Shown here: positions 1-48,080 of the stretch, one piece after another
How positions within the stretch are numbered: position 1 is the first letter of the stretch
Layout: the number at the start of each line of letters is the position of its first letter
Source of the DNA: Pseudoflavonifractor sp. 524-17
GTDB taxonomy: Bacteria; Bacillota; Clostridia; Oscillospirales; Oscillospiraceae
Direction: 5' to 3'
Assembly (NCBI RefSeq): GCF_009935845.1
Contig: NZ_QWEK01000032.1
Location: 1-48,080, forward strand
Length of the DNA stretch: 48,080 nucleotides
Program-made: the position numbers and the translations under genes
Notes under the pieces: model-generated
What the model was told of the DNA's origin: nothing
What the model saw: the letters and a program-made list of their open reading frames with translations, nothing else
The model's database searches: none

Positions 1-60
1 TTGTCCACTCCTTATTCTCTTGATTATATACCCAATCCTTGAGAATGGGGTGTCAACTTT
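1..60 (-). promoter_or_regulatory. Outward promoter and RBS with MerR-like dyad
   Basis: Read on the minus strand, a perfect TTGACA (51-56) is followed after 20 bases by TATATA (25-30), which overlaps TATAAT (23-28). The over-long spacer holds a near-perfect dyad, CCCAATC (31-37) against GAATGGG (43-49), the arrangement typical of MerR-family operators. An AGGAG ribosome site (8-12) points to a gene starting at or just beyond the left edge. This is a candidate only: the gene it serves is not in the window. It lies just downstream of mobC, where a relaxase gene is normally expected, so the element has probably been interrupted or rearranged here. Confidence 0.5.
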
Positions 61-100
61 TTTTATACCACATCATTCAGCCGCCCCATAGTCGGCATTT

Positions 101-496
101 TTAGAGCTGATATGTTTGAATGTTGCCAACGGCTTCACCTACTTTCTGCAAGACTTCAAACTTCAAGGCGGCAAGCCCGGACAGGGCGGCTCGTACCTCT
201 TGGGAAAGGGCGTTATAGGGTGTGCCGTACTCGTTCAGACAGCGGGCAATCTGATTCAAGTTGCCGCCGATTTTCCCGTACTCGGCGGTTAGCCTCCCAA
301 CGGCAGAGAGCAGTTCATCATTGACCGGGGAAACGGTGATAACCGAGCGTATGCTTGACTTGATTAAGGCTTGCCGGATAAACTCGGCTTGGCTCATTTT
401 GCAGAGGGTGACACGCTCGGAAAACTCGGCGTATTCTTCCTCGGTCAAGCGTGTTTTGATTACCCGGTGGCGGTGGGGCGTGTTGTATTTTCTCAT
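101..496 (-). CDS. mobC: MobC-family relaxosome accessory protein
   Basis: Encodes 131 aa. MobC proteins bind oriT next to the relaxase and help nick DNA for conjugative transfer. The start at 496 is chosen because GGAG lies just upstream; a longer reading to 559 has no ribosome site. The N-terminus has a ribbon-helix-helix character (RVIKTRLTEEEYAEF, then MSQAEFIRQAL). The C-terminal half holds the conserved MobC stretch around YGKIGGNLNQIARCLN. It closely resembles, from memory, the MobC of Tn1549/Tn916-like elements. In those elements a relaxase gene follows at once. Here only a very short ORF and an unrelated promoter follow, so the relaxase is displaced or lost. Confidence 0.85.
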   Translation of the reverse strand: MRKYNTPHRHRVIKTRLTEEEYAEFSERVTLCKMSQAEFIRQALIKSSIRSVITVSPVNDELLSAVGRLTAEYGKIGGNLNQIARCLNEYGTPYNALSQEVRAALSGLAALKFEVLQKVGEAVGNIQTYQL

Positions 497-607
497 GGGC
501 TTCAACTCCTTTCTTTTTATGCTTTGCCCTCTCACCAATAGGAGAAAAACAGGGGGCAAAACGGAAGTGTTTTTTGAAAAATCCGAAAATATTTTTTCGG
601 AGATTTT

Positions 608-660
608 TCAAGCGGCGCAAGCCGCAAAAAGGCGGGCTTGGGGTGGCAACCCCAACAAGA
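608..660. other. Candidate oriT hairpins upstream of mobC
   Basis: Two short inverted repeats lie side by side upstream of mobC: GCGGC (612-616) with GCCGC (621-625), and TTGGGGT (638-644) with ACCCCAA (649-655) around a GGCA loop. Placement of a GC-rich double hairpin just upstream of mobC is where oriT sits in Tn1549-like elements. The nic site cannot be read by eye. A 60-codon minus-strand reading frame (608-790) overlaps these hairpins and has no convincing ribosome site, so I treat the stretch as cis-acting DNA. Confidence 0.45.
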
Positions 661-799
661 TTCCCGCAGGACAAAATGAGCGATTAGCGAAATTTGGTAC
701 TGTGGTAGAATCTTGCTCTAAGAAAGTGGCGGCTTCCGCTGTGTGGGCTTCCCTCAATACCTTTAGTGCCGCAAGCGGGGATTTTGCCAAAGTAACAGC

Positions 800-1100
800 G
801 ATATTCTCCCCTTACTACCTACAACACCACGCAAAGCGAAAATGATGGTGATTTACGGAAATTTCCCTCTATTCCTTACAAAACCGCACAAGCCCGAATA
901 GGCGGAAATTTTCAGAAATTTCTTTCTATCCCCTTTGCACGGCATAATACTGGCGATTTTTGAAAATGCCAAAAATGGGCGCAAAAAAACAGGAAACCTT
1001 TTCTTGATTTCCTGTCTTGGTGTGCCGTTCTGTATGTACGGTGGTTATTCAAATTTCTTTTGGCTTCTATCCTACAAGCAGAAATTTGTAGTATTCGTTC
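800..1100. other. AT-rich intergenic region, no gene seen
   Basis: About 300 bases of AT-rich sequence lie between the candidate oriT region and the DUF3267 gene. I see no convincing ORF, RNA or terminator. The composition fits the acquired island on either side. Confidence 0.4.
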
Positions 1101-1724
1101 CTATTTCTCAAAAACTACAAAAGCACATTCGTAAGGATGGGCGCAATACAGACTTTCTCGCTTATCAGCTAATATACTTCTCAGTATAAGTTGAAAATCT
1201 CCGCCACCTGATAAAATCATGTATTCTGCCGCAAAAAATAGTAGTAACTGATTTGTCATCACCGCAGCCACTGCACCCCCACCTCCTAAAACCAATGTAG
1301 GCATAGCAGTTCCTAACAGATATTGCCACTTTTTCAACGGTTCGAAGCAAGTGCAATATGGAGATAAAGTACTCCAAACGATTCCGAAATCAATCGCATG
1401 AAAATGATTTTTTGCAAAAATCCCCCAGGTAATTCCATGTATCAGCTCATGCACGATGATCAGGCATAAAATAAGCAAAGGCAACGCCACAGCATATCCC
1501 CAGGAAATACCATCTAAATTAAAACCATTCACATTATTGTAGAGCCAAAATGTTAAAGCCATAAACGGAAACATGACTAAAAGAGCTAAATACTTTGCTT
1601 TTTGTGTATTGATAACCACATTCTTCATTTTATATCCTTTTTGTTGCATTTCAGAGCTTATTTTTTCAAAGCAATCTTTATGTTTCAATTCTTTTTCTGT
1701 TAATTTTCTTTTGTCCTTATCCAT
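1101..1724 (-). CDS. DUF3267 membrane metalloprotease-like protein
   Basis: Encodes 207 aa. The start at 1724 has GGAGG eight bases upstream; an in-frame ATG 15 bases earlier lacks one. The protein has a charged N-terminus (about 1-35), two hydrophobic segments (about 44-62 and 78-92), then HELIH at residues 92-96, the HExxH zinc-binding motif of this family, lying in or next to the second membrane segment. A further hydrophobic region follows near 150-180. DUF3267 proteins are thought to be intramembrane zinc proteases but their substrates are not known to me. The gene is much richer in A and T than feoAB next door and sits beside mobile-element DNA, so it is probably acquired cargo. Confidence 0.8.
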   Translation of the reverse strand: MDKDKRKLTEKELKHKDCFEKISSEMQQKGYKMKNVVINTQKAKYLALLVMFPFMALTFWLYNNVNGFNLDGISWGYAVALPLLILCLIIVHELIHGITWGIFAKNHFHAIDFGIVWSTLSPYCTCFEPLKKWQYLLGTAMPTLVLGGGGAVAAVMTNQLLLFFAAEYMILSGGGDFQLILRSILADKRESLYCAHPYECAFVVFEK

Positions 1725-1744
1725 ACTTAATTCCTCCAAATCCC

Positions 1745-1942
1745 GATTTTTCGTTCTGCTCTATTTGTTGCTCTATACAGCTCCTTAATAAATCTGAATT
1801 TGTAGATGAGTTCATCATAAAGCAGCACCCGCCGAAAAGCAATTTCTTTCCGGCGGGCGTCCGCTTCCTTATGGAAGTTGTCCCAACTTACGGGCCTCTT
1901 TTTCCGCCCAGCGGGAACTTTTCGGAACCCGTTTCCACTCCC
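1745..1942. other. Junction between AT-rich island and GC-rich core
   Basis: No complete gene is visible. On the minus strand a short open stretch (about 1740-1835) reads like the tail of a basic protein but has no start signal; it may be an eroded fragment. A GC-rich inverted repeat (CCCGCCG and CGGCGGG, about 1826-1851) lacks a T-run, so I do not call it a terminator. Base composition changes sharply within this stretch, marking the probable edge of the acquired island. Confidence 0.35.
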
Positions 1943-1972
1943 TTGACAGTGCAGGGCGGGGAAGCGTATAAT
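1943..1972 (+). promoter_or_regulatory. feo promoter
   Basis: A consensus TTGACA (1943-1948) and TATAAT (1967-1972) are separated by 18 bases, directly upstream of feoAB. Both hexamers are perfect, so expression should be strong unless repressed. Confidence 0.8.
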
Positions 1973-1990
1973 TGTTTCATACAGAAACAA
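1972..1990. promoter_or_regulatory. Palindromic operator over the feo start site
   Basis: TTGTTTC (1972-1978) and GAAACAA (1984-1990) form a perfect 7-bp inverted repeat with a 5-base spacer. It overlaps the last base of the -10 box and the expected transcription start, the classic place for a repressor. It does not match the Fur consensus as I know it. An iron- or redox-responsive repressor is inferred from the target gene only. Confidence 0.6.
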
Positions 1991-2033
1991 ATTTAAGTGA
2001 AATTTATCCAGTTTGGAGACAGGACGGCGGGAA

Positions 2034-4484
2034 ATGAAGACAGACACCACACAGCGCAAGGGCACGCTGGAGGCCCTCTCTCCCGGCGAGAGCGGCGTCA
2101 TTCTCCGGGTGGGGAATGAGCGCGGGCCGGTCAAGCGGCGGCTGGTGGACATGGGCCTCACCCCGGGGACCCAGATCACCGTGCGCAAAATCGCCCCCTT
2201 CGGCGACCCCATTGAGGTCAATATCCGGGGGTATGAGCTCTCCCTCCGGCGGGAGGACGCCCGGCAGATCACTCTGGCCACCGGGGAGGAGGCCCAGGCT
2301 GCCAGACTCATCCGCCAGAAGCGCTCCAGCATGGTTCAGCACATCCCCGACGAGGAGACCCTCCGCCGGATGAGCGCCGACCACGCCCACGAGGCGGCGG
2401 AGCACGGCGGTCCACCGGATTTCGCCAGCCACGACACCCGCACCATGAAGCTGGCCCTGGCCGGCAACCCCAACTGCGGCAAAACCACCCTGTTCAATTC
2501 CCTCACCGGCTCCAACCAGTATGTAGGCAACTGGCCCGGGGTCACCGTGGAGAAAAAGGAGGGCGCCGCCCAGGTGGACGGCCGGCCGGTGACCATTGTG
2601 GACCTGCCGGGCATCTACTCCCTGTCCCCCTACTCCATGGAGGAGATTGTGGCCCGCGACTTCATTGTGGGCCAGCGGCCCGACGCCATTATCAACATTG
2701 TAGACGCCACCAATCTGGAGCGCAACCTCTACCTCACCGCCCAGCTTCTGGAGCTGGAGCGGCCCATGGTGGTAGCCCTCAACTTTATGGACGAGGTGGA
2801 GAAGCACGGGGACCGCATTGACATACAGGCCCTCTCCCAGGCCCTGGGGGTACCGGTGATTCCCATCACCGCCCGCACCGGAAAGAATATCCAGTCCCTC
2901 CTTCAGGCCGCCCACCGGCAGATACACACCGGCGTCACCGTGGAGCCCGACGATCTCTACGACAGCTACACCCACCAGATCCACCACAAGATGGGGGAGC
3001 TGATTCACGACCGGGCCTACGCCGCCCACATCCCCGCCCACTGGGCGTCCATCAAGCTCATCGAGGGGGACCGGCTGGTGGAAGAGAGTCTGGCCCTGAG
3101 CGAGGAGGAGCGCCGGGGTGTGGAGGCCGTCTGCGCCCAGTACGAGGGGGCCTACGTCCTGGGGGACCGGGAGACCTTAATTGCGGACAGCCGGTACCAG
3201 TTTATCCAGAACGTGGTGGCCCTGGCCGTGCGCAGGGGACAGGACCGGGGGGCTTTGACCCCCTCGGACAAGATCGACGCTTTTGTCACCCACCGGGTTC
3301 TGGCCATCCCCCTCTTTCTGCTGATGATGCTGGCCATGTTTGCCCTCACCTTCGGCCCCGGCCAGGCCCTGTCCGATCTGGTGGAGGAGATCATTACCGG
3401 GCCGGTCACGGAGGGGATCCGGGCCGGCCTGGCCGCCGCCCAGGTGGCCCCCTGGGCGGAATCCCTCCTGCTGGACGGCATTGTCTCCGGCGTGGGCGGG
3501 GTGTTGGTCTTCCTGCCCCAGATCGCCCTGCTCTTCTTCTTCCTGTCCTTTCTGGAGGACTCCGGCTACATGGCCCGGGCCGCCTTTATCATGGATCGGC
3601 TGCTGCGGCGCTTCGGCCTGAGCGGCAAGGCTTTCATCCCCATGCTGATGGGATTTGGCTGCACCGTCCCCGCCGTTATGGGCGCCCGCACCATGGAGCA
3701 CGAGAAGGACCGGCGTATGACCATTATGCTGGTGCCCTTTATGTCCTGCTCCGCCCGCCTGCCGGTATACGGACTGCTGGCCGGCGCCTTCTTCCCCCGG
3801 CACAGCGGATTGGTGGTCTTCTCCCTCTACGTCACCGGGCTGTGCTTCGCTATTCTGTCCGGCCTTGTGCTGAAAAAGACCCTTTTCAAGGGGGAGCCCG
3901 CCGCCTTCGTGCTGGAGCTGCCCCCCTACCGCCTGCCCACTCTGAAGAATATCGCCCTCCACGTGTGGGAAAAGGTACGGGGCTTCCTGGTCAAGGCAGG
4001 CACCCTGATTCTGGCCATGAGCGTGGTGCTCTGGTTCTTCCAGTCCTTTGGCTGGGACGGGGGATTCGTCATGGTGGACAACGCCGCCAATTCCTTCCTG
4101 GGGGCGGTGGGCAGCGCCATCGCCCCGGTGCTGCGCCCCCTGGGCTTCGGCACCTGGCAGGCTGCGGTCTCTCTCCTCACCGGTCTGGTCGCCAAGGAAG
4201 CGGTGGTCTCCTCCATGAGCCTCTTCTGCGGTTTCTCCGCCGGGGCAGGGGGCGCGGCGGTGGCCGCCGCCCTCAGCGGCACCTTTGCCTCCCCGGTGGC
4301 GGTCTACGCCTTCCTGGTCTTCGTGCTTCTCTATGTCCCCTGTGTGGCGGCGGTGTCCACCATCTATCGGGAGATGAACAGCCTGAGCTGGACCGTCCGC
4401 TCCATCCTATGGCAGATCGCCGCGGCCTATCTGGGCGCCTTTTTGGTCTATCAGATTGGCTCTCTGCTCTTCCCGCTGGCCTGA
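2034..4484 (+). CDS. feoB: Ferrous iron transporter, FeoA-FeoB fusion
   Basis: Imports Fe2+ across the cell membrane using GTP hydrolysis to gate the channel. A FeoA-like SH3 domain occupies the first ~85 residues (start of the conserved part: LSPGESGVILRV), fused to FeoB. The G domain shows G1 GNPNCGKTT (about residues 144-152), G3 DLPG (about 190) and G4 NFMD (about 250). The C-terminal half is a membrane domain with the gate motif GFGCTVPAVMGART. FeoA and FeoB are often separate genes; the fusion is known in Clostridia. The ATG at 2034 is used; a TTG at 2013 would add seven residues and neither has a strong ribosome site. It is followed closely by the FeoB-associated Cys-rich peptide. Confidence 0.95.
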   Translation: MKTDTTQRKGTLEALSPGESGVILRVGNERGPVKRRLVDMGLTPGTQITVRKIAPFGDPIEVNIRGYELSLRREDARQITLATGEEAQAARLIRQKRSSMVQHIPDEETLRRMSADHAHEAAEHGGPPDFASHDTRTMKLALAGNPNCGKTTLFNSLTGSNQYVGNWPGVTVEKKEGAAQVDGRPVTIVDLPGIYSLSPYSMEEIVARDFIVGQRPDAIINIVDATNLERNLYLTAQLLELERPMVVALNFMDEVEKHGDRIDIQALSQALGVPVIPITARTGKNIQSLLQAAHRQIHTGVTVEPDDLYDSYTHQIHHKMGELIHDRAYAAHIPAHWASIKLIEGDRLVEESLALSEEERRGVEAVCAQYEGAYVLGDRETLIADSRYQFIQNVVALAVRRGQDRGALTPSDKIDAFVTHRVLAIPLFLLMMLAMFALTFGPGQALSDLVEEIITGPVTEGIRAGLAAAQVAPWAESLLLDGIVSGVGGVLVFLPQIALLFFFLSFLEDSGYMARAAFIMDRLLRRFGLSGKAFIPMLMGFGCTVPAVMGARTMEHEKDRRMTIMLVPFMSCSARLPVYGLLAGAFFPRHSGLVVFSLYVTGLCFAILSGLVLKKTLFKGEPAAFVLELPPYRLPTLKNIALHVWEKVRGFLVKAGTLILAMSVVLWFFQSFGWDGGFVMVDNAANSFLGAVGSAIAPVLRPLGFGTWQAAVSLLTGLVAKEAVVSSMSLFCGFSAGAGGAAVAAALSGTFASPVAVYAFLVFVLLYVPCVAAVSTIYREMNSLSWTVRSILWQIAAAYLGAFLVYQIGSLLFPLA

Positions 4485-4512
4485 GTTTCGTTGCGAGGAG
4501 GTTTTATTTTAT

Positions 4513-4698
4513 ATGGTAAAATACATGATCTATCTGGCCCTGGCTCTTTTGATTTGCTGGTCCTTCTGGTCTGTGGGCCGGGCCATTGTCCGGCAGCTTC
4601 GGGGCGGCTGCGGCCGGGACAGCCACTGCGCCGCCTGCGGCGGCTGTTCCAACCGGGGCAGCGCCCATAAAACGCGCAGCCATACCTGTAGACACTGA
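4513..4698 (+). CDS. FeoB-associated Cys-rich membrane protein
   Basis: Encodes 61 aa, with GAGGAGG 11 bases upstream of the ATG and only 28 bases after feoAB. One membrane helix (about 3-25) is followed by a basic, Cys-rich tail with spaced cysteines (CGRDSHCAACGGC). Small proteins of this design regularly follow feoB in Firmicutes and are presumed to work as a FeoC-like partner that senses or hands over iron. The function is inferred from position and composition. A longer in-frame reading from 4456 overlaps feoB and is not needed. Confidence 0.85.
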   Translation: MVKYMIYLALALLICWSFWSVGRAIVRQLRGGCGRDSHCAACGGCSNRGSAHKTRSHTCRH

Positions 4699-4751
4699 TT
4701 TCAGAACAGAACCGTGTCCCTTGGCGGCTCATATCGGGCAACCAGGTACCG

Positions 4752-4788
4752 GCGCTGAGGGCTCGGCCCTATGACCCGCGCTCAGCGC
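4752..4788. repeat. Short inverted repeat after the feo genes
   Basis: GCGCTGAG (4752-4759) pairs with CTCAGCGC (4781-4788). There is no T-run after it, so a terminator role is weak. It may be a small hairpin in the leader of the next gene. Confidence 0.35.
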
Positions 4789-4827
4789 GATAAATCGTTG
4801 TCTTCCGGTAAGAAGGGGGAACGTCAT

Positions 4828-5220
4828 ATGGAACAGATCTGGAGGGAACTGTTTCAGGCTGCGAGAGCCGTACAACACGCAAGGAAACTGTCTGATTATG
4901 TAGACGCAGGAGGCGTGGCTGCCGCAATACTGTCGTCTTCAGGAAACATCTACACAGGCGTCTGCGTGGATACCTGCTCCACATTGGGAATCTGTGCGGA
5001 AAGAAGCGCGATTTTTAATATGATAACAAACGGCGAACAGGAGATCAAAAAGGTGCTCGCAATCATGCCGAGTGGAAAATCAGGCGCGCCATGCGGCGCC
5101 TGCCGGGAACTGATGGCGCAGCTTATGCCGGATAGTTACGGGGAAATTGAAGTGCTGATTGATTTTGATAACGAGGAGGTCGTTACGCTTGGTGAACTGA
5201 CTCCCAGGTGGTGGATATAG
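4828..5220 (+). CDS. Cytidine deaminase-family protein
   Basis: Encodes 130 aa, with AAGGGGGAA before the chosen ATG. It has the cytidine deaminase zinc fold: CAE with Cys56 and Glu58 (catalytic proton shuttle), then PCGAC with Cys89 and Cys92. Length and layout match the small homotetrameric cytidine deaminase/blasticidin-S deaminase group, which hydrolyse the amino group of cytidine or related nucleosides. The C-terminus (LTPRWWI) is shaped like the aromatic tail common in this group. Base composition is closer to 50% GC than the flanking genes, hinting at transfer. Substrate cannot be told from the sequence. Confidence 0.8.
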   Translation: MEQIWRELFQAARAVQHARKLSDYVDAGGVAAAILSSSGNIYTGVCVDTCSTLGICAERSAIFNMITNGEQEIKKVLAIMPSGKSGAPCGACRELMAQLMPDSYGEIEVLIDFDNEEVVTLGELTPRWWI

Positions 5221-5309
5221 GACAGCCATCAATCAAAGCGCGCCAAGCGCGGCCTTAACTCATCCCCCAATTATGGGAAGAGATGCAGCGATGCGAAGGA
5301 GGAACTGCC

Positions 5310-6038
5310 ATGGAAGAATCGGTCAAACAGCTTCAGAAGTGGATTGACGAAAGCCAAAACATCGTCTTTTTCGGCGGCGCGGGGGTGTCCACCGAGAGCG
5401 GCATCCCCGACTTCCGCAGCGTAGACGGGCTCTATCACCAGAGCTACCGCTATCCGCCGGAGACCATCATCAGCCGCAGCTTTTTCGATCGGGATCCGGA
5501 GGAATTTTTCCGTTTCTACCGGGAGAAAATGCTCTGGCCTGACGCCAAGCCCAACCCCGCCCACCGGAAGCTGGCGGAGCTGGAGAGAACAGGGAAGCTC
5601 CGGGCTGTGGTCACCCAAAACATTGACGGCCTGCACCAGGCCGCGGGAAGCGTCCAGGTCTACGAGCTCCACGGCTCCGTCCACCGCAATTACTGCATGA
5701 ACTGCCGCCAATCCTATGATCTGGACTTTATGATCCACAGCCAGGGGGTTCCCCGCTGCTCTGTCTGCGGCGGTGTGGTAAAGCCAGATGTGGTTCTTTA
5801 TGAGGAGGCGTTGGACCAGAGTGTGATGAACAGCGCCCTTCGGGCCATTCAGGACGCCGGCCTGCTCATCATCGGCGGCACTTCCCTGGCGGTCTACCCC
5901 GCCGCGGGCCTCATCCAGTATTTCCGGGGGAATCGGCTGGCTTTGATCAACAAGACCCCCACCCCCTACGACCAGGCCGCCGGTCTGGTCGTCGCCGCCC
6001 CCATCGGCGCCCTCTTTGACCAGCTTCATATCTGCTGA
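5310..6038 (+). CDS. cobB: NAD-dependent protein deacylase (sirtuin)
   Basis: Encodes 242 aa, with AAGGAGG upstream of the ATG at 5310. Sirtuins remove acyl groups from lysines using NAD+, releasing nicotinamide and O-acyl-ADP-ribose. The NAD pocket is clear: [15 protein letters not shown] (about 24-37) and TQNIDGLHQ (102-110), with catalytic His121 in ELHGS. The structural zinc site is C129-x2-C132 and C150-x2-C153. [12 protein letters not shown] is the later NAD-binding segment. Length is normal for a bacterial CobB/Sir2. It ends at a strong bidirectional terminator facing yycI. Confidence 0.93.
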
Positions 6039-6046
6039 CCAGCTCA

Positions 6047-6091
6047 AAAACTTGCGGCGCGGAATTTTATTCCGCGCCGCAAGTTTTTTTC
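6047..6091. terminator. Bidirectional rho-independent terminator
   Basis: A perfect 16-bp stem (6050-6065 with 6071-6086) around a 5-base loop is flanked by A-run on the left and T-run on the right. It can end both the sirtuin transcript and the converging wal operon. Confidence 0.93.
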
Positions 6092-6098
6092 CCGTTAT

Positions 6099-6917
6099 TT
6101 ATGACAACAGACTGCCGTCCCTGCCGCTCAGCGTGTAGGAGCCTGTATCGGTCTCCACATACCACACCGGCTCCAGCATGAAAACCCGGCTGCCGGACAG
6201 GCGGTAGCCCGCTGTAATGGCGTTGATGCGGCTGAACATCCGACCGCTCTCGTTGCGCTGGCTGAGGAAGCGGATCAGCAGCGTGGGCACCGTGATCATC
6301 TCGCCCCGGCTGGTACTTCCTGTCCCCTGTACCCGCTGGCCCTCTATCCGGCGCAGCTCGTCCCCCTGGTAGATGAGGGCGGCCTGGCAGTTAAAGATAG
6401 TAATATCCCCCTGCCACAGCTGGCAGTAGACCAAAATCTGCTCTTCCCCCTCTTCCCGGCGCTCTATCAGCCGCCCCGCAAAGCCCAGCTTTTCCAGCAC
6501 CTCTCTGCCGTGCTCCTCCAGACTCTCCCCCTGGACCGGCATGGCCCCGGGGGAAAGCTCCGCGGTAAAGCGCCCGCTGCCAAAGGAGTCCAGCTGGCCC
6601 TGGCCGCTGGAGTAGGTCACCCGGACGCCGCCGCTCTCGTCCTCCCGCTGGCAACGGCCCAGCAGCGCCTCCGCCTGGTCCGCTCCGGTGTGCATGTTCT
6701 CCTGGTCCAGCCGGACCGCCGGCAGGTCCATATCCGGAGGCAGATCCTCCCCCGCCAGGGTGACGCCGCTGCTGGCCAGGGTAATCTGCACCTCCCGCCG
6801 GGCAATCGCCTGGTAGGATCGATAGCGAACCTCCTGGGATACCACCATAATGAGCAAAATCCCGTTCAGCGACAGCAGGATCAGCAGGATGATGTTTTTG
6901 ATTTTTGACCACTCCAC
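6099..6917 (-). CDS. yycI: WalRK regulatory protein YycI
   Basis: Encodes 272 aa. YycI and YycH are membrane-anchored extracytoplasmic proteins that contact WalK and tune its activity. An N-terminal cytoplasmic tail and single helix (IILLILLSLNGILLIMVV, about 9-26) lead into an outer domain, as usual for the family. The C-terminal repeat-like region (PVWYVETDTGSYTLSGRDGSLL) matches the YycI fold. It lies 25 bases after yycH and is the last gene of the operon before the terminator. In Bacillus and Staphylococcus a metallo-hydrolase (yycJ) often follows; it is absent here. Confidence 0.85.
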   Translation of the reverse strand: MEWSKIKNIILLILLSLNGILLIMVVSQEVRYRSYQAIARREVQITLASSGVTLAGEDLPPDMDLPAVRLDQENMHTGADQAEALLGRCQREDESGGVRVTYSSGQGQLDSFGSGRFTAELSPGAMPVQGESLEEHGREVLEKLGFAGRLIERREEGEEQILVYCQLWQGDITIFNCQAALIYQGDELRRIEGQRVQGTGSTSRGEMITVPTLLIRFLSQRNESGRMFSRINAITAGYRLSGSRVFMLEPVWYVETDTGSYTLSGRDGSLLS

Positions 6918-6942
6918 CTTACATCAAGCCCCCTCTCCGCCG

Positions 6943-8304
6943 TCACCCGGCCACCCAGCCGGCCTTAACCTCGTTCCCCTCCTCCTCGTAGCACAGGGAC
7001 AGCTCCATTCTGCCGTTGGGATTCAGGGCCCGCAGCGCTGCGGCGGCCTGGAGCTCCCGCAGGACCAAGGTGGTCTCTCCGGTCTCCTCATAGCACCGGA
7101 GTACCAGCTCATAGGCGGCGATCTGGCCCTCCTTCACCACGAAGCGGGCGGCATACCCCTTTTGCAGACGAACCGGGATGCCGTCGATACTGTACTGAAA
7201 CAGGATCTCCCAGCCGGTCTCCTCCTCCAGGGGAAGAACCTGGTCCAGATAGAGCCGGCCGGCGCTCTCCACCGAGCCGCACCAGACGTCCACCCCTCTG
7301 GCGGCCAGCCGGCGGGCGGTCTCAATGGACTGGGTCAGGCTGGGCACTCCCTCCGGCGACTCGATGGGATAGCGGGCGGTTTTCCCGTTCTCCTCCGCCT
7401 CAAAGGTTACAGTTCCGTCTTGAGACAGCCGCAGGGTGTCCTCCTCCCGCACGACCCACTCTCCCGGCACCTGATAGTCGGTCCCCCGAAAGGACAGGGC
7501 CTTTTCCAGCGCCGCCCGGCTGCTGCTGTCCGCCATATTCAGCGGCGCGGTCCGCTGGCACCCCTTGGGCCGGACAGCCTCCTGGCCCACCATTACCTCG
7601 CCGTCCAGCGCCCTGTAATACTCCTCTTCCAGCTCATAGGCAAAGCGGACGCCGTTGTCCGCGTACTGGGCCAGGGCGCGGGCGAAATACCCCTCATAGG
7701 CCACCGAGGTGGCGCAGGCATAGTACAAACCGTCTTCCTCATTCTTATAGTAGAGGTCCGCGGCGGCGCCGTCCCCGCTGCGCACCAGCGCCAGGCAGCG
7801 GACCTGCCCGCTCAGATTGGGGTTGCCCTCTCCCTCCCCCATCCACTGGCACAGGGCGGACATGGGCACCTTCCCCAGCAGGTCCAGGTATATCCCAGGC
7901 CGCTGGAGAGCCTTGCGCCACTGGAGGTCACTCACCGCCTTGGGGGGCTGGGCGGTGGCCAGGGCCTCCTGGAAGAAGTCCCGGAAGGCGTTGAAATCCT
8001 GCTGCGTCTGAGCCGCGTCGTACTGCGCGCCGTAGCGTTTGACAGGCTCCCCCTCCAGGCAGACCGACAGCCGGGCCGGCTGCACCGCCTCCGCCACATC
8101 CACCCGGAGAATCCGATCCGCCTCGCCGCTGTCCTCCGGGCCGAACAGCTGGGCCAGCCAGCCGCTCTGGCTCAGGCCGGTGTAGAACTGGCTGCGCACG
8201 GTCAGATACACCGCCGAGCAGGCCAGCAGTACGATCAAAATATCCTTGAGCCACTCAACGGCCCGCCGCCGCCTGGTCTGCTTCTGCGGGTTCTCACTTG
8301 TCAT
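6943..8304 (-). CDS. yycH: WalRK regulatory protein YycH
   Basis: Encodes 453 aa. It has the same design as YycI: a short cytoplasmic tail (basic, about 1-20), one helix (ILIVLLACSAVYLTV, about 22-36) and a long extracytoplasmic part. It overlaps the end of walK by 11 bases, so translation is likely coupled. Position between walK and yycI, size and topology identify it; the sequence itself is diverged, as is normal for YycH outside Bacilli. Confidence 0.85.
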   Translation of the reverse strand: MTSENPQKQTRRRRAVEWLKDILIVLLACSAVYLTVRSQFYTGLSQSGWLAQLFGPEDSGEADRILRVDVAEAVQPARLSVCLEGEPVKRYGAQYDAAQTQQDFNAFRDFFQEALATAQPPKAVSDLQWRKALQRPGIYLDLLGKVPMSALCQWMGEGEGNPNLSGQVRCLALVRSGDGAAADLYYKNEEDGLYYACATSVAYEGYFARALAQYADNGVRFAYELEEEYYRALDGEVMVGQEAVRPKGCQRTAPLNMADSSSRAALEKALSFRGTDYQVPGEWVVREEDTLRLSQDGTVTFEAEENGKTARYPIESPEGVPSLTQSIETARRLAARGVDVWCGSVESAGRLYLDQVLPLEEETGWEILFQYSIDGIPVRLQKGYAARFVVKEGQIAAYELVLRCYEETGETTLVLRELQAAAALRALNPNGRMELSLCYEEEGNEVKAGWVAG

Positions 8305-10075
8305 GGTCCGGTCCCTCCACCAAAAACTCCATCCGCACGGTCAGACCGGGGCCGGGGCGGTCCACCAGGCGGATAACCCCCTTGTGCCGGTCCACGATCT
8401 CCTTTGCGATGGACAGTCCCAGCCCTGTGCCGCCGGACTCCCGGGAGCGGGCCTTGTCCACCCGGTAGAAGCGTTCAAAAATCCGGGGGCGGTCCTCCTG
8501 GGGGATGCCGATGCCGTTGTCTGACACCTCCATCCACACCCAGTCCTCCCTCCGTCCCCCCCGGATGAGGATCTTTCCGTTATCCGGGGTATACTTGATG
8601 GAGTTGGATACCACATTCATCATTACCTGAACCATCCGCTCCCGGTCGCCCACGATGTCAGGCAGATTTTCTTCCAGCAGAATGCGCATGTCATGGCCAT
8701 GGCGCTGGGCCTCCAGCAGATTGGCGTGGTAGACCTCCTGCACCGCCCTGCCGAAGGGGAAGGGGGCCAGATTCAGCTCGCTGTACCCCGAGTCGAACCG
8801 GGACAGGGTGAGCAGATCCTGGACAATGTGGGTCATCCGGTCGCTCTCTCCCAAAATTACCTCCAGAAAGCTCTTCTCTTTGGCGGGGGGCAGCGCCCCC
8901 GCGCTGTCTACCAGCGTCTCGGCATAGCTGCGGATATTGGTCAGGGGGGTGCGCAGCTCGTGGGACACATTGGCCACAAACTCCCGGCGCATCTCCTCCG
9001 TTTTGTGCTGCTCCGTGACGTCGTGGATGACCACCAGTACGCCGCCCTGCCCCTCCCGGTAGAAGGGGGCCAGCAGCAGCTCCAGACTGCGGCCGTTCAC
9101 CCACCGGGTCCCCTCCAGATAGCCCGGCTGCTCCACCGCCAGCACATCCTCCAGGGGGGCAATGTCCCCAAACAGGCTGGCGTAGCTACACGGACCGTCC
9201 ACAGGAATGGCCTGGCCCAGCATGTCCGCCGCCGCCGGGTTGGCGTGAATTACCTCCCCCCGACGGGAGAAGGCCACCACCCCGTCGGTCATGTGGAGAA
9301 AGAGGGTGTTGAGCTTGTTTCGCTCGTTCTCCACCTCCGCCAGGGTCTCCTGAAGCTGCTGGGCCATGACGTTGAAGGTATTGGTCAGCACGCCAATCTC
9401 ATCCCGGGAGGCCACCTCCAGCTTGTAGGAAAAATCTCCCTCGGCCACCCGCTCCGCCCCCTCGGTCAGGCGCTCGATGGGGATAATCATGGTCTTGGAC
9501 AGAAGGAAGGACAGCAGTGTGGAAATCACCACGCCGAAGAACAGGGATTTTACAATCAGCTCAATCAGCTCCCCGTTCAGGGTGGAAATGGTCTCCCGGT
9601 TGTCCAGAATATAGATGATATACCGGCTGTCCCCCCGGGTGATGGGGAAAGCCACATCCATATAAGGGGCGGAGATGTCGCTCTCATACCCCTCCCGGCC
9701 ATTGATGGCGGTATTCAGATTGGGGGTGTTCTCCAGTATCAGGTCTCCCCGGCTGTCCGAGGTCTCCAGGCAGGCCGCCCCCCGACCGTCCAGAATATAA
9801 TAGTTGCGGCTGCGTCCGTCCACGCCCAGTACGCCGTTATAGGTCTCCAAAATCTGGGCCATCATCTCCGCGCCGTTCTCCTCCCCAGGGGCGGCATTGC
9901 TCAGGTCGCTGACAAAGGCGGCATCCTGGCTGAAGACCCGGTGCATCCGGTCGTAAAAATCGTGGATGTAGAAGCTCACCACCGAGTTGATGAGAAAGGC
10001 GCCCACCACCGCCATCAGTGACACAATCAGCAGTGTCATAATGAGCACCAGCTTCATATGAAGGCTGCGAAACAT
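8294..10075 (-). CDS. walK: Sensor histidine kinase WalK
   Basis: Encodes 593 aa. It senses cell-wall state and phosphorylates WalR. Domains in order: membrane helix (about 8-32), extracytoplasmic Cache-like domain (33-170), second helix (172-194), HAMP (195-245), PAS (255-355), HisKA with phospho-acceptor His372 in SHELRTPL, and HATPase with N-box NVVSNSIKYTP, DNGIGIP and GGTGLGLSIA. The long outer domain and PAS match WalK rather than PhoR. It is encoded just after walR (22-base gap). Confidence 0.93.
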   Translation of the reverse strand: MFRSLHMKLVLIMTLLIVSLMAVVGAFLINSVVSFYIHDFYDRMHRVFSQDAAFVSDLSNAAPGEENGAEMMAQILETYNGVLGVDGRSRNYYILDGRGAACLETSDSRGDLILENTPNLNTAINGREGYESDISAPYMDVAFPITRGDSRYIIYILDNRETISTLNGELIELIVKSLFFGVVISTLLSFLLSKTMIIPIERLTEGAERVAEGDFSYKLEVASRDEIGVLTNTFNVMAQQLQETLAEVENERNKLNTLFLHMTDGVVAFSRRGEVIHANPAAADMLGQAIPVDGPCSYASLFGDIAPLEDVLAVEQPGYLEGTRWVNGRSLELLLAPFYREGQGGVLVVIHDVTEQHKTEEMRREFVANVSHELRTPLTNIRSYAETLVDSAGALPPAKEKSFLEVILGESDRMTHIVQDLLTLSRFDSGYSELNLAPFPFGRAVQEVYHANLLEAQRHGHDMRILLEENLPDIVGDRERMVQVMMNVVSNSIKYTPDNGKILIRGGRREDWVWMEVSDNGIGIPQEDRPRIFERFYRVDKARSRESGGTGLGLSIAKEIVDRHKGVIRLVDRPGPGLTVRMEFLVEGPDHDK

Positions 10076-10097
10076 GGACTCCCCTCCTCACAGGCGC

Positions 10098-10811
10098 TTA
10101 TGGCTCCCCGTGGAACAGATAGCCCAGCCCCCGCCGGGTGAGAATGAACTGGGGGGAAGCGGCGTCGTCCTCCACCTTCTCACGCAGGCGGCGGATGGCC
10201 ACGTCCACCGCCCGCACGTCTCCCACATAGCCCTCGTAGTTCCACACGTGCTCCATCAGCGCCTCCCGGGAGAAGACCTTCCCCGGCTGGGCCGCCAGAA
10301 ACTTCAGCAGCTCATACTCCCGCTGGGTCAGATCCAGGGGACGGCGGTCCTTGTAGGCCACCATCTGCTCTGCATTGATAGAGATGCGGCCGCCGGCAAT
10401 CTGGGTGCCCTGCGCCGGCTCCTCCTCCACAGCGGCGCTGAGCACCTCGGTGCGGCGGATGTTCGCCTTCACCCGGGCCAGCAGCTCCCGCATGGAGAAG
10501 GGCTTTGTAATGTAGTCGTCCGCCCCCAGCTCCAGGCCCAGGACCTTGTCGGTCTCCTCCTCCCGGGCGGTGAGCATCAAAATGGGGATGGATCGGTTCT
10601 GCTTCCGGACGGCGGTACACACGTCAAAGCCGTTCATTTTGGGCAGCATCAGATCCAGCAGAATCAGGTCCGGGCTCTGCTCCAGCGCCAGCTGGAGCCC
10701 TGCCGCGCCGTCGTAGGCCTCCAGCGTCTCATAGCCCTCTTTGGCCAGATTGAAGCTCAGAATATCCACGATGTTCTTCTCGTCCTCTACAATCAGAACC
10801 CGTTTTTTCAT
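10098..10811 (-). CDS. walR: Response regulator WalR
   Basis: Encodes 237 aa, with AAGGAGG before the ATG. The receiver domain has acidic pocket EDE (9-11), phospho-acceptor Asp53, Thr81 and Lys103. The C-terminal OmpR/PhoB winged helix (about 135-235) contains the recognition region VRAVDVAIRRLREKVE. WalR controls autolysins and cell-wall metabolism and is essential in many Firmicutes. It is first in the walRK-yycHI set and lies 49 bases downstream of the NUDIX gene, so may share its transcript. Confidence 0.93.
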   Translation of the reverse strand: MKKRVLIVEDEKNIVDILSFNLAKEGYETLEAYDGAAGLQLALEQSPDLILLDLMLPKMNGFDVCTAVRKQNRSIPILMLTAREEETDKVLGLELGADDYITKPFSMRELLARVKANIRRTEVLSAAVEEEPAQGTQIAGGRISINAEQMVAYKDRRPLDLTQREYELLKFLAAQPGKVFSREALMEHVWNYEGYVGDVRAVDVAIRRLREKVEDDAASPQFILTRRGLGYLFHGEP

Positions 10812-10860
10812 GGTGTCCTCCTTTTTCGCCCTATCTCCCCGCCCCGCGTTCCGGGCGGCG

Positions 10861-11397
10861 CTACAGCCCCAGCAGTACTTTTGTCTTCAGCACGGCGGCC
10901 ACAGTTTTTCCGTCCACAATCTCCCCGCTCATCACCTGCTCCACCAGCTGGTCAAAGGGGACCCGCCCGCCCTCTAAAAATTCGTCCTCATCCGGGTGGA
11001 CCGCCCCTTGCTTCAGATCTCTGGCCAGGTACATATGCAGTACCTCGGTACAAAAGCCCGGGGAGACATAAATTTTACCCAGGTAGATCAGCTCGCCGGG
11101 GGTCTCTCCCACCTCTTCGTCCAGCTCCCGCAGGGCGGCCAGGCGGTGGTCCTCCCCGTACTCCAGCTTGCCTGCCGGCAGCTCGGTGACAATTTCCCCA
11201 AAGGGATAGCGGAACTGGCGCACCACGCTCACCGTCTGATCATCGTGCAGCGCCAGAATCGCCACGCCGCCGGGGTGTTCCACCACCTCCCGGGCAGCAA
11301 CGTGTCCATTGGGCAGCTCCGCCTGGTCCAGGCGCACCGTTATAATCCGTCCCTTGAACTTTATCTGCGTTGAGACCATTTTTTCCGTCAGTTCCAC
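10861..11397 (-). CDS. NUDIX hydrolase, ADP-ribose pyrophosphatase type
   Basis: Encodes 178 aa from a GTG at 11397 with GGAAGGAG about nine bases upstream; the open frame runs on to 11487 without a ribosome site. The Nudix box is complete except for its last position (G-x5-E-x7-REL-DEEVGE): the final hydrophobic residue is Glu. The N-terminal strands (KGRIITVRLD) and GVAILAL/VRQFRYP segments are those of ADP-ribose pyrophosphatases, which split ADP-ribose to AMP and ribose-5-phosphate. ADP-ribose is also the deacylation by-product lineage of the nearby sirtuin, though the two genes are far apart. Confidence 0.88.
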   Translation of the reverse strand: MELTEKMVSTQIKFKGRIITVRLDQAELPNGHVAAREVVEHPGGVAILALHDDQTVSVVRQFRYPFGEIVTELPAGKLEYGEDHRLAALRELDEEVGETPGELIYLGKIYVSPGFCTEVLHMYLARDLKQGAVHPDEDEFLEGGRVPFDQLVEQVMSGEIVDGKTVAAVLKTKVLLGL

Positions 11398-11561
11398 GGC
11401 CCGATTCTCCTTCCCGGCCCCCGGGGGAGCCGTTCCTTTTTTCGCATACAGATATAGTCTATCACAAATCTCCCCAGGTTTCCACACCCTGGCCCCCTCT
11501 TTTCAGAAAAGGCAGCCGTCCCGGCCAAACATTACCGCTATCCCCCTTCCCATTCAGGCGG

Positions 11562-11599
11562 TATAATGGATTCATTCATATCTATCGGTAAACAGGAGG
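11562..11599 (+). promoter_or_regulatory. -10 box and RBS of the MecA-like gene
   Basis: TATAAT at 11562-11567 and AGGAGG at 11594-11599 precede the ATG at 11606. No good -35 hexamer is visible at the right distance, so activation by another factor or an extended -10 type promoter is possible. Confidence 0.5.
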
Positions 11600-11605
11600 T
11601 ATCCA

Positions 11606-12163
11606 ATGACCATTCAGCCCATTGGTACGACCAGTATCGCCCTCTACCTAACTCCCGCCGATCTGCGGCAGCACGGCCTGTCCCCCGAAGATCTGCCGCT
11701 GGATCGGGCCTTGGAGCTCACCCGCTCAGCCTGCGGCGAGGCCGGTATCGAACTGGACGGCGTTCTGGAGATTGACGCCTACCCCGGCAGCTGCGGCGTA
11801 CTGGTCTTCGCCCGGGTCCGCCCCCCCAGCCGGCGCTGGTTCTCCTTTTGCTCCTTTGAGGATCTGCTTGCCGCTGCCCACGCCCGGCCTGGCCCGCCGG
11901 AGGAGTCCGCCCTCTTCTGGTGGGAGGACGGCTGGTGGCTCTCCCTCTCCAGTGAGGCAGAGCAGTGGATCGGATTGCTGGGAGAATTTGGTTCTCCCGC
12001 ACCCTCCGCTCCCTATCTGGACGCCAGAATCACCGAGTACGGCGCAGCCGTCCTCCCCAAAGACGCCCTCGCTCAGCTGGCCCGGCACTTCCCAGCCCAA
12101 ACCCCGCCCCCGCCCAATCGGGACGCGTCTGTCTTCAGTCAGGCGGTTCTAGGGCCTGTTTGA
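11606..12163 (+). CDS. MecA-like adaptor protein
   Basis: Encodes 185 aa. The opening (IGTTSIALYLTPADLRQHGL), an acidic helical stretch, the strand LEIDAYPGSCGVLVFARV and the segment FSFCSFEDLLAAAH followed by WWEDGWWLSL follow the order of elements in MecA/YpbH adaptors, which deliver substrates to ClpCP. Identity is by pattern and not certain. Its last residues and stop codon come from the hairpin repeat that starts at about 12150, so the natural C-terminus has been changed by that insertion or the repeat has long served as its end. Confidence 0.55.
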   Translation: MTIQPIGTTSIALYLTPADLRQHGLSPEDLPLDRALELTRSACGEAGIELDGVLEIDAYPGSCGVLVFARVRPPSRRWFSFCSFEDLLAAAHARPGPPEESALFWWEDGWWLSLSSEAEQWIGLLGEFGSPAPSAPYLDARITEYGAAVLPKDALAQLARHFPAQTPPPPNRDASVFSQAVLGPV

Positions 12164-12315
12164 AAATTGTCAACACGCCCAAACGGCGGCTCTTTTTCCG
12201 CCATACTTTGCCGATTTTCCTTGAAATACATCCAGTATTCCTGCGTCAAATCGGCTTTATCTGACGAAAAAATATCCCGCCGCTGAGCATATTGCCATTT
12301 TTCAAACAAGGCCTA
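12150..12315. repeat. MITE-like hairpin repeat, copy 1
   Basis: About 166 bases with near-matching inverted ends: TAGGGCCTGTTTGAAAA at the left and the complement of TTTTTCAAACAAGGCCTA at the right. Inner pairs continue (CGGCGG near 12184 with CCGCCG near 12277; CCGATTT near 12211 with AAATCGG near 12247). The centre holds AGTATTCCTGCGTCA. The same centre (AGTATTCCTGCTTCA) and the same nested design recur at 30276-30418, so this is a dispersed family. It has no coding capacity. Confidence 0.7.
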
Positions 12316-12330
12316 ATGTAGGAGTACAAT

Positions 12331-12342
12331 AGATATCGGACA
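12331..12342 (+). repeat. IS left inverted repeat
   Basis: AGATATCGGACA here matches the complement of TGTCCAATATCT (13342-13353) at 11 of 12 positions. The pair brackets the transposase and probably belongs to the IS terminal repeats; exact outer ends are not resolved. Confidence 0.5.
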
Positions 12343-12429
12343 GCAGAAGAAAACAGCAGAAGGATGAGGCCGCATCGGTTAAAGTTGAGTTACCACACTT
12401 AATCCAACCGGGAGGAGGCCACATCCTTC

Positions 12430-13357
12430 ATGAGCAAGAGTATAACACAGGACATGGCATACAGGCAATCCCTAATGAAATACGCGGAGAAATACGGCGT
12501 AAGCCGTGCCAGCCGGAAGTACAACAAGAGCTGGTCGTATATCTACTTTTGGCGGGCTCGCTGGGACGGAAGTATACAGTCTCTGGCCTGCCAGTCCCGG
12601 CGTCCTCACGGCCACCCCAAGCAGCATACCAAAGCGGAGTTGAAGCTGATCCGGGATATGCGCCACCGTAATCCGCAGCTCGGCCTGGTGGAGCTGTGGT
12701 ACCGTCTGAAACAGCGCGGCTATACCCGTCGGCCTGAGAGCCTGTTTCGAGTTATGCGAAAACTGGGGATGTTCCCACAGGAGAAGAAGAAAAAGGCTTA
12801 CACGCCAAAGTCTTACCAGCAGATGGCCCATCCAGGCGAGCGGATCCAGGTGGATGTGAAGACCGTCCCTCGCCGCTGCATCACTGACCCGGAACTGCGC
12901 CTGTTCCAATATACCGCCATAGATGAGTTCTCCAGGCTCCGCTTTCTCGCCGCCTATCCGGAGCAGTCCACCTATTCTTCTGCGGACTTCTTAGAGCGGT
13001 TGGTGAAGTGGTATGCCAGAAAGGGCATCCAGGTCGAATGTGTCCAAACCGACAACGGTTTCGAGTTTACCAACCGTTTTTCCAACAGCAAGCGGGATAT
13101 CCTGACTCTTTTCGAAAAAACTGCTGCTGAACTGGGTATCCAGCACAAACTCATCCGTCCTTACATCCCCAGACACAATGGCAAGGTGGAACGCAGCCAC
13201 AGGGAGGATTCAGAAACGTTTTTACTCTGTCCGCTCTTTCTTCTCCCTTGACGACTTTGAAAAACAGCTCTCTGCCCATAATCGCCGTTCCAACAACTTG
13301 CCGATGAGGCCGCTTTCCTGGCTTTCTCCTGTCGAGTTCATTGTCCAATATCTTTGA
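12430..13357 (+). pseudogene. Frameshifted rve-type IS transposase
   Basis: A single-ORF DDE transposase with an N-terminal helix-turn-helix region (about 1-100) and an integrase core: Asp in QVDVKTV, Asp in VQTDNGFEF and Glu in HNGKVERSH. An extra T at about 13210 shifts the frame after HRED. The first frame then stops at 13251 (273 aa), while the correct C-terminus (RFYSVRSFFSLDDFEKQL) continues in another frame to 13357. Removing one base gives 308 aa. The good match of both halves suggests recent inactivation. Family is IS481/IS3-like; the layout of one ORF favours IS481. It sits directly against the decayed conjugative segment. Confidence 0.85.
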
Positions 13358-13359
13358 CA

Positions 13360-13584
13360 AACTTACAGTTTTTCACCATGACAATTACAGAATCTGCGCT
13401 TTCATATTGTGCGTTTATAATCTTATACGACCAATGTACTCCGGATCGCAAACATTATCTGTGCATGAAAGAGGAAGATGAGAGCGTTGTGTCCTGTTGT
13501 ACCCAATACTGGAGCAACTACCTATGGGGCCTCACGATGGGCACCATTGAGCTGCCCCGCATGGAAAGGAGAACCATAACATGA
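13360..13584 (+). pseudogene. 5'-truncated conjugative-element protein fragment
   Basis: An open frame runs from the IS end to 13584, with possible start at 13378. It is rich in Cys in its first half and ends NYLWGLTMGTIELPR. Its stop overlaps the next gene's ATG (ATGA), which supports it being a real translated gene in the ancestral element. The IS appears to have removed the 5' end. I do not recognise a function. Confidence 0.4.
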
Positions 13585-13703
13585 GCGAAATCGCCATCTA
13601 CACCCAAGCCCAGTCGTTGGCGGTGAAGGAGTACCAGGGGGAGCGGGTTATTACCTTCAAGGATGTGGACATTCTCCACCAGCGCGTTGTCGTGAGCCAT
13701 TGA
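13581..13703 (+). pseudogene. Truncated ORF6N/KilA-type protein remnant
   Basis: A 40-residue remnant with good ribosome site (AAAGGAGA). The reading YQGERVITFKDVDILHQR matches the beginning of ORF6N-domain (phage antirepressor-like) proteins. These are normally far longer; the frame stops at 13701 after unrelated sequence. Part of the decayed conjugative segment. Confidence 0.6.
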
Positions 13704-13763
13704 GCCGGTTTTGCCAGTCGATGGCTTGCGCAACCACGCCGGTAAACGGTCCGGCGGAAGGGC

Positions 13764-13816
13764 AAAAAGGTGCCATTGTCAGGCGATAGTCTGACGGTGG
13801 TGCCTTTATTTTTTTG
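13764..13816 (+). terminator. Terminator-like hairpin
   Basis: AAAAGGTGCCA and TGGTGCCTTT, with inner TTGTCAG/CTGAC pairing, form a long stem followed by a T-rich run (13805-13816). It separates the ORF6N remnant from the excisionase-like gene and could end or attenuate the upstream transcript. Confidence 0.7.
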
Positions 13817-13833
13817 TAAAGGAGATTGTTAAA

Positions 13834-14031
13834 ATGGCGAGGATCAGAACACTTCCCAAAGCAGCAGAGGAAATCAAGGCGAACGACACCAATACAGTTA
13901 TTACCTATCAGCGGTTGCGCCGGTGGGTGCTGGATGGGAAAATCAAGCGCTTTGACGGCGGCAAATGCAGGTTGGTTGACCTGGACGAAGTGGAACGGAT
14001 GGTGTCGGGTGCTGCCTATGCGGATCGCTGA
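13834..14031 (+). CDS. Excisionase-like helix-turn-helix protein
   Basis: Encodes 65 aa, with TAAAGGAGA before the ATG. It has the MerR-like winged helix fold of excisionase-family DNA-binding proteins: ITYQRLRRWVLDGKIKRF followed by a short wing and a DLDEVERM tail. Such proteins bind the ends of conjugative elements or phages and steer excision. It is the only apparently complete small regulator in this decayed segment. Confidence 0.7.
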   Translation: MARIRTLPKAAEEIKANDTNTVITYQRLRRWVLDGKIKRFDGGKCRLVDLDEVERMVSGAAYADR

Positions 14032-14090
14032 CCTCAAAAAGGCCCGCTCCGGTGTTGCAGCACCGGAACAGGCCGAGATGGGAGCGGGGC

Positions 14091-14676
14091 TTGACTGATG
14101 TTTTCCGGGCAGTCCGGGAGAGGGTTTCCGCCAAGGATGCGGCCCGCCATTATGGGCTGACCTTTGACCGCAAGGGCTGGGCCCTATGTCCCTTCCATCC
14201 GGACAAGCACCCGTCTATGTCCTTCCGGGCTGGCCGGTTCCGCTGCTGGGCGTGTAATGCGTCCGGGGATAGTATCGATTTCACCGGGCGGCTGCTGGGG
14301 TTGGAGCCTATGGCGGCGGTGGAACGGCTGAACGCTGACTTTGCCCTTGCCCTCCCCTTCCACCGGCAGCCAACGACGGCAGAGGTGCAAGCGGCAAAGC
14401 GCCGGATGGAGGTTGCCAAAGTGCACAAAGCGTTTGAGGAATGGCAGGAAGCCTTTATTCCCAAGCTGTGCGTAGCCTATCGCGTGGCGCACATCGCCTT
14501 ACAGGGGATAGATACTCCGGATGATTTTGACCGGCTGACCGAGCGGGAGGCGCTGGCAACCTTGCTTTGAGCATTGGGCGGACACCCTGGCCGATGGGAC
14601 ACCAGAGGAACAAGCGCAAATTTACAAAGAGAGGGGGCAGATAGCCAGGTGGATAGAGAAAGTTTTGAACAGCTGA
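14091..14676 (+). pseudogene. Frameshifted CHC2 zinc-finger primase-like protein
   Basis: Starts at a TTG (14091) after GGGAGCGGGG. A CHC2 zinc finger as in DnaG primase is clear: CPFHPDKHPSMSF then CWAC. The frame stops at 14570, but the expected continuation EHWADTLADGTPEEQAQIY is present one base over and ends at 14676. One extra base near 14563-14566 explains this. In Tn1549/Tn916-like elements such a protein is encoded just before a DUF3987 protein, which is the arrangement here. Confidence 0.8.
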
Positions 14677-15862
14677 TGGAGGCCGGGGATTTTGGCAATC
14701 CTGTCCATTCTGTCCCTGGGAATTTTGGCAACGGCGTTTCAATCCAAGTATGAGGTAGAGATTAACCCGGACTGGAGAGAGCCGCTTTGTCTGTACCCCG
14801 TGGCTGTGGCCCCGCCCGGAGAACGAAAGAGCGCGGTTATATCGGCCCTGTCAGGCCCGGTCTATGAGTATGAGGCGGAGCAGCGGGAATTTGAAGCTGC
14901 CGAGATCGCCTAAAATCAGACGGAGCGGGTGCTGCTGGAAAAGGCGCTCCAAGCCGCCCAAAACAGCGCGGCAAAGGGGAAAGGGAACTTTGAGGCTAAG
15001 CGGCAAGAGGCCCTTGACCTGTCGGCCCGGCTTGCCAACTTCAAGGAATTGCACCCCTTCCGCCTTATGGCAGACGATACCACCCCGGAGAAGCTGGTGG
15101 ACATGATGGAGATGCAGGGCGGCAGCATCACCGTGGCAAGTGCGGAGGGCGGCGTATTTGACAGCATAGCGGGACGGTATGACCGGGCGGCGAACTTTGA
15201 CATTTACCTAAAGGGACACGCCGGGGACACCATATCCGTTGACCGTATCGGAAGGAAATCGAATTACATAGCCAAGCCCCGCCTGACCATGATACTGGCC
15301 ATTCAGCCCTCCGTCCTTCATGGCCTGATAGATAACGCCACTTTCCGGGGGCGGGGACTGTGCGGGCGGTTCCTCTATGCTATGTGCAAGTCGTATGTCC
15401 GGCAGCACAAGGGCGGAATACCGGCAGTTTGTCCGGCGCATTTTGGCAGATCAGGGGGGTGGTGTTGTCCACCTCTCCCCGGAGGCTAACACTATTCGGG
15501 AGGACTACCAGGCGTATATCGAAAAGAAGCTGGGCGGAGAATGGGAGCATATGCGGGACTGGGGCGGCAAGCTGGTGGGCGCTATGGTGAGGATCGCCGC
15601 CCTCCTTCATCTGTCCAGCTTTCCGGCCAATGAGCCGATCAGCGCGGAGACGATTGCGGCCAGTGGCGAGGCGGGGATCAGCAAGCGTGACCTGTTCCGG
15701 CTTGTTCGAGGGAAATTCAAAAAGGCGGAAGGCATAGAGGCCCCGCTACGCGTCCTGGCGGAGTACAGTTATATCCGTATCGAGGACGTGGAGCGGGATG
15801 GAGCCGGGAGAAAGGCCAGCCCAAAAATAAAAGTAAACCCGTTGACCTGTGGACACAATTAG
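14674..15862 (+). pseudogene. Degraded DUF3987 protein
   Basis: Remains of a DUF3987 (helicase/primase-associated ATPase-like) protein. The N-terminus (about 14677-14720) has lost sequence and frame. The Walker-A-like stretch VAPPGERKSAVIS survives near 14803-14840. A TAA interrupts the frame at 14911-14913. The middle (14929-15380) continues in the same frame to FLYAMCKS, then a one-base shift moves the rest (EYRQFVRRILADQGGG onward) to another frame. A further join near 15655 suggests a deletion. At least four lesions, so certainly inactive. Confidence 0.85.
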
Positions 15863-15920
15863 TCCCGCTCGCGGTATTCTGTCCATTTAGTCCATTCTGT
15901 CCACACGAAAGGAGTCTTGC

Positions 15921-16352
15921 ATGGACGATATTTTTTCAGACGCCGAGCGGGCTATGGCCGCGCTATGTGAGCCGCTGGGGGACTATGCGCCCCGGCGCAG
16001 GCGGCGGATTGCTGACTATAAAGACAGCGCGGGGCGTGACCTCCACCAAGACCTTGTTACATGGCATGACCGGCAGGCAGCGGATGAAGCCCTGGTACGA
16101 TCCATCCGGGAGGCCCTGGCCGGGAACGGGTGCAGGCTGACCGCCCTGGCGGAGTGCATGGAGGACGGAACAGGGAGGGCGCTGTATTTGGCCCCCGGCT
16201 ACCTGGAAGAATTTGCGGCGGAAATGGGGTTGACCATGCCGGAGAACATAGCCGCCGCATTGGCCGCCGCCGGGGTTCATCCTGTGAACTGGGAGGAATT
16301 AACGTATGGGGCTAAATCACAACGCAAGGGCAGAGCCGCCGAGAAGCAGTAA
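15921..16352 (+). CDS. Hypothetical conjugative-element protein
   Basis: Encodes 143 aa, with AAAGGAGT before the ATG. Acidic N-terminus, a central basic patch (APRRRRRIADY) and an alanine-rich helical C-terminus. No motif I recognise. It is intact although its neighbours are broken. A second short ORF (16306-16365) begins inside its 3' end and stops after 19 codons, as if the next gene of the element had been cut. Confidence 0.6.
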   Translation: MDDIFSDAERAMAALCEPLGDYAPRRRRRIADYKDSAGRDLHQDLVTWHDRQAADEALVRSIREALAGNGCRLTALAECMEDGTGRALYLAPGYLEEFAAEMGLTMPENIAAALAAAGVHPVNWEELTYGAKSQRKGRAAEKQ

Positions 16353-16381
16353 CTACGGGGGATAGTTTATGTATTGTGTAG

Positions 16382-16424
16382 TGTGATACTGGTTTGATAC
16401 GATTCATTTCAAACCAGTATCACA
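16382..16424. repeat. Perfect 16-bp palindrome
   Basis: TGTGATACTGGTTTGA (16382-16397) and its exact complement (16409-16424) flank an 11-base loop. There is no T-run, so it is not a normal terminator. It lies at the boundary where the conjugative remnant ends and could be an attachment, recombinase or regulator site. Confidence 0.75.
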
Positions 16425-16447
16425 AGAATGATTGCAACAGGCAAGCA

Positions 16448-16488
16448 AACCGCCCTGCTGAACGACAAATTCAGCAGGGCGGTTTTTT
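16448..16488. terminator. Strong rho-independent terminator
   Basis: A 15-bp perfect stem (16448-16462 with 16470-16484) and a 7-base loop are followed by six T. It ends plus-strand transcripts from the element and overlaps the stop of the minus-strand merR, where it could also act. Confidence 0.9.
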
Positions 16489-17323
16489 ATTGCCGCGGCA
16501 AAACAATTGATGTTACCGGTATTTCAATCTGTACGAGCGCATCTTCAGTCCGGTCAATTACATTTTCATTGATAATGACTTCATAAGAAAACCCAGATAA
16601 CGCAAGACCGCGCGCTTGAACGTAATCAAATATCTTTTGGTAGCACGGCGCAGAACTTTCCGCCGCGTCTCTATAAAATGCCCGCACATAATCCCCGGCG
16701 GGCTGTATGTACAGCCCATCTTTTTTTATAGGAAACGGTATTTCAATAAAAAGTTTGGAATACTCCTCGAAATTTCCGCTTTGCAGGCTTTCTACGGCAA
16801 TCATTGCCCCATAAGAGGCGTCATGCAGACGGCGAAGCTGATATTTTTTCGTTTCAGCGGTGATCATCTCTACCTGCTTATCAAACGTAGTGTCCTGACT
16901 GATGTTTACGGTCACTAAGCTGCGCTCCTTTTTCCGCACAATGCTGATTTCCGATAAGTCCATCGTCAATAATGTCTGCATATTCTGGCGATGGTACGAT
17001 AGTGTTTTCCGTAGCGCTCTCAGATGTGCCATATTACGGTCTAAATCATCAATTTTCTCCTGCAAAAGCTGCTTCATGCTGGCGGCGGAACGGTTTTTCA
17101 TAAATGCCTGTATTTCATCAATCGGCACATCCAACTCCCGCAGCAGCAGGATCGTTTCCAGAATGGCGCTCTGATAATAGCTGTAATATCTGTATCCGTT
17201 TTCGGGATGGATAAACGCCGGATGAAACAGGCCGATTTCATCGTACCACATCAGAGTTTTCTTATTGATGCTATGCAGGGCCGCAAATTGGCCGATTGTG
17301 AGCAATTTTCTCTTTTTCTCCAT
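16487..17323 (-). CDS. MerR-family regulator with effector domain
   Basis: Encodes 278 aa. An N-terminal MerR winged helix (LTIGQFAALHSINKKTLMWYDEIGLFHPAF, shown only as its ends LTIGQF and YDEIGLF, about 8-35) is followed by NGYRYYSY, a dimer coiled coil (about 80-115), and a GyrI-like effector-binding domain (about 130-278). This is the BmrR type, which senses drugs and activates an exporter. It is divergent from a MATE exporter, now 1.3 kb away because an IS110-type remnant intervenes. Confidence 0.88.
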   Translation of the reverse strand: MEKKRKLLTIGQFAALHSINKKTLMWYDEIGLFHPAFIHPENGYRYYSYYQSAILETILLLRELDVPIDEIQAFMKNRSAASMKQLLQEKIDDLDRNMAHLRALRKTLSYHRQNMQTLLTMDLSEISIVRKKERSLVTVNISQDTTFDKQVEMITAETKKYQLRRLHDASYGAMIAVESLQSGNFEEYSKLFIEIPFPIKKDGLYIQPAGDYVRAFYRDAAESSAPCYQKIFDYVQARGLALSGFSYEVIINENVIDRTEDALVQIEIPVTSIVLPRQ

Positions 17324-17338
17324 TTTTTAAAATACCCC

Positions 17339-17369
17339 TTGACTGTACAGTTACTGTACAGATTATGAT
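17339..17369 (+). promoter_or_regulatory. MerR-type promoter with 19-bp spacer and dyad
   Basis: TTGACT (17339-17344) and TATGAT (17364-17369) are separated by 19 bases, too far for unaided RNA polymerase. The spacer lies within CTGTACAG-TTA-CTGTACAG (17343-17361), a strong dyad. This is the signature of a promoter that MerR-family activators untwist. It points rightward, away from merR and toward the MATE gene. Confidence 0.88.
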
Positions 17370-17556
17370 AACTCATATACCGAAGAAAAACAAGTAAAAA
17401 GTCTAATGGTATGAAGTCAAGTGAGTGATGCAGAAAATTTTGCTGTAAAATCGGATAAAAAGAGCCAAGCAGGTATAAAAAAGGCAACACCAATCCGAGC
17501 CCCGTCCCTGCGGATTTTTGAAACAGGGCCTGTTCGTCAGAGCGGTGAGCGATAGC
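17370..17556. other. Leader DNA between MerR promoter and IS remnant
   Basis: AT-rich sequence with no convincing gene. It probably was the leader of the MATE gene. It carries CAGGGCCTGTT (17524-17534), which resembles the left end of hairpin repeat copy 1 (AGGGCCTGTTT) and lies at the edge of the IS110 remnant. Confidence 0.4.
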
Positions 17557-18615
17557 TCAACCCTCCAGCGGGATATACAGGCGGTTGTCCATCAGCAGTC
17601 GATAGGCCAACCGGATCAGTTTTCTGGCAGTTAAAGCGAGTGCGCGTTTATGCTGGAACTGGTTGGCCTCTTTGAACTTGAGGTCATAGTAGCGCCGGAA
17701 CTCGTAGCCGCATCTTCTCACAGAGTTGGCGGCTTCCAGCAGGTAGTAACGGAGATAGCGGTTGCCGGACTTGGTGAGCTTGGTGTGCTGGGCCTCGAAG
17801 TCGCCGGACTGGTGCTGTGTCCAGACAAGGCCGGCGTATTTGGCAACGGACGCCTGGGAGTTAAAGCGGTGGATGTCACCGATCTCAGCAATGATACCAG
17901 CGGAGTAAACCTTACCAATGCCGGGGATGGAGGTAAGTGTGTTGGGGATGATCTGGATGTGTTGGGGATGATCTGGAATTGCTGTTCAATAGCCTTGTCC
18001 AAAACTTTGATTTGCCCGTCCAGTGCCCGCATGGTGGCGATGGCCACGGACATGGCCTGATTCACAGAATCATTCACAGTCTTTGGTAAACGGTAGGAAC
18101 CTCTGGCAGCGGACTGCACCGCTTTGGCTGTGCCCTCCGGGTCGGCAAAGCGGCCCCTGCCGGATTTGGCAATGAAAGCGGTCAGTTCATCCAGATCAGC
18201 ATAGGCCAGGTCGTCCACCGTTTCAAACCGTTCCATGAGGGCGATAGTGGCGGCGCTGGAGTTGGCGATATCCTTGTTTTGGGCCATACCGGAGCACTTG
18301 AGGAACAGGTAATTGGCAAAGTGCTGCTTTTCCCGCGTCAGATTCTGCACAACGTCAAATCTGGCCCTGGTAAGGGTTTGCAGGGATTCATAGCGGTAAT
18401 CGTCCATGTAGACCTCCTTGCCGATCCTGCCAAAGCGGAGATGGTCGGCGATGACAAAAGCGTCCACCCAGTCATTCTTGGGCAGATCTGGATAAGAGTC
18501 CTTGAACTTCTTGACCTGCTTGGGGTTGAGTACATGGATTTTTCTCTGATACCTCCCCAGCCGTCCATCTTCCCGGAGGGCGCAGACCAGGCCGTCCCCG
18601 TAGATGTCTGCAAAT
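17525..18615 (-). mobile_element. Remnant of an IS110-family element
   Basis: The stretch between the MerR promoter leader and the MATE ribosome site is filled by the broken transposase. IS110 elements lack clear inverted ends, so borders are approximate. Its right part is deleted, apparently together with the original upstream region of the MATE gene. Confidence 0.7.
17557..18612 (-). pseudogene. IS110-type transposase, truncated and frameshifted
   Basis: The frame contains recognisable IS110/IS1111 sequence: YGDGLVCALREDGRL, IHVLNPKQVKKFK, KNDWVDAFVIADHL (the conserved D-x-x-D type segment) and GSYRLPKTVND. The N-terminal RuvC-like catalytic start is missing; homology ends at about 18612, directly against the MATE leader. 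A 20-base tandem duplication (17938-17957 and 17958-17977) shifts the frame, so the expected C-terminus (SIPGIGKVYSAGIIAEIGD, then the transposase_20 domain) is read in another frame down to the stop at 17557. Confidence 0.88.
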
Positions 18616-18638
18616 CTTATTATACGAGGAGAGCGATG

Positions 18639-19970
18639 ATGGAAAATCAAAATACTTACAACAAGCCGGTCACATTGAGGAGCATCCTCAAATTCGCAGT
18701 TCCTACCATTGCAATGTCTGTCTTTATGTCCTTTTACACCATGGTTGACGGTCTGTTCGTGTCTAACCTGATTGGTACGAGCGCGCTGTCTGCAATCAAC
18801 CTCACGGCCCCGGTGATTCAATTGGTAACAGCCATTTCCACCATGCTGGCAGCCGGCGGGAGTGCAGTCATTATGAAAAAGATGGGTGAGCAAAAGCCAA
18901 AAGAGGCCAAGGAAGATTTTACGTTCCTGATTTTGGTGAACGTGGTCGTTGGCCTGGTCATGACTATGCTTGGATACTCCCTGATGGAAACCATCTTTGG
19001 GCGCATGGGGCTGTCCTCAGAAGTTGCGGGCTACTGCACCTCATATCTCAGCCGCTATCTTCTCTTTACGATCCCGATCCTGCTGATGAACAATTTCACG
19101 CTCTATATGATCGCCTCTGAAAAAGCAACGCTGTCTCTGACTTGTTCCGTGTCAGGTGGTGTGCTGAACATTGTGCTCGACTATGTATTTATCGGCCTTC
19201 TGGATATGGAAATCAGCGGTGCGGCCATTGCCACCGGCCTGGGCTATTCTGTGACCGCCGTTGCTGGTCTGTTTGTGTTCAGCCGCAAAAAGAGCCTTCT
19301 GCACTTCACAAAGCCCGCTTTTCGCTTCAAGGTTCTCGCAAGCGCAGTGACAAACGGATGCTCTGAAATGGCCACCGCTCTGGTCACAGGCATCATTACG
19401 ATGATGTTCAACTGGACGATGCTCCACTATGCCGGGGAAGACGGCGTTGCCGCCGTGACCATCATCATGTATGTCCTGATGTTTGCAAGTTCCCTTTACA
19501 CGGGGTATTCCTATGGCGTCGCTCCCATGCTCAGTTACTATTACGGTGAGAAGAATCAGGAAAAGCTAAAGAAACTGGTTTCCACCAGCCTAAAAGTAAT
19601 TGCCGTCATTTCCCTTGTAACGGTTGCAGCGTCCTTTGCCGCAACAAAGCCTTTGGTGTCCGTTTTTGCCCGACCGGATAATCCGGTTTATGATCTGGCC
19701 GTCACCGGAAATCGAATCTGCACCCTGGCGCTGTTCTTTATTGGCTTTAATATCTTTGCCAGCGGGATGTTTACCGCATTGTCTAACGGCATCATCTCCG
19801 CGATTCTCGCTTTCTCGCGCTCTTTCGTGTTTATGCTGATTACCATGCTGATCCTGCCTGTGATTTTAGGGGTAAATGGTATCTGGCTGGCTACGCCAGT
19901 AGCAGAACTTATGGCCCTGGCCCTATCCGCATTGATGTTCGTGAAATATCGAAAACGGTATCAATATTAG
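18639..19970 (+). CDS. MATE-family multidrug exporter
   Basis: Encodes 443 aa; GAGGAG lies seven bases before the ATG at 18639, with another ATG at 18636. About twelve membrane helices. The opening (ILKFAVPTIAMSVFMSFYTMVDGLFVSNLIG, of which PTIAMSVFMSFY is diagnostic) and the GSAVIMKKMGEQ segment are typical of MATE proteins, which expel cationic drugs using Na+ or H+ gradients. It is the likely target of the upstream MerR regulator. The frame is open far upstream only by chance through IS110 DNA. GC is lower than in core genes. Confidence 0.9.
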   Translation: MENQNTYNKPVTLRSILKFAVPTIAMSVFMSFYTMVDGLFVSNLIGTSALSAINLTAPVIQLVTAISTMLAAGGSAVIMKKMGEQKPKEAKEDFTFLILVNVVVGLVMTMLGYSLMETIFGRMGLSSEVAGYCTSYLSRYLLFTIPILLMNNFTLYMIASEKATLSLTCSVSGGVLNIVLDYVFIGLLDMEISGAAIATGLGYSVTAVAGLFVFSRKKSLLHFTKPAFRFKVLASAVTNGCSEMATALVTGIITMMFNWTMLHYAGEDGVAAVTIIMYVLMFASSLYTGYSYGVAPMLSYYYGEKNQEKLKKLVSTSLKVIAVISLVTVAASFAATKPLVSVFARPDNPVYDLAVTGNRICTLALFFIGFNIFASGMFTALSNGIISAILAFSRSFVFMLITMLILPVILGVNGIWLATPVAELMALALSALMFVKYRKRYQY

Positions 19971-20054
19971 GGGGGCGCCGTTTTGAACGCAGCGAGCAGC
20001 GGCTGAGTAGAAGAAAGTGTACGGCTGCATTCTCACGCCTATCGCCCCTCTCTA

Positions 20055-20083
20055 TTTACTCCGTACTTTTCCCGTGGTATAGT
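20055..20083 (+). promoter_or_regulatory. Promoter of the WYL regulator
   Basis: TTTACT (20055-20060) and TATAGT (20078-20083) lie 17 bases apart, 40 bases before the regulator ATG. Confidence 0.65.
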
Positions 20084-20123
20084 TGCCTTATGGAATCTGA
20101 GTTTTGACACAGAGGTGGGGCCT

Positions 20124-21092
20124 ATGTCAGCCGGGCGTTTATTTGGGATATACTACTATCTGCTGGACCGCCGGCAGGCTACCGCGCCGGAGCTGGCCCG
20201 GCGGTTTGAGGTATCGGTGCGCACCATTTACCGGGACATTGACGCCCTCTCGGCGGCGGGCCTTCCAGTCTACGCCACCCCCGGCAGCGGCGGCGGCATT
20301 GCCCTGCTGGATCGCTGTATTCTGGACCGGGCCGCCTTCAGCGATGAAGAACAGGCACAGCTGCTCACCGCCCTGCAAAGCCTGCCGGAGACAGTGCGCA
20401 GCGGCGCACAGGGTACTTTGGAAAAGCTCTCCGCCCTCTTCCGGCAGCGGCCGCCGGACTGGCTCCAGGTGGATCTGTCCCACTGGGGTACCTCCGGGCC
20501 GGACCATGATAAATTCCAGCAGCTCCGGCGGGCGGTTCTGGAGCGGCGGGTGATTGCCTTTTCCTATGTCAGCACCGCCGGCCGCTGTGAGGCGCGCACC
20601 GTCCTCCCCGCCCGGCTGGTCTTCAAGGGCCAGTCCTGGTATCTCCAGGGCTTCTGCCGCATTCGCGGGGCCTACCGCACCTTTAAGATCAGCCGGATGC
20701 TCCACCTTACCGTGGAGGAGGAGCACTTTGACCAGACGCTGGCGCCGCCCCCCATTGACGGCAATCCAGGCTCCCTCCCCTTCTCAATTACCGTTGTCCT
20801 CTCCTTCGCCCCCCGGATGGCCTATCGGGTCTACGACGAATTTGACGACAGCTGCATCACCCTTCAGGAGGATGGCAGCTTTCTGGTCCAGGTCACCCTG
20901 CCGGAAGATCAATGGCTGTACGGCTACCTGCTCTCCTTCGGCGCGGCGGTGGAGGTCCTGTCCCCGCCGGATCTGCGCCGCCGGCTAGGTCTGCTGGCCA
21001 GAGAAATTTGGCGGGGATGCGCTGGCCCTGACAGCAGTTGTCAGGTTTGCTGTGATAAGATAGGCTCATCCAATCCAAAGGAGGTATCTTTT
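20124..21092 (+). CDS. WYL-domain transcriptional regulator (YafY type)
   Basis: An N-terminal DeoR-like helix-turn-helix (about 1-55: LARRFEVSVRTIYRDIDAL) is followed by a helical linker and a WYL domain (about 135-215: FSYVSTAGRCEARTVLPARLVFKGQ, with SWYLQGFCR as the name motif). Normal length is about 300 aa, ending near residue 298 here (REIWRG). Unusually, no stop codon follows: the frame is open through the intergenic promoter-like DNA into the next gene, giving a possible 413-residue fusion ending at 21365. The end coordinate given is the last base before the next gene's start. The preferred partner is its own downstream operon. Confidence 0.8.
21030..21044. promoter_or_regulatory. Operator candidate TGACA-N5-TGTCA
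   Basis: A TGACAGCAGTTGTCA palindrome lies just upstream of the zinc-ribbon gene, inside the open frame of the WYL regulator. Inverted TGACA-like sites are seen upstream of genes next to YafY-type regulators, so this is a good candidate for the regulator's own site. Confidence 0.55.
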
Positions 21093-21365
21093 ATGCAGTT
21101 CAATCCCAACGACTTCTGTCAATCCTGTGGTATGCCCATCACCGATCCCGCCCTCCACGGCAGTGAGGCCGACGGCTCCGCCAGCCCTCACTACTGCAAG
21201 TACTGCTACCAGAACGGCGCGTTTACCGGCGACATGACCATGGAGGAGATGATCGACTTCTGCATGCCTATCATGGTCCGGGAGCACCCGGAACTCACCG
21301 CCGAGCAGGTCAGGGCCCAGATGGGCCAGTTCTTCCCCATGCTGCTGCGCTGGAGAACAAAATGA
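21093..21365 (+). CDS. Zinc-ribbon protein
   Basis: Encodes 90 aa, starting at an ATG preceded by AAAGGAGG. Two Cys pairs (FCQSCGMPI and HYCKYCYQNGAF) form the zinc ribbon of the putative zinc-ribbon family, which usually sits beside AraC- or YafY-type regulators. Although it has its own strong ribosome site, it is in the same frame as the upstream WYL regulator with no stop between. Its stop overlaps the DUF3788 start (ATGA). Confidence 0.8.
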   Translation: MQFNPNDFCQSCGMPITDPALHGSEADGSASPHYCKYCYQNGAFTGDMTMEEMIDFCMPIMVREHPELTAEQVRAQMGQFFPMLLRWRTK

Positions 21366-21799
21366 CAGACTCAACCCTTCTCACCGCCCCGGAAACTCCC
21401 GCTCTGGAGGATATCCGCGCCCTGGTAGCCCTTCCTCTTTGGGACGAGCTGTGCGGGTTTCTTCACACTACCTGGCACGCCGCTCCTAAGCTGGAGTTCA
21501 GCAAGTGCTCCCTGGCCTTTGGCTGGAATGTAAAATACCGCAAAGGAGGCCGGGCCCTGTGTACCCTCTACCCCGCTCCGGGCGCCTTTACCTGCATGGT
21601 CTCCATCGGCCAGCGGGAGACCAGCCATGCCGAGCTCCTCCTCCCCCGCTGCACCCCGTATGTCCAGGCCCTCTACACCAGCAGCCGCCCCAGCCGTATG
21701 GGCCGCTGGCTGATGATCGGCGTCACCAGTGCCGCGATTTTAGAGGATGTAAAGCAGCTCCTCCTCCTGCGCTGTCCTCCAGCCCGGAAACAGCCTTGA
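21362..21799 (+). CDS. DUF3788 protein
   Basis: Encodes 145 aa and overlaps the upstream gene by four bases, so the two are translationally coupled. The motif FGWNVKYRKGGRALCTLYP and the TRMGRW-like segment are characteristic of DUF3788. Such proteins commonly accompany the zinc-ribbon protein and a YafY regulator. Function is unknown. Confidence 0.8.
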   Translation: MTDSTLLTAPETPALEDIRALVALPLWDELCGFLHTTWHAAPKLEFSKCSLAFGWNVKYRKGGRALCTLYPAPGAFTCMVSIGQRETSHAELLLPRCTPYVQALYTSSRPSRMGRWLMIGVTSAAILEDVKQLLLLRCPPARKQP

Positions 21800-21881
21800 C
21801 TTTTCCCGGCGGCCGGTCTAACATGGAGGTATCTTTAGAAGCTGTGCCAATCGCCTCATTTTTGATTAGGAGGTCGCTGCG

Positions 21882-22415
21882 ATGGACTTGCAGACCTGTA
21901 TTCACACCCGGCGGAGCATCCGCACCTTTACTTCTGACCCAGTCAGCCGGGACACGCTGGAAGAGGCCGTCTCTCTGGCCGCCTGGGCGCCGTCCTGGAA
22001 GAACACCCAGATCAGCCGCTATCTCGCCATTCAGGACCCGGAGGCCCTGCATACAATCTGTGAACAGTACGCCCCCTTTAACGCCCGTGTCATCGGCGGC
22101 TGCCACACTTTAGTGGCCCAGACCTTTGTGAAAAACCGCTCCGGCTTCGAGCGGGACGGTTCCTTTTCCACCGACCGGGAGCGGGGTTGGCAGTACTATG
22201 ACTGCGGTATCGCCGCCCAGACCTTCTGCCTGGCCGCCCATGCCCTGGGACTAGGCACCGTCATTCTGGGCATTTTTGACCGAAAGGGTCTGGAACAGTA
22301 CTTAAATCTTCCGGAGGACCAGGAGCTTATGGCCCTCATCGCCGTGGGTTACCCCGCCGGCACCCCTGCTCCCCCCAAGCGCAAAGACGTGGAGACTTTG
22401 CTCTCCTTCCGCTGA
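21882..22415 (+). CDS. Nitroreductase-family protein
   Basis: Encodes 177 aa, with TAGGAGG before the ATG. The FMN-binding opening (IHTRRSIRTF), WAPSWKNTQ and the late AAHALGLGTVILGIF and VGYPAGTPAPPKRK segments mark an oxygen-insensitive nitroreductase fold. It reduces nitro or quinone-type substrates with NAD(P)H. Substrate not predictable. The gap to DUF3788 is 82 bases, so it may belong to the same transcript. Confidence 0.88.
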   Translation: MDLQTCIHTRRSIRTFTSDPVSRDTLEEAVSLAAWAPSWKNTQISRYLAIQDPEALHTICEQYAPFNARVIGGCHTLVAQTFVKNRSGFERDGSFSTDRERGWQYYDCGIAAQTFCLAAHALGLGTVILGIFDRKGLEQYLNLPEDQELMALIAVGYPAGTPAPPKRKDVETLLSFR

Positions 22416-22439
22416 GCAAAAATTCTTCTCAGTCAGCCT

Positions 22440-22471
22440 AGGTCCGCTCCCAAAAGGGGCGGGCCTTTTTC
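22440..22471 (+). terminator. Rho-independent terminator
   Basis: GGTCCGCTCC and GGGGCGGGCC pair (with G-U pairs) around CAAAA, then TTTTT. It separates the nitroreductase from ksgA. Confidence 0.8.
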
Positions 22472-22500
22472 GTGACAAATCCCGCTTCAGGTGGTATAAT
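22472..22500 (+). promoter_or_regulatory. ksgA promoter
   Basis: GTGACA (22472-22477) and a perfect TATAAT (22495-22500) are 17 bases apart. Confidence 0.75.
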
Positions 22501-22555
22501 TGGTGCCGGTCCTTCTCTTGATTCGACACAGACCGGACATCAAAAGGCGGTAATT

Positions 22556-23410
22556 ATGGATTTATGTAATATCAATGAGATCAAAAAGCTCCTGGCCCGA
22601 CATGGATTCCACTTTTCCAAAGCTCTCGGGCAGAATTTTCTCATCGCGTCCTGGGTGCCGGAAGCCATTGCCCAGGCCTCCGGCGCAGGGCCGGGGTGCG
22701 GCGTGATTGAGGTGGGTCCCGGCATCGGCCCCCTCACTGTGCAGCTAGCCCAGCGGGCGGACCGGGTGGCGGCGGTGGAGTTGGACCGCGCCCTCTTCCC
22801 CATCCTGGCGGAGACCCTGGCCGGCTGTCCCAATGTGGAGATCGTCCCCGGCGACGTGATGAAGCTGGATCTGGCGGCGCTGGCGGCAGAAAAGCTGCCC
22901 AACCTCACCCCCATAGTGTGCGCTAACCTGCCCTATCAGATCACCACGCCAGCGATCACCGCCTTTCTGGAGGCAGGGATTTTCTCCGCCGTCACGGTCA
23001 TGATTCAGCGGGAGGTGGCCCTGCGGATCTGCGCCCAGCCCGGCACCGCCGATTACGGCGCCTTTTCCGTCTTCTGCCAGTACCATGCCCGCACCGGCCT
23101 TCTCTTCGATGTGCCGGCGGAGTGCTTCCTCCCCGCGCCCAAGGTCACCTCCGCCGTGGTGCGCCTCGTCCCAAGGGACACCCCAGCCCAAACGCTTGTG
23201 GAGGACAAGGTCTTCTTCCGGCTGGTAAAGGCCGCCTTTGCCCAGCGGCGCAAAACCCTGCTCAACGCCCTCTCTGCCGCCTATCCCCTGCCCAAGGAGC
23301 AGCTGCGGGCCGCTCTGTCCGCCTGCGGCCTGCCGGAGAATATCCGTGGAGAGCGGCTGGGCATACCTGAATTTGCCGCGCTGGCCAAAATTTTGGACGC
23401 CGCTTCCTGA
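22556..23410 (+). CDS. rsmA: 16S rRNA dimethyladenosine transferase KsgA
   Basis: Encodes 284 aa. It dimethylates two adjacent adenosines in helix 45 of 16S rRNA, a checkpoint in 30S assembly, using S-adenosylmethionine. Motif I is IEVGPGIGPLT (about 51-61), the opening KALGQNFL (22-29) is the family hallmark, and NLPY at 124-127 is the catalytic motif. The C-terminal helical domain (AFAQRRKTLLNAL) is intact. Loss of this enzyme gives kasugamycin resistance in other bacteria. Confidence 0.96.
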   Translation: MDLCNINEIKKLLARHGFHFSKALGQNFLIASWVPEAIAQASGAGPGCGVIEVGPGIGPLTVQLAQRADRVAAVELDRALFPILAETLAGCPNVEIVPGDVMKLDLAALAAEKLPNLTPIVCANLPYQITTPAITAFLEAGIFSAVTVMIQREVALRICAQPGTADYGAFSVFCQYHARTGLLFDVPAECFLPAPKVTSAVVRLVPRDTPAQTLVEDKVFFRLVKAAFAQRRKTLLNALSAAYPLPKEQLRAALSACGLPENIRGERLGIPEFAALAKILDAAS

Positions 23411-23437
23411 ACGGTCTGGATTTCAGACCACCCTTCA

Positions 23438-23478
23438 CCGGCCTGCGGGGCAAAAATCGCCCCAACGGCCGGTTTTTT
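23438..23478 (+). terminator. Rho-independent terminator after ksgA
   Basis: ACCGGCC and GGCCGGT pair outside and GGGGC/GCCCC inside, followed by six T. Confidence 0.88.
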
Positions 23479-23616
23479 CTCCTTTATATAGAAACTGAAC
23501 TTTTTATACTAAACTGCATAGGCTAAATTTTAGTTGCCAAGCCGCCGCAAATGTTGTATTCTAGACAGAGAATTTGTTCCCCACAGCTATGCACCAGGAG
23601 ACAAGGAGGAGTGCCC

Positions 23617-24096
23617 ATGTTAGATCAGTCTTATTTTTCCAAAGCGGACGGGCTCATCGCCCGCTACGGCAAAAAAAGCAGCGCCATCATACCTGTCCTG
23701 GAGGACATTCAGGAGGAATATCGCTATATCCCCCGGGAACTGCTCACCTATGTGGCCGATATGCTCGGCGTCAAGGAGTCCAAGGCCTACAGCATCGCCA
23801 CCTTCTACAAGAATTTTTCCTTTGAGCCCAAGGGGAAATACGTCATCAAGGTCTGTGACGGCACTGCCTGCCACGTCCGCCACTCGGCCCCCATTCTGGC
23901 CGCCATGCAGAAGGAGCTGGGACTGAGCGAGAAAAAGCACACCACCGACGACATGCTGTTCACGGTAGAGACCGTCTCCTGTCTGGGCGCCTGCGGTCTA
24001 GCCCCTACCCTTACCGTCAACGACGAGGTCCACCCCAAGATGGATCCGGAAAAAGCCGTGGCGCTGCTGCGGGAATTGAGAGGTGCCGGCGTATGA
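23617..24096 (+). CDS. NuoE-like [2Fe-2S] subunit of formate dehydrogenase
   Basis: Encodes 159 aa, with AAGGAGG before the ATG. A thioredoxin-like ferredoxin: Cys80 and Cys85 (CDGTAC), Cys122 and Cys126 (CLGAC) bind one [2Fe-2S] cluster. It carries electrons between the NAD(H)/FMN subunit and other clusters, as NuoE, HydC or HymA do. The stop overlaps the start of the next gene by four bases, and the operon partners are a NuoF-like and a molybdopterin subunit, so it belongs to a soluble NAD(H)-linked formate dehydrogenase rather than respiratory complex I. Confidence 0.92.
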   Translation: MLDQSYFSKADGLIARYGKKSSAIIPVLEDIQEEYRYIPRELLTYVADMLGVKESKAYSIATFYKNFSFEPKGKYVIKVCDGTACHVRHSAPILAAMQKELGLSEKKHTTDDMLFTVETVSCLGACGLAPTLTVNDEVHPKMDPEKAVALLRELRGAGV

Positions 24097-25967
24097 GTAT
24101 GACAAACCGAGACGCCCTTCTGGCCCGGCGGGAATCCGCCCAGGAGGCACTGAGCCGCTTTGACTGCCGCATTCTGGTCTGCGCCGGCACCGGCTGCCTG
24201 GCCTCCGGCTCTCAGGCCGTCTACGAGACCATGCAGCGGCTGTGCGCCGATCTCCCCAACGTGGCGGTGGAGTGCAGCGGACACGTCTCCCATATCGGGG
24301 TGGCCAATACCGGCTGTCAGGGCATCTGTGAGCTGGGCCCCCTGGTTCGCATTGAGCCCTATCACTATCAGTACATCAAGGTCAGGCCGGAAGACTGCCA
24401 GGAAATTTTTGAAAAAACTGTCCTCAAGGGTGAGCCGGTGGAGCGGCTGTTTTATGAAAATCAGAACGGAAAACCCTGCCAGCGTCCCGAGGATATTCCC
24501 TTCATGGCCGGCCAGACCCGTGTAGTGCTGGAGCACTGCGGCGGTATTGACGCAGTCTCTCTGGACGAGTATATCGCCGTGGGTGGGTACGATGCCCTGT
24601 CCAAAGCGCTGTTTGACCTCACCCCCGCCCAGATCATTGACGAGATTGACCGCTCCGGCCTGCGGGGCCGCGGCGGCGGCGGCTTCCCCGCGGGAACTAA
24701 GTGGAAGCAGGTAGCCGCCCATACCGAGGCCGCTGTCAAGTACGTAGTGTGCAACGGCGACGAGGGCGATCCCGGCGCCTTTATGGACGGTTCCCTGATG
24801 GAAGGCGACCCCTACAAGCTCATTGAGGGTCTCACTATCGCCGGCTATGCTGTGGGTTCCACAGAGGGATACATTTACGTCCGCGCCGAGTACCCCAACT
24901 CGGTCTCCCGGCTCAACTACGCCATTGAGCAGGCGGAGCAGGCCGGCCTGCTGGGCGACAATATCATGGGCAGCGGCGTGTCCTTCCACCTCCACGTCAA
25001 CCGGGGGGCCGGCGCCTTTGTCTGCGGCGAGGGCAGCGCCCTCACCGCCTCTATTGAGGGCAGCCGGGGAATGCCCCGCACCAAGCCCCCCCGCACTGTA
25101 GACCACGGCCTCTGGAACGCCCCCACGCTGCTTAACAACGTGGAGACCTACGCCAACGTACCCAACATCGTTCTGCGGGGGGCGGACTGGTTCCGCACCA
25201 TCGGCTCGGACAACAGCCCCGGCACCAAGACCTTCTCCATCACCGGCGCCATCGCCAACACCGGCCTGATTGAGGTCCCCATGGGCACCACCCTGCGGGA
25301 GATCATCTACGACATCGGCGGCGGCATCAAGGGCGGCGGCGAGTTCAAGGCAGTCCAGATCGGCGGCCCCTCCGGCGGCTGTCTCACCAGAGAGCATCTG
25401 GACGTGCCCCTGGACTTTGACTCGGTGAAGAACTACGACGCCATTGTGGGTTCCGGCGGCCTGGTGGTCATGGACGAGAACACCTGCATGGTAGAGGTAG
25501 CCCGCTTCTTCATGAGCTTCACCCAGCGGGAGAGCTGCGGCAAGTGTTCCCCCTGCCGCATCGGCACCAAGCGGATGCTGGAGATTCTGGAGCGGATTGT
25601 GGCCGGCAAGGGCACTTTGGAGGATCTGGACAAACTGGAGGAAATCGCTCAGTTTGTGCGGAAAAACTCCCTGTGCGGCCTGGGCAAGAGCGCCCCCCTT
25701 CCCGTAATCAGTACCCTCAAACGCTTCCGTGAGGAGTACGGGGAACACATCTCGCACCACAAGTGCGCCGCCCACGTGTGCCAGGCTATGAAGGTCTACA
25801 CCATTGACCCGGACAAGTGCATCGGCTGCACCAAGTGCGCCCGAAACTGTCCTGTCTCCGCCATTTCCGGCGCGGCGAAACAGCCCCATACCATTGACGC
25901 CGCCAAGTGTATTCGGTGCGGCGCCTGCCAGGCGGGCTGCCCGGTCAACGCCATTTCCGCGGATTAA
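24093..25967 (+). CDS. NuoF-like NADH/FMN subunit of formate dehydrogenase
   Basis: Encodes 624 aa. Order: an N-terminal thioredoxin-like [2Fe-2S] domain (about 20-125; CAGTGCLASG), the NuoF core with NADH and FMN sites (GLRGRGGGGFPAG and GDEGDPGAFMD), an SLBB domain, the [4Fe-4S] motif ESCGKCSPCRIG, and a C-terminal two-cluster ferredoxin (CIGCTKCARNCPV and CIRCGACQAGCPV). This is the HydB/HymB layout seen in NADH-linked hydrogenases and formate dehydrogenases of Clostridia. It oxidises or forms NADH and passes electrons through FMN. Whether the complex bifurcates to ferredoxin cannot be told. Confidence 0.93.
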   Translation: MSMTNRDALLARRESAQEALSRFDCRILVCAGTGCLASGSQAVYETMQRLCADLPNVAVECSGHVSHIGVANTGCQGICELGPLVRIEPYHYQYIKVRPEDCQEIFEKTVLKGEPVERLFYENQNGKPCQRPEDIPFMAGQTRVVLEHCGGIDAVSLDEYIAVGGYDALSKALFDLTPAQIIDEIDRSGLRGRGGGGFPAGTKWKQVAAHTEAAVKYVVCNGDEGDPGAFMDGSLMEGDPYKLIEGLTIAGYAVGSTEGYIYVRAEYPNSVSRLNYAIEQAEQAGLLGDNIMGSGVSFHLHVNRGAGAFVCGEGSALTASIEGSRGMPRTKPPRTVDHGLWNAPTLLNNVETYANVPNIVLRGADWFRTIGSDNSPGTKTFSITGAIANTGLIEVPMGTTLREIIYDIGGGIKGGGEFKAVQIGGPSGGCLTREHLDVPLDFDSVKNYDAIVGSGGLVVMDENTCMVEVARFFMSFTQRESCGKCSPCRIGTKRMLEILERIVAGKGTLEDLDKLEEIAQFVRKNSLCGLGKSAPLPVISTLKRFREEYGEHISHHKCAAHVCQAMKVYTIDPDKCIGCTKCARNCPVSAISGAAKQPHTIDAAKCIRCGACQAGCPVNAISAD

Positions 25968-25982
25968 GAGGAGGGAGTTACC

Positions 25983-28688
25983 ATGAGTTTGATCCATGTC
26001 ACAATCGACGGCATCCCGGTGGAGGTGGAAAAGGGCGCCACCATTTTGGAGGCCGCCGGGCTGGCGGGGGTGAATATTCCCACGCTGTGCCACATCAAGA
26101 GCTTGATGCCTGACGGCTCCTGCCGCATCTGCACCGTGGAGATCGAAAACCGGGGCCGGACCAGACTGGACACCGCCTGCTCCGCCCACTGCGCTGAGGG
26201 GGACCAGATTCAAACCCGCTCTGAGGCGGTCGTCAGCGCCCGCCGGGGTATTTTGGATATGCTGCTGTCCAACCACCCCACCAACTGCTTCTCCTGCCCC
26301 TCCAACGGCAGCTGCAAGCTCCAGGATTTGTGCTATGAGTATGGGGTAAAGGAGACTTCCTGCCCCGGTGAAATGTCCCAGCTGCCGGTGGACGACTCCA
26401 ACCCCTTTTTTACCTATGACCCCAACCTGTGCATTCTGTGCCATCGCTGTGTCAACACCTGTCACAAGATTGTAGGCTGCGGCGCCATTGACACTATGGA
26501 GCGGGGCTTTGACTCGGTAATCAGCCCCCCCTTCGGCCTGCCTTGGCGGGAGAGTTCTTGTGAATCCTGCGGCAACTGTGTGGCCGCCTGCCCCACCGGC
26601 GCCCTTACCTCCAAGCGCAGATGGAACTACCGCCCCTGGCAGGTGGAAAAAAAGGTGCTCACCACCTGTCCCCACTGCGCTGTGGGCTGCCAGTACTACC
26701 TGCTGGTCAACGGGGAGGGCAGGATCGTGGACACTGAGGCCTATCACGGCCCGTCCAACCGGGGCCTGCTGTGCGTCAAGGGCCGGTCCGGCTCCTTTGA
26801 CTTCGTCCAATCCCCGGAGCGGCTGAAATATCCCCTGATCAAAAACAAACAGACCGGCAAGTTTGAGCGGGCCACCTGGGATGAGGCCCTGGATCTCGTC
26901 GCCTCTAAATTTATGGAGCTGAAAAAGCAGTACGGCCCTGATTCTCTGGCCGGGTTCGCCTGCTCCCGCTCTCCCAACGAGGACTGCTATATGCTCCAGA
27001 AGATGGTGCGCACCTGCTTTAGCACCAACAACACCGACAACTGCGCCCGGGTCTGCCACTCCGCTTCTGTTGCCGGCCTGGCCATGACCTTGGGTTCCGG
27101 CGCCATGACCAATCCCATCGCCGACATCACTCAAAGGCCCGATGTCATCATGCTGGTGGGCTCCAACCCGGAGGAGGCCCACCCTGTGGTGGGAATGCAG
27201 ATCCGCCAGGCGGTTCAGCGGGGGTGTAAGCTCATTGTGGTGGACCCCCGAGATATCGGCTTGGCCAAACAGGCCGACATCCACCTCAAGCTCAGGCCCG
27301 GCACCAACGTAGCCTTTGCCAACGGCATCATGAATGTAATCCTCTCCGAGGGACTGGAGGATAAGGACTTCATCGCCCAGCGCACTGAGGGCTTTGAGCA
27401 GCTGCGGGACATTGTGAAGGAGTACACCCCCGAGCGGGTGGCGGAGATCTGCCATATCGACGCGGAGGACCTCCGGGCCGCGGCGCTACTGTACGCCAGG
27501 GCAGACAGAGCCCCCATCATCTACTGCCTGGGGGTCACTGAGCATTCTACCGGCACCGAGGGCGTCATGTCCATGTCCAATATGGCCATGCTGGTGGGCA
27601 AGCTGGGCCGGGAGGGCTGCGGCGTCAACCCCCTGCGGGGCCAAAACAATGTCCAGGGCGCCTGCGATATGGGCTGTATGCCTGGGGACTATCCCGGCTA
27701 TCAGAAGGTTGACAAGCCCGAGGTTTGGGAAAAATTTGAGAAGGCCTGGGGTGTGCCCCTGAGTCACAAGCCCGGTCTCCACGCCACTGACGTCTTCCCC
27801 GCCGCCATTGAGGGCAAAATCAAGGGCCTGTTCATTTTCGGTGAGGATCCGGTTGTCACCGATCCCGATACCAGCCATGTAATCAAGGCCCTGGAGAGCC
27901 TGGATTTCTTCGTCCTTCAGGAGCTTTTCATGACTGAAACCGCTCAATACGCCGACGTTATCCTCCCCGGCGCCAGCTACGCGGAAAAGGAGGGCGTGTT
28001 CTCCAACACAGAGCGCCGCCAGTGCCGGGTGCGCAAGGCAGTAAACAGCCCCGGCGAGGCCCGGCTGGACACCGACATCTTCATCGATCTGATGAACCGG
28101 ATGGGCTACCCCCAGCCCCACCTCACCGCCGCGGAGATCTATGACGAGATTGCCTCTGTCACCCCCAGCTTCGGCGGTATGAGCCACGCCCGGCTGGACG
28201 CAGGGGAGTACCTCCAGTGGCCCTGCCCCTCTAAGGACCACCCCGGCACCCCCATCCTTCACGTGGGCAAGTTCTCTCGTGGTCTGGGCTGGTTCTATCC
28301 TGCGGAGTATGTCCCCTCTGCTGAGCTCCCCGACAGCGAATATCCCTTCATTCTCAGCACGGGGCGCATTCTCTACCACTACAACACCCGCGCCATGACC
28401 GGCAAAACTCAGGGACTGATGGAAATCGAGGGCTCCTCTTTTATCGAGGTCAATGAGAAGGACGCCGTCCGCCTGGGCATCGCCAACGGCGACAAGGTCA
28501 AGGTGTCCTCCCGCCGGGGCAGCATTACCTCGGTGGCCCGGGTGGGCGCCAAGGTGTCCCCCGGCGAGACCTGGATGCCCTTCCATTTCCCCGACGGCAA
28601 CCCCAATTGGATCACTAACGCTGCCTTGGACAAGTACGCCCGTATTCCGGAGTACAAAGTCTGCGCTATCCGGCTGGAGAAGGCCTGA
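25983..28688 (+). CDS. fdhA: Formate dehydrogenase, catalytic molybdopterin subunit
   Basis: Encodes 901 aa. It interconverts formate and CO2. N-terminal [2Fe-2S] domain (PTLCHIKSLMPDGSCRIC), a His-Cys [4Fe-4S] motif (HPTNCFSCPSNGSC), two further clusters (CILCHRCVNTC; CESCGNCVAACP), the Fdh [4Fe-4S] motif (CPHCAVGC) and a full molybdopterin domain. The active-site residue is Cys358 (TGC at 27054-27056) in NCARVCHS, where many clostridial enzymes use selenocysteine; the His that follows is kept. A 15-base gap with GAGGAGG joins it to the NuoF-like gene. Alternative: another NAD-linked molybdopterin oxidoreductase, but the adjacent fdhD supports formate dehydrogenase. Confidence 0.92.
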   Translation: MSLIHVTIDGIPVEVEKGATILEAAGLAGVNIPTLCHIKSLMPDGSCRICTVEIENRGRTRLDTACSAHCAEGDQIQTRSEAVVSARRGILDMLLSNHPTNCFSCPSNGSCKLQDLCYEYGVKETSCPGEMSQLPVDDSNPFFTYDPNLCILCHRCVNTCHKIVGCGAIDTMERGFDSVISPPFGLPWRESSCESCGNCVAACPTGALTSKRRWNYRPWQVEKKVLTTCPHCAVGCQYYLLVNGEGRIVDTEAYHGPSNRGLLCVKGRSGSFDFVQSPERLKYPLIKNKQTGKFERATWDEALDLVASKFMELKKQYGPDSLAGFACSRSPNEDCYMLQKMVRTCFSTNNTDNCARVCHSASVAGLAMTLGSGAMTNPIADITQRPDVIMLVGSNPEEAHPVVGMQIRQAVQRGCKLIVVDPRDIGLAKQADIHLKLRPGTNVAFANGIMNVILSEGLEDKDFIAQRTEGFEQLRDIVKEYTPERVAEICHIDAEDLRAAALLYARADRAPIIYCLGVTEHSTGTEGVMSMSNMAMLVGKLGREGCGVNPLRGQNNVQGACDMGCMPGDYPGYQKVDKPEVWEKFEKAWGVPLSHKPGLHATDVFPAAIEGKIKGLFIFGEDPVVTDPDTSHVIKALESLDFFVLQELFMTETAQYADVILPGASYAEKEGVFSNTERRQCRVRKAVNSPGEARLDTDIFIDLMNRMGYPQPHLTAAEIYDEIASVTPSFGGMSHARLDAGEYLQWPCPSKDHPGTPILHVGKFSRGLGWFYPAEYVPSAELPDSEYPFILSTGRILYHYNTRAMTGKTQGLMEIEGSSFIEVNEKDAVRLGIANGDKVKVSSRRGSITSVARVGAKVSPGETWMPFHFPDGNPNWITNAALDKYARIPEYKVCAIRLEKA

Positions 28689-28699
28689 GCATAACTACA

Positions 28700-28738
28700 G
28701 CCGCGGGAGCCAAAAGAAGCTCCTGCGGCCTATTTTTT
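28700..28738 (+). terminator. Terminator between fdhA and fdhD
   Basis: GCCGCGGGAGC (28700-28710) and GCTCCTGCGGC (28719-28729) form the stem, followed by TATTTTTT. Read-through or a separate promoter would be needed for fdhD, so its level may be set lower than that of the enzyme. Confidence 0.8.
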
Positions 28739-28757
28739 GGATTGAGAGTAACGGTCT

Positions 28758-29477
28758 ATGAGTGAATTTCTCCTGTCTCAATGGCTGCCTGTCACCCGGG
28801 CGGAGGGAGACGCCGCCGTCCCCGGCCAGGACGAGGTGGTGGTGGAGCACACCCTCCAGGTGGAGGTAAACGGCGTGCCCTCCTTCTCCCTGTCCTGCTC
28901 GCCGGAGTACCTGGAGGAGCTGGTGGCAGGCAATCTATACAGCCGGGGCCTGATCTCCGCTTCGGAGCAGATTTGCGCCCTCTCTCCCGCGCCGGACTGG
29001 AGCCGGGTTTCGGTTTCCCTCTCCCCCGCCTGTCCCCAGACGCCGCAGGAGGAACCGCCCCTTACCCTGCCGGCCTCCACAGCCTACTGGCTGATGAGCC
29101 AAAACCTCACTGCCTCCGCCCTCTTTCAGCGCACCGGCGGAGTCCACTGCGTCTCCCTCTACTGGCCCGACCACCCCCTCCTCTCCCGGCAGGATCTGGC
29201 CCGGCATAATGCGGTGGACAAGGTCATCGGTCACGCTTTGCTCCACGCTCTCCCCCTCAGCCAGGCTGTGCTGGCGGTCAGCGGCCGGCTGTCCGCCGAT
29301 ATGATGGACAAGGCCGCCCGGGCACGCATTCCCATTGTGCTGTCCAAGGGCGCTCCCACCAGCCGGGCTATTCAGATTGCCCAGACGCACCACATCACCC
29401 TCACCGGCTTCATCCGGGGGGAACGCATGAACCTCTATACCTGGCCAGAGCGCATCCGCACTGTGCAACACAGCTGA
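28758..29477 (+). CDS. fdhD: FdhD sulfurtransferase for formate dehydrogenase
   Basis: Encodes 239 aa. FdhD carries sulfur to the molybdenum cofactor of formate dehydrogenase, which the enzyme needs for activity. FQRTGGVHCVSL, ARHNAVDKVIGHAL and SGRLSADMMDKAARARIPIV are conserved FdhD stretches. The CxxC pair that relays sulfur in the E. coli protein is not evident; only one Cys lies in the matching loop (SPACPQTPQ), and another sits in GVHC where small residues are usual. The ribosome site is weak. Confidence 0.9.
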   Translation: MSEFLLSQWLPVTRAEGDAAVPGQDEVVVEHTLQVEVNGVPSFSLSCSPEYLEELVAGNLYSRGLISASEQICALSPAPDWSRVSVSLSPACPQTPQEEPPLTLPASTAYWLMSQNLTASALFQRTGGVHCVSLYWPDHPLLSRQDLARHNAVDKVIGHALLHALPLSQAVLAVSGRLSADMMDKAARARIPIVLSKGAPTSRAIQIAQTHHITLTGFIRGERMNLYTWPERIRTVQHS

Positions 29478-29505
29478 GCCCCTGCACCCTGCCTCCTTTT
29501 CCTCA

Positions 29506-29511
29506 TATAAT
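29506..29511 (+). promoter_or_regulatory. -10 box of the amidase gene
   Basis: A perfect TATAAT lies 23 bases before the amidase ATG, with AAGGAGG between them; no strong -35 hexamer is seen. Confidence 0.5.
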
Positions 29512-29533
29512 GGGAAAAAGGAGGTAATTTCTT

Positions 29534-30274
29534 ATGCCCATTTTGTACCTTTCCCCCTCAACCCAGGAAAATAATCTGTATGTCAACAGCGGTACAGAAG
29601 AAGAGTGGATGAACCGCCTCGCCGATCGGATGGAGCCCTATCTCTCCGCCAGCGGCATCCGCTTTGACCGCAACACACCGGAGATGACCGCCGCTTCTTC
29701 CATCCGGGCCTCCAATGATGGAAACTACGATCTCCATCTCGCCCTCCACTCCAACGCCGCCCCAGACAGCCGCTATGGAGAGCTGCGGGGCATCCTGGTC
29801 TTCTACTTTCCCGGCAGCACCGAGGGGCAGACCGCCGCCAATCTGGTTGCGGAAAATCTGAAAACTGTCTATCCCCTGCCAAACCTGGTCCAGGCTCGAT
29901 CCACCACCGCCATTGGAGAGGTTCGCCGGGTCCAGGCCCCCTCTGTCTTCCTGGAGCTGGGCTACCACGACAACCCCGACGATGCCGCCTGGATCAAGAG
30001 CAACCTAGACCCCATCGCCCGCAGCATTGTGATGGCCCTGACAGAGTACTTCTCCCTTCCCTTTCTGGAGCCCTCTCCCGCCCGGCCTGCGGTTGTGGAC
30101 GTAAACTGGGGCTACCTTAATATTCGCGACCGTCCTGACCCCACCGCTCAGATTCTGGCCCACGCCTACGACGGCGCCCCCTTGTCCATCCTGGGCCAGT
30201 GGAAAAACTGGTATGTGGTCCAGTTTGACGGACTCACCGGCTGGGCCAGCGCGGACTTTATTACATTGATCTAA
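29534..30274 (+). CDS. N-acetylmuramoyl-L-alanine amidase with SH3 domain
   Basis: Encodes 246 aa, with AAGGAGG upstream. An Amidase_3 domain (about 1-175) is followed by an SH3-type wall-binding domain (188-246; WGYLNIRDRPDPTA). The zinc ligand His72 (LALHSN) and catalytic Glu140 (FLELGYHDN) are present. The first zinc His of the usual PGHGG is replaced: this protein starts PILYLSPSTQENN. There is no signal peptide, so release by lysis or during sporulation, as for CwlC-type enzymes, is likely. Confidence 0.85.
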   Translation: MPILYLSPSTQENNLYVNSGTEEEWMNRLADRMEPYLSASGIRFDRNTPEMTAASSIRASNDGNYDLHLALHSNAAPDSRYGELRGILVFYFPGSTEGQTAANLVAENLKTVYPLPNLVQARSTTAIGEVRRVQAPSVFLELGYHDNPDDAAWIKSNLDPIARSIVMALTEYFSLPFLEPSPARPAVVDVNWGYLNIRDRPDPTAQILAHAYDGAPLSILGQWKNWYVVQFDGLTGWASADFITLI

Positions 30275-30275
30275 A

Positions 30276-30418
30276 AAGGGGCACCAATCGCCCCAGTGTC
30301 CATCCCTGCGAGCCAAAATCGCCCCTGGCTGTGCAAAATCTTTGGAATATCAAAGTATTCCTGCTTCAGCGGCGGTTTTGGCTCGCAGATCTGTATACTT
30401 CAGCGATTGGTACCCCTT
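30276..30418. repeat. MITE-like hairpin repeat, copy 2
   Basis: 143 bases with nested inverted repeats. Outer pair 30276-30291 and 30403-30418 match at 15 of 16; inner pair 30306-30323 and 30371-30388 match at 17 of 18. The central loop holds AGTATTCCTGCTTCA, nearly identical to the centre of copy 1 (12150-12315). It lies between the convergent amidase and ABC exporter genes and could double as a bidirectional terminator. Confidence 0.75.
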
Positions 30419-30435
30419 CATGGCAGACAACTTTT

Positions 30436-32124
30436 CTACTGTACTCTTACTAATTTTCGGTTTTCCAGACGGTAGACATACTCACATTCGTTGGCCAGAT
30501 TAAGGTGATGCGTCACCAGCAGAAGCGTCTTGTCCCCTTGTATCTTTCGAATGGAATCCAATACCGCATTTTCCGTATCCGTATCCAGCGCCGCGGTGGC
30601 CTCATCCATAATCAAAATCTCAAACTGCTTGTATAACGCCCTGGCCAGTGCAATACGCTGGCGCTGGCCACCGGAAATTGCGGTACCATTCCGGCCAATC
30701 AGTGTATCCAGCCCATCTGGCATTTTTTGGACATCCTCCCAAATCTGCGCGCACTTCAGGCACTCAATCAGCCGCGCCTCATCCTCATCCACCATAAAGG
30801 CTACATTGCTGCGGATGGTATCATCATTTAAGTAGACAGTCTGGGGAATATAACTGACCACATTTCCAATATCCGCCCGGCACAGACCCTGAGCGTCTTT
30901 TCCTTCTACAACGTCAAGATCGTCATACCAGATATGTCCTGACTGCGGATGCAGCAGCCCCAAAATCAAATCTAAAAATGTGGTCTTTCCCTCCCCGGAG
31001 GGCCCCACAATGGCGACTGAGCGGCCAGCCGGAATCTCAATCGAGGCGTTTTCAAAAATCTGTTTTCCATTTGGATAGTGAAAGCTCAGATTTTCTACAC
31101 GAATACCACAGTTCAATGTGACCCGTTTCTCCCGTAAGTTTGCTCTTTCCGCCTGAAGCCGCCGTATGGCGTCATACCGATCCATCGACTCCTTGAGCGC
31201 CTTATAATATTCAGACGCATATTGCAGTTCCGTCAATGCCGACGAAATTCGATTGGAAACTGGAAGCAGCCGGCTCAAAAGCGTAATATAAACCACCGCT
31301 CCAGGCAGAACCTGGGCTAAATCCACCCCAACCGCCAAAACGACTGCCAGCAGCAGCAGCAATACCACCTGCATGAGGTTTTGGATCACAACATTCTGTG
31401 CTCCCTTGAGCAACGTGAAATCCTTCTGTGCCTTGGCGCATTCCTCACTAACTCTGCGATACTTTTCCAGCAGCTTTCCCTTCCGGGAATCAACTTTGAG
31501 CTCCTTATAGGACCCATAAGCCACGGATACCAGTCCGGTGGCCCTGATTTCCAGCCTTCGTTTTTTTTCGCCGCAGCGAACCGCATAAACATAGCCAAAC
31601 AAATAGAATGCCGCCGTTGACAGTGCGATAGCCAGGCAGCTGACAATGCCAATTCCCTGCGCGATATAGATCAGCATCACGGAGTACGCCCCGGCAACCA
31701 GCAGGTCAACCGCCAAATCCACATACAAGAAAAGCATACCGGCACAGGCGGCAGGGTCAGTCCGCACACTGCTAATGGCCTGCGCAATACTCTTTTCATT
31801 GTGATCCTGCAGCTCTTCTTCCTCATACAGCGCGTAAATTTTTAAGGACCATTTGTGGGCAACATCTACCCTCAACCCGGCGGAGCAGCGTACTTTCAGC
31901 AGGTTGAAGACGCCCGCCAGCAAAAGGACGCCGGCAAGCAGCGCAATCTGAACAATCATCTGGTTTGAGAGATTTGACTGAAAAAGCTGCTGAATCACCG
32001 GTATAATCCGAGATACGCCAAACAGGTCCACCGCCGGACTGAGCAGACTCAACAGCACAAACAGCACAAAATATTTTCTCTGTGGTTTTTCCAAAAGCTG
32101 AATCAGCTTGAAGAATGTTTGCAT
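30436..32124 (-). CDS. ABC exporter, fused membrane and ATPase domains
   Basis: Encodes 562 aa from the second ATG (32124), since AGGAG would be too close to the ATG at 32130. A six-helix membrane domain (about 1-320) precedes an ATPase: Walker A GPSGEGKTT (about 374), Q-loop, signature ISGGQRQR (about 482), Walker B LIMDEATAALD (about 506) and His in VTHHLN. The layout is that of PglK-like glycan or lipid flippases. As last gene of the exopolysaccharide locus it probably exports a lipid-linked glycan or related product. Base composition is lower in GC than the pel genes. Confidence 0.88.
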   Translation of the reverse strand: MQTFFKLIQLLEKPQRKYFVLFVLLSLLSPAVDLFGVSRIIPVIQQLFQSNLSNQMIVQIALLAGVLLLAGVFNLLKVRCSAGLRVDVAHKWSLKIYALYEEEELQDHNEKSIAQAISSVRTDPAACAGMLFLYVDLAVDLLVAGAYSVMLIYIAQGIGIVSCLAIALSTAAFYLFGYVYAVRCGEKKRRLEIRATGLVSVAYGSYKELKVDSRKGKLLEKYRRVSEECAKAQKDFTLLKGAQNVVIQNLMQVVLLLLLAVVLAVGVDLAQVLPGAVVYITLLSRLLPVSNRISSALTELQYASEYYKALKESMDRYDAIRRLQAERANLREKRVTLNCGIRVENLSFHYPNGKQIFENASIEIPAGRSVAIVGPSGEGKTTFLDLILGLLHPQSGHIWYDDLDVVEGKDAQGLCRADIGNVVSYIPQTVYLNDDTIRSNVAFMVDEDEARLIECLKCAQIWEDVQKMPDGLDTLIGRNGTAISGGQRQRIALARALYKQFEILIMDEATAALDTDTENAVLDSIRKIQGDKTLLLVTHHLNLANECEYVYRLENRKLVRVQ

Positions 32125-32155
32125 CGGCATTCTCCTCTCCTATCTGGCTGTTGTC

Positions 32156-33748
32156 CTAATTTTTTTCTGAGCGTTCAGACTTATTGTCTCCCCTCTTCCG
32201 CTTGACCAGAGAGCTCGCCAGCCAGACCATACTTTTAAATTCCTGCCGCCGGACATGGGCGAGCAGAAACACGCCGTTGGTTGTCAGCACACAGATCACA
32301 AACCGCAGAATCAAAACGCCGGCCATCCCTCCCGTAACCAAGCCGCAGACGGTATCCACCAGCCACCAGGTGAGCGTAATGACCGCCAGATACACGGCGT
32401 ATTTCCGGATAAATGGCCCCAGAGGTTTTTTCAGGCAGTGGCGGAAAAACAGGTAAGGCTCCATCCATACCGGCACCAGAAGCATACTCAAAACCGTCCC
32501 CATAAAGATGCCGTTCACCCCATAACGCACTCCCAGGAGGATAGAGATGACCAGATTCAGCACAGCCTCTGCCAGCGCCTTGTACCGGTCCAGCCAGAAC
32601 ATCCCCAGCGCGTACCAGAATGTGGTCACTGTCTTCCTCATCCCCTGCAAAAACAGCAGGACGCACAGAAGCAGCACAGTGGAGCGGCCAAACAGATAGT
32701 GCGTCCCAAAGCTGAGTGCAATAAATGGGCAGAGCAGCTCATACAGACAGATTGCCGCCAGGCTGTAGATCCACTGACCGGTAAAAAAGGCCGTGTAGAA
32801 CACCGGCTCCAGCTCATCCCGATCCTCTGTGGTCCCCAAATTGCCGACGCTGGCAGCGATTCCCTGGAAAATCCGGTCCAGTACCTGCCGGACTGAGCTG
32901 ATGATTAGATAGTAGTTGGAGTAAATCGCCACATTGACAATCCCCGTAAGGCGGGAGAGCAGCAGGTTATCTGTATTATTGATAACCACAGCCCCAAGGC
33001 GGTGCAGGGCCAAGGCCCGGATATTCCGGCTGATCTCCTGCTTCTCCTCCCGCGGCAGCTCGTTGTCATTCTTCTCCCGCAGGTAGGGGTACATACGCTC
33101 CGCCTGACGGCAAATATACACATTACATAGTATGGTGCCTATAATAATCACCAAAAGATATGCGATATAATTCTTTGTAATAAGCAAAACCGCCATCTGA
33201 ATACAGACTCTTATCACAAAAAACGTGGTTGACCAAAGAGAGACAATATACTCCCGCTGGTAGGCTGTAATTACACTCCATTTGTAGGTCAGCAAATAGG
33301 ATACCACTGAATTTCCCAAATACAGCAGATAAATTAGCTTGAGGTGCTCAATGGCGGACAAGTCGCCTGCCAGATGGTGGAGGAAGGGCAGCATTCCCAA
33401 GCCGATCACAGCCACAAAAGCCGCCACCCCCAGATACAGCCGCTTATACAGCTTCATCACAGCCTGTATTTTGGGAATGTCATTTTGGGCGGCAGGACGA
33501 TACAGGGCGTAATTCATAGCCGAGGCAATTCCCAGCTCTGACAGAGCGAGTATGCCCAGAATGTCTGTAAACAGCCCATTGATACCGGCATAGCTCTGGC
33601 TCAGCGTATGGGTGAACACAACCCGGCCGGCATAGGCCACCACAACGGAGATTCCTTGGGTGACCATTGCCACAGTGGCATTAATAGCGGAATATTCCGC
33701 CCGGCTTCTCTCCTGAGTGTCTTTTTTCGCTCCCCGCTTTCCGATCAT
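32156..33748 (-). CDS. Polysaccharide flippase, Wzx/MOP type
   Basis: Encodes 530 aa, with GGGAGG before the ATG. About 12-14 helices. The start (INATVAMVTQGISVVVAYAGRVVFTHTL) and the GINGLFTDILGILALSELGIASA region are typical of lipopolysaccharide/capsule flippases in Firmicutes. It would move undecaprenyl-linked repeat units across the membrane. Together with PelG (another MOP-fold protein) and the ABC exporter it makes three possible glycan transporters in one locus. Confidence 0.88.
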   Translation of the reverse strand: MIGKRGAKKDTQERSRAEYSAINATVAMVTQGISVVVAYAGRVVFTHTLSQSYAGINGLFTDILGILALSELGIASAMNYALYRPAAQNDIPKIQAVMKLYKRLYLGVAAFVAVIGLGMLPFLHHLAGDLSAIEHLKLIYLLYLGNSVVSYLLTYKWSVITAYQREYIVSLWSTTFFVIRVCIQMAVLLITKNYIAYLLVIIIGTILCNVYICRQAERMYPYLREKNDNELPREEKQEISRNIRALALHRLGAVVINNTDNLLLSRLTGIVNVAIYSNYYLIISSVRQVLDRIFQGIAASVGNLGTTEDRDELEPVFYTAFFTGQWIYSLAAICLYELLCPFIALSFGTHYLFGRSTVLLLCVLLFLQGMRKTVTTFWYALGMFWLDRYKALAEAVLNLVISILLGVRYGVNGIFMGTVLSMLLVPVWMEPYLFFRHCLKKPLGPFIRKYAVYLAVITLTWWLVDTVCGLVTGGMAGVLILRFVICVLTTNGVFLLAHVRRQEFKSMVWLASSLVKRKRGDNKSERSEKN

Positions 33749-33763
33749 TCCGCGCCTCCCCCA

Positions 33764-35143
33764 TCAGTGGAGTATCTGAATCTCCCCCAGAACATAGCCG
33801 TTGAGATCCCTGTCCTGCGTGTTGGCCAGCAGGATATTCTCCCCAGAGGCAGGGTCTTTTAGGTCAAGACAGAGCTGATAAGAACCCTTCGGCAGTCCCT
33901 CAACAGAGACGGCCGCCCGGATTTCCGAGGTCTTTTCCGTATCCCGCCCGCCGGTGAGCGTCCGCAGGCTATGCTCTGCCGGGTACTGCCCTATCAGGCG
34001 GCCCTCCCCGTCCCGCAGGGTGAGAATTACCTCCGGCTCCGCATACAGCGGGGCAAACCCCGCATTTTGGACGATAACCTTCACATTTACCTGCCGCCGC
34101 AGCAGATCCTTCCGCAGCGCCGCCTCACGGATAAACAGCCGGTAGCCCAGACGCCGCTCGACATAGGACAGGCCGTCCATCTCATGGAAGCAGCCCTCCT
34201 CGCTCACCCTGGCGTCCGCCCATTTTTTCAGTACCCCGGCGTCATAATCCTGATTCAAATAGGTAACCCGCATCTGCTCCAGGTCCTGTACCGCGTTCTC
34301 AAAGTCGTTATATGGATTTTCCACTACCACCTCGCCGCCGTTGGGAACACTGCGGCACAGGATCTCCTGAAACGCCAGCTCCTGGACCCGGGTCCGGCGC
34401 TGATCTGCCTGGGCCGCCATGTCATAGGTACCCAAATCGCCCTCACTGCCCATGATTCCATCGTTAAACAGCCCCAGCCGTACCGCCAGACGGAGGTCAG
34501 CCCCGTCCCCGGTAATCAGCCGCCACTGGGCCGGTGTACGCACGGACAGCCAAGCCCCGGTGGCCCCGGCCAGCGTCTGGGCCAGAAGGCGCAGCTCAGC
34601 GGCGGACTCATAGTCTGTATTGTGCATCTCCCCCCAGTCCCCCACAAAAAGGCCCTGCAAGGTGAATATCTTCTCCTCATACCGGCGGAGGAGCTCCCCC
34701 ACCTGCTCCATATGGCGGAGAATCACCTCCAGACGTTCCGGCTCTGTCTGCCGGTTTTTTCCCTCGCAGTCGTAGAGAAAGCGCACTATCAGCTGTTTGT
34801 CCCCTGCGCATAGAGCGCGCAGCAGGGCGTCAAGATTTTGCAGTCCGGCAGGACTGATTTCCCCCTCCCGGTACTCCATCAGGTTGATCTCCACCAGCGC
34901 CAGGGTGGTGTCTGTGTCCCAGCTGTAAAACTTCCCCACCAGAGCGGGATAGTCCATCTCCTCATCGGTGATCTGAAACCCGTAAATCCGGTAAAACCCT
35001 CGGTTCGGGTTCGCCAGCGGCCGGTTGGATTCCTCAAAATCCCCCGCCCGCACTTCCACGCTCCGCAACTCCATCCACCCCCCACAGACAACCAGGAACA
35101 GCAGCAGGCCCACAACGGCAGCAATGCAGCTACGTATCCGCAT
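33764..35143 (-). CDS. DUF4874/DUF4832 secreted glycan-linked protein
   Basis: Encodes 459 aa from ATG 35143, which overlaps the stop of the next upstream gene (TGATG). One N-terminal helix (about 5-22) anchors or exports it. The following ANPNRGFYRIYGF stretch and VGDWGEMHNTDY are typical of DUF4874, followed by a DUF4832 beta-rich end. These domains are thought to form a TIM-barrel plus beta-sandwich like glycoside hydrolases. In this locus it could trim or bind the polymer outside the cell; that role is inferred. Confidence 0.8.
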   Translation of the reverse strand: MRIRSCIAAVVGLLLFLVVCGGWMELRSVEVRAGDFEESNRPLANPNRGFYRIYGFQITDEEMDYPALVGKFYSWDTDTTLALVEINLMEYREGEISPAGLQNLDALLRALCAGDKQLIVRFLYDCEGKNRQTEPERLEVILRHMEQVGELLRRYEEKIFTLQGLFVGDWGEMHNTDYESAAELRLLAQTLAGATGAWLSVRTPAQWRLITGDGADLRLAVRLGLFNDGIMGSEGDLGTYDMAAQADQRRTRVQELAFQEILCRSVPNGGEVVVENPYNDFENAVQDLEQMRVTYLNQDYDAGVLKKWADARVSEEGCFHEMDGLSYVERRLGYRLFIREAALRKDLLRRQVNVKVIVQNAGFAPLYAEPEVILTLRDGEGRLIGQYPAEHSLRTLTGGRDTEKTSEIRAAVSVEGLPKGSYQLCLDLKDPASGENILLANTQDRDLNGYVLGEIQILH

Positions 35144-37449
35144 CAATCTTTTCCATGAAGGGCCAGATTAAAGGGAGAATGCGGGTTTTGGTGGAAGTAG
35201 TAGCAAACAAAACTGTCATCCTCATAGTATACGCTCATTTCATTGGGGTAAAGCTCTATGAACCGCTGGCACCAGTAATAGGCTTTCGATTCAATAATGG
35301 TACGGCTTTCCCAGTTCGTATAGCATTGAAATGGAACAGGAAGATCCATCAATTCTTTCTCCGCTTCCTCTTTGGAAATCTCAGAGGATTTGACATTTGG
35401 TGCTTGGCTCCCCCATTCTCCCGCGTGTTTTTCCAAAGCTAACCAGGATGGACCCGTAAAAAAGTATCTTTGTGCATACTCCAACGGTCTTTTCTCTACA
35501 AAAATGAATACATACTCCGAAGGAAGGAAGTATCTCTCCTCAGCAGTCTGTCGAATAAAAATTAGCAGCTCTTCATGCCACCCGTTTTCAATTCCCTGAT
35601 AAAGACTATCTGTTGGTGATACCACAGTATACGAAAAATCGGGATAGGTGTTGATAATACTCTCCATAACCTCTACCGCGATACGATAGCGACTCAGTTC
35701 ATAGTACAGATACCCATGATAATTTTTCTCACTGGATGCCCATACACAAATGGCTAAGAGAGCAAAAACGGAAATCCCGCGAAGTACAACAGTTTTCAAC
35801 CAGACCGCCAAAAGGATGAATACAAAATCTAACGGAATTGCCGCCACCGCAAAAAACAAAATTCTCTGGGTACTGGCTATACGCACACCGGAAATTAACT
35901 CTGGAATACCTAAGTACGGCGCAATGTATACTAGCATTAAAATGAAAAACATTATCACCAAAAGGAAATATCCATCAAGCCAGTTTAGATTAATCCCCTC
36001 TTTTCCTGTCCAGTCTGCTATTGTACCTTTTAGTAGATGTATAATAAATTTCAGCAATAGGCAGACCAACAAAATAACCGGGAGTAGAATAACGTAAAAC
36101 GTAGTCCGTTCTGTTCCGATTACTTCCGCATATCCTCGACATAATATTTGAAATCCCTTGCCCAATGCGGTACCTATCTTATTTCCAGATGGTAAGGGAT
36201 GTTCACCCTGTTGGGACTGTCCTACATGTTCCGTCTCCTGCCAAATCTGACGTGACTCCTCGCCAGTTCCCTGAATTACATTCAGGGCCCAGCCCATTGA
36301 ACCCTGAAATTTGATACCAGACGCCAGCGCTCCCATCATAGGAGTTACCGCAATCAGCACTCCGCATAATACGGCTAATGCCAAAGACAAAAACCGTTTC
36401 TTAGAAAATACTCTCCGTAAGTAAAATATAGATACCCCAAGGCACATAAAAAAGGCCGTAATTGTTGGATAAAAATGGGAGGCAATTGTTGCCGCTAACG
36501 CCATCATAAAGAGAAACAGATTTGGTTCCAGAAAGAAACCAGCCAACCGCCCACTTCCAAACGGTTTTTGAACTTCCCTTGCCCTTAAATAGCGAATGAA
36601 GTACATAACACAAAGCATCTGCGGCGCAAAGCCAAACTCCTGGGGGAGGGTAAATTGTAGACGTGCCATGCCAGTAACTTCTACCCCACCTATGGCAACA
36701 AGTAGTATAAAAGCAGCCAGCATCAAAATAGGTGTATACCGCCAGCCAAAAAGTTCCCGGCACAAACAGTAGGAGGCAATCAAAAAAACTACCCCCTGTA
36801 TGCTTCCAAAGAATAGCACCAGACTAAATATCTGTACACCCAATACGGTATTGATGGTATAGAGCAAACAGTGCATAGCTTCTGGATAAATTCCTCCAGA
36901 AAACGGTTGCCCTTCCATAAGCCCATAGCACCAAGAATGATGAACGTACTGATCTCCAAAACCATAACAGCAGGTCTGAAACGCTCCCCAGGAGAGGTAA
37001 ATCAGGGCGTATACCGCAACGCCCCCCAGCAGCAGGTATTCCATCAGATGGGGCCGTATTGAGCGCCACAGCCGCCGCGCACGGTCCGCCGCGGCCCAAG
37101 CCAGCCGCTTGAACAGCAGCTTGAACCGAAACACCAACAGCCTGTCGGCAAAGGACACCGCCTTTTCCTCTGTCACACCCAGCCGCCGGTACAGCAGGAT
37201 GAGCGGGACTCCCCAGAACACGGTGCGCACAACCCATTGGTTCAAAATGTGAAGCAAGCCCAGTCCCAGCACCACGGTATTAATCAACACTGTCTGTACT
37301 GTGACGCAGAAACTGAACTGATAGAGCATGGACTTCCCGCTCAAATGACGGTTAAACACAAGCCGGGGCCACAGAAATTCCACCACTAAATAGCCCAGCA
37401 ATACCTTGATGAATTCTAAAATCCAGTATGGCGTGTTTGTAATATCCAA
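35143..37449 (-). CDS. Large GT-C-like polytopic membrane protein
   Basis: Encodes 768 aa from a TTG with GAGGGTG upstream. About a dozen or more membrane helices up to residue 580, then a soluble tail rich in aromatic and charged residues (about 590-768). The fold resembles GT-C glycosyltransferases or polymerases that use lipid-phosphate sugars; the DQYVHH region (about 170) may hold the acidic site. It lies between a DPM-like GT2 and the DUF4832 gene, so a donor-lipid-dependent transferase role is plausible. The stretch 35150-36900 is distinctly AT-richer than its neighbours, which hints at separate origin. Confidence 0.65.
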   Translation of the reverse strand: MDITNTPYWILEFIKVLLGYLVVEFLWPRLVFNRHLSGKSMLYQFSFCVTVQTVLINTVVLGLGLLHILNQWVVRTVFWGVPLILLYRRLGVTEEKAVSFADRLLVFRFKLLFKRLAWAAADRARRLWRSIRPHLMEYLLLGGVAVYALIYLSWGAFQTCCYGFGDQYVHHSWCYGLMEGQPFSGGIYPEAMHCLLYTINTVLGVQIFSLVLFFGSIQGVVFLIASYCLCRELFGWRYTPILMLAAFILLVAIGGVEVTGMARLQFTLPQEFGFAPQMLCVMYFIRYLRAREVQKPFGSGRLAGFFLEPNLFLFMMALAATIASHFYPTITAFFMCLGVSIFYLRRVFSKKRFLSLALAVLCGVLIAVTPMMGALASGIKFQGSMGWALNVIQGTGEESRQIWQETEHVGQSQQGEHPLPSGNKIGTALGKGFQILCRGYAEVIGTERTTFYVILLPVILLVCLLLKFIIHLLKGTIADWTGKEGINLNWLDGYFLLVIMFFILMLVYIAPYLGIPELISGVRIASTQRILFFAVAAIPLDFVFILLAVWLKTVVLRGISVFALLAICVWASSEKNYHGYLYYELSRYRIAVEVMESIINTYPDFSYTVVSPTDSLYQGIENGWHEELLIFIRQTAEERYFLPSEYVFIFVEKRPLEYAQRYFFTGPSWLALEKHAGEWGSQAPNVKSSEISKEEAEKELMDLPVPFQCYTNWESRTIIESKAYYWCQRFIELYPNEMSVYYEDDSFVCYYFHQNPHSPFNLALHGKD

Positions 37450-37474
37450 GCGATCACCCTCTTCCCCGGTATTA

Positions 37475-38239
37475 TCAAACCTGCCTGTCTCTTGTTCCGA
37501 TCTTCAAAAACTTGATGCGGAACGCAATGGCCAGTGTACTCAGCAGCATCCGGATCATGTACCACAAAGGCCGCAGCCCGGAGTGAATGCTCTTCCCCGC
37601 TGTGCGGGGGTGCATCACGGCGGGCGCCTCCACCACCCGGAACCCCAGCAGCAGCATCTGCATCAGCATGTTGGCGTCCGGGTACTTTGTGTCGAAATTA
37701 TTATATTGGGCAAAACAGGAAAACGCCCTTCTGTTCAGGCCCTGCAGGCCGGTGGTGGGGTCGGTAATCACCTGTCCCGTCATCAGCCGGATGAGGATCC
37801 GGAACATTTTATGGGCCAGCCGCTTGGCCGGAGACAGCGTAAAGTCCCTGGCACCCGCCCAATACCGGGTGCCCAGCACAAGGTCCGGGCGAACGCCTTC
37901 CCTGTCCTGTTCCACAAGCCGGTCGTAGATGACTGGGATATTGCAGGGATCATGCTGTCCGTCCGAGTCCATTTGGATCACATACTGATAGCCCGCCCAG
38001 ACCGCATATTTATATCCCACCTGCACCGCGCCCCCATAGCCCAGGCAAAACACATTATTTATCGAATGGTAGCCCCGCTCTGTGATAATCCGGGCCGTGG
38101 CGTCTTCTGAGGCGTCGTTGATAATAAGCACATCCGCCATCTGGGGAATGCCCTCCACCTCCATTTGGTCCAATAGGCGGGGAAGGTTTGCCTCCTCATT
38201 GTGGGCAGGCATGATAATCAGAAGCTCCCGCTTCTCCAT
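37475..38239 (-). CDS. GT2 glycosyltransferase, dolichyl-phosphate type
   Basis: Encodes 254 aa from ATG 38239 (AAGG upstream; a TTG at 38263 would add eight residues). GT-A fold: IIMPAHNEEANL, IINDASED and the DSDGQHDP metal-binding segment. The later TDPTTGLQGLNRRAF and the C-terminal helices match polyprenyl-phosphate mannose/glucose synthases and related GT2. It may charge undecaprenyl phosphate for the GT-C-like protein encoded next to it. Confidence 0.88.
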   Translation of the reverse strand: MEKRELLIIMPAHNEEANLPRLLDQMEVEGIPQMADVLIINDASEDATARIITERGYHSINNVFCLGYGGAVQVGYKYAVWAGYQYVIQMDSDGQHDPCNIPVIYDRLVEQDREGVRPDLVLGTRYWAGARDFTLSPAKRLAHKMFRILIRLMTGQVITDPTTGLQGLNRRAFSCFAQYNNFDTKYPDANMLMQMLLLGFRVVEAPAVMHPRTAGKSIHSGLRPLWYMIRMLLSTLAIAFRIKFLKIGTRDRQV

Positions 38240-38259
38240 AGGCTGGGCCCTTCTTCCGT

Positions 38260-39456
38260 TCAAAATTCCAGCAGCTTTACAATTTCCTTTTGGGTGGCGG
38301 TCTGTTTTGCCATGGCGGCCCGGCCAAGACGCTTACGCCGGGTATCGTCGCTGAGCAGAACCCCAATCGACTGAGCAATGGCGCCCGGCTCCAGGGAGCA
38401 CAGCAGTCCGTCCTGATTCTGGACAATCTGAATACGGTTGCCGCTGACGTCGGAGGCCACGATGGGACAGCCCAAGGTCTGTGCCTCCTGAATGGCAATG
38501 CTCCGCCCCTCAAACCGGGTGGCATGGATGTAGATATCTGCCTGCGCGTAATATGGGTAGGGGTTTTCTACCGCCCCCAGGAGCACAAAATCCTTCTCAA
38601 GCCCCAGGGCGGCGATCTTCCGCTCCAGCTTTCCCCGCAGGTCCCCCTCCCCCAGCACATACCACCGGGCCTGATAGCCGGCGTCCTTGAGCAGCTTCAT
38701 GGCGTCAATGGCAATCTCAAACGCTTTCTGATAGGTGAGCCGCCCCACACTGAGCAGGCGCATCCCGCTGTAGCCGTCGGCAAAGCCCCCCGGCTCCTGC
38801 GCCCGGTGGCGGATTTTCTCCTGGTTGACCAGATTGGGCAGCTCCTGCACCCTGTCCCGGCACTCGGGATATACTCGCAGAAAGGGTTCCCTTATTTCCT
38901 CAGACACCAAAAAAATTTTCTGGAACTGTGCCCAGCAGTTCTGATCCATTGCCCGGGTGTATCCGCTTTTCTCATAGTCGATGTGGACCACGGCCAGCTT
39001 CTTCTTTGCCCGTACGTAATCCGCCACAAAGTAAGCCGCGCCGCCCTCAATCCAGGCCACCGCCGTGTCGTATTCCCGCTCGGGCCGGACCGCCCCGTCG
39101 GACACCACCCGCCACAGCAGCTTATCCAGCCGCAGACGGCGGCGGCGGAGCATCGGCGGCAGGGCCCGCAGAACGCTGCCCAGCTTGCCTGCCCAGTTCC
39201 CGTTCCGAAAGAAGCTGGAGGCCACCGCAGCGGCCAGCATCCGCCGTCCGGCGGCGTCCTGTACCGACCCGCTGTCCACTCCGCCGTTCAGCAGCCGCAC
39301 ATGTTCCGGCACCTGTGCCATCAGCTCTCCCCGGCCCAGCAGGACATAGAGGTCAATGGTGCAGGTCCCGCTGTCCAAAGTGTCCAGCAGCTCCAGAAGG
39401 GCCCGTTCCGCCCCGCCCACCCCCAGGGTGTTAATGACAAACAGTATGTTCTTCAT
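38260..39456 (-). CDS. GT4 glycosyltransferase
   Basis: Encodes 398 aa with GGGGAGGG before the ATG. A GT-B enzyme: N-terminal NTLGVGGAERALLEL, C-terminal SVGRLTYQKAFEIAIDA and the donor-binding region HATRFEGRSIAIQEAQTLGCPIVASDV with the E-x7-E pattern. It adds a sugar to the growing glycan in the cytoplasm. Its start overlaps the end of the DUF2304 gene by 26 bases. Confidence 0.9.
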   Translation of the reverse strand: MKNILFVINTLGVGGAERALLELLDTLDSGTCTIDLYVLLGRGELMAQVPEHVRLLNGGVDSGSVQDAAGRRMLAAAVASSFFRNGNWAGKLGSVLRALPPMLRRRRLRLDKLLWRVVSDGAVRPEREYDTAVAWIEGGAAYFVADYVRAKKKLAVVHIDYEKSGYTRAMDQNCWAQFQKIFLVSEEIREPFLRVYPECRDRVQELPNLVNQEKIRHRAQEPGGFADGYSGMRLLSVGRLTYQKAFEIAIDAMKLLKDAGYQARWYVLGEGDLRGKLERKIAALGLEKDFVLLGAVENPYPYYAQADIYIHATRFEGRSIAIQEAQTLGCPIVASDVSGNRIQIVQNQDGLLCSLEPGAIAQSIGVLLSDDTRRKRLGRAAMAKQTATQKEIVKLLEF

Positions 39457-39829
39457 GGCCCTCCCCTATCTCAGCGGGGTCTGTGTCCTCCCACCCCTTC
39501 TGCTGCCTGTGCTCCGCCAGCAGAAGAGACACCATCATGGCCAATTCCTGATTTTCCGTTATCAGTTTTGAGAGCATCAGACAAATCCGAAACGCCCCCA
39601 CCAGGCCGGCCGCTCCCACGCAGAGCAACGCAATCCCTGTCCACATGGAAATGAGATCAATCCATCGGGACAGCACCGGAACCGCTCCTACCGTTACAAT
39701 CGCCAGACCCAGCAGACACCAGACCGCCGCCAGATCTGACGTCATCTTTTTCCCGGCATGGAACCGGAAGCTGGCGGCCATCAGCAGCAGCCCGCTCCCT
39801 ACGATCACCCCTCTTATCATAACTGTCAT
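39431..39829 (-). CDS. DUF2304 small membrane protein
   Basis: Encodes 132 aa starting two bases after pelG. Three membrane helices and a C-terminal coiled helix (ENQELAMMVSLLLAEHRQQ). DUF2304 proteins are small partners commonly encoded beside GT2 polyprenyl-phosphate glycosyltransferases in polysaccharide loci, as here. Precise function unknown. Confidence 0.8.
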   Translation of the reverse strand: MTVMIRGVIVGSGLLLMAASFRFHAGKKMTSDLAAVWCLLGLAIVTVGAVPVLSRWIDLISMWTGIALLCVGAAGLVGAFRICLMLSKLITENQELAMMVSLLLAEHRQQKGWEDTDPAEIGEGHEEHTVCH

Positions 39830-39831
39830 CT

Positions 39832-41295
39832 CTATGCCGTCCCCTCTCTCTTCTCCGCTCTCTGCTGATACACCTGAGTTGGGAGACGCTTCCCCCGGCC
39901 CCGTTTTACCAGCCTGCCCTGGCAGAATACCTGTCTGTCCATGTGCCGTTCTGTCCAGCGCAGCCGGAAATATCCCACTGTCCAGCCTGTAAAGGAACCC
40001 GCCACCACGCCGATCCCATACCAGATTTCCGGCAGGTGTGTCGCCGCCAGACTGCCCAGGAATGTAACCAGACAGAAGCTCACCGCAGTGAATATGGCCC
40101 CCCACATATCTTTAAAGTAGTACAAAAACAGAATTTCCGCGTACATTTGGAACAGAATGAAGTATCCCGCCGCCAAGCAGGGGTAGATCCGCATGATCAT
40201 CCCCGCAAACCCGAAGCGAGGCAGCACCACCACAAAGAGCAGATACACCACCACGGAGATGATGAACTGAAGCCGCGCCAAATCCATCAGCTGGTTGGCA
40301 ATCTCCCGGAACATTTTGCGCTTGGCGTTGCGAATATCCGACAACCGGCCGCCGATCACCGCCTCAGAATAGGCCTTATAGCGGTCATGGAAGAACATCT
40401 CCACCCGGGCGATAAAGATAACCGTGGCGGAAATATTGGTGAACATGGCCAGACAGGACGCCATGTCATAGGGCTGGTTGCAGACAAAGGACCTGGCCAC
40501 TACCATGCGCATCTCCGTAGTCCAAAATACAAAGTTGTGGATGTACAGCCCCAGAGTATAGAAGAGATAGACCGCCACCAGATGCCAGTACCGTCTGAAA
40601 TACCCCAGCACCGGCCAGAACCGGTTGCTGTTTTCCACGAAATACCGCCGGACGGAGCCGTACTCCAGCACCGCAATCACAAAAAAGCCAATCGTCATGG
40701 AGAACAACATGCTCTCCGTAATGCCCCAGCCCACCCAGAAATGGAGTATCAGAGCGAGCACAAAGCAAACCGTCATACCCACAAGGAAGAACAGCGATAT
40801 CCTTCCATAATCTTTGCAGATAGACAGGTAGAGCATGGAGTAGAAGACCAGCACCAGGCAGATAAATCCACAGAAGCCGGTGAACACATAGGCCACCGGC
40901 ACTTCCCCCACAAAGTGCTCCCACAGGCAGAAGGGAATGCCCAGCAGGCAGCTGAAAAAAATGTTCAGCAGCAGCCCCACATAGAAGCAGGGCAAAATAT
41001 CCTGATAGCGCTCCTCAAAGATGGCGTCCTGCATATACTTGGACAGCACGGAGTTAAAGGGCGCGGCGGAGAGCAGAGCAAAGATGAAAATATATAAAAC
41101 TGTGCAGGAGAACAGCTCCCTGGTGTAGTAATCCAGGGTATCAAACCCCAAAATCCACTCCATCAACAGCAAGACGCCAATCACCAATACCATGGGCGCC
41201 ACTGTTAGACAGGAGCCGTAGGCCACACCCGCCAGTCCTGCCGTAAGGGATCTTTTCTGAAAAAACTTGTTCAGTCTGACGCCAATGCCAGCCAT
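39832..41295 (-). CDS. pelG: PelG-like polysaccharide transport membrane protein
   Basis: Encodes 487 aa from ATG 41295 with AAGGAGG. About twelve helices of the MOP (MATE/Wzx) fold. The start MAGIGVRLNKFF and the region FLVGMTVCFVLALILH, plus WTTEMRMVVARSF and the basic tail, follow PelG. In the Pel system it forms, with PelD, PelE and PelF, the inner-membrane complex that exports the partly acetylated GalNAc polymer. It follows pelF with a 104-base gap. Confidence 0.88.
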   Translation of the reverse strand: MAGIGVRLNKFFQKRSLTAGLAGVAYGSCLTVAPMVLVIGVLLLMEWILGFDTLDYYTRELFSCTVLYIFIFALLSAAPFNSVLSKYMQDAIFEERYQDILPCFYVGLLLNIFFSCLLGIPFCLWEHFVGEVPVAYVFTGFCGFICLVLVFYSMLYLSICKDYGRISLFFLVGMTVCFVLALILHFWVGWGITESMLFSMTIGFFVIAVLEYGSVRRYFVENSNRFWPVLGYFRRYWHLVAVYLFYTLGLYIHNFVFWTTEMRMVVARSFVCNQPYDMASCLAMFTNISATVIFIARVEMFFHDRYKAYSEAVIGGRLSDIRNAKRKMFREIANQLMDLARLQFIISVVVYLLFVVVLPRFGFAGMIMRIYPCLAAGYFILFQMYAEILFLYYFKDMWGAIFTAVSFCLVTFLGSLAATHLPEIWYGIGVVAGSFTGWTVGYFRLRWTERHMDRQVFCQGRLVKRGRGKRLPTQVYQQRAEKREGTA

Positions 41296-41399
41296 CTTTT
41301 CCGCCTCCTTTCTCATTCCCGGCCAGTAGTCCCGTTTGCCGCCTCTCAAAAGCTGTCTTCGGCAAAGCCGTTAAGAACCACGGCGGTTGGTACAGCTTC

Positions 41400-42842
41400 T
41401 CAGCTTACGCCCGCTGTCTGCCGGTTCCTGTCTCTCTCCTTCTGGAAAAAGTCCTTGTAAATGCGCTGATAGGTCTCGTACATCTGTTCACTCCGATACT
41501 TGGCGGACACCCGCTGGTATCCGGCCTCCCCCATTTTCCGGCGGTCCTCCGGGCGGTGGGCCAGGTAGAGGATCGCCTGGGAGATCTCCTCCAGATTCAT
41601 GATATGGGTGACAATACCTGCCGCACCAAAGCCATCCCCTTCTCCCATAATCAGCCCGCGGCAGTTTCCCACATCTGTGGCAATGACTGGCCGGTGGGCG
41701 GCAAAGCTCTCCAGAATGGTCAGGGGCTGGCCCTCACTGATGCTGGTGAGGATGGTCATATCCATTCTCCCCAGGTATTCCTTAACATTGATTCGCCCGG
41801 TAAACACCACGTCGTCCTGAAGGCCCATGTCCTCTACCAGCTCAAAGCAGTCCTGGGCGTACTGATCGCCCTCCTCCCAGGGTCCCATAATCCACAGCTT
41901 CAGCGCAGGCTCCCGCTCTTTAGCAAAGCCAAAGGCCTGGATCATAGATTTTACGTCCTTAATGGGGGTGAGCCGCAGCACCGCTCCCACATTGATCCAG
42001 CCCTCGTCTTCCTCCGTCCTGCCTGGGATATCCTGAAAATCCTCCACCCGAATGCCGTTAGGGGTAACTAAGGTCTTCTCCTCCGGGCAGTCTAACTCTA
42101 TTTGGAGAAGCCGGGCCTCCTCGTACAGGCTGGTCACCAGATCCGCCCGGTCATACGCCAGCCGGGACATCTTTCGGAACTGGTGGATCCACACATTTTT
42201 ATACAATCCCTGCACCCACTTTGCCTTGACCAGCTCCTCCTCCCGTTCCCGGGTATAGATGCCATGCTCAGAAATCATAAGCGGACAGCCGTACAAATAT
42301 TTGGCCACGCTGCCCAGCACCCCGGCATAGCCGGTGGACAGGCAGTGATACAGGTCAGCCTCGGGCAGCTTCATCTTCAGCGTGAAAAACAGGGGCAGGT
42401 AGATGGATCGCATCATCCAAAGAAAGTCAGAAAACACCACCTGGCTGTAATTGAGCTGATAAAATTCCTCCACAGCGTGGAGAAAGTCCTCCCCCATGAG
42501 CAAACTGTTCAGAGAAGGGCGCTTTTTCTGAAAAAAGTTGATGAGCGTCTCCCAGTCTATCCGCTGATCCAGCAGCAGGCTGCGCAGGGCGTTATACTCC
42601 GTGCGCTTGATCCGCCCCCTCCGCCGCCTGCCCCAGTCGGTATCCTGAAGATACAGCTCATGTACCTCGGTCACATTGTCCGGCAGGGTATACACAAATT
42701 TTCCCCGCTGAGAGTGATCCGGTATAATCGTCACAATCATGAACTCGTGCTCCGAAAAGGACTGGATGATGCTATGCACCCAGCTGGACACGCCGCCCAC
42801 GGCATAGGGGTAGCACCCCTCTACTACGATACAAATGCGCAT
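41400..42842 (-). CDS. pelF: PelF-like glycosyltransferase (GT4)
   Basis: Encodes 480 aa, start at 42842 with GGGGAGAGGGA. PelF polymerises UDP-sugar into Pel. The opening EGCYPYAVGGVSSWVHSII is the PelF hallmark, as is LTSISEGQPLTILESFAAHRPV with donor-site Glu pair. The central ISEHGIYTREREEEL is also characteristic. A soluble cytoplasmic enzyme that works with PelG. Its start codon lies 40 bases inside the 3' end of the DUF2194 gene. Confidence 0.92.
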   Translation of the reverse strand: MRICIVVEGCYPYAVGGVSSWVHSIIQSFSEHEFMIVTIIPDHSQRGKFVYTLPDNVTEVHELYLQDTDWGRRRRGRIKRTEYNALRSLLLDQRIDWETLINFFQKKRPSLNSLLMGEDFLHAVEEFYQLNYSQVVFSDFLWMMRSIYLPLFFTLKMKLPEADLYHCLSTGYAGVLGSVAKYLYGCPLMISEHGIYTREREEELVKAKWVQGLYKNVWIHQFRKMSRLAYDRADLVTSLYEEARLLQIELDCPEEKTLVTPNGIRVEDFQDIPGRTEEDEGWINVGAVLRLTPIKDVKSMIQAFGFAKEREPALKLWIMGPWEEGDQYAQDCFELVEDMGLQDDVVFTGRINVKEYLGRMDMTILTSISEGQPLTILESFAAHRPVIATDVGNCRGLIMGEGDGFGAAGIVTHIMNLEEISQAILYLAHRPEDRRKMGEAGYQRVSAKYRSEQMYETYQRIYKDFFQKERDRNRQTAGVS

Positions 42843-42882
42843 AGATCCCTCTCCCCCTGCTGGTCTGTTGGAACATTTCCGG

Positions 42883-44694
42883 TCAGTCCGGATACTCCGC
42901 ACCCAGCGTCACTGTCACACTACGCTCCTGGGTTTCGAGCAAATAGACGCCTTTCTCCACCTGACGGGGGCTTCCACCCTCCACATTGACAACCGTTCTG
43001 CCTGGAACGCGCAGGAGAAACCACGCCGGCCCGCTGCCGCTGTGCTGGATAGATACCTGAGTTCCTTCATAGCTGTAAGCATAATCCAGCGCGAGAAAGT
43101 CCCGGATACGCCCATCACACTCAGAAACCGTAGTGGCGTCGAAGGCTTCGAACTTTTTCCAACCGCCAGGTACATTAGAAGTCAGCCGCTGGGACAGTAC
43201 GTCCCAGGTGTCGTCCTTGCTGCTGGGATACACCGGCCGGGCGGCGTCCACCATTACACTGGTGTACCCCAGCGCCGTCTCCAAGCTCCGCACCCGGAAA
43301 TCCGCCATAAAGGTGTGTTGAAATCCGTCGGTAACGGCCATCTGCCGGGTGACCTGCTCCGCCTGGTAGCCCACCACCTGGCTGCTGCCATCGTAGGGCA
43401 CCGCCACTGTGCGCATCATGAACAGATCGCCCCAGCCCAAGACTTCCGACAGCTCCTGCTCCGTCAGATCCCCGCCGTAGAGAGAGGTAAACGGGTACTC
43501 CAGCCCGGCAAAGTTCATGAACTCAAAATCCGCCGCCAGACGGCTGGTAACAGGGGTATCGGACACGCTGCCGGCGGACAGCCCCGGCTCTGCCCCCAGC
43601 TCATTGAGCAGCTTCATGTAATAGACAAAACGTCTCTCGTCCGGCCGGCGGTCGTCGTCATAGTCAAACTGTACGGACATCATACAGGACAGGCCCAAAT
43701 TTCCCCGGTGATAGATTGCGGTGAGATCCGGCCACAGTACATCCTGATACAGTCCGCGCATGGACATACTATAATACCGCTGCAGGGCGGCGCCGTTCTC
43801 CGAAGCCAGGCCCGGATAATTGGCAACCACCAGATTTTGGGCATTTATCACTGGATAGACGCTGCAGCTATTGGTCTCCGACGCCATGGCGGACAGAATC
43901 CCCAGCCCAGCGGCGTCCTCCATATACCTGCCGTTCACCGCGAACACATAAGCGCCGCCCAAGCTCCGCCGCCAGATCACGGCAGGGTGATTCTCGACCT
44001 TTTCCTCCCCGGTGGGGAGCCCCTTCATGTACACCTTTGTACCGTAGTCCAGGATATACCAAGGCATTTCCAGCTCCAGATCCTGGCGCCACTCATTTTT
44101 CTCCTGATCCGTGCTCCGGTAGATGATCTCCCCGCCCAAAAGAAAGCCCTCATATAGATGAAGGCCCTCCACCACGGTACGCTGGGCGCGGACCTCATAG
44201 ATTCCCAACAGCTCCCGCAGAGCCTGATTTTCCTGGATGACAGAGGGCCCCGGCAAAGTTGCCAGCACCAGATTCGCCCCAGCCCCGGCCCAGTCCAGCA
44301 GTGTCTGGCATGTGCTGTCATTCCAATTCATCCCGGCACCGTCCAGCACCATCAGCTCTGGGACTTCCGCGCCTGGCGCATACTGCGCCAAATGCGTACT
44401 GGTGTGAAAGCCTCTCTTTGTGTAGGCCGCCCAGCTGGCCGCAACCTGTCCGGCGGCGCTGTCCGCACTGCCGACAAACATCACCCCCGGCCGTGTGGTC
44501 CCCCAGGGTGTCTCTCCACTCAGATTGTCCGGCGTGAATACACTGCTTTTGGACGCCAGGCTTGACAAATCCACTGCGTTTTCGTTGTCCCCATAGTCGT
44601 TCCACAGTTCCAGCGCTACATTGGTGAACTGGAACATAAATAATACGACAAACATAATCACCGCGATTGAGAAGAAGTTCCGGCGCGATACCAT
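42883..44694 (-). CDS. DUF2194 protein, PelA deacetylase-like
   Basis: Encodes 603 aa. One N-terminal anchor helix (about 7-25) and a large extracytoplasmic part. DUF2194 is found in Gram-positive pel loci at the position of the PelA deacetylase domain. QFDYDDDRRPDER (about 345) resembles the acidic metal motif of CE4-type deacetylases. A classical PelA hydrolase domain is not present. It would deacetylate the polymer as it leaves the cell; that is inferred from place in the operon and the motif. Confidence 0.75.
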   Translation of the reverse strand: MVSRRNFFSIAVIMFVVLFMFQFTNVALELWNDYGDNENAVDLSSLASKSSVFTPDNLSGETPWGTTRPGVMFVGSADSAAGQVAASWAAYTKRGFHTSTHLAQYAPGAEVPELMVLDGAGMNWNDSTCQTLLDWAGAGANLVLATLPGPSVIQENQALRELLGIYEVRAQRTVVEGLHLYEGFLLGGEIIYRSTDQEKNEWRQDLELEMPWYILDYGTKVYMKGLPTGEEKVENHPAVIWRRSLGGAYVFAVNGRYMEDAAGLGILSAMASETNSCSVYPVINAQNLVVANYPGLASENGAALQRYYSMSMRGLYQDVLWPDLTAIYHRGNLGLSCMMSVQFDYDDDRRPDERRFVYYMKLLNELGAEPGLSAGSVSDTPVTSRLAADFEFMNFAGLEYPFTSLYGGDLTEQELSEVLGWGDLFMMRTVAVPYDGSSQVVGYQAEQVTRQMAVTDGFQHTFMADFRVRSLETALGYTSVMVDAARPVYPSSKDDTWDVLSQRLTSNVPGGWKKFEAFDATTVSECDGRIRDFLALDYAYSYEGTQVSIQHSGSGPAWFLLRVPGRTVVNVEGGSPRQVEKGVYLLETQERSVTVTLGAEYPD

Positions 44695-44707
44695 TTGTCT
44701 CCTCCCG

Positions 44708-45760
44708 CTACGCCCCTGCCGCCTGTGTCTCCTGCTTCGGGGCGCTCTCTATCTGAATTCTTTGATCTCCAAATACCTTGATCAGCTCCAGCGTCTCCTG
44801 GTCAATGACGACCTTGGACTGCTTCAAGGCGGACATGGTGGTAAAAAACGCCTCCCGATCCTTCGTTGAAAAGTACAGCTTCAGCCTGCACGTATAGGCC
44901 GCCAGACAGTCCGGATACTGTTCTACCAGACGCCGGCACCACTGCTCCGCGCTGTCAAATTCCCCTGCCTCCATAAGACGCAGGCAGACGCTCTCATAGT
45001 GGGCCACGGTGAGCTGGGCGGCATCCTTGCCAAAAAGGGACTCCGCCGCTGATGCCATCACCCGAACCTGTTTTTTCTGCTCCAGTCCCACAAACGCCCC
45101 TTGCTTGAGGAAGCCGTCCATATAGGAGAGCAGCTCCAGCTCTGCAGCCGTCTGCTCTTCCTCCTCTTCCGCCATTGTCCGGCATAGCCGCCGCACTCTG
45201 TCGCGGAACTCATCCAGCTCTCCGCTGAGGACCGACGCGGCGTAGTGGGCGGTTTCCGGATCCTCGCTGTTCAGCGCCAGCAGAATAACCCCCAGCGCCG
45301 AGCGCACATCCCCGCGGATGGTATTCATCATGACCATACGCAGATCCTTTCCCTTGTTCAGAAACAGGGCCTCCTCCAGGGGGATCATGTCCCGCTCCCG
45401 TTCCTCGTCGGCCTTCAGATGGGTTTTCACCCGCTCCTTGCTGAACACCACATCCTCCAGGTGGGGCTGCATCCACAGCGGCAGACGGAACAACACATAG
45501 GACAACACAAAGAACAGCGGCCCCACCACCGGGCACAGCACCATTATCAAAAAGCGCACCAGATAGGTCCGGCGGTTGTCATGGCGCACCTCCACCTTGG
45601 CCTTGCGCTCCTTCCTGGTCCGCAGGGGGGAGACGATCAGCGCCCCCACCAGCAGGTAGAGCACTGCCACCACCAGATTCACCAGCCACACAAGGACAAA
45701 CATCCGCTCTTCCCATGTCAGGTTTGTCAGCCTTGCGGCTATCAAATCTATCAAGTTCAC
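44708..45760 (-). CDS. pelE: PelE-like membrane TPR protein
   Basis: Encodes 350 aa from a GTG that overlaps the pelD stop (GTGA), with AAGGAGG upstream. Two helices near the N-terminus (about 20-42 and 68-90) and a long cytoplasmic helical region with TPR-like pairs (EAGEFDSAEQWCRRLVEQYP). This matches PelE, which bridges PelD and the synthase complex. The frame is open further upstream but inside pelD and without a start signal. Confidence 0.85.
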   Translation of the reverse strand: MNLIDLIAARLTNLTWEERMFVLVWLVNLVVAVLYLLVGALIVSPLRTRKERKAKVEVRHDNRRTYLVRFLIMVLCPVVGPLFFVLSYVLFRLPLWMQPHLEDVVFSKERVKTHLKADEERERDMIPLEEALFLNKGKDLRMVMMNTIRGDVRSALGVILLALNSEDPETAHYAASVLSGELDEFRDRVRRLCRTMAEEEEEQTAAELELLSYMDGFLKQGAFVGLEQKKQVRVMASAAESLFGKDAAQLTVAHYESVCLRLMEAGEFDSAEQWCRRLVEQYPDCLAAYTCRLKLYFSTKDREAFFTTMSALKQSKVVIDQETLELIKVFGDQRIQIESAPKQETQAAGA

Positions 45761-47952
45761 AGTGCTACCTCCTTGAGCAGGCTGCTGTTGTACCCGGCAG
45801 CCCGGAAGCGCTCCATCACAAGGCCAGCGTTTTCTTCGTTGGTATTGGACAGGAGTATATACACCGTGTCTCCCCCGTCGGACCCCATATAGTCCGACTG
45901 GCGGATCCCCTCGCTCAGGGCGGACACTACGGCAGACCGGCTTTTGCCGGACACCGGAATCTCCAGCAGGGCGCATTCAGTCAGTCCCTGATCCCGTGCC
46001 CGCAGGAACGCCCCTGCCAGCTGACGGAAGGCATCCCCGGCCATCAGCCGGGTCCCATCCACATACCGCTGGCTGCTCAGCGCATCCAGATACCGGGTAG
46101 CCCGCACCACTGCAGATTGGACCATCTGTCCAATTACCGCCAGCCGGTTGGCCTCCGCCATAGTCATGCGCTGCCAGGGAATGCCCCAGAGCATGAAAAT
46201 CAGCTGCATTTCCTCCCCGCTGTAGACCGCGCTGGCCATCAGCGGAAGCTTCTCCTGCATGGTCTTGTTGATAAACACCCGCCGCTCCTTCAGCTCACGA
46301 TACATCTCGGTCATGGCGGAGTATTTAATGGAGTTCCCCAGGCTCCTGGCCTCCCGAGAGATCGAGGAGAACAGACGGGCATAGTCCCGGTTGGCCACGG
46401 TATAGATAGCCGCTCCCCCACACTCCATCAGCTGAGCCAGCGTCTGCACCGCGGTAAAGAGGACCTCCTCCGGGGCCTGCCGCTCCAGAATGGAGGTAAT
46501 ATCATAGATCTTACCCAGGCTGTCTTTTTGGTTTACCAGCTGAACCTCAAAGTTCTCCTTCATCCGTACATTGCTGTCGTTGATCTCGGTAAGATCCTCC
46601 AGCCGGTTCTCCAGGTATGCGATCTCATCCTGGCTCTCCTGCTTTATGGTGTGGAGCTGATCTTTTATGTAACCCACTACCATACCCACAATAAAAATCT
46701 GAGCCATCCATACATAGAGGTTAAAATCCAGCAGCACCTCAAATCCGCTGCGGTAGTACATCTGCTGTAAACAGTACCCTGCCGATGCCAGCAGACCCGA
46801 CAATACCGCCTGCCGCTGCCCCAGCGTCACCGCGAACAGCAACACATACAGCAGGAAAAAATCCACCCGGTCGAAAAAGCCATTGCCTGCGGTATAGTGG
46901 TTCAGAAAGAACACCCCGACAAAGCACAGAATATTCTCCACATAGGGGACCAGCGCGGCCAGTATAACCCGGACCCGGTGAAGCAGCCGGGCCGCCCAGC
47001 TGCCCCCGGCATCCTCTGCCTGGATAAAGGACTCCCGGTGGCGCTTCATAAACTGGGCCACCTGCTTGACGCCCTCGGGATAGTGCGTGAAAATTTTCTG
47101 TCCCAATTTCTCCGCGAAAGCGGACCCGTCCAGAACCACCCGGTGGACCTCGCCCACCGACTCCTCCACGACCTCGACTCCCTTGCCCATGGCATCCTGG
47201 ATCAGCTCAGCCAGCTCCACACCGTTGATCTCCTCCATGGCAGAGATATGGTAGACCGGCTGGGCCAGCTCCGGAGCGGCAATTGCCTTGTAAGACAGCT
47301 CCGCCGCATCCTTGACAAAGAGCATAGAGAACACGTCCCGGTCGCTGGCGAAGATTTTCCCGCTCTTCAGCGCCTGCATACACATAACACCGCAGGGATC
47401 CGCCTCCGGGCGCCCTTTCTCCGGCACGCAATACAGGTGATCCAGCCGCAGGATCCGGATGTCCAGCCCCTGGTTCTGACGGTAGTTGGCACAGATCTCC
47501 TCACCCTGGGCGATGGCCATGCTCCGCAGATTCTTGGGGGCCGGTTTCCAGGACTCCGGCAGGTTTTGAGGAAAGGAGCCGGAAAACACCTCCTGCGAGG
47601 AAAAATAAATGAACCTCCCCCTCCCCAGCATGGAGTAGGCGGTCAAAATGTTGATAAGGGCCGCCGTATAGCGTACCGACTCCTGCCGGGCTTTCTGCCA
47701 GTTGAAGTGACTGTCCCAGGCGCCGGCAAATATGGTGATATCTGGCTTAATACTGTCGTAAATATCCTTTACACTGTCGTTATCATAAGAGAAGTTATAT
47801 TTTTCAAACACACGTTGCCGCAGATGCCTGCTTTCCCTCTGTCCGGTGAGCAGATAGACCCTGTCGCCGTTTTTGTTCAGCCTGTCTATCAAAGCCTCTA
47901 CCAGCCGGCCGTTTCCTATCAATAAAACCTCCATATCCTCCCACTTTCTCAC
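45757..47952 (-). CDS. pelD: PelD-like c-di-GMP receptor fused to SDR domain
   Basis: Encodes 731 aa from GTG 47952 (ATG 47934 is an alternative). Residues about 7-310 form an extended short-chain dehydrogenase/epimerase-like domain: LIGNGRL at the nucleotide loop and YFSSQEVFSG, but no YxxxK (SMAIAQGE stands in its place), so probably not catalytic. Then four helices (about 323-350, 363-380, 381-398, 408-428), a coiled coil (430-480), a GAF domain (480-625) and a degenerate GGDEF domain. There RxxD (R684, D687) lies five residues before GGDTV, the exact spacing of a c-di-GMP inhibitory site. It should sense c-di-GMP and switch on polymer synthesis. Confidence 0.85.
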   Translation of the reverse strand: MRKWEDMEVLLIGNGRLVEALIDRLNKNGDRVYLLTGQRESRHLRQRVFEKYNFSYDNDSVKDIYDSIKPDITIFAGAWDSHFNWQKARQESVRYTAALINILTAYSMLGRGRFIYFSSQEVFSGSFPQNLPESWKPAPKNLRSMAIAQGEEICANYRQNQGLDIRILRLDHLYCVPEKGRPEADPCGVMCMQALKSGKIFASDRDVFSMLFVKDAAELSYKAIAAPELAQPVYHISAMEEINGVELAELIQDAMGKGVEVVEESVGEVHRVVLDGSAFAEKLGQKIFTHYPEGVKQVAQFMKRHRESFIQAEDAGGSWAARLLHRVRVILAALVPYVENILCFVGVFFLNHYTAGNGFFDRVDFFLLYVLLFAVTLGQRQAVLSGLLASAGYCLQQMYYRSGFEVLLDFNLYVWMAQIFIVGMVVGYIKDQLHTIKQESQDEIAYLENRLEDLTEINDSNVRMKENFEVQLVNQKDSLGKIYDITSILERQAPEEVLFTAVQTLAQLMECGGAAIYTVANRDYARLFSSISREARSLGNSIKYSAMTEMYRELKERRVFINKTMQEKLPLMASAVYSGEEMQLIFMLWGIPWQRMTMAEANRLAVIGQMVQSAVVRATRYLDALSSQRYVDGTRLMAGDAFRQLAGAFLRARDQGLTECALLEIPVSGKSRSAVVSALSEGIRQSDYMGSDGGDTVYILLSNTNEENAGLVMERFRAAGYNSSLLKEVAL

Positions 47953-48004
47953 CTGCCGCCCTGCGGTTGGTGTCCTTAATGAAGCTGTTCAGGGACAAAT
48001 CCAT

Positions 48005-48080
48005 TTACGCCTTAAAATCAGGCGACTTCCCTGTCAGTCTCCACAACGTTGTTACCGCTGTGGACAGAATATGTGTTTTG
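48005..48080 (-). CDS. Possible 3' end of an upstream gene
   Basis: On the minus strand a frame is open from the window edge to TAA at 48005-48007 and ends TTLWRLTGKSPDFKA. Too little is present to assign a function. It leaves only 52 bases before pelD, so it may be the preceding gene of the same operon. Confidence 0.35.
   Translation of the reverse strand, partial: KTHILSTAVTTLWRLTGKSPDFKA

Follow-up and report, generated by a model that had tools for sequence, protein, structure and literature searches.

The pel locus described here, from Pseudoflavonifractor sp. 524-17, belongs to a second type of Pel locus in Gram-positive bacteria (type 2), whose members, found in gut Clostridia, form one branch in both the PelG tree (100/100) and the PelF tree (100/99). 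We consider it fairly probable that in this type PelF and PelG make a polymer whose maturation has been switched from deacetylation to side-chain glycosylation via GT2, DUF2304, GT4, flippase and GT-C proteins, and which a DUF4832 enzyme trims or releases. The window, the whole stretch of DNA analysed (48,080 nucleotides), is the whole contig, and twelve co-directional minus-strand genes run in it from 47952 to 30436 in the order pelD-E-A-F-G, DUF2304, GT4, GT2, GT-C, DUF4832, Wzx and ABC:

45757..47952, minus strand: pelD, with a degenerate N-terminal epimerase domain, a membrane part and a putative c-di-GMP receptor part with RxxD (RQSD)
44708..45760, minus strand: pelE, assigned by position and homology in relatives, GTG start at 45760 in a 4-base overlap with pelD
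42883..44694, minus strand: pelA, a membrane-anchored protein of deacetylase fold that lacks the catalytic residues (pseudo-deacetylase)
41400..42842, minus strand: pelF, synthase (DUF3492 and GT4), reading frame opening at 42902, conserved Met at 42842
39832..41295, minus strand: pelG, exporter by Pfam, alignment and trees, reading frame opening with TTG at 41349, conserved Met at 41295
39431..39829, minus strand: DUF2304 small membrane protein (GacJ-like), weak in the window, with a DUF2304 match in aligned relatives
38260..39456, minus strand: GT4 cytoplasmic glycosyltransferase by Pfam, possible extender of a lipid-linked sugar
37475..38263, minus strand: GT2, probably of the polyprenyl-phosphate-sugar synthase type (GacI-like), by PDB matches and the PpgS model
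35143..37449, minus strand: GT-C glycosyltransferase with a C-terminal soluble domain, by structure model (pLDDT 85.8) and fold search
33764..35146, minus strand: DUF4874/DUF4832 glycoside hydrolase family by Pfam, as Pel hydrolase SIR_1591
32156..33748, minus strand: putative Wzx-like flippase (NCBIfam WZX_like, 23 bits, below the cut-off of 300)
30436..32130, minus strand: PglK-like ABC half-transporter (best NCBIfam model PglK), probable alternative flippase
30278..30294, minus strand: terminator-like stem with T run 3' of the ABC gene, closing the unit; weak alone, such sites being moderately above chance

As the original prediction had it, the named genes are all present and unbroken on one strand, and by recalculated starts their overlaps or gaps are mostly under 35 bases. 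With the likely starts (the conserved Met for PelF and PelG), the intergenic distances in bases are -4 (pelD/pelE), 13 (pelE/pelA), 40 (pelA/pelF), about 104 (pelF/pelG; 50 with the TTG start at 41349), 2 (pelG/DUF2304), -26 (DUF2304/GT4), -4 (GT4/GT2), 25 (GT2/GT-C), -4 (GT-C/DUF4832), 15 (DUF4832/Wzx) and 25 (Wzx/ABC). The window has 25 terminator-like sites on both strands against 16.1 expected, and those on the minus strand other than 30294-30278 are all intragenic. Promoter-like sites in the window were no more frequent than by chance (11 against 12.0 expected), with 128 bases of sequence lying 5' of pelD, and the tRNA and Rfam scans of the window found nothing. Chance juxtaposition or an assembly artefact was rejected because the same gene order recurs in named genomes.

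Relatives were collected by PelG. We confirmed 345 PelG relatives and kept the best 80 as named loci, a set biased to the window's PelG type; the 345 may include the other type. The trees sampled these named loci (20 for PelG, 14 for PelF and 14 for a second PelG tree). Among the best 80, 64 loci were full, their flanks covering 7 kb on the upstream and 8 kb on the downstream side; GT-C was present in 64/64 of them, GT2 in 58 (match absent in 6), DUF2304 in 57 (match absent in 7), GT4 in 57 and CotH in 0. In 36 of the best 80 named loci GT-C separates pelE from pelA, and it is also inside the pel core in G805, G788 and G190; in G788 the GT2 gene is likewise inside the core, and neither a GT4 nor a DUF4832 match was found in the stretch read. 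Strong GT-C matches occurred only in genomes with the window's pel type (4/300, 3/345 and 4/341 in three genome draws, which share members, each include the window's genome and are not summed), and genomes without type-2 pel genes gave remote matches only. One of the 4/341, G893, has a broken locus in which GT-C stands with pelD, pelE, pelA and a truncated pelF, and pelG is absent. In the 300-genome draw PelG was found at E<=0.001 in 15 genomes, from which the 6 strong ones besides the window were fetched, and G216 (30.4 bits) and 7 below the cut-off were omitted. Among 29 fetched loci, 19 had CotH after pelG without a GT-C, DUF2304 or GT2 match, 7 had the module without CotH, 3 had neither, and none had CotH and the glycosyltransferase module in one stretch. 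Thus this survey of relatives, which could have found the pel core and the module occurring independently, found that they go together.

The pelD-E-A-F-G order is common to the window and the Gram-positive Pel locus of Bacillus cereus, as had been predicted. PelG matches its Pfam family at 477.8 bits (E 5e-143), and PelF matches DUF3492 at 258.8 bits and also has a GT4 domain. The R, K, EHG and EX7E positions of PelF, which we take to be its catalytic GT4 motifs, are intact in the alignment of types 1 and 2, and median dN/dS is 0.09 for PelF and 0.12 for PelG. PelE is homologous to PelE of relatives and has a TPR_14 match below the Pfam cut-off. PelD has a Pfam Epimerase domain (48.8 bits) and weak matches, below cut-offs, to the NCBIfam SiaD/GGDEF models. 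Its RxxD motif is kept in 7/7 type-2 genomes and in 70/70 aligned named loci from the best 80 of the 345 PelG relatives, and by this motif on a degenerate GGDEF domain PelD is a predicted c-di-GMP receptor. Two GGDEF genes besides pelD are present in the window's genome.

PelA was predicted to be a deacetylase, which holds for its fold but not for its active site, from which the metal and catalytic residues are gone. The protein matches Pfam DUF2194 at 69 bits, its profile search matches PelADA 9ZAU, and its structure model, closest to Agd3 (6nwz), retains the deacetylase fold. However, 0/8 key residues of the de-N-acetylase (catalytic Asp-Asp, HxxxH, Pro, Arg, His) are present in the window protein. 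Type-2 PelA has 0-1 of the 8 in 81/81 proteins (3 loci counted twice; 78 distinct loci), whereas 17/19 non-type-2 loci keep 8/8; these counts took in 74 of the best 80 named loci and 26/30 others, the remainder being cut, short or absent. The named loci L094, L095 and L098 have PelG identical to that of G122, G606 and G234. Alignment-free counts, type 2 versus others, were 0/81 versus 17/19 for HxxxH, 0/81 versus 17/19 for HPDD, 0/81 versus 18/19 for a PPSN-like motif and 2/81 versus 17/19 for DDxP, and the two proteins with DDxP have neither HxxxH nor HPDD. By these counts, and by the fold kept in the model, misalignment was rejected as the source of the apparent loss. The dead domain is under purifying selection (median dN/dS 0.20; single pairs reach 0.6), and decay without function was rejected with medians well below 1.

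Bacillus cereus is reported to need PelADA activity for Pel (PMC13254593), so the loss in PelA could mean a different polymer, and deacetylation is reported as necessary for Pel in Pseudomonas aeruginosa (PMC10269871). One reading is that the backbone is no longer GalN/GalNAc Pel: PelF would have changed its sugar, deacetylation would have become pointless, PelA would have decayed and the module would serve the new polymer. Besides the need for PelADA activity, this is favored by the PelG tree, where the stem of type 2 is long (1.74 changes per column), and by two CotH-type loci with part-eroded PelA, G717 (4/8 residues) and G621 (2/8), which both PelG trees place next to the type-2 branch (99/95 in the first, 92/87 in the second). 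However, the PelF tree does not group G717 and G621 with type 2 (0% of bootstraps; the G621 branch is long), the tested PelF motif positions are unchanged, and most type-2 loci retain a SIR_1591-like, Pel-degrading hydrolase whose glutamates are intact, so we regard a changed backbone as unlikely. The placement of G717 and G621 in the PelG trees, unlike that in the PelF tree, would fit deacetylase erosion ahead of the module swap.

The hydrolase of the window scores 146.6 bits (DUF4874) and 177.7 bits (DUF4832). DUF4832 is present in 62/64 full type-2 loci (among the best 80 of 345 PelG relatives) and in 11/19 CotH-type loci, and the glutamates of GxWGE and GGE are 100% kept in 11 type-1 and 64 type-2 proteins. 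The family is described as a Pel-type hydrolase next to the pel genes of streptococci and clostridia (PMC7112168, PMC12345266) and as the Pel hydrolase of S. intermedius (PMC12345266). Therefore DUF4832 belongs to the Pel side, and its earlier placement in a second polymer module was rejected.

The remaining added genes suggest side-chain machinery. The GT2 protein (Pfam 56.7 bits) has 7/7 PDB matches at E<=0.001 to undecaprenyl-P-Ara4FN transferases, dolichol-P-mannose synthase or sll0501, and the PpgS model matches 7/7 aligned GT2 proteins (window 63 bits, cut-off 370). The DUF2304 protein, of a family described as "typical of GacJ-like proteins" (PMC8327497), scores 19.5 bits in the window against a Pfam cut-off of 25.5, and 8/8 aligned proteins including the window's match at E<=0.01 (best 3e-19). 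None of the GT2, DUF2304, Wzx and ABC proteins of the window reaches the curated cut-off of its best-scoring family model. GT4 has 93.5 bits in Pfam, and its best NCBIfam models, EpsE (85 bits) and PglJ (76 bits), are both far below cut-offs. The GT-C protein had no match in Pfam and is under purifying selection by its median dN/dS of 0.17. Of the 16 PDB entries that its model matched at E<=0.001, 15 are titled OST, ALG12, ALG9, Pmt4 or DPY19 and 1 is a translocon entry; the matches are remote (TM 0.30-0.48) but consistent, pointing to a GT-C fold.

GT-C enzymes are also able to polymerise or ligate. The GT-C protein might instead attach Pel, once exported, to a lipid-linked oligosaccharide or to one of the cell wall, so that a capsule bound to the cell and not a loose matrix would result, which corresponds to the lipid-anchored option of the original prediction. 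GT-C enzymes such as WpsJ are described as attaching one polymer to another (PMC10821137), and the downstream genes of type-2 relatives (80/159 unlabelled reading frames scanned) have among them members of the GT2, Stealth, NTP_transf_5 and pyruvyl-transferase families, as in capsule or wall-polymer clusters. On the other hand, in the streptococcal systems reviewed in PMC8327497 it is side chains that pairs of the GacI/GacJ type load, and no wall-ligase (LCP) gene was found among the window genes scanned, though one may sit elsewhere. Anchoring therefore appears improbable to us.

The window Wzx protein had no match in Pfam, and Polysacc_synt is matched by 5/13 aligned Wzx proteins, which do not include that of the window. 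The ABC protein scores 98.2 bits in Pfam and 235 bits with PglK in NCBIfam (cut-off 1000); its residues 68-561 match the PglK structure at 209 bits and larger ABCB-type transporters at up to 227, so that by PDB bit score multidrug-type ABC transporters match it as well as PglK. The 64 full loci (among the best 80 of 345 PelG relatives) have both Wzx and ABC in 1, Wzx alone in 28, ABC alone in 13 and neither in 22, at the thresholds used and inside the flanking sequence covered (Fisher p 0.0016 for avoidance, relatedness of the loci not corrected for). By this distribution, Wzx and the PglK-like ABC protein look like alternative flippases for one job, and the presence of three transporters does not by itself imply as many polymers. 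Two separate polymers, Pel and a glycan unrelated to it that depends on Wzx or ABC, made from a single promoter controlled by c-di-GMP, would account for the three transporter types. Against this, GT-C, and in G788 also GT2, is inside the pel core, strong GT-C matches are absent without type-2 pel genes, Wzx and ABC are rarely together, and no Wzy-type polymerase was found by Pfam among the window genes scanned. Two independent polymers are thus very unlikely, and of the options drawn earlier from the three transporters a decorated polymer fits best.

We propose that PelF would make the chain in the cytoplasm and PelG export it under c-di-GMP control by PelD, as homology and motif integrity suggest, with the sugars of the chain predicted. 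With its anchor and fold kept and its active site lost, PelA would not deacetylate the chain in transit and probably is a polymer-handling scaffold at the PelG exit. By family, fold and gene order, GT2 with the help of DUF2304 would load a sugar on undecaprenyl phosphate, GT4 may extend it, and Wzx, or in other strains the PglK-like ABC protein, would flip it. GT-C would then add the sugar as a branch to the chain on its emergence, in the way that GacI/J/K/L act on the group A carbohydrate, and the DUF4832 enzyme, by its likeness to SIR_1591, may trim or release the polymer. More tentatively, a widespread gut-clostridial Pel family is possible that has given up deacetylation for side-chain glycosylation and in which the conserved pseudo-deacetylase PelA hands the chain from PelG to GT-C, yielding a fully acetylated, branched matrix whose strain-variable side chains come from the downstream cassette with a Wzx or PglK-like flippase.

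In one clade of gut Clostridia PelA persists although its active site is gone (78 distinct loci), which suggests that the Pel deacetylation rule is not general, and the retention of the dead protein suggests a second, non-catalytic role of PelA. Type-2 PelA loci beyond the 78 are likely among the 345 PelG relatives (best 80 examined; the 345 may include the other type). With a synthase-dependent polymer linked to undecaprenyl-phosphate side-chain machinery, the Pel-like matrices of the gut would vary in their chemistry, and the type-2 locus is a concrete, testable gene set for the matrix sugars of Lachnospiraceae and Oscillospiraceae.

Among the matches listed in the open-licence literature, no report of a dead PelA or of a GT-C/DUF2304 module in pel loci was found. 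The join of modules is not wholly new, since Roseburia pel clusters inside capsule- or teichoic-like operons were noted in 2020 with their function left open (PMC7112168). These extended clusters are probably of the same type as the window: Roseburia MAG loci L157, L163 and L165 were recruited by type-2 PelG, and the reported GT2, phosphotransferase and nucleotidyltransferase labels recall the downstream families in type-2 relatives. The extract of that account mentions neither active-site loss, GT-C nor DUF2304.

With the pelDEADAFG operon of Bacillus cereus as described in PMC7112168, the window shares the gene order, the PelF and PelG families, a PelD with RxxD and an anchored PelA of deacetylase fold; the MT1, MT2, MT3, Arg and MT5 residues described for PelADA (PMC13254593) are absent in the window, and DUF2304-GT4-GT2-GT-C-Wzx/ABC is extra. 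The polymer of the known Gram-positive Pel system is an alpha-1,4 GalNAc that is deacetylated in part. With the clostridial and streptococcal CotH-type loci (PMC7112168, PMC12345266) it shares the Epimerase-PelD fusion and the DUF4832 hydrolase found in many of them, whereas in type 2 the glycosyltransferase module stands in place of their CotH, polyphosphate-polymerase-like and DUF4956 genes. Models of these three positions matched at >=40 bits in 0 of the best 80 type-2 loci and in none of the window and the 7 type-2 genome loci; one locus, L167, has a weaker DUF4956-position label upstream. By family, fold and gene order, the module of GT2, DUF2304, Wzx and GT-C resembles the GacI/J/K/L side-chain system of streptococcal wall polysaccharide, described as a four-component scheme (PMC10821137, PMC8327497), and in the lactococcal WpsA/B/G/J system of the same sources cytoplasmic glycosyltransferases extend the lipid-linked sugar. 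Unlike in GacI/J/K/L, the acceptor in type 2 would be a synthase-made chain exported by PelG, not a rhamnan exported by an ABC transporter.

The 48,080-base window is an entire contig of a 3.72 Mb genome, and its features relevant here are as follows.

47952 to 30436, minus strand: run of twelve genes (the pel operon)
24093 to 30274, plus strand, convergent with the pel operon: flavin/iron-sulfur subunit, molybdopterin formate-dehydrogenase-like protein, FdhD, amidase with an SH3 domain
12430 to 13251: transposase-type ORF with an rve integrase core
2013 to 4484: FeoA-FeoB fusion

The operon reads pelD, pelE, pelA, pelF, pelG, DUF2304, GT4, GT2, GT-C, DUF4832, Wzx-like and ABC half-transporter, with a terminator-like site 3' of the ABC gene. 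With likely starts, pelF and pelG are about 104 bases apart; all other neighbours overlap or leave at most about 40 bases between them. These closely spaced, same-strand genes bear out the original prediction of a pel locus joined to a second module. The GT-C protein (768 residues) has no Pfam match. The genes beyond the operon (amidase, FdhD, formate dehydrogenase) are of unrelated function.

We searched for PelG (PF16933) in three draws of genomes with overlapping membership, from the family (300), order (345) and class (341), and fetched 29 strong PelG loci besides the window, which were read by homology-aided gene calling and profiles. A CotH-group gene directly followed pelG in 19 of the 29 (one group member checked matched PF08757 with 225 bits; the CotH genes of genomes G717 and G621, cut by the contig end, scored 244 and 53 bits, respectively). 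In 16 of these CotH-type (type 1) loci, CotH was followed by two genes presumed, from position and size, to be the polyphosphate-polymerase-like and DUF4956 genes of PMC7112168; in the other three (G462, G717, G621) the contig runs out. Within the fetched stretches, the GT-C, DUF2304 and GT2 profiles matched none of the 19. Seven loci had the window's module and no CotH, and three had neither: G265 (cut at pelG), G932 and G824. PelG scored 405-917 bits against the window's PelG in the seven module loci and at most 261 in the other fetched loci. Two or three tandem CotH-group genes lie 3' of pelG in G210 (L047/L048), G275 (L049/L050) and G602 (L062/L063).

The PelG tree places the window's type of locus, here called type 2, on one side of a 100/100 branch with a long stem, and the PelF tree is concordant (100/99); CotH-type and type 2 are separate lineages. 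Searching named genomes with the type-2 PelG alignment yielded 345 confirmed relatives, of which we annotated the top 80 (L094-L173). Judging by record titles, these are from Lachnospiraceae, Oscillospiraceae and allied Clostridia; among them are the culturable commensals Fusicatenibacter saccharivorans (L102), Schaedlerella arabinosiphila (L118), Blautia luti (L146) and Coprococcus catus (L168), as well as Roseburia MAGs. Sixty-four loci were full, having 7 kb or more of sequence before pelG and 8 kb or more after it; by raw ORF matches, GT-C was present in 64, DUF4832 in 62, GT2 in 58, DUF2304 in 57, GT4 in 57, Wzx in 29, ABC in 14 and CotH in none. Two or three window-type PelG loci occur together in some Lachnospiraceae assemblies (L109/L127/L151 and L139/L152, each set from one MAG; L122/L147 on one contig).

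Among the 80 named loci, 36 have GT-C between pelE and pelA, 37 have it 3' of pelG (one with an extra copy upstream) and one has it 5' of pelA, where pelE is beyond the available sequence; it was not seen in six, all with cut flanks. G805 and G788 also carry GT-C within the pel core, and the split G190 locus has it in its second half; in G788 the core contains GT2 as well, and DUF2304 lies ahead of pelD. When the GT-C alignment was searched in the same kinds of genome draw as PelG, strong matches were found in 4 of 300, 3 of 345 and 4 of 341 genomes, each time including the window's genome, and were confined to genomes with type-2 pel genes. One of these, G893 (L189-L191), has no PelG match: its locus, pelD-pelE-GT-C-pelA with a 144-residue pelF stump followed by ORFs of 441, 2652, 304 and 1869 residues, none with a match, lacks pelG and is a broken type-2 locus. 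GT-C matches in four genomes without a PelG match, G657, G909, G233 and G272, were weak (E 1e-17 to 1e-31) and lay in a different cluster (L193-L196, respectively) of a PelF-like gene, GT2, DUF2304 and a distant GT-C-like protein. In L195, DUF3492 was confirmed in the PelF-like gene, and a MurJ-like flippase (by Pfam, in this one cluster checked) and an HD_5 protein are also present; the cluster is possibly a third DUF3492-based glycan system. The original prediction would be refuted if core and module occurred independently in relatives, with separate promoters. Because the weak matches sit in this different cluster and the strong ones only with type-2 pel genes, and with GT-C found inside the core itself, such independence was not found in these draws; the module is tied to pel.

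The key residues (catalytic, metal-binding or other) of PelADA, the B. cereus de-N-acetylase PelA, are D262, D263, H350, H354, P405, R458, H488 and D491 (PMC13254593). In an alignment of all PelA proteins long enough, the full set of eight is found in 17 of the 19 non-type-2 proteins. Of the type-2 proteins, 70 of 74 from named loci keep none and four keep one, and six of seven from the genome draws keep none and one keeps one (three loci are common to both sets). In the window's PelA, DDFP is replaced by ANYP and HPDD by YTSV, and there is a deletion at HGYNH. Independently of alignment, HxxxH after residue 250 and HPDD were each found in 17/19 non-type-2 versus 0/81 type-2 proteins, and DDxP in 17/19 versus 2/81. 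To judge from these residues, the deacetylase domain of type-2 PelA is dead. The loss is a selective one. In the type-2 sets, RxxD of PelD and the R, K, EHG and EX7E positions of PelF are conserved at 100%, and the two hydrolase-motif glutamates of DUF4832 do not vary in either type (11 type-1 and 64 type-2 proteins, taken from the genome loci and every second named locus). The window's genome has two further GGDEF genes. Two CotH-type loci, in G717 (L075) and G621 (L089), have a partly eroded PelA active site, keeping four and two of the eight residues; the PelG and PelF trees disagree on their placement, and they are possible intermediates.

The structure model of the window's PelA (pLDDT 88.5) most resembles the deacetylase Agd3 (E 7e-13, TM 0.51), and among PDB sequences the PelA profile has a single match at E<=1, to PelADA itself (9ZAU). 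Median dN/dS, from up to 51 close pairs, was 0.20 in the dead domain, 0.22 in the N-terminal part of PelA, 0.17 in GT-C, 0.09 in PelF and 0.12 in PelG; individual pairs go as high as 0.6, and the distant ones approach saturation. Since the predicted fold is kept and median dN/dS is low, the domain is probably retained for a role other than deacetylation. PelA may be a scaffold, which would sit at the chain exit, where PelADA has been modelled touching PelG (PMC13254593).

The predicted fold of GT-C (pLDDT 85.8) gave 16 PDB matches at E<=0.001, with low TM; 15 are titled oligosaccharyltransferase, ALG12, ALG9, Pmt4 or DPY19, the sixteenth is a translocon entry, and the matched chains are presumably catalytic GT-C subunits. 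GT2 matches undecaprenyl-phosphate-Ara4FN transferases, dolichol-phosphate-mannose synthase and sll0501; the model of the polyprenyl-phospho-GalNAc synthase PpgS matches 7/7 aligned GT2 proteins, the window's with a score below the cut-off. DUF2304, described as typical of GacJ-like proteins in PMC8327497, is matched by 8/8 aligned proteins. For the ABC protein, PglK is nearest among NCBIfam models; in the PDB set PglK scores 209 bits over almost the full length and full-size ABCB-type transporters up to 227. The 64 full loci have both Wzx and ABC in one, Wzx only in 28, ABC only in 13 and neither in 22 (Fisher p 0.0016, loci treated without regard to kinship); the window itself has both. Of 159 further-downstream ORFs of relatives, 80 were scanned; among the families listed (25 of 51), glycosyltransferases of GT2 families were matched in 22 ORFs, with 12 matches for FrhB-type, 9 for NTP_transf_5, 8 for Stealth and 7 for pyruvyl transferase, which suggests a variable decoration cassette.

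PMC7112168 already describes the epimerase-PelD fusion, DUF4832 and the accessory genes of the CotH type, and it draws extended Roseburia pel clusters without explanation; type 2 probably includes these clusters. Our search of open-licence papers, as far as their excerpts extend, found no report of the type-2 clade, the GT-C/DUF2304 machinery, the exclusivity with CotH or the apparently dead deacetylase. Gene content and order, lineage, active-site loss and the retention of the other motifs are direct observations; the folds are predicted. We propose that the PelF-made chain would be the acceptor of GT-C, that GT2 and DUF2304 may load undecaprenyl phosphate, and that Wzx and ABC could be alternative flippases. 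In the streptococcal side-chain glycosylation system, as given in PMC10821137, GacI and GacJ make GlcNAc-P-undecaprenol, GacK is its flippase and GacL adds the side chain; for WpsA/WpsB, sugar-P-C55 has been detected by mass spectrometry (PMC10821137). The window's module, with its predicted GT2, DUF2304, flippase and GT-C, would have the parts of this four-component system.
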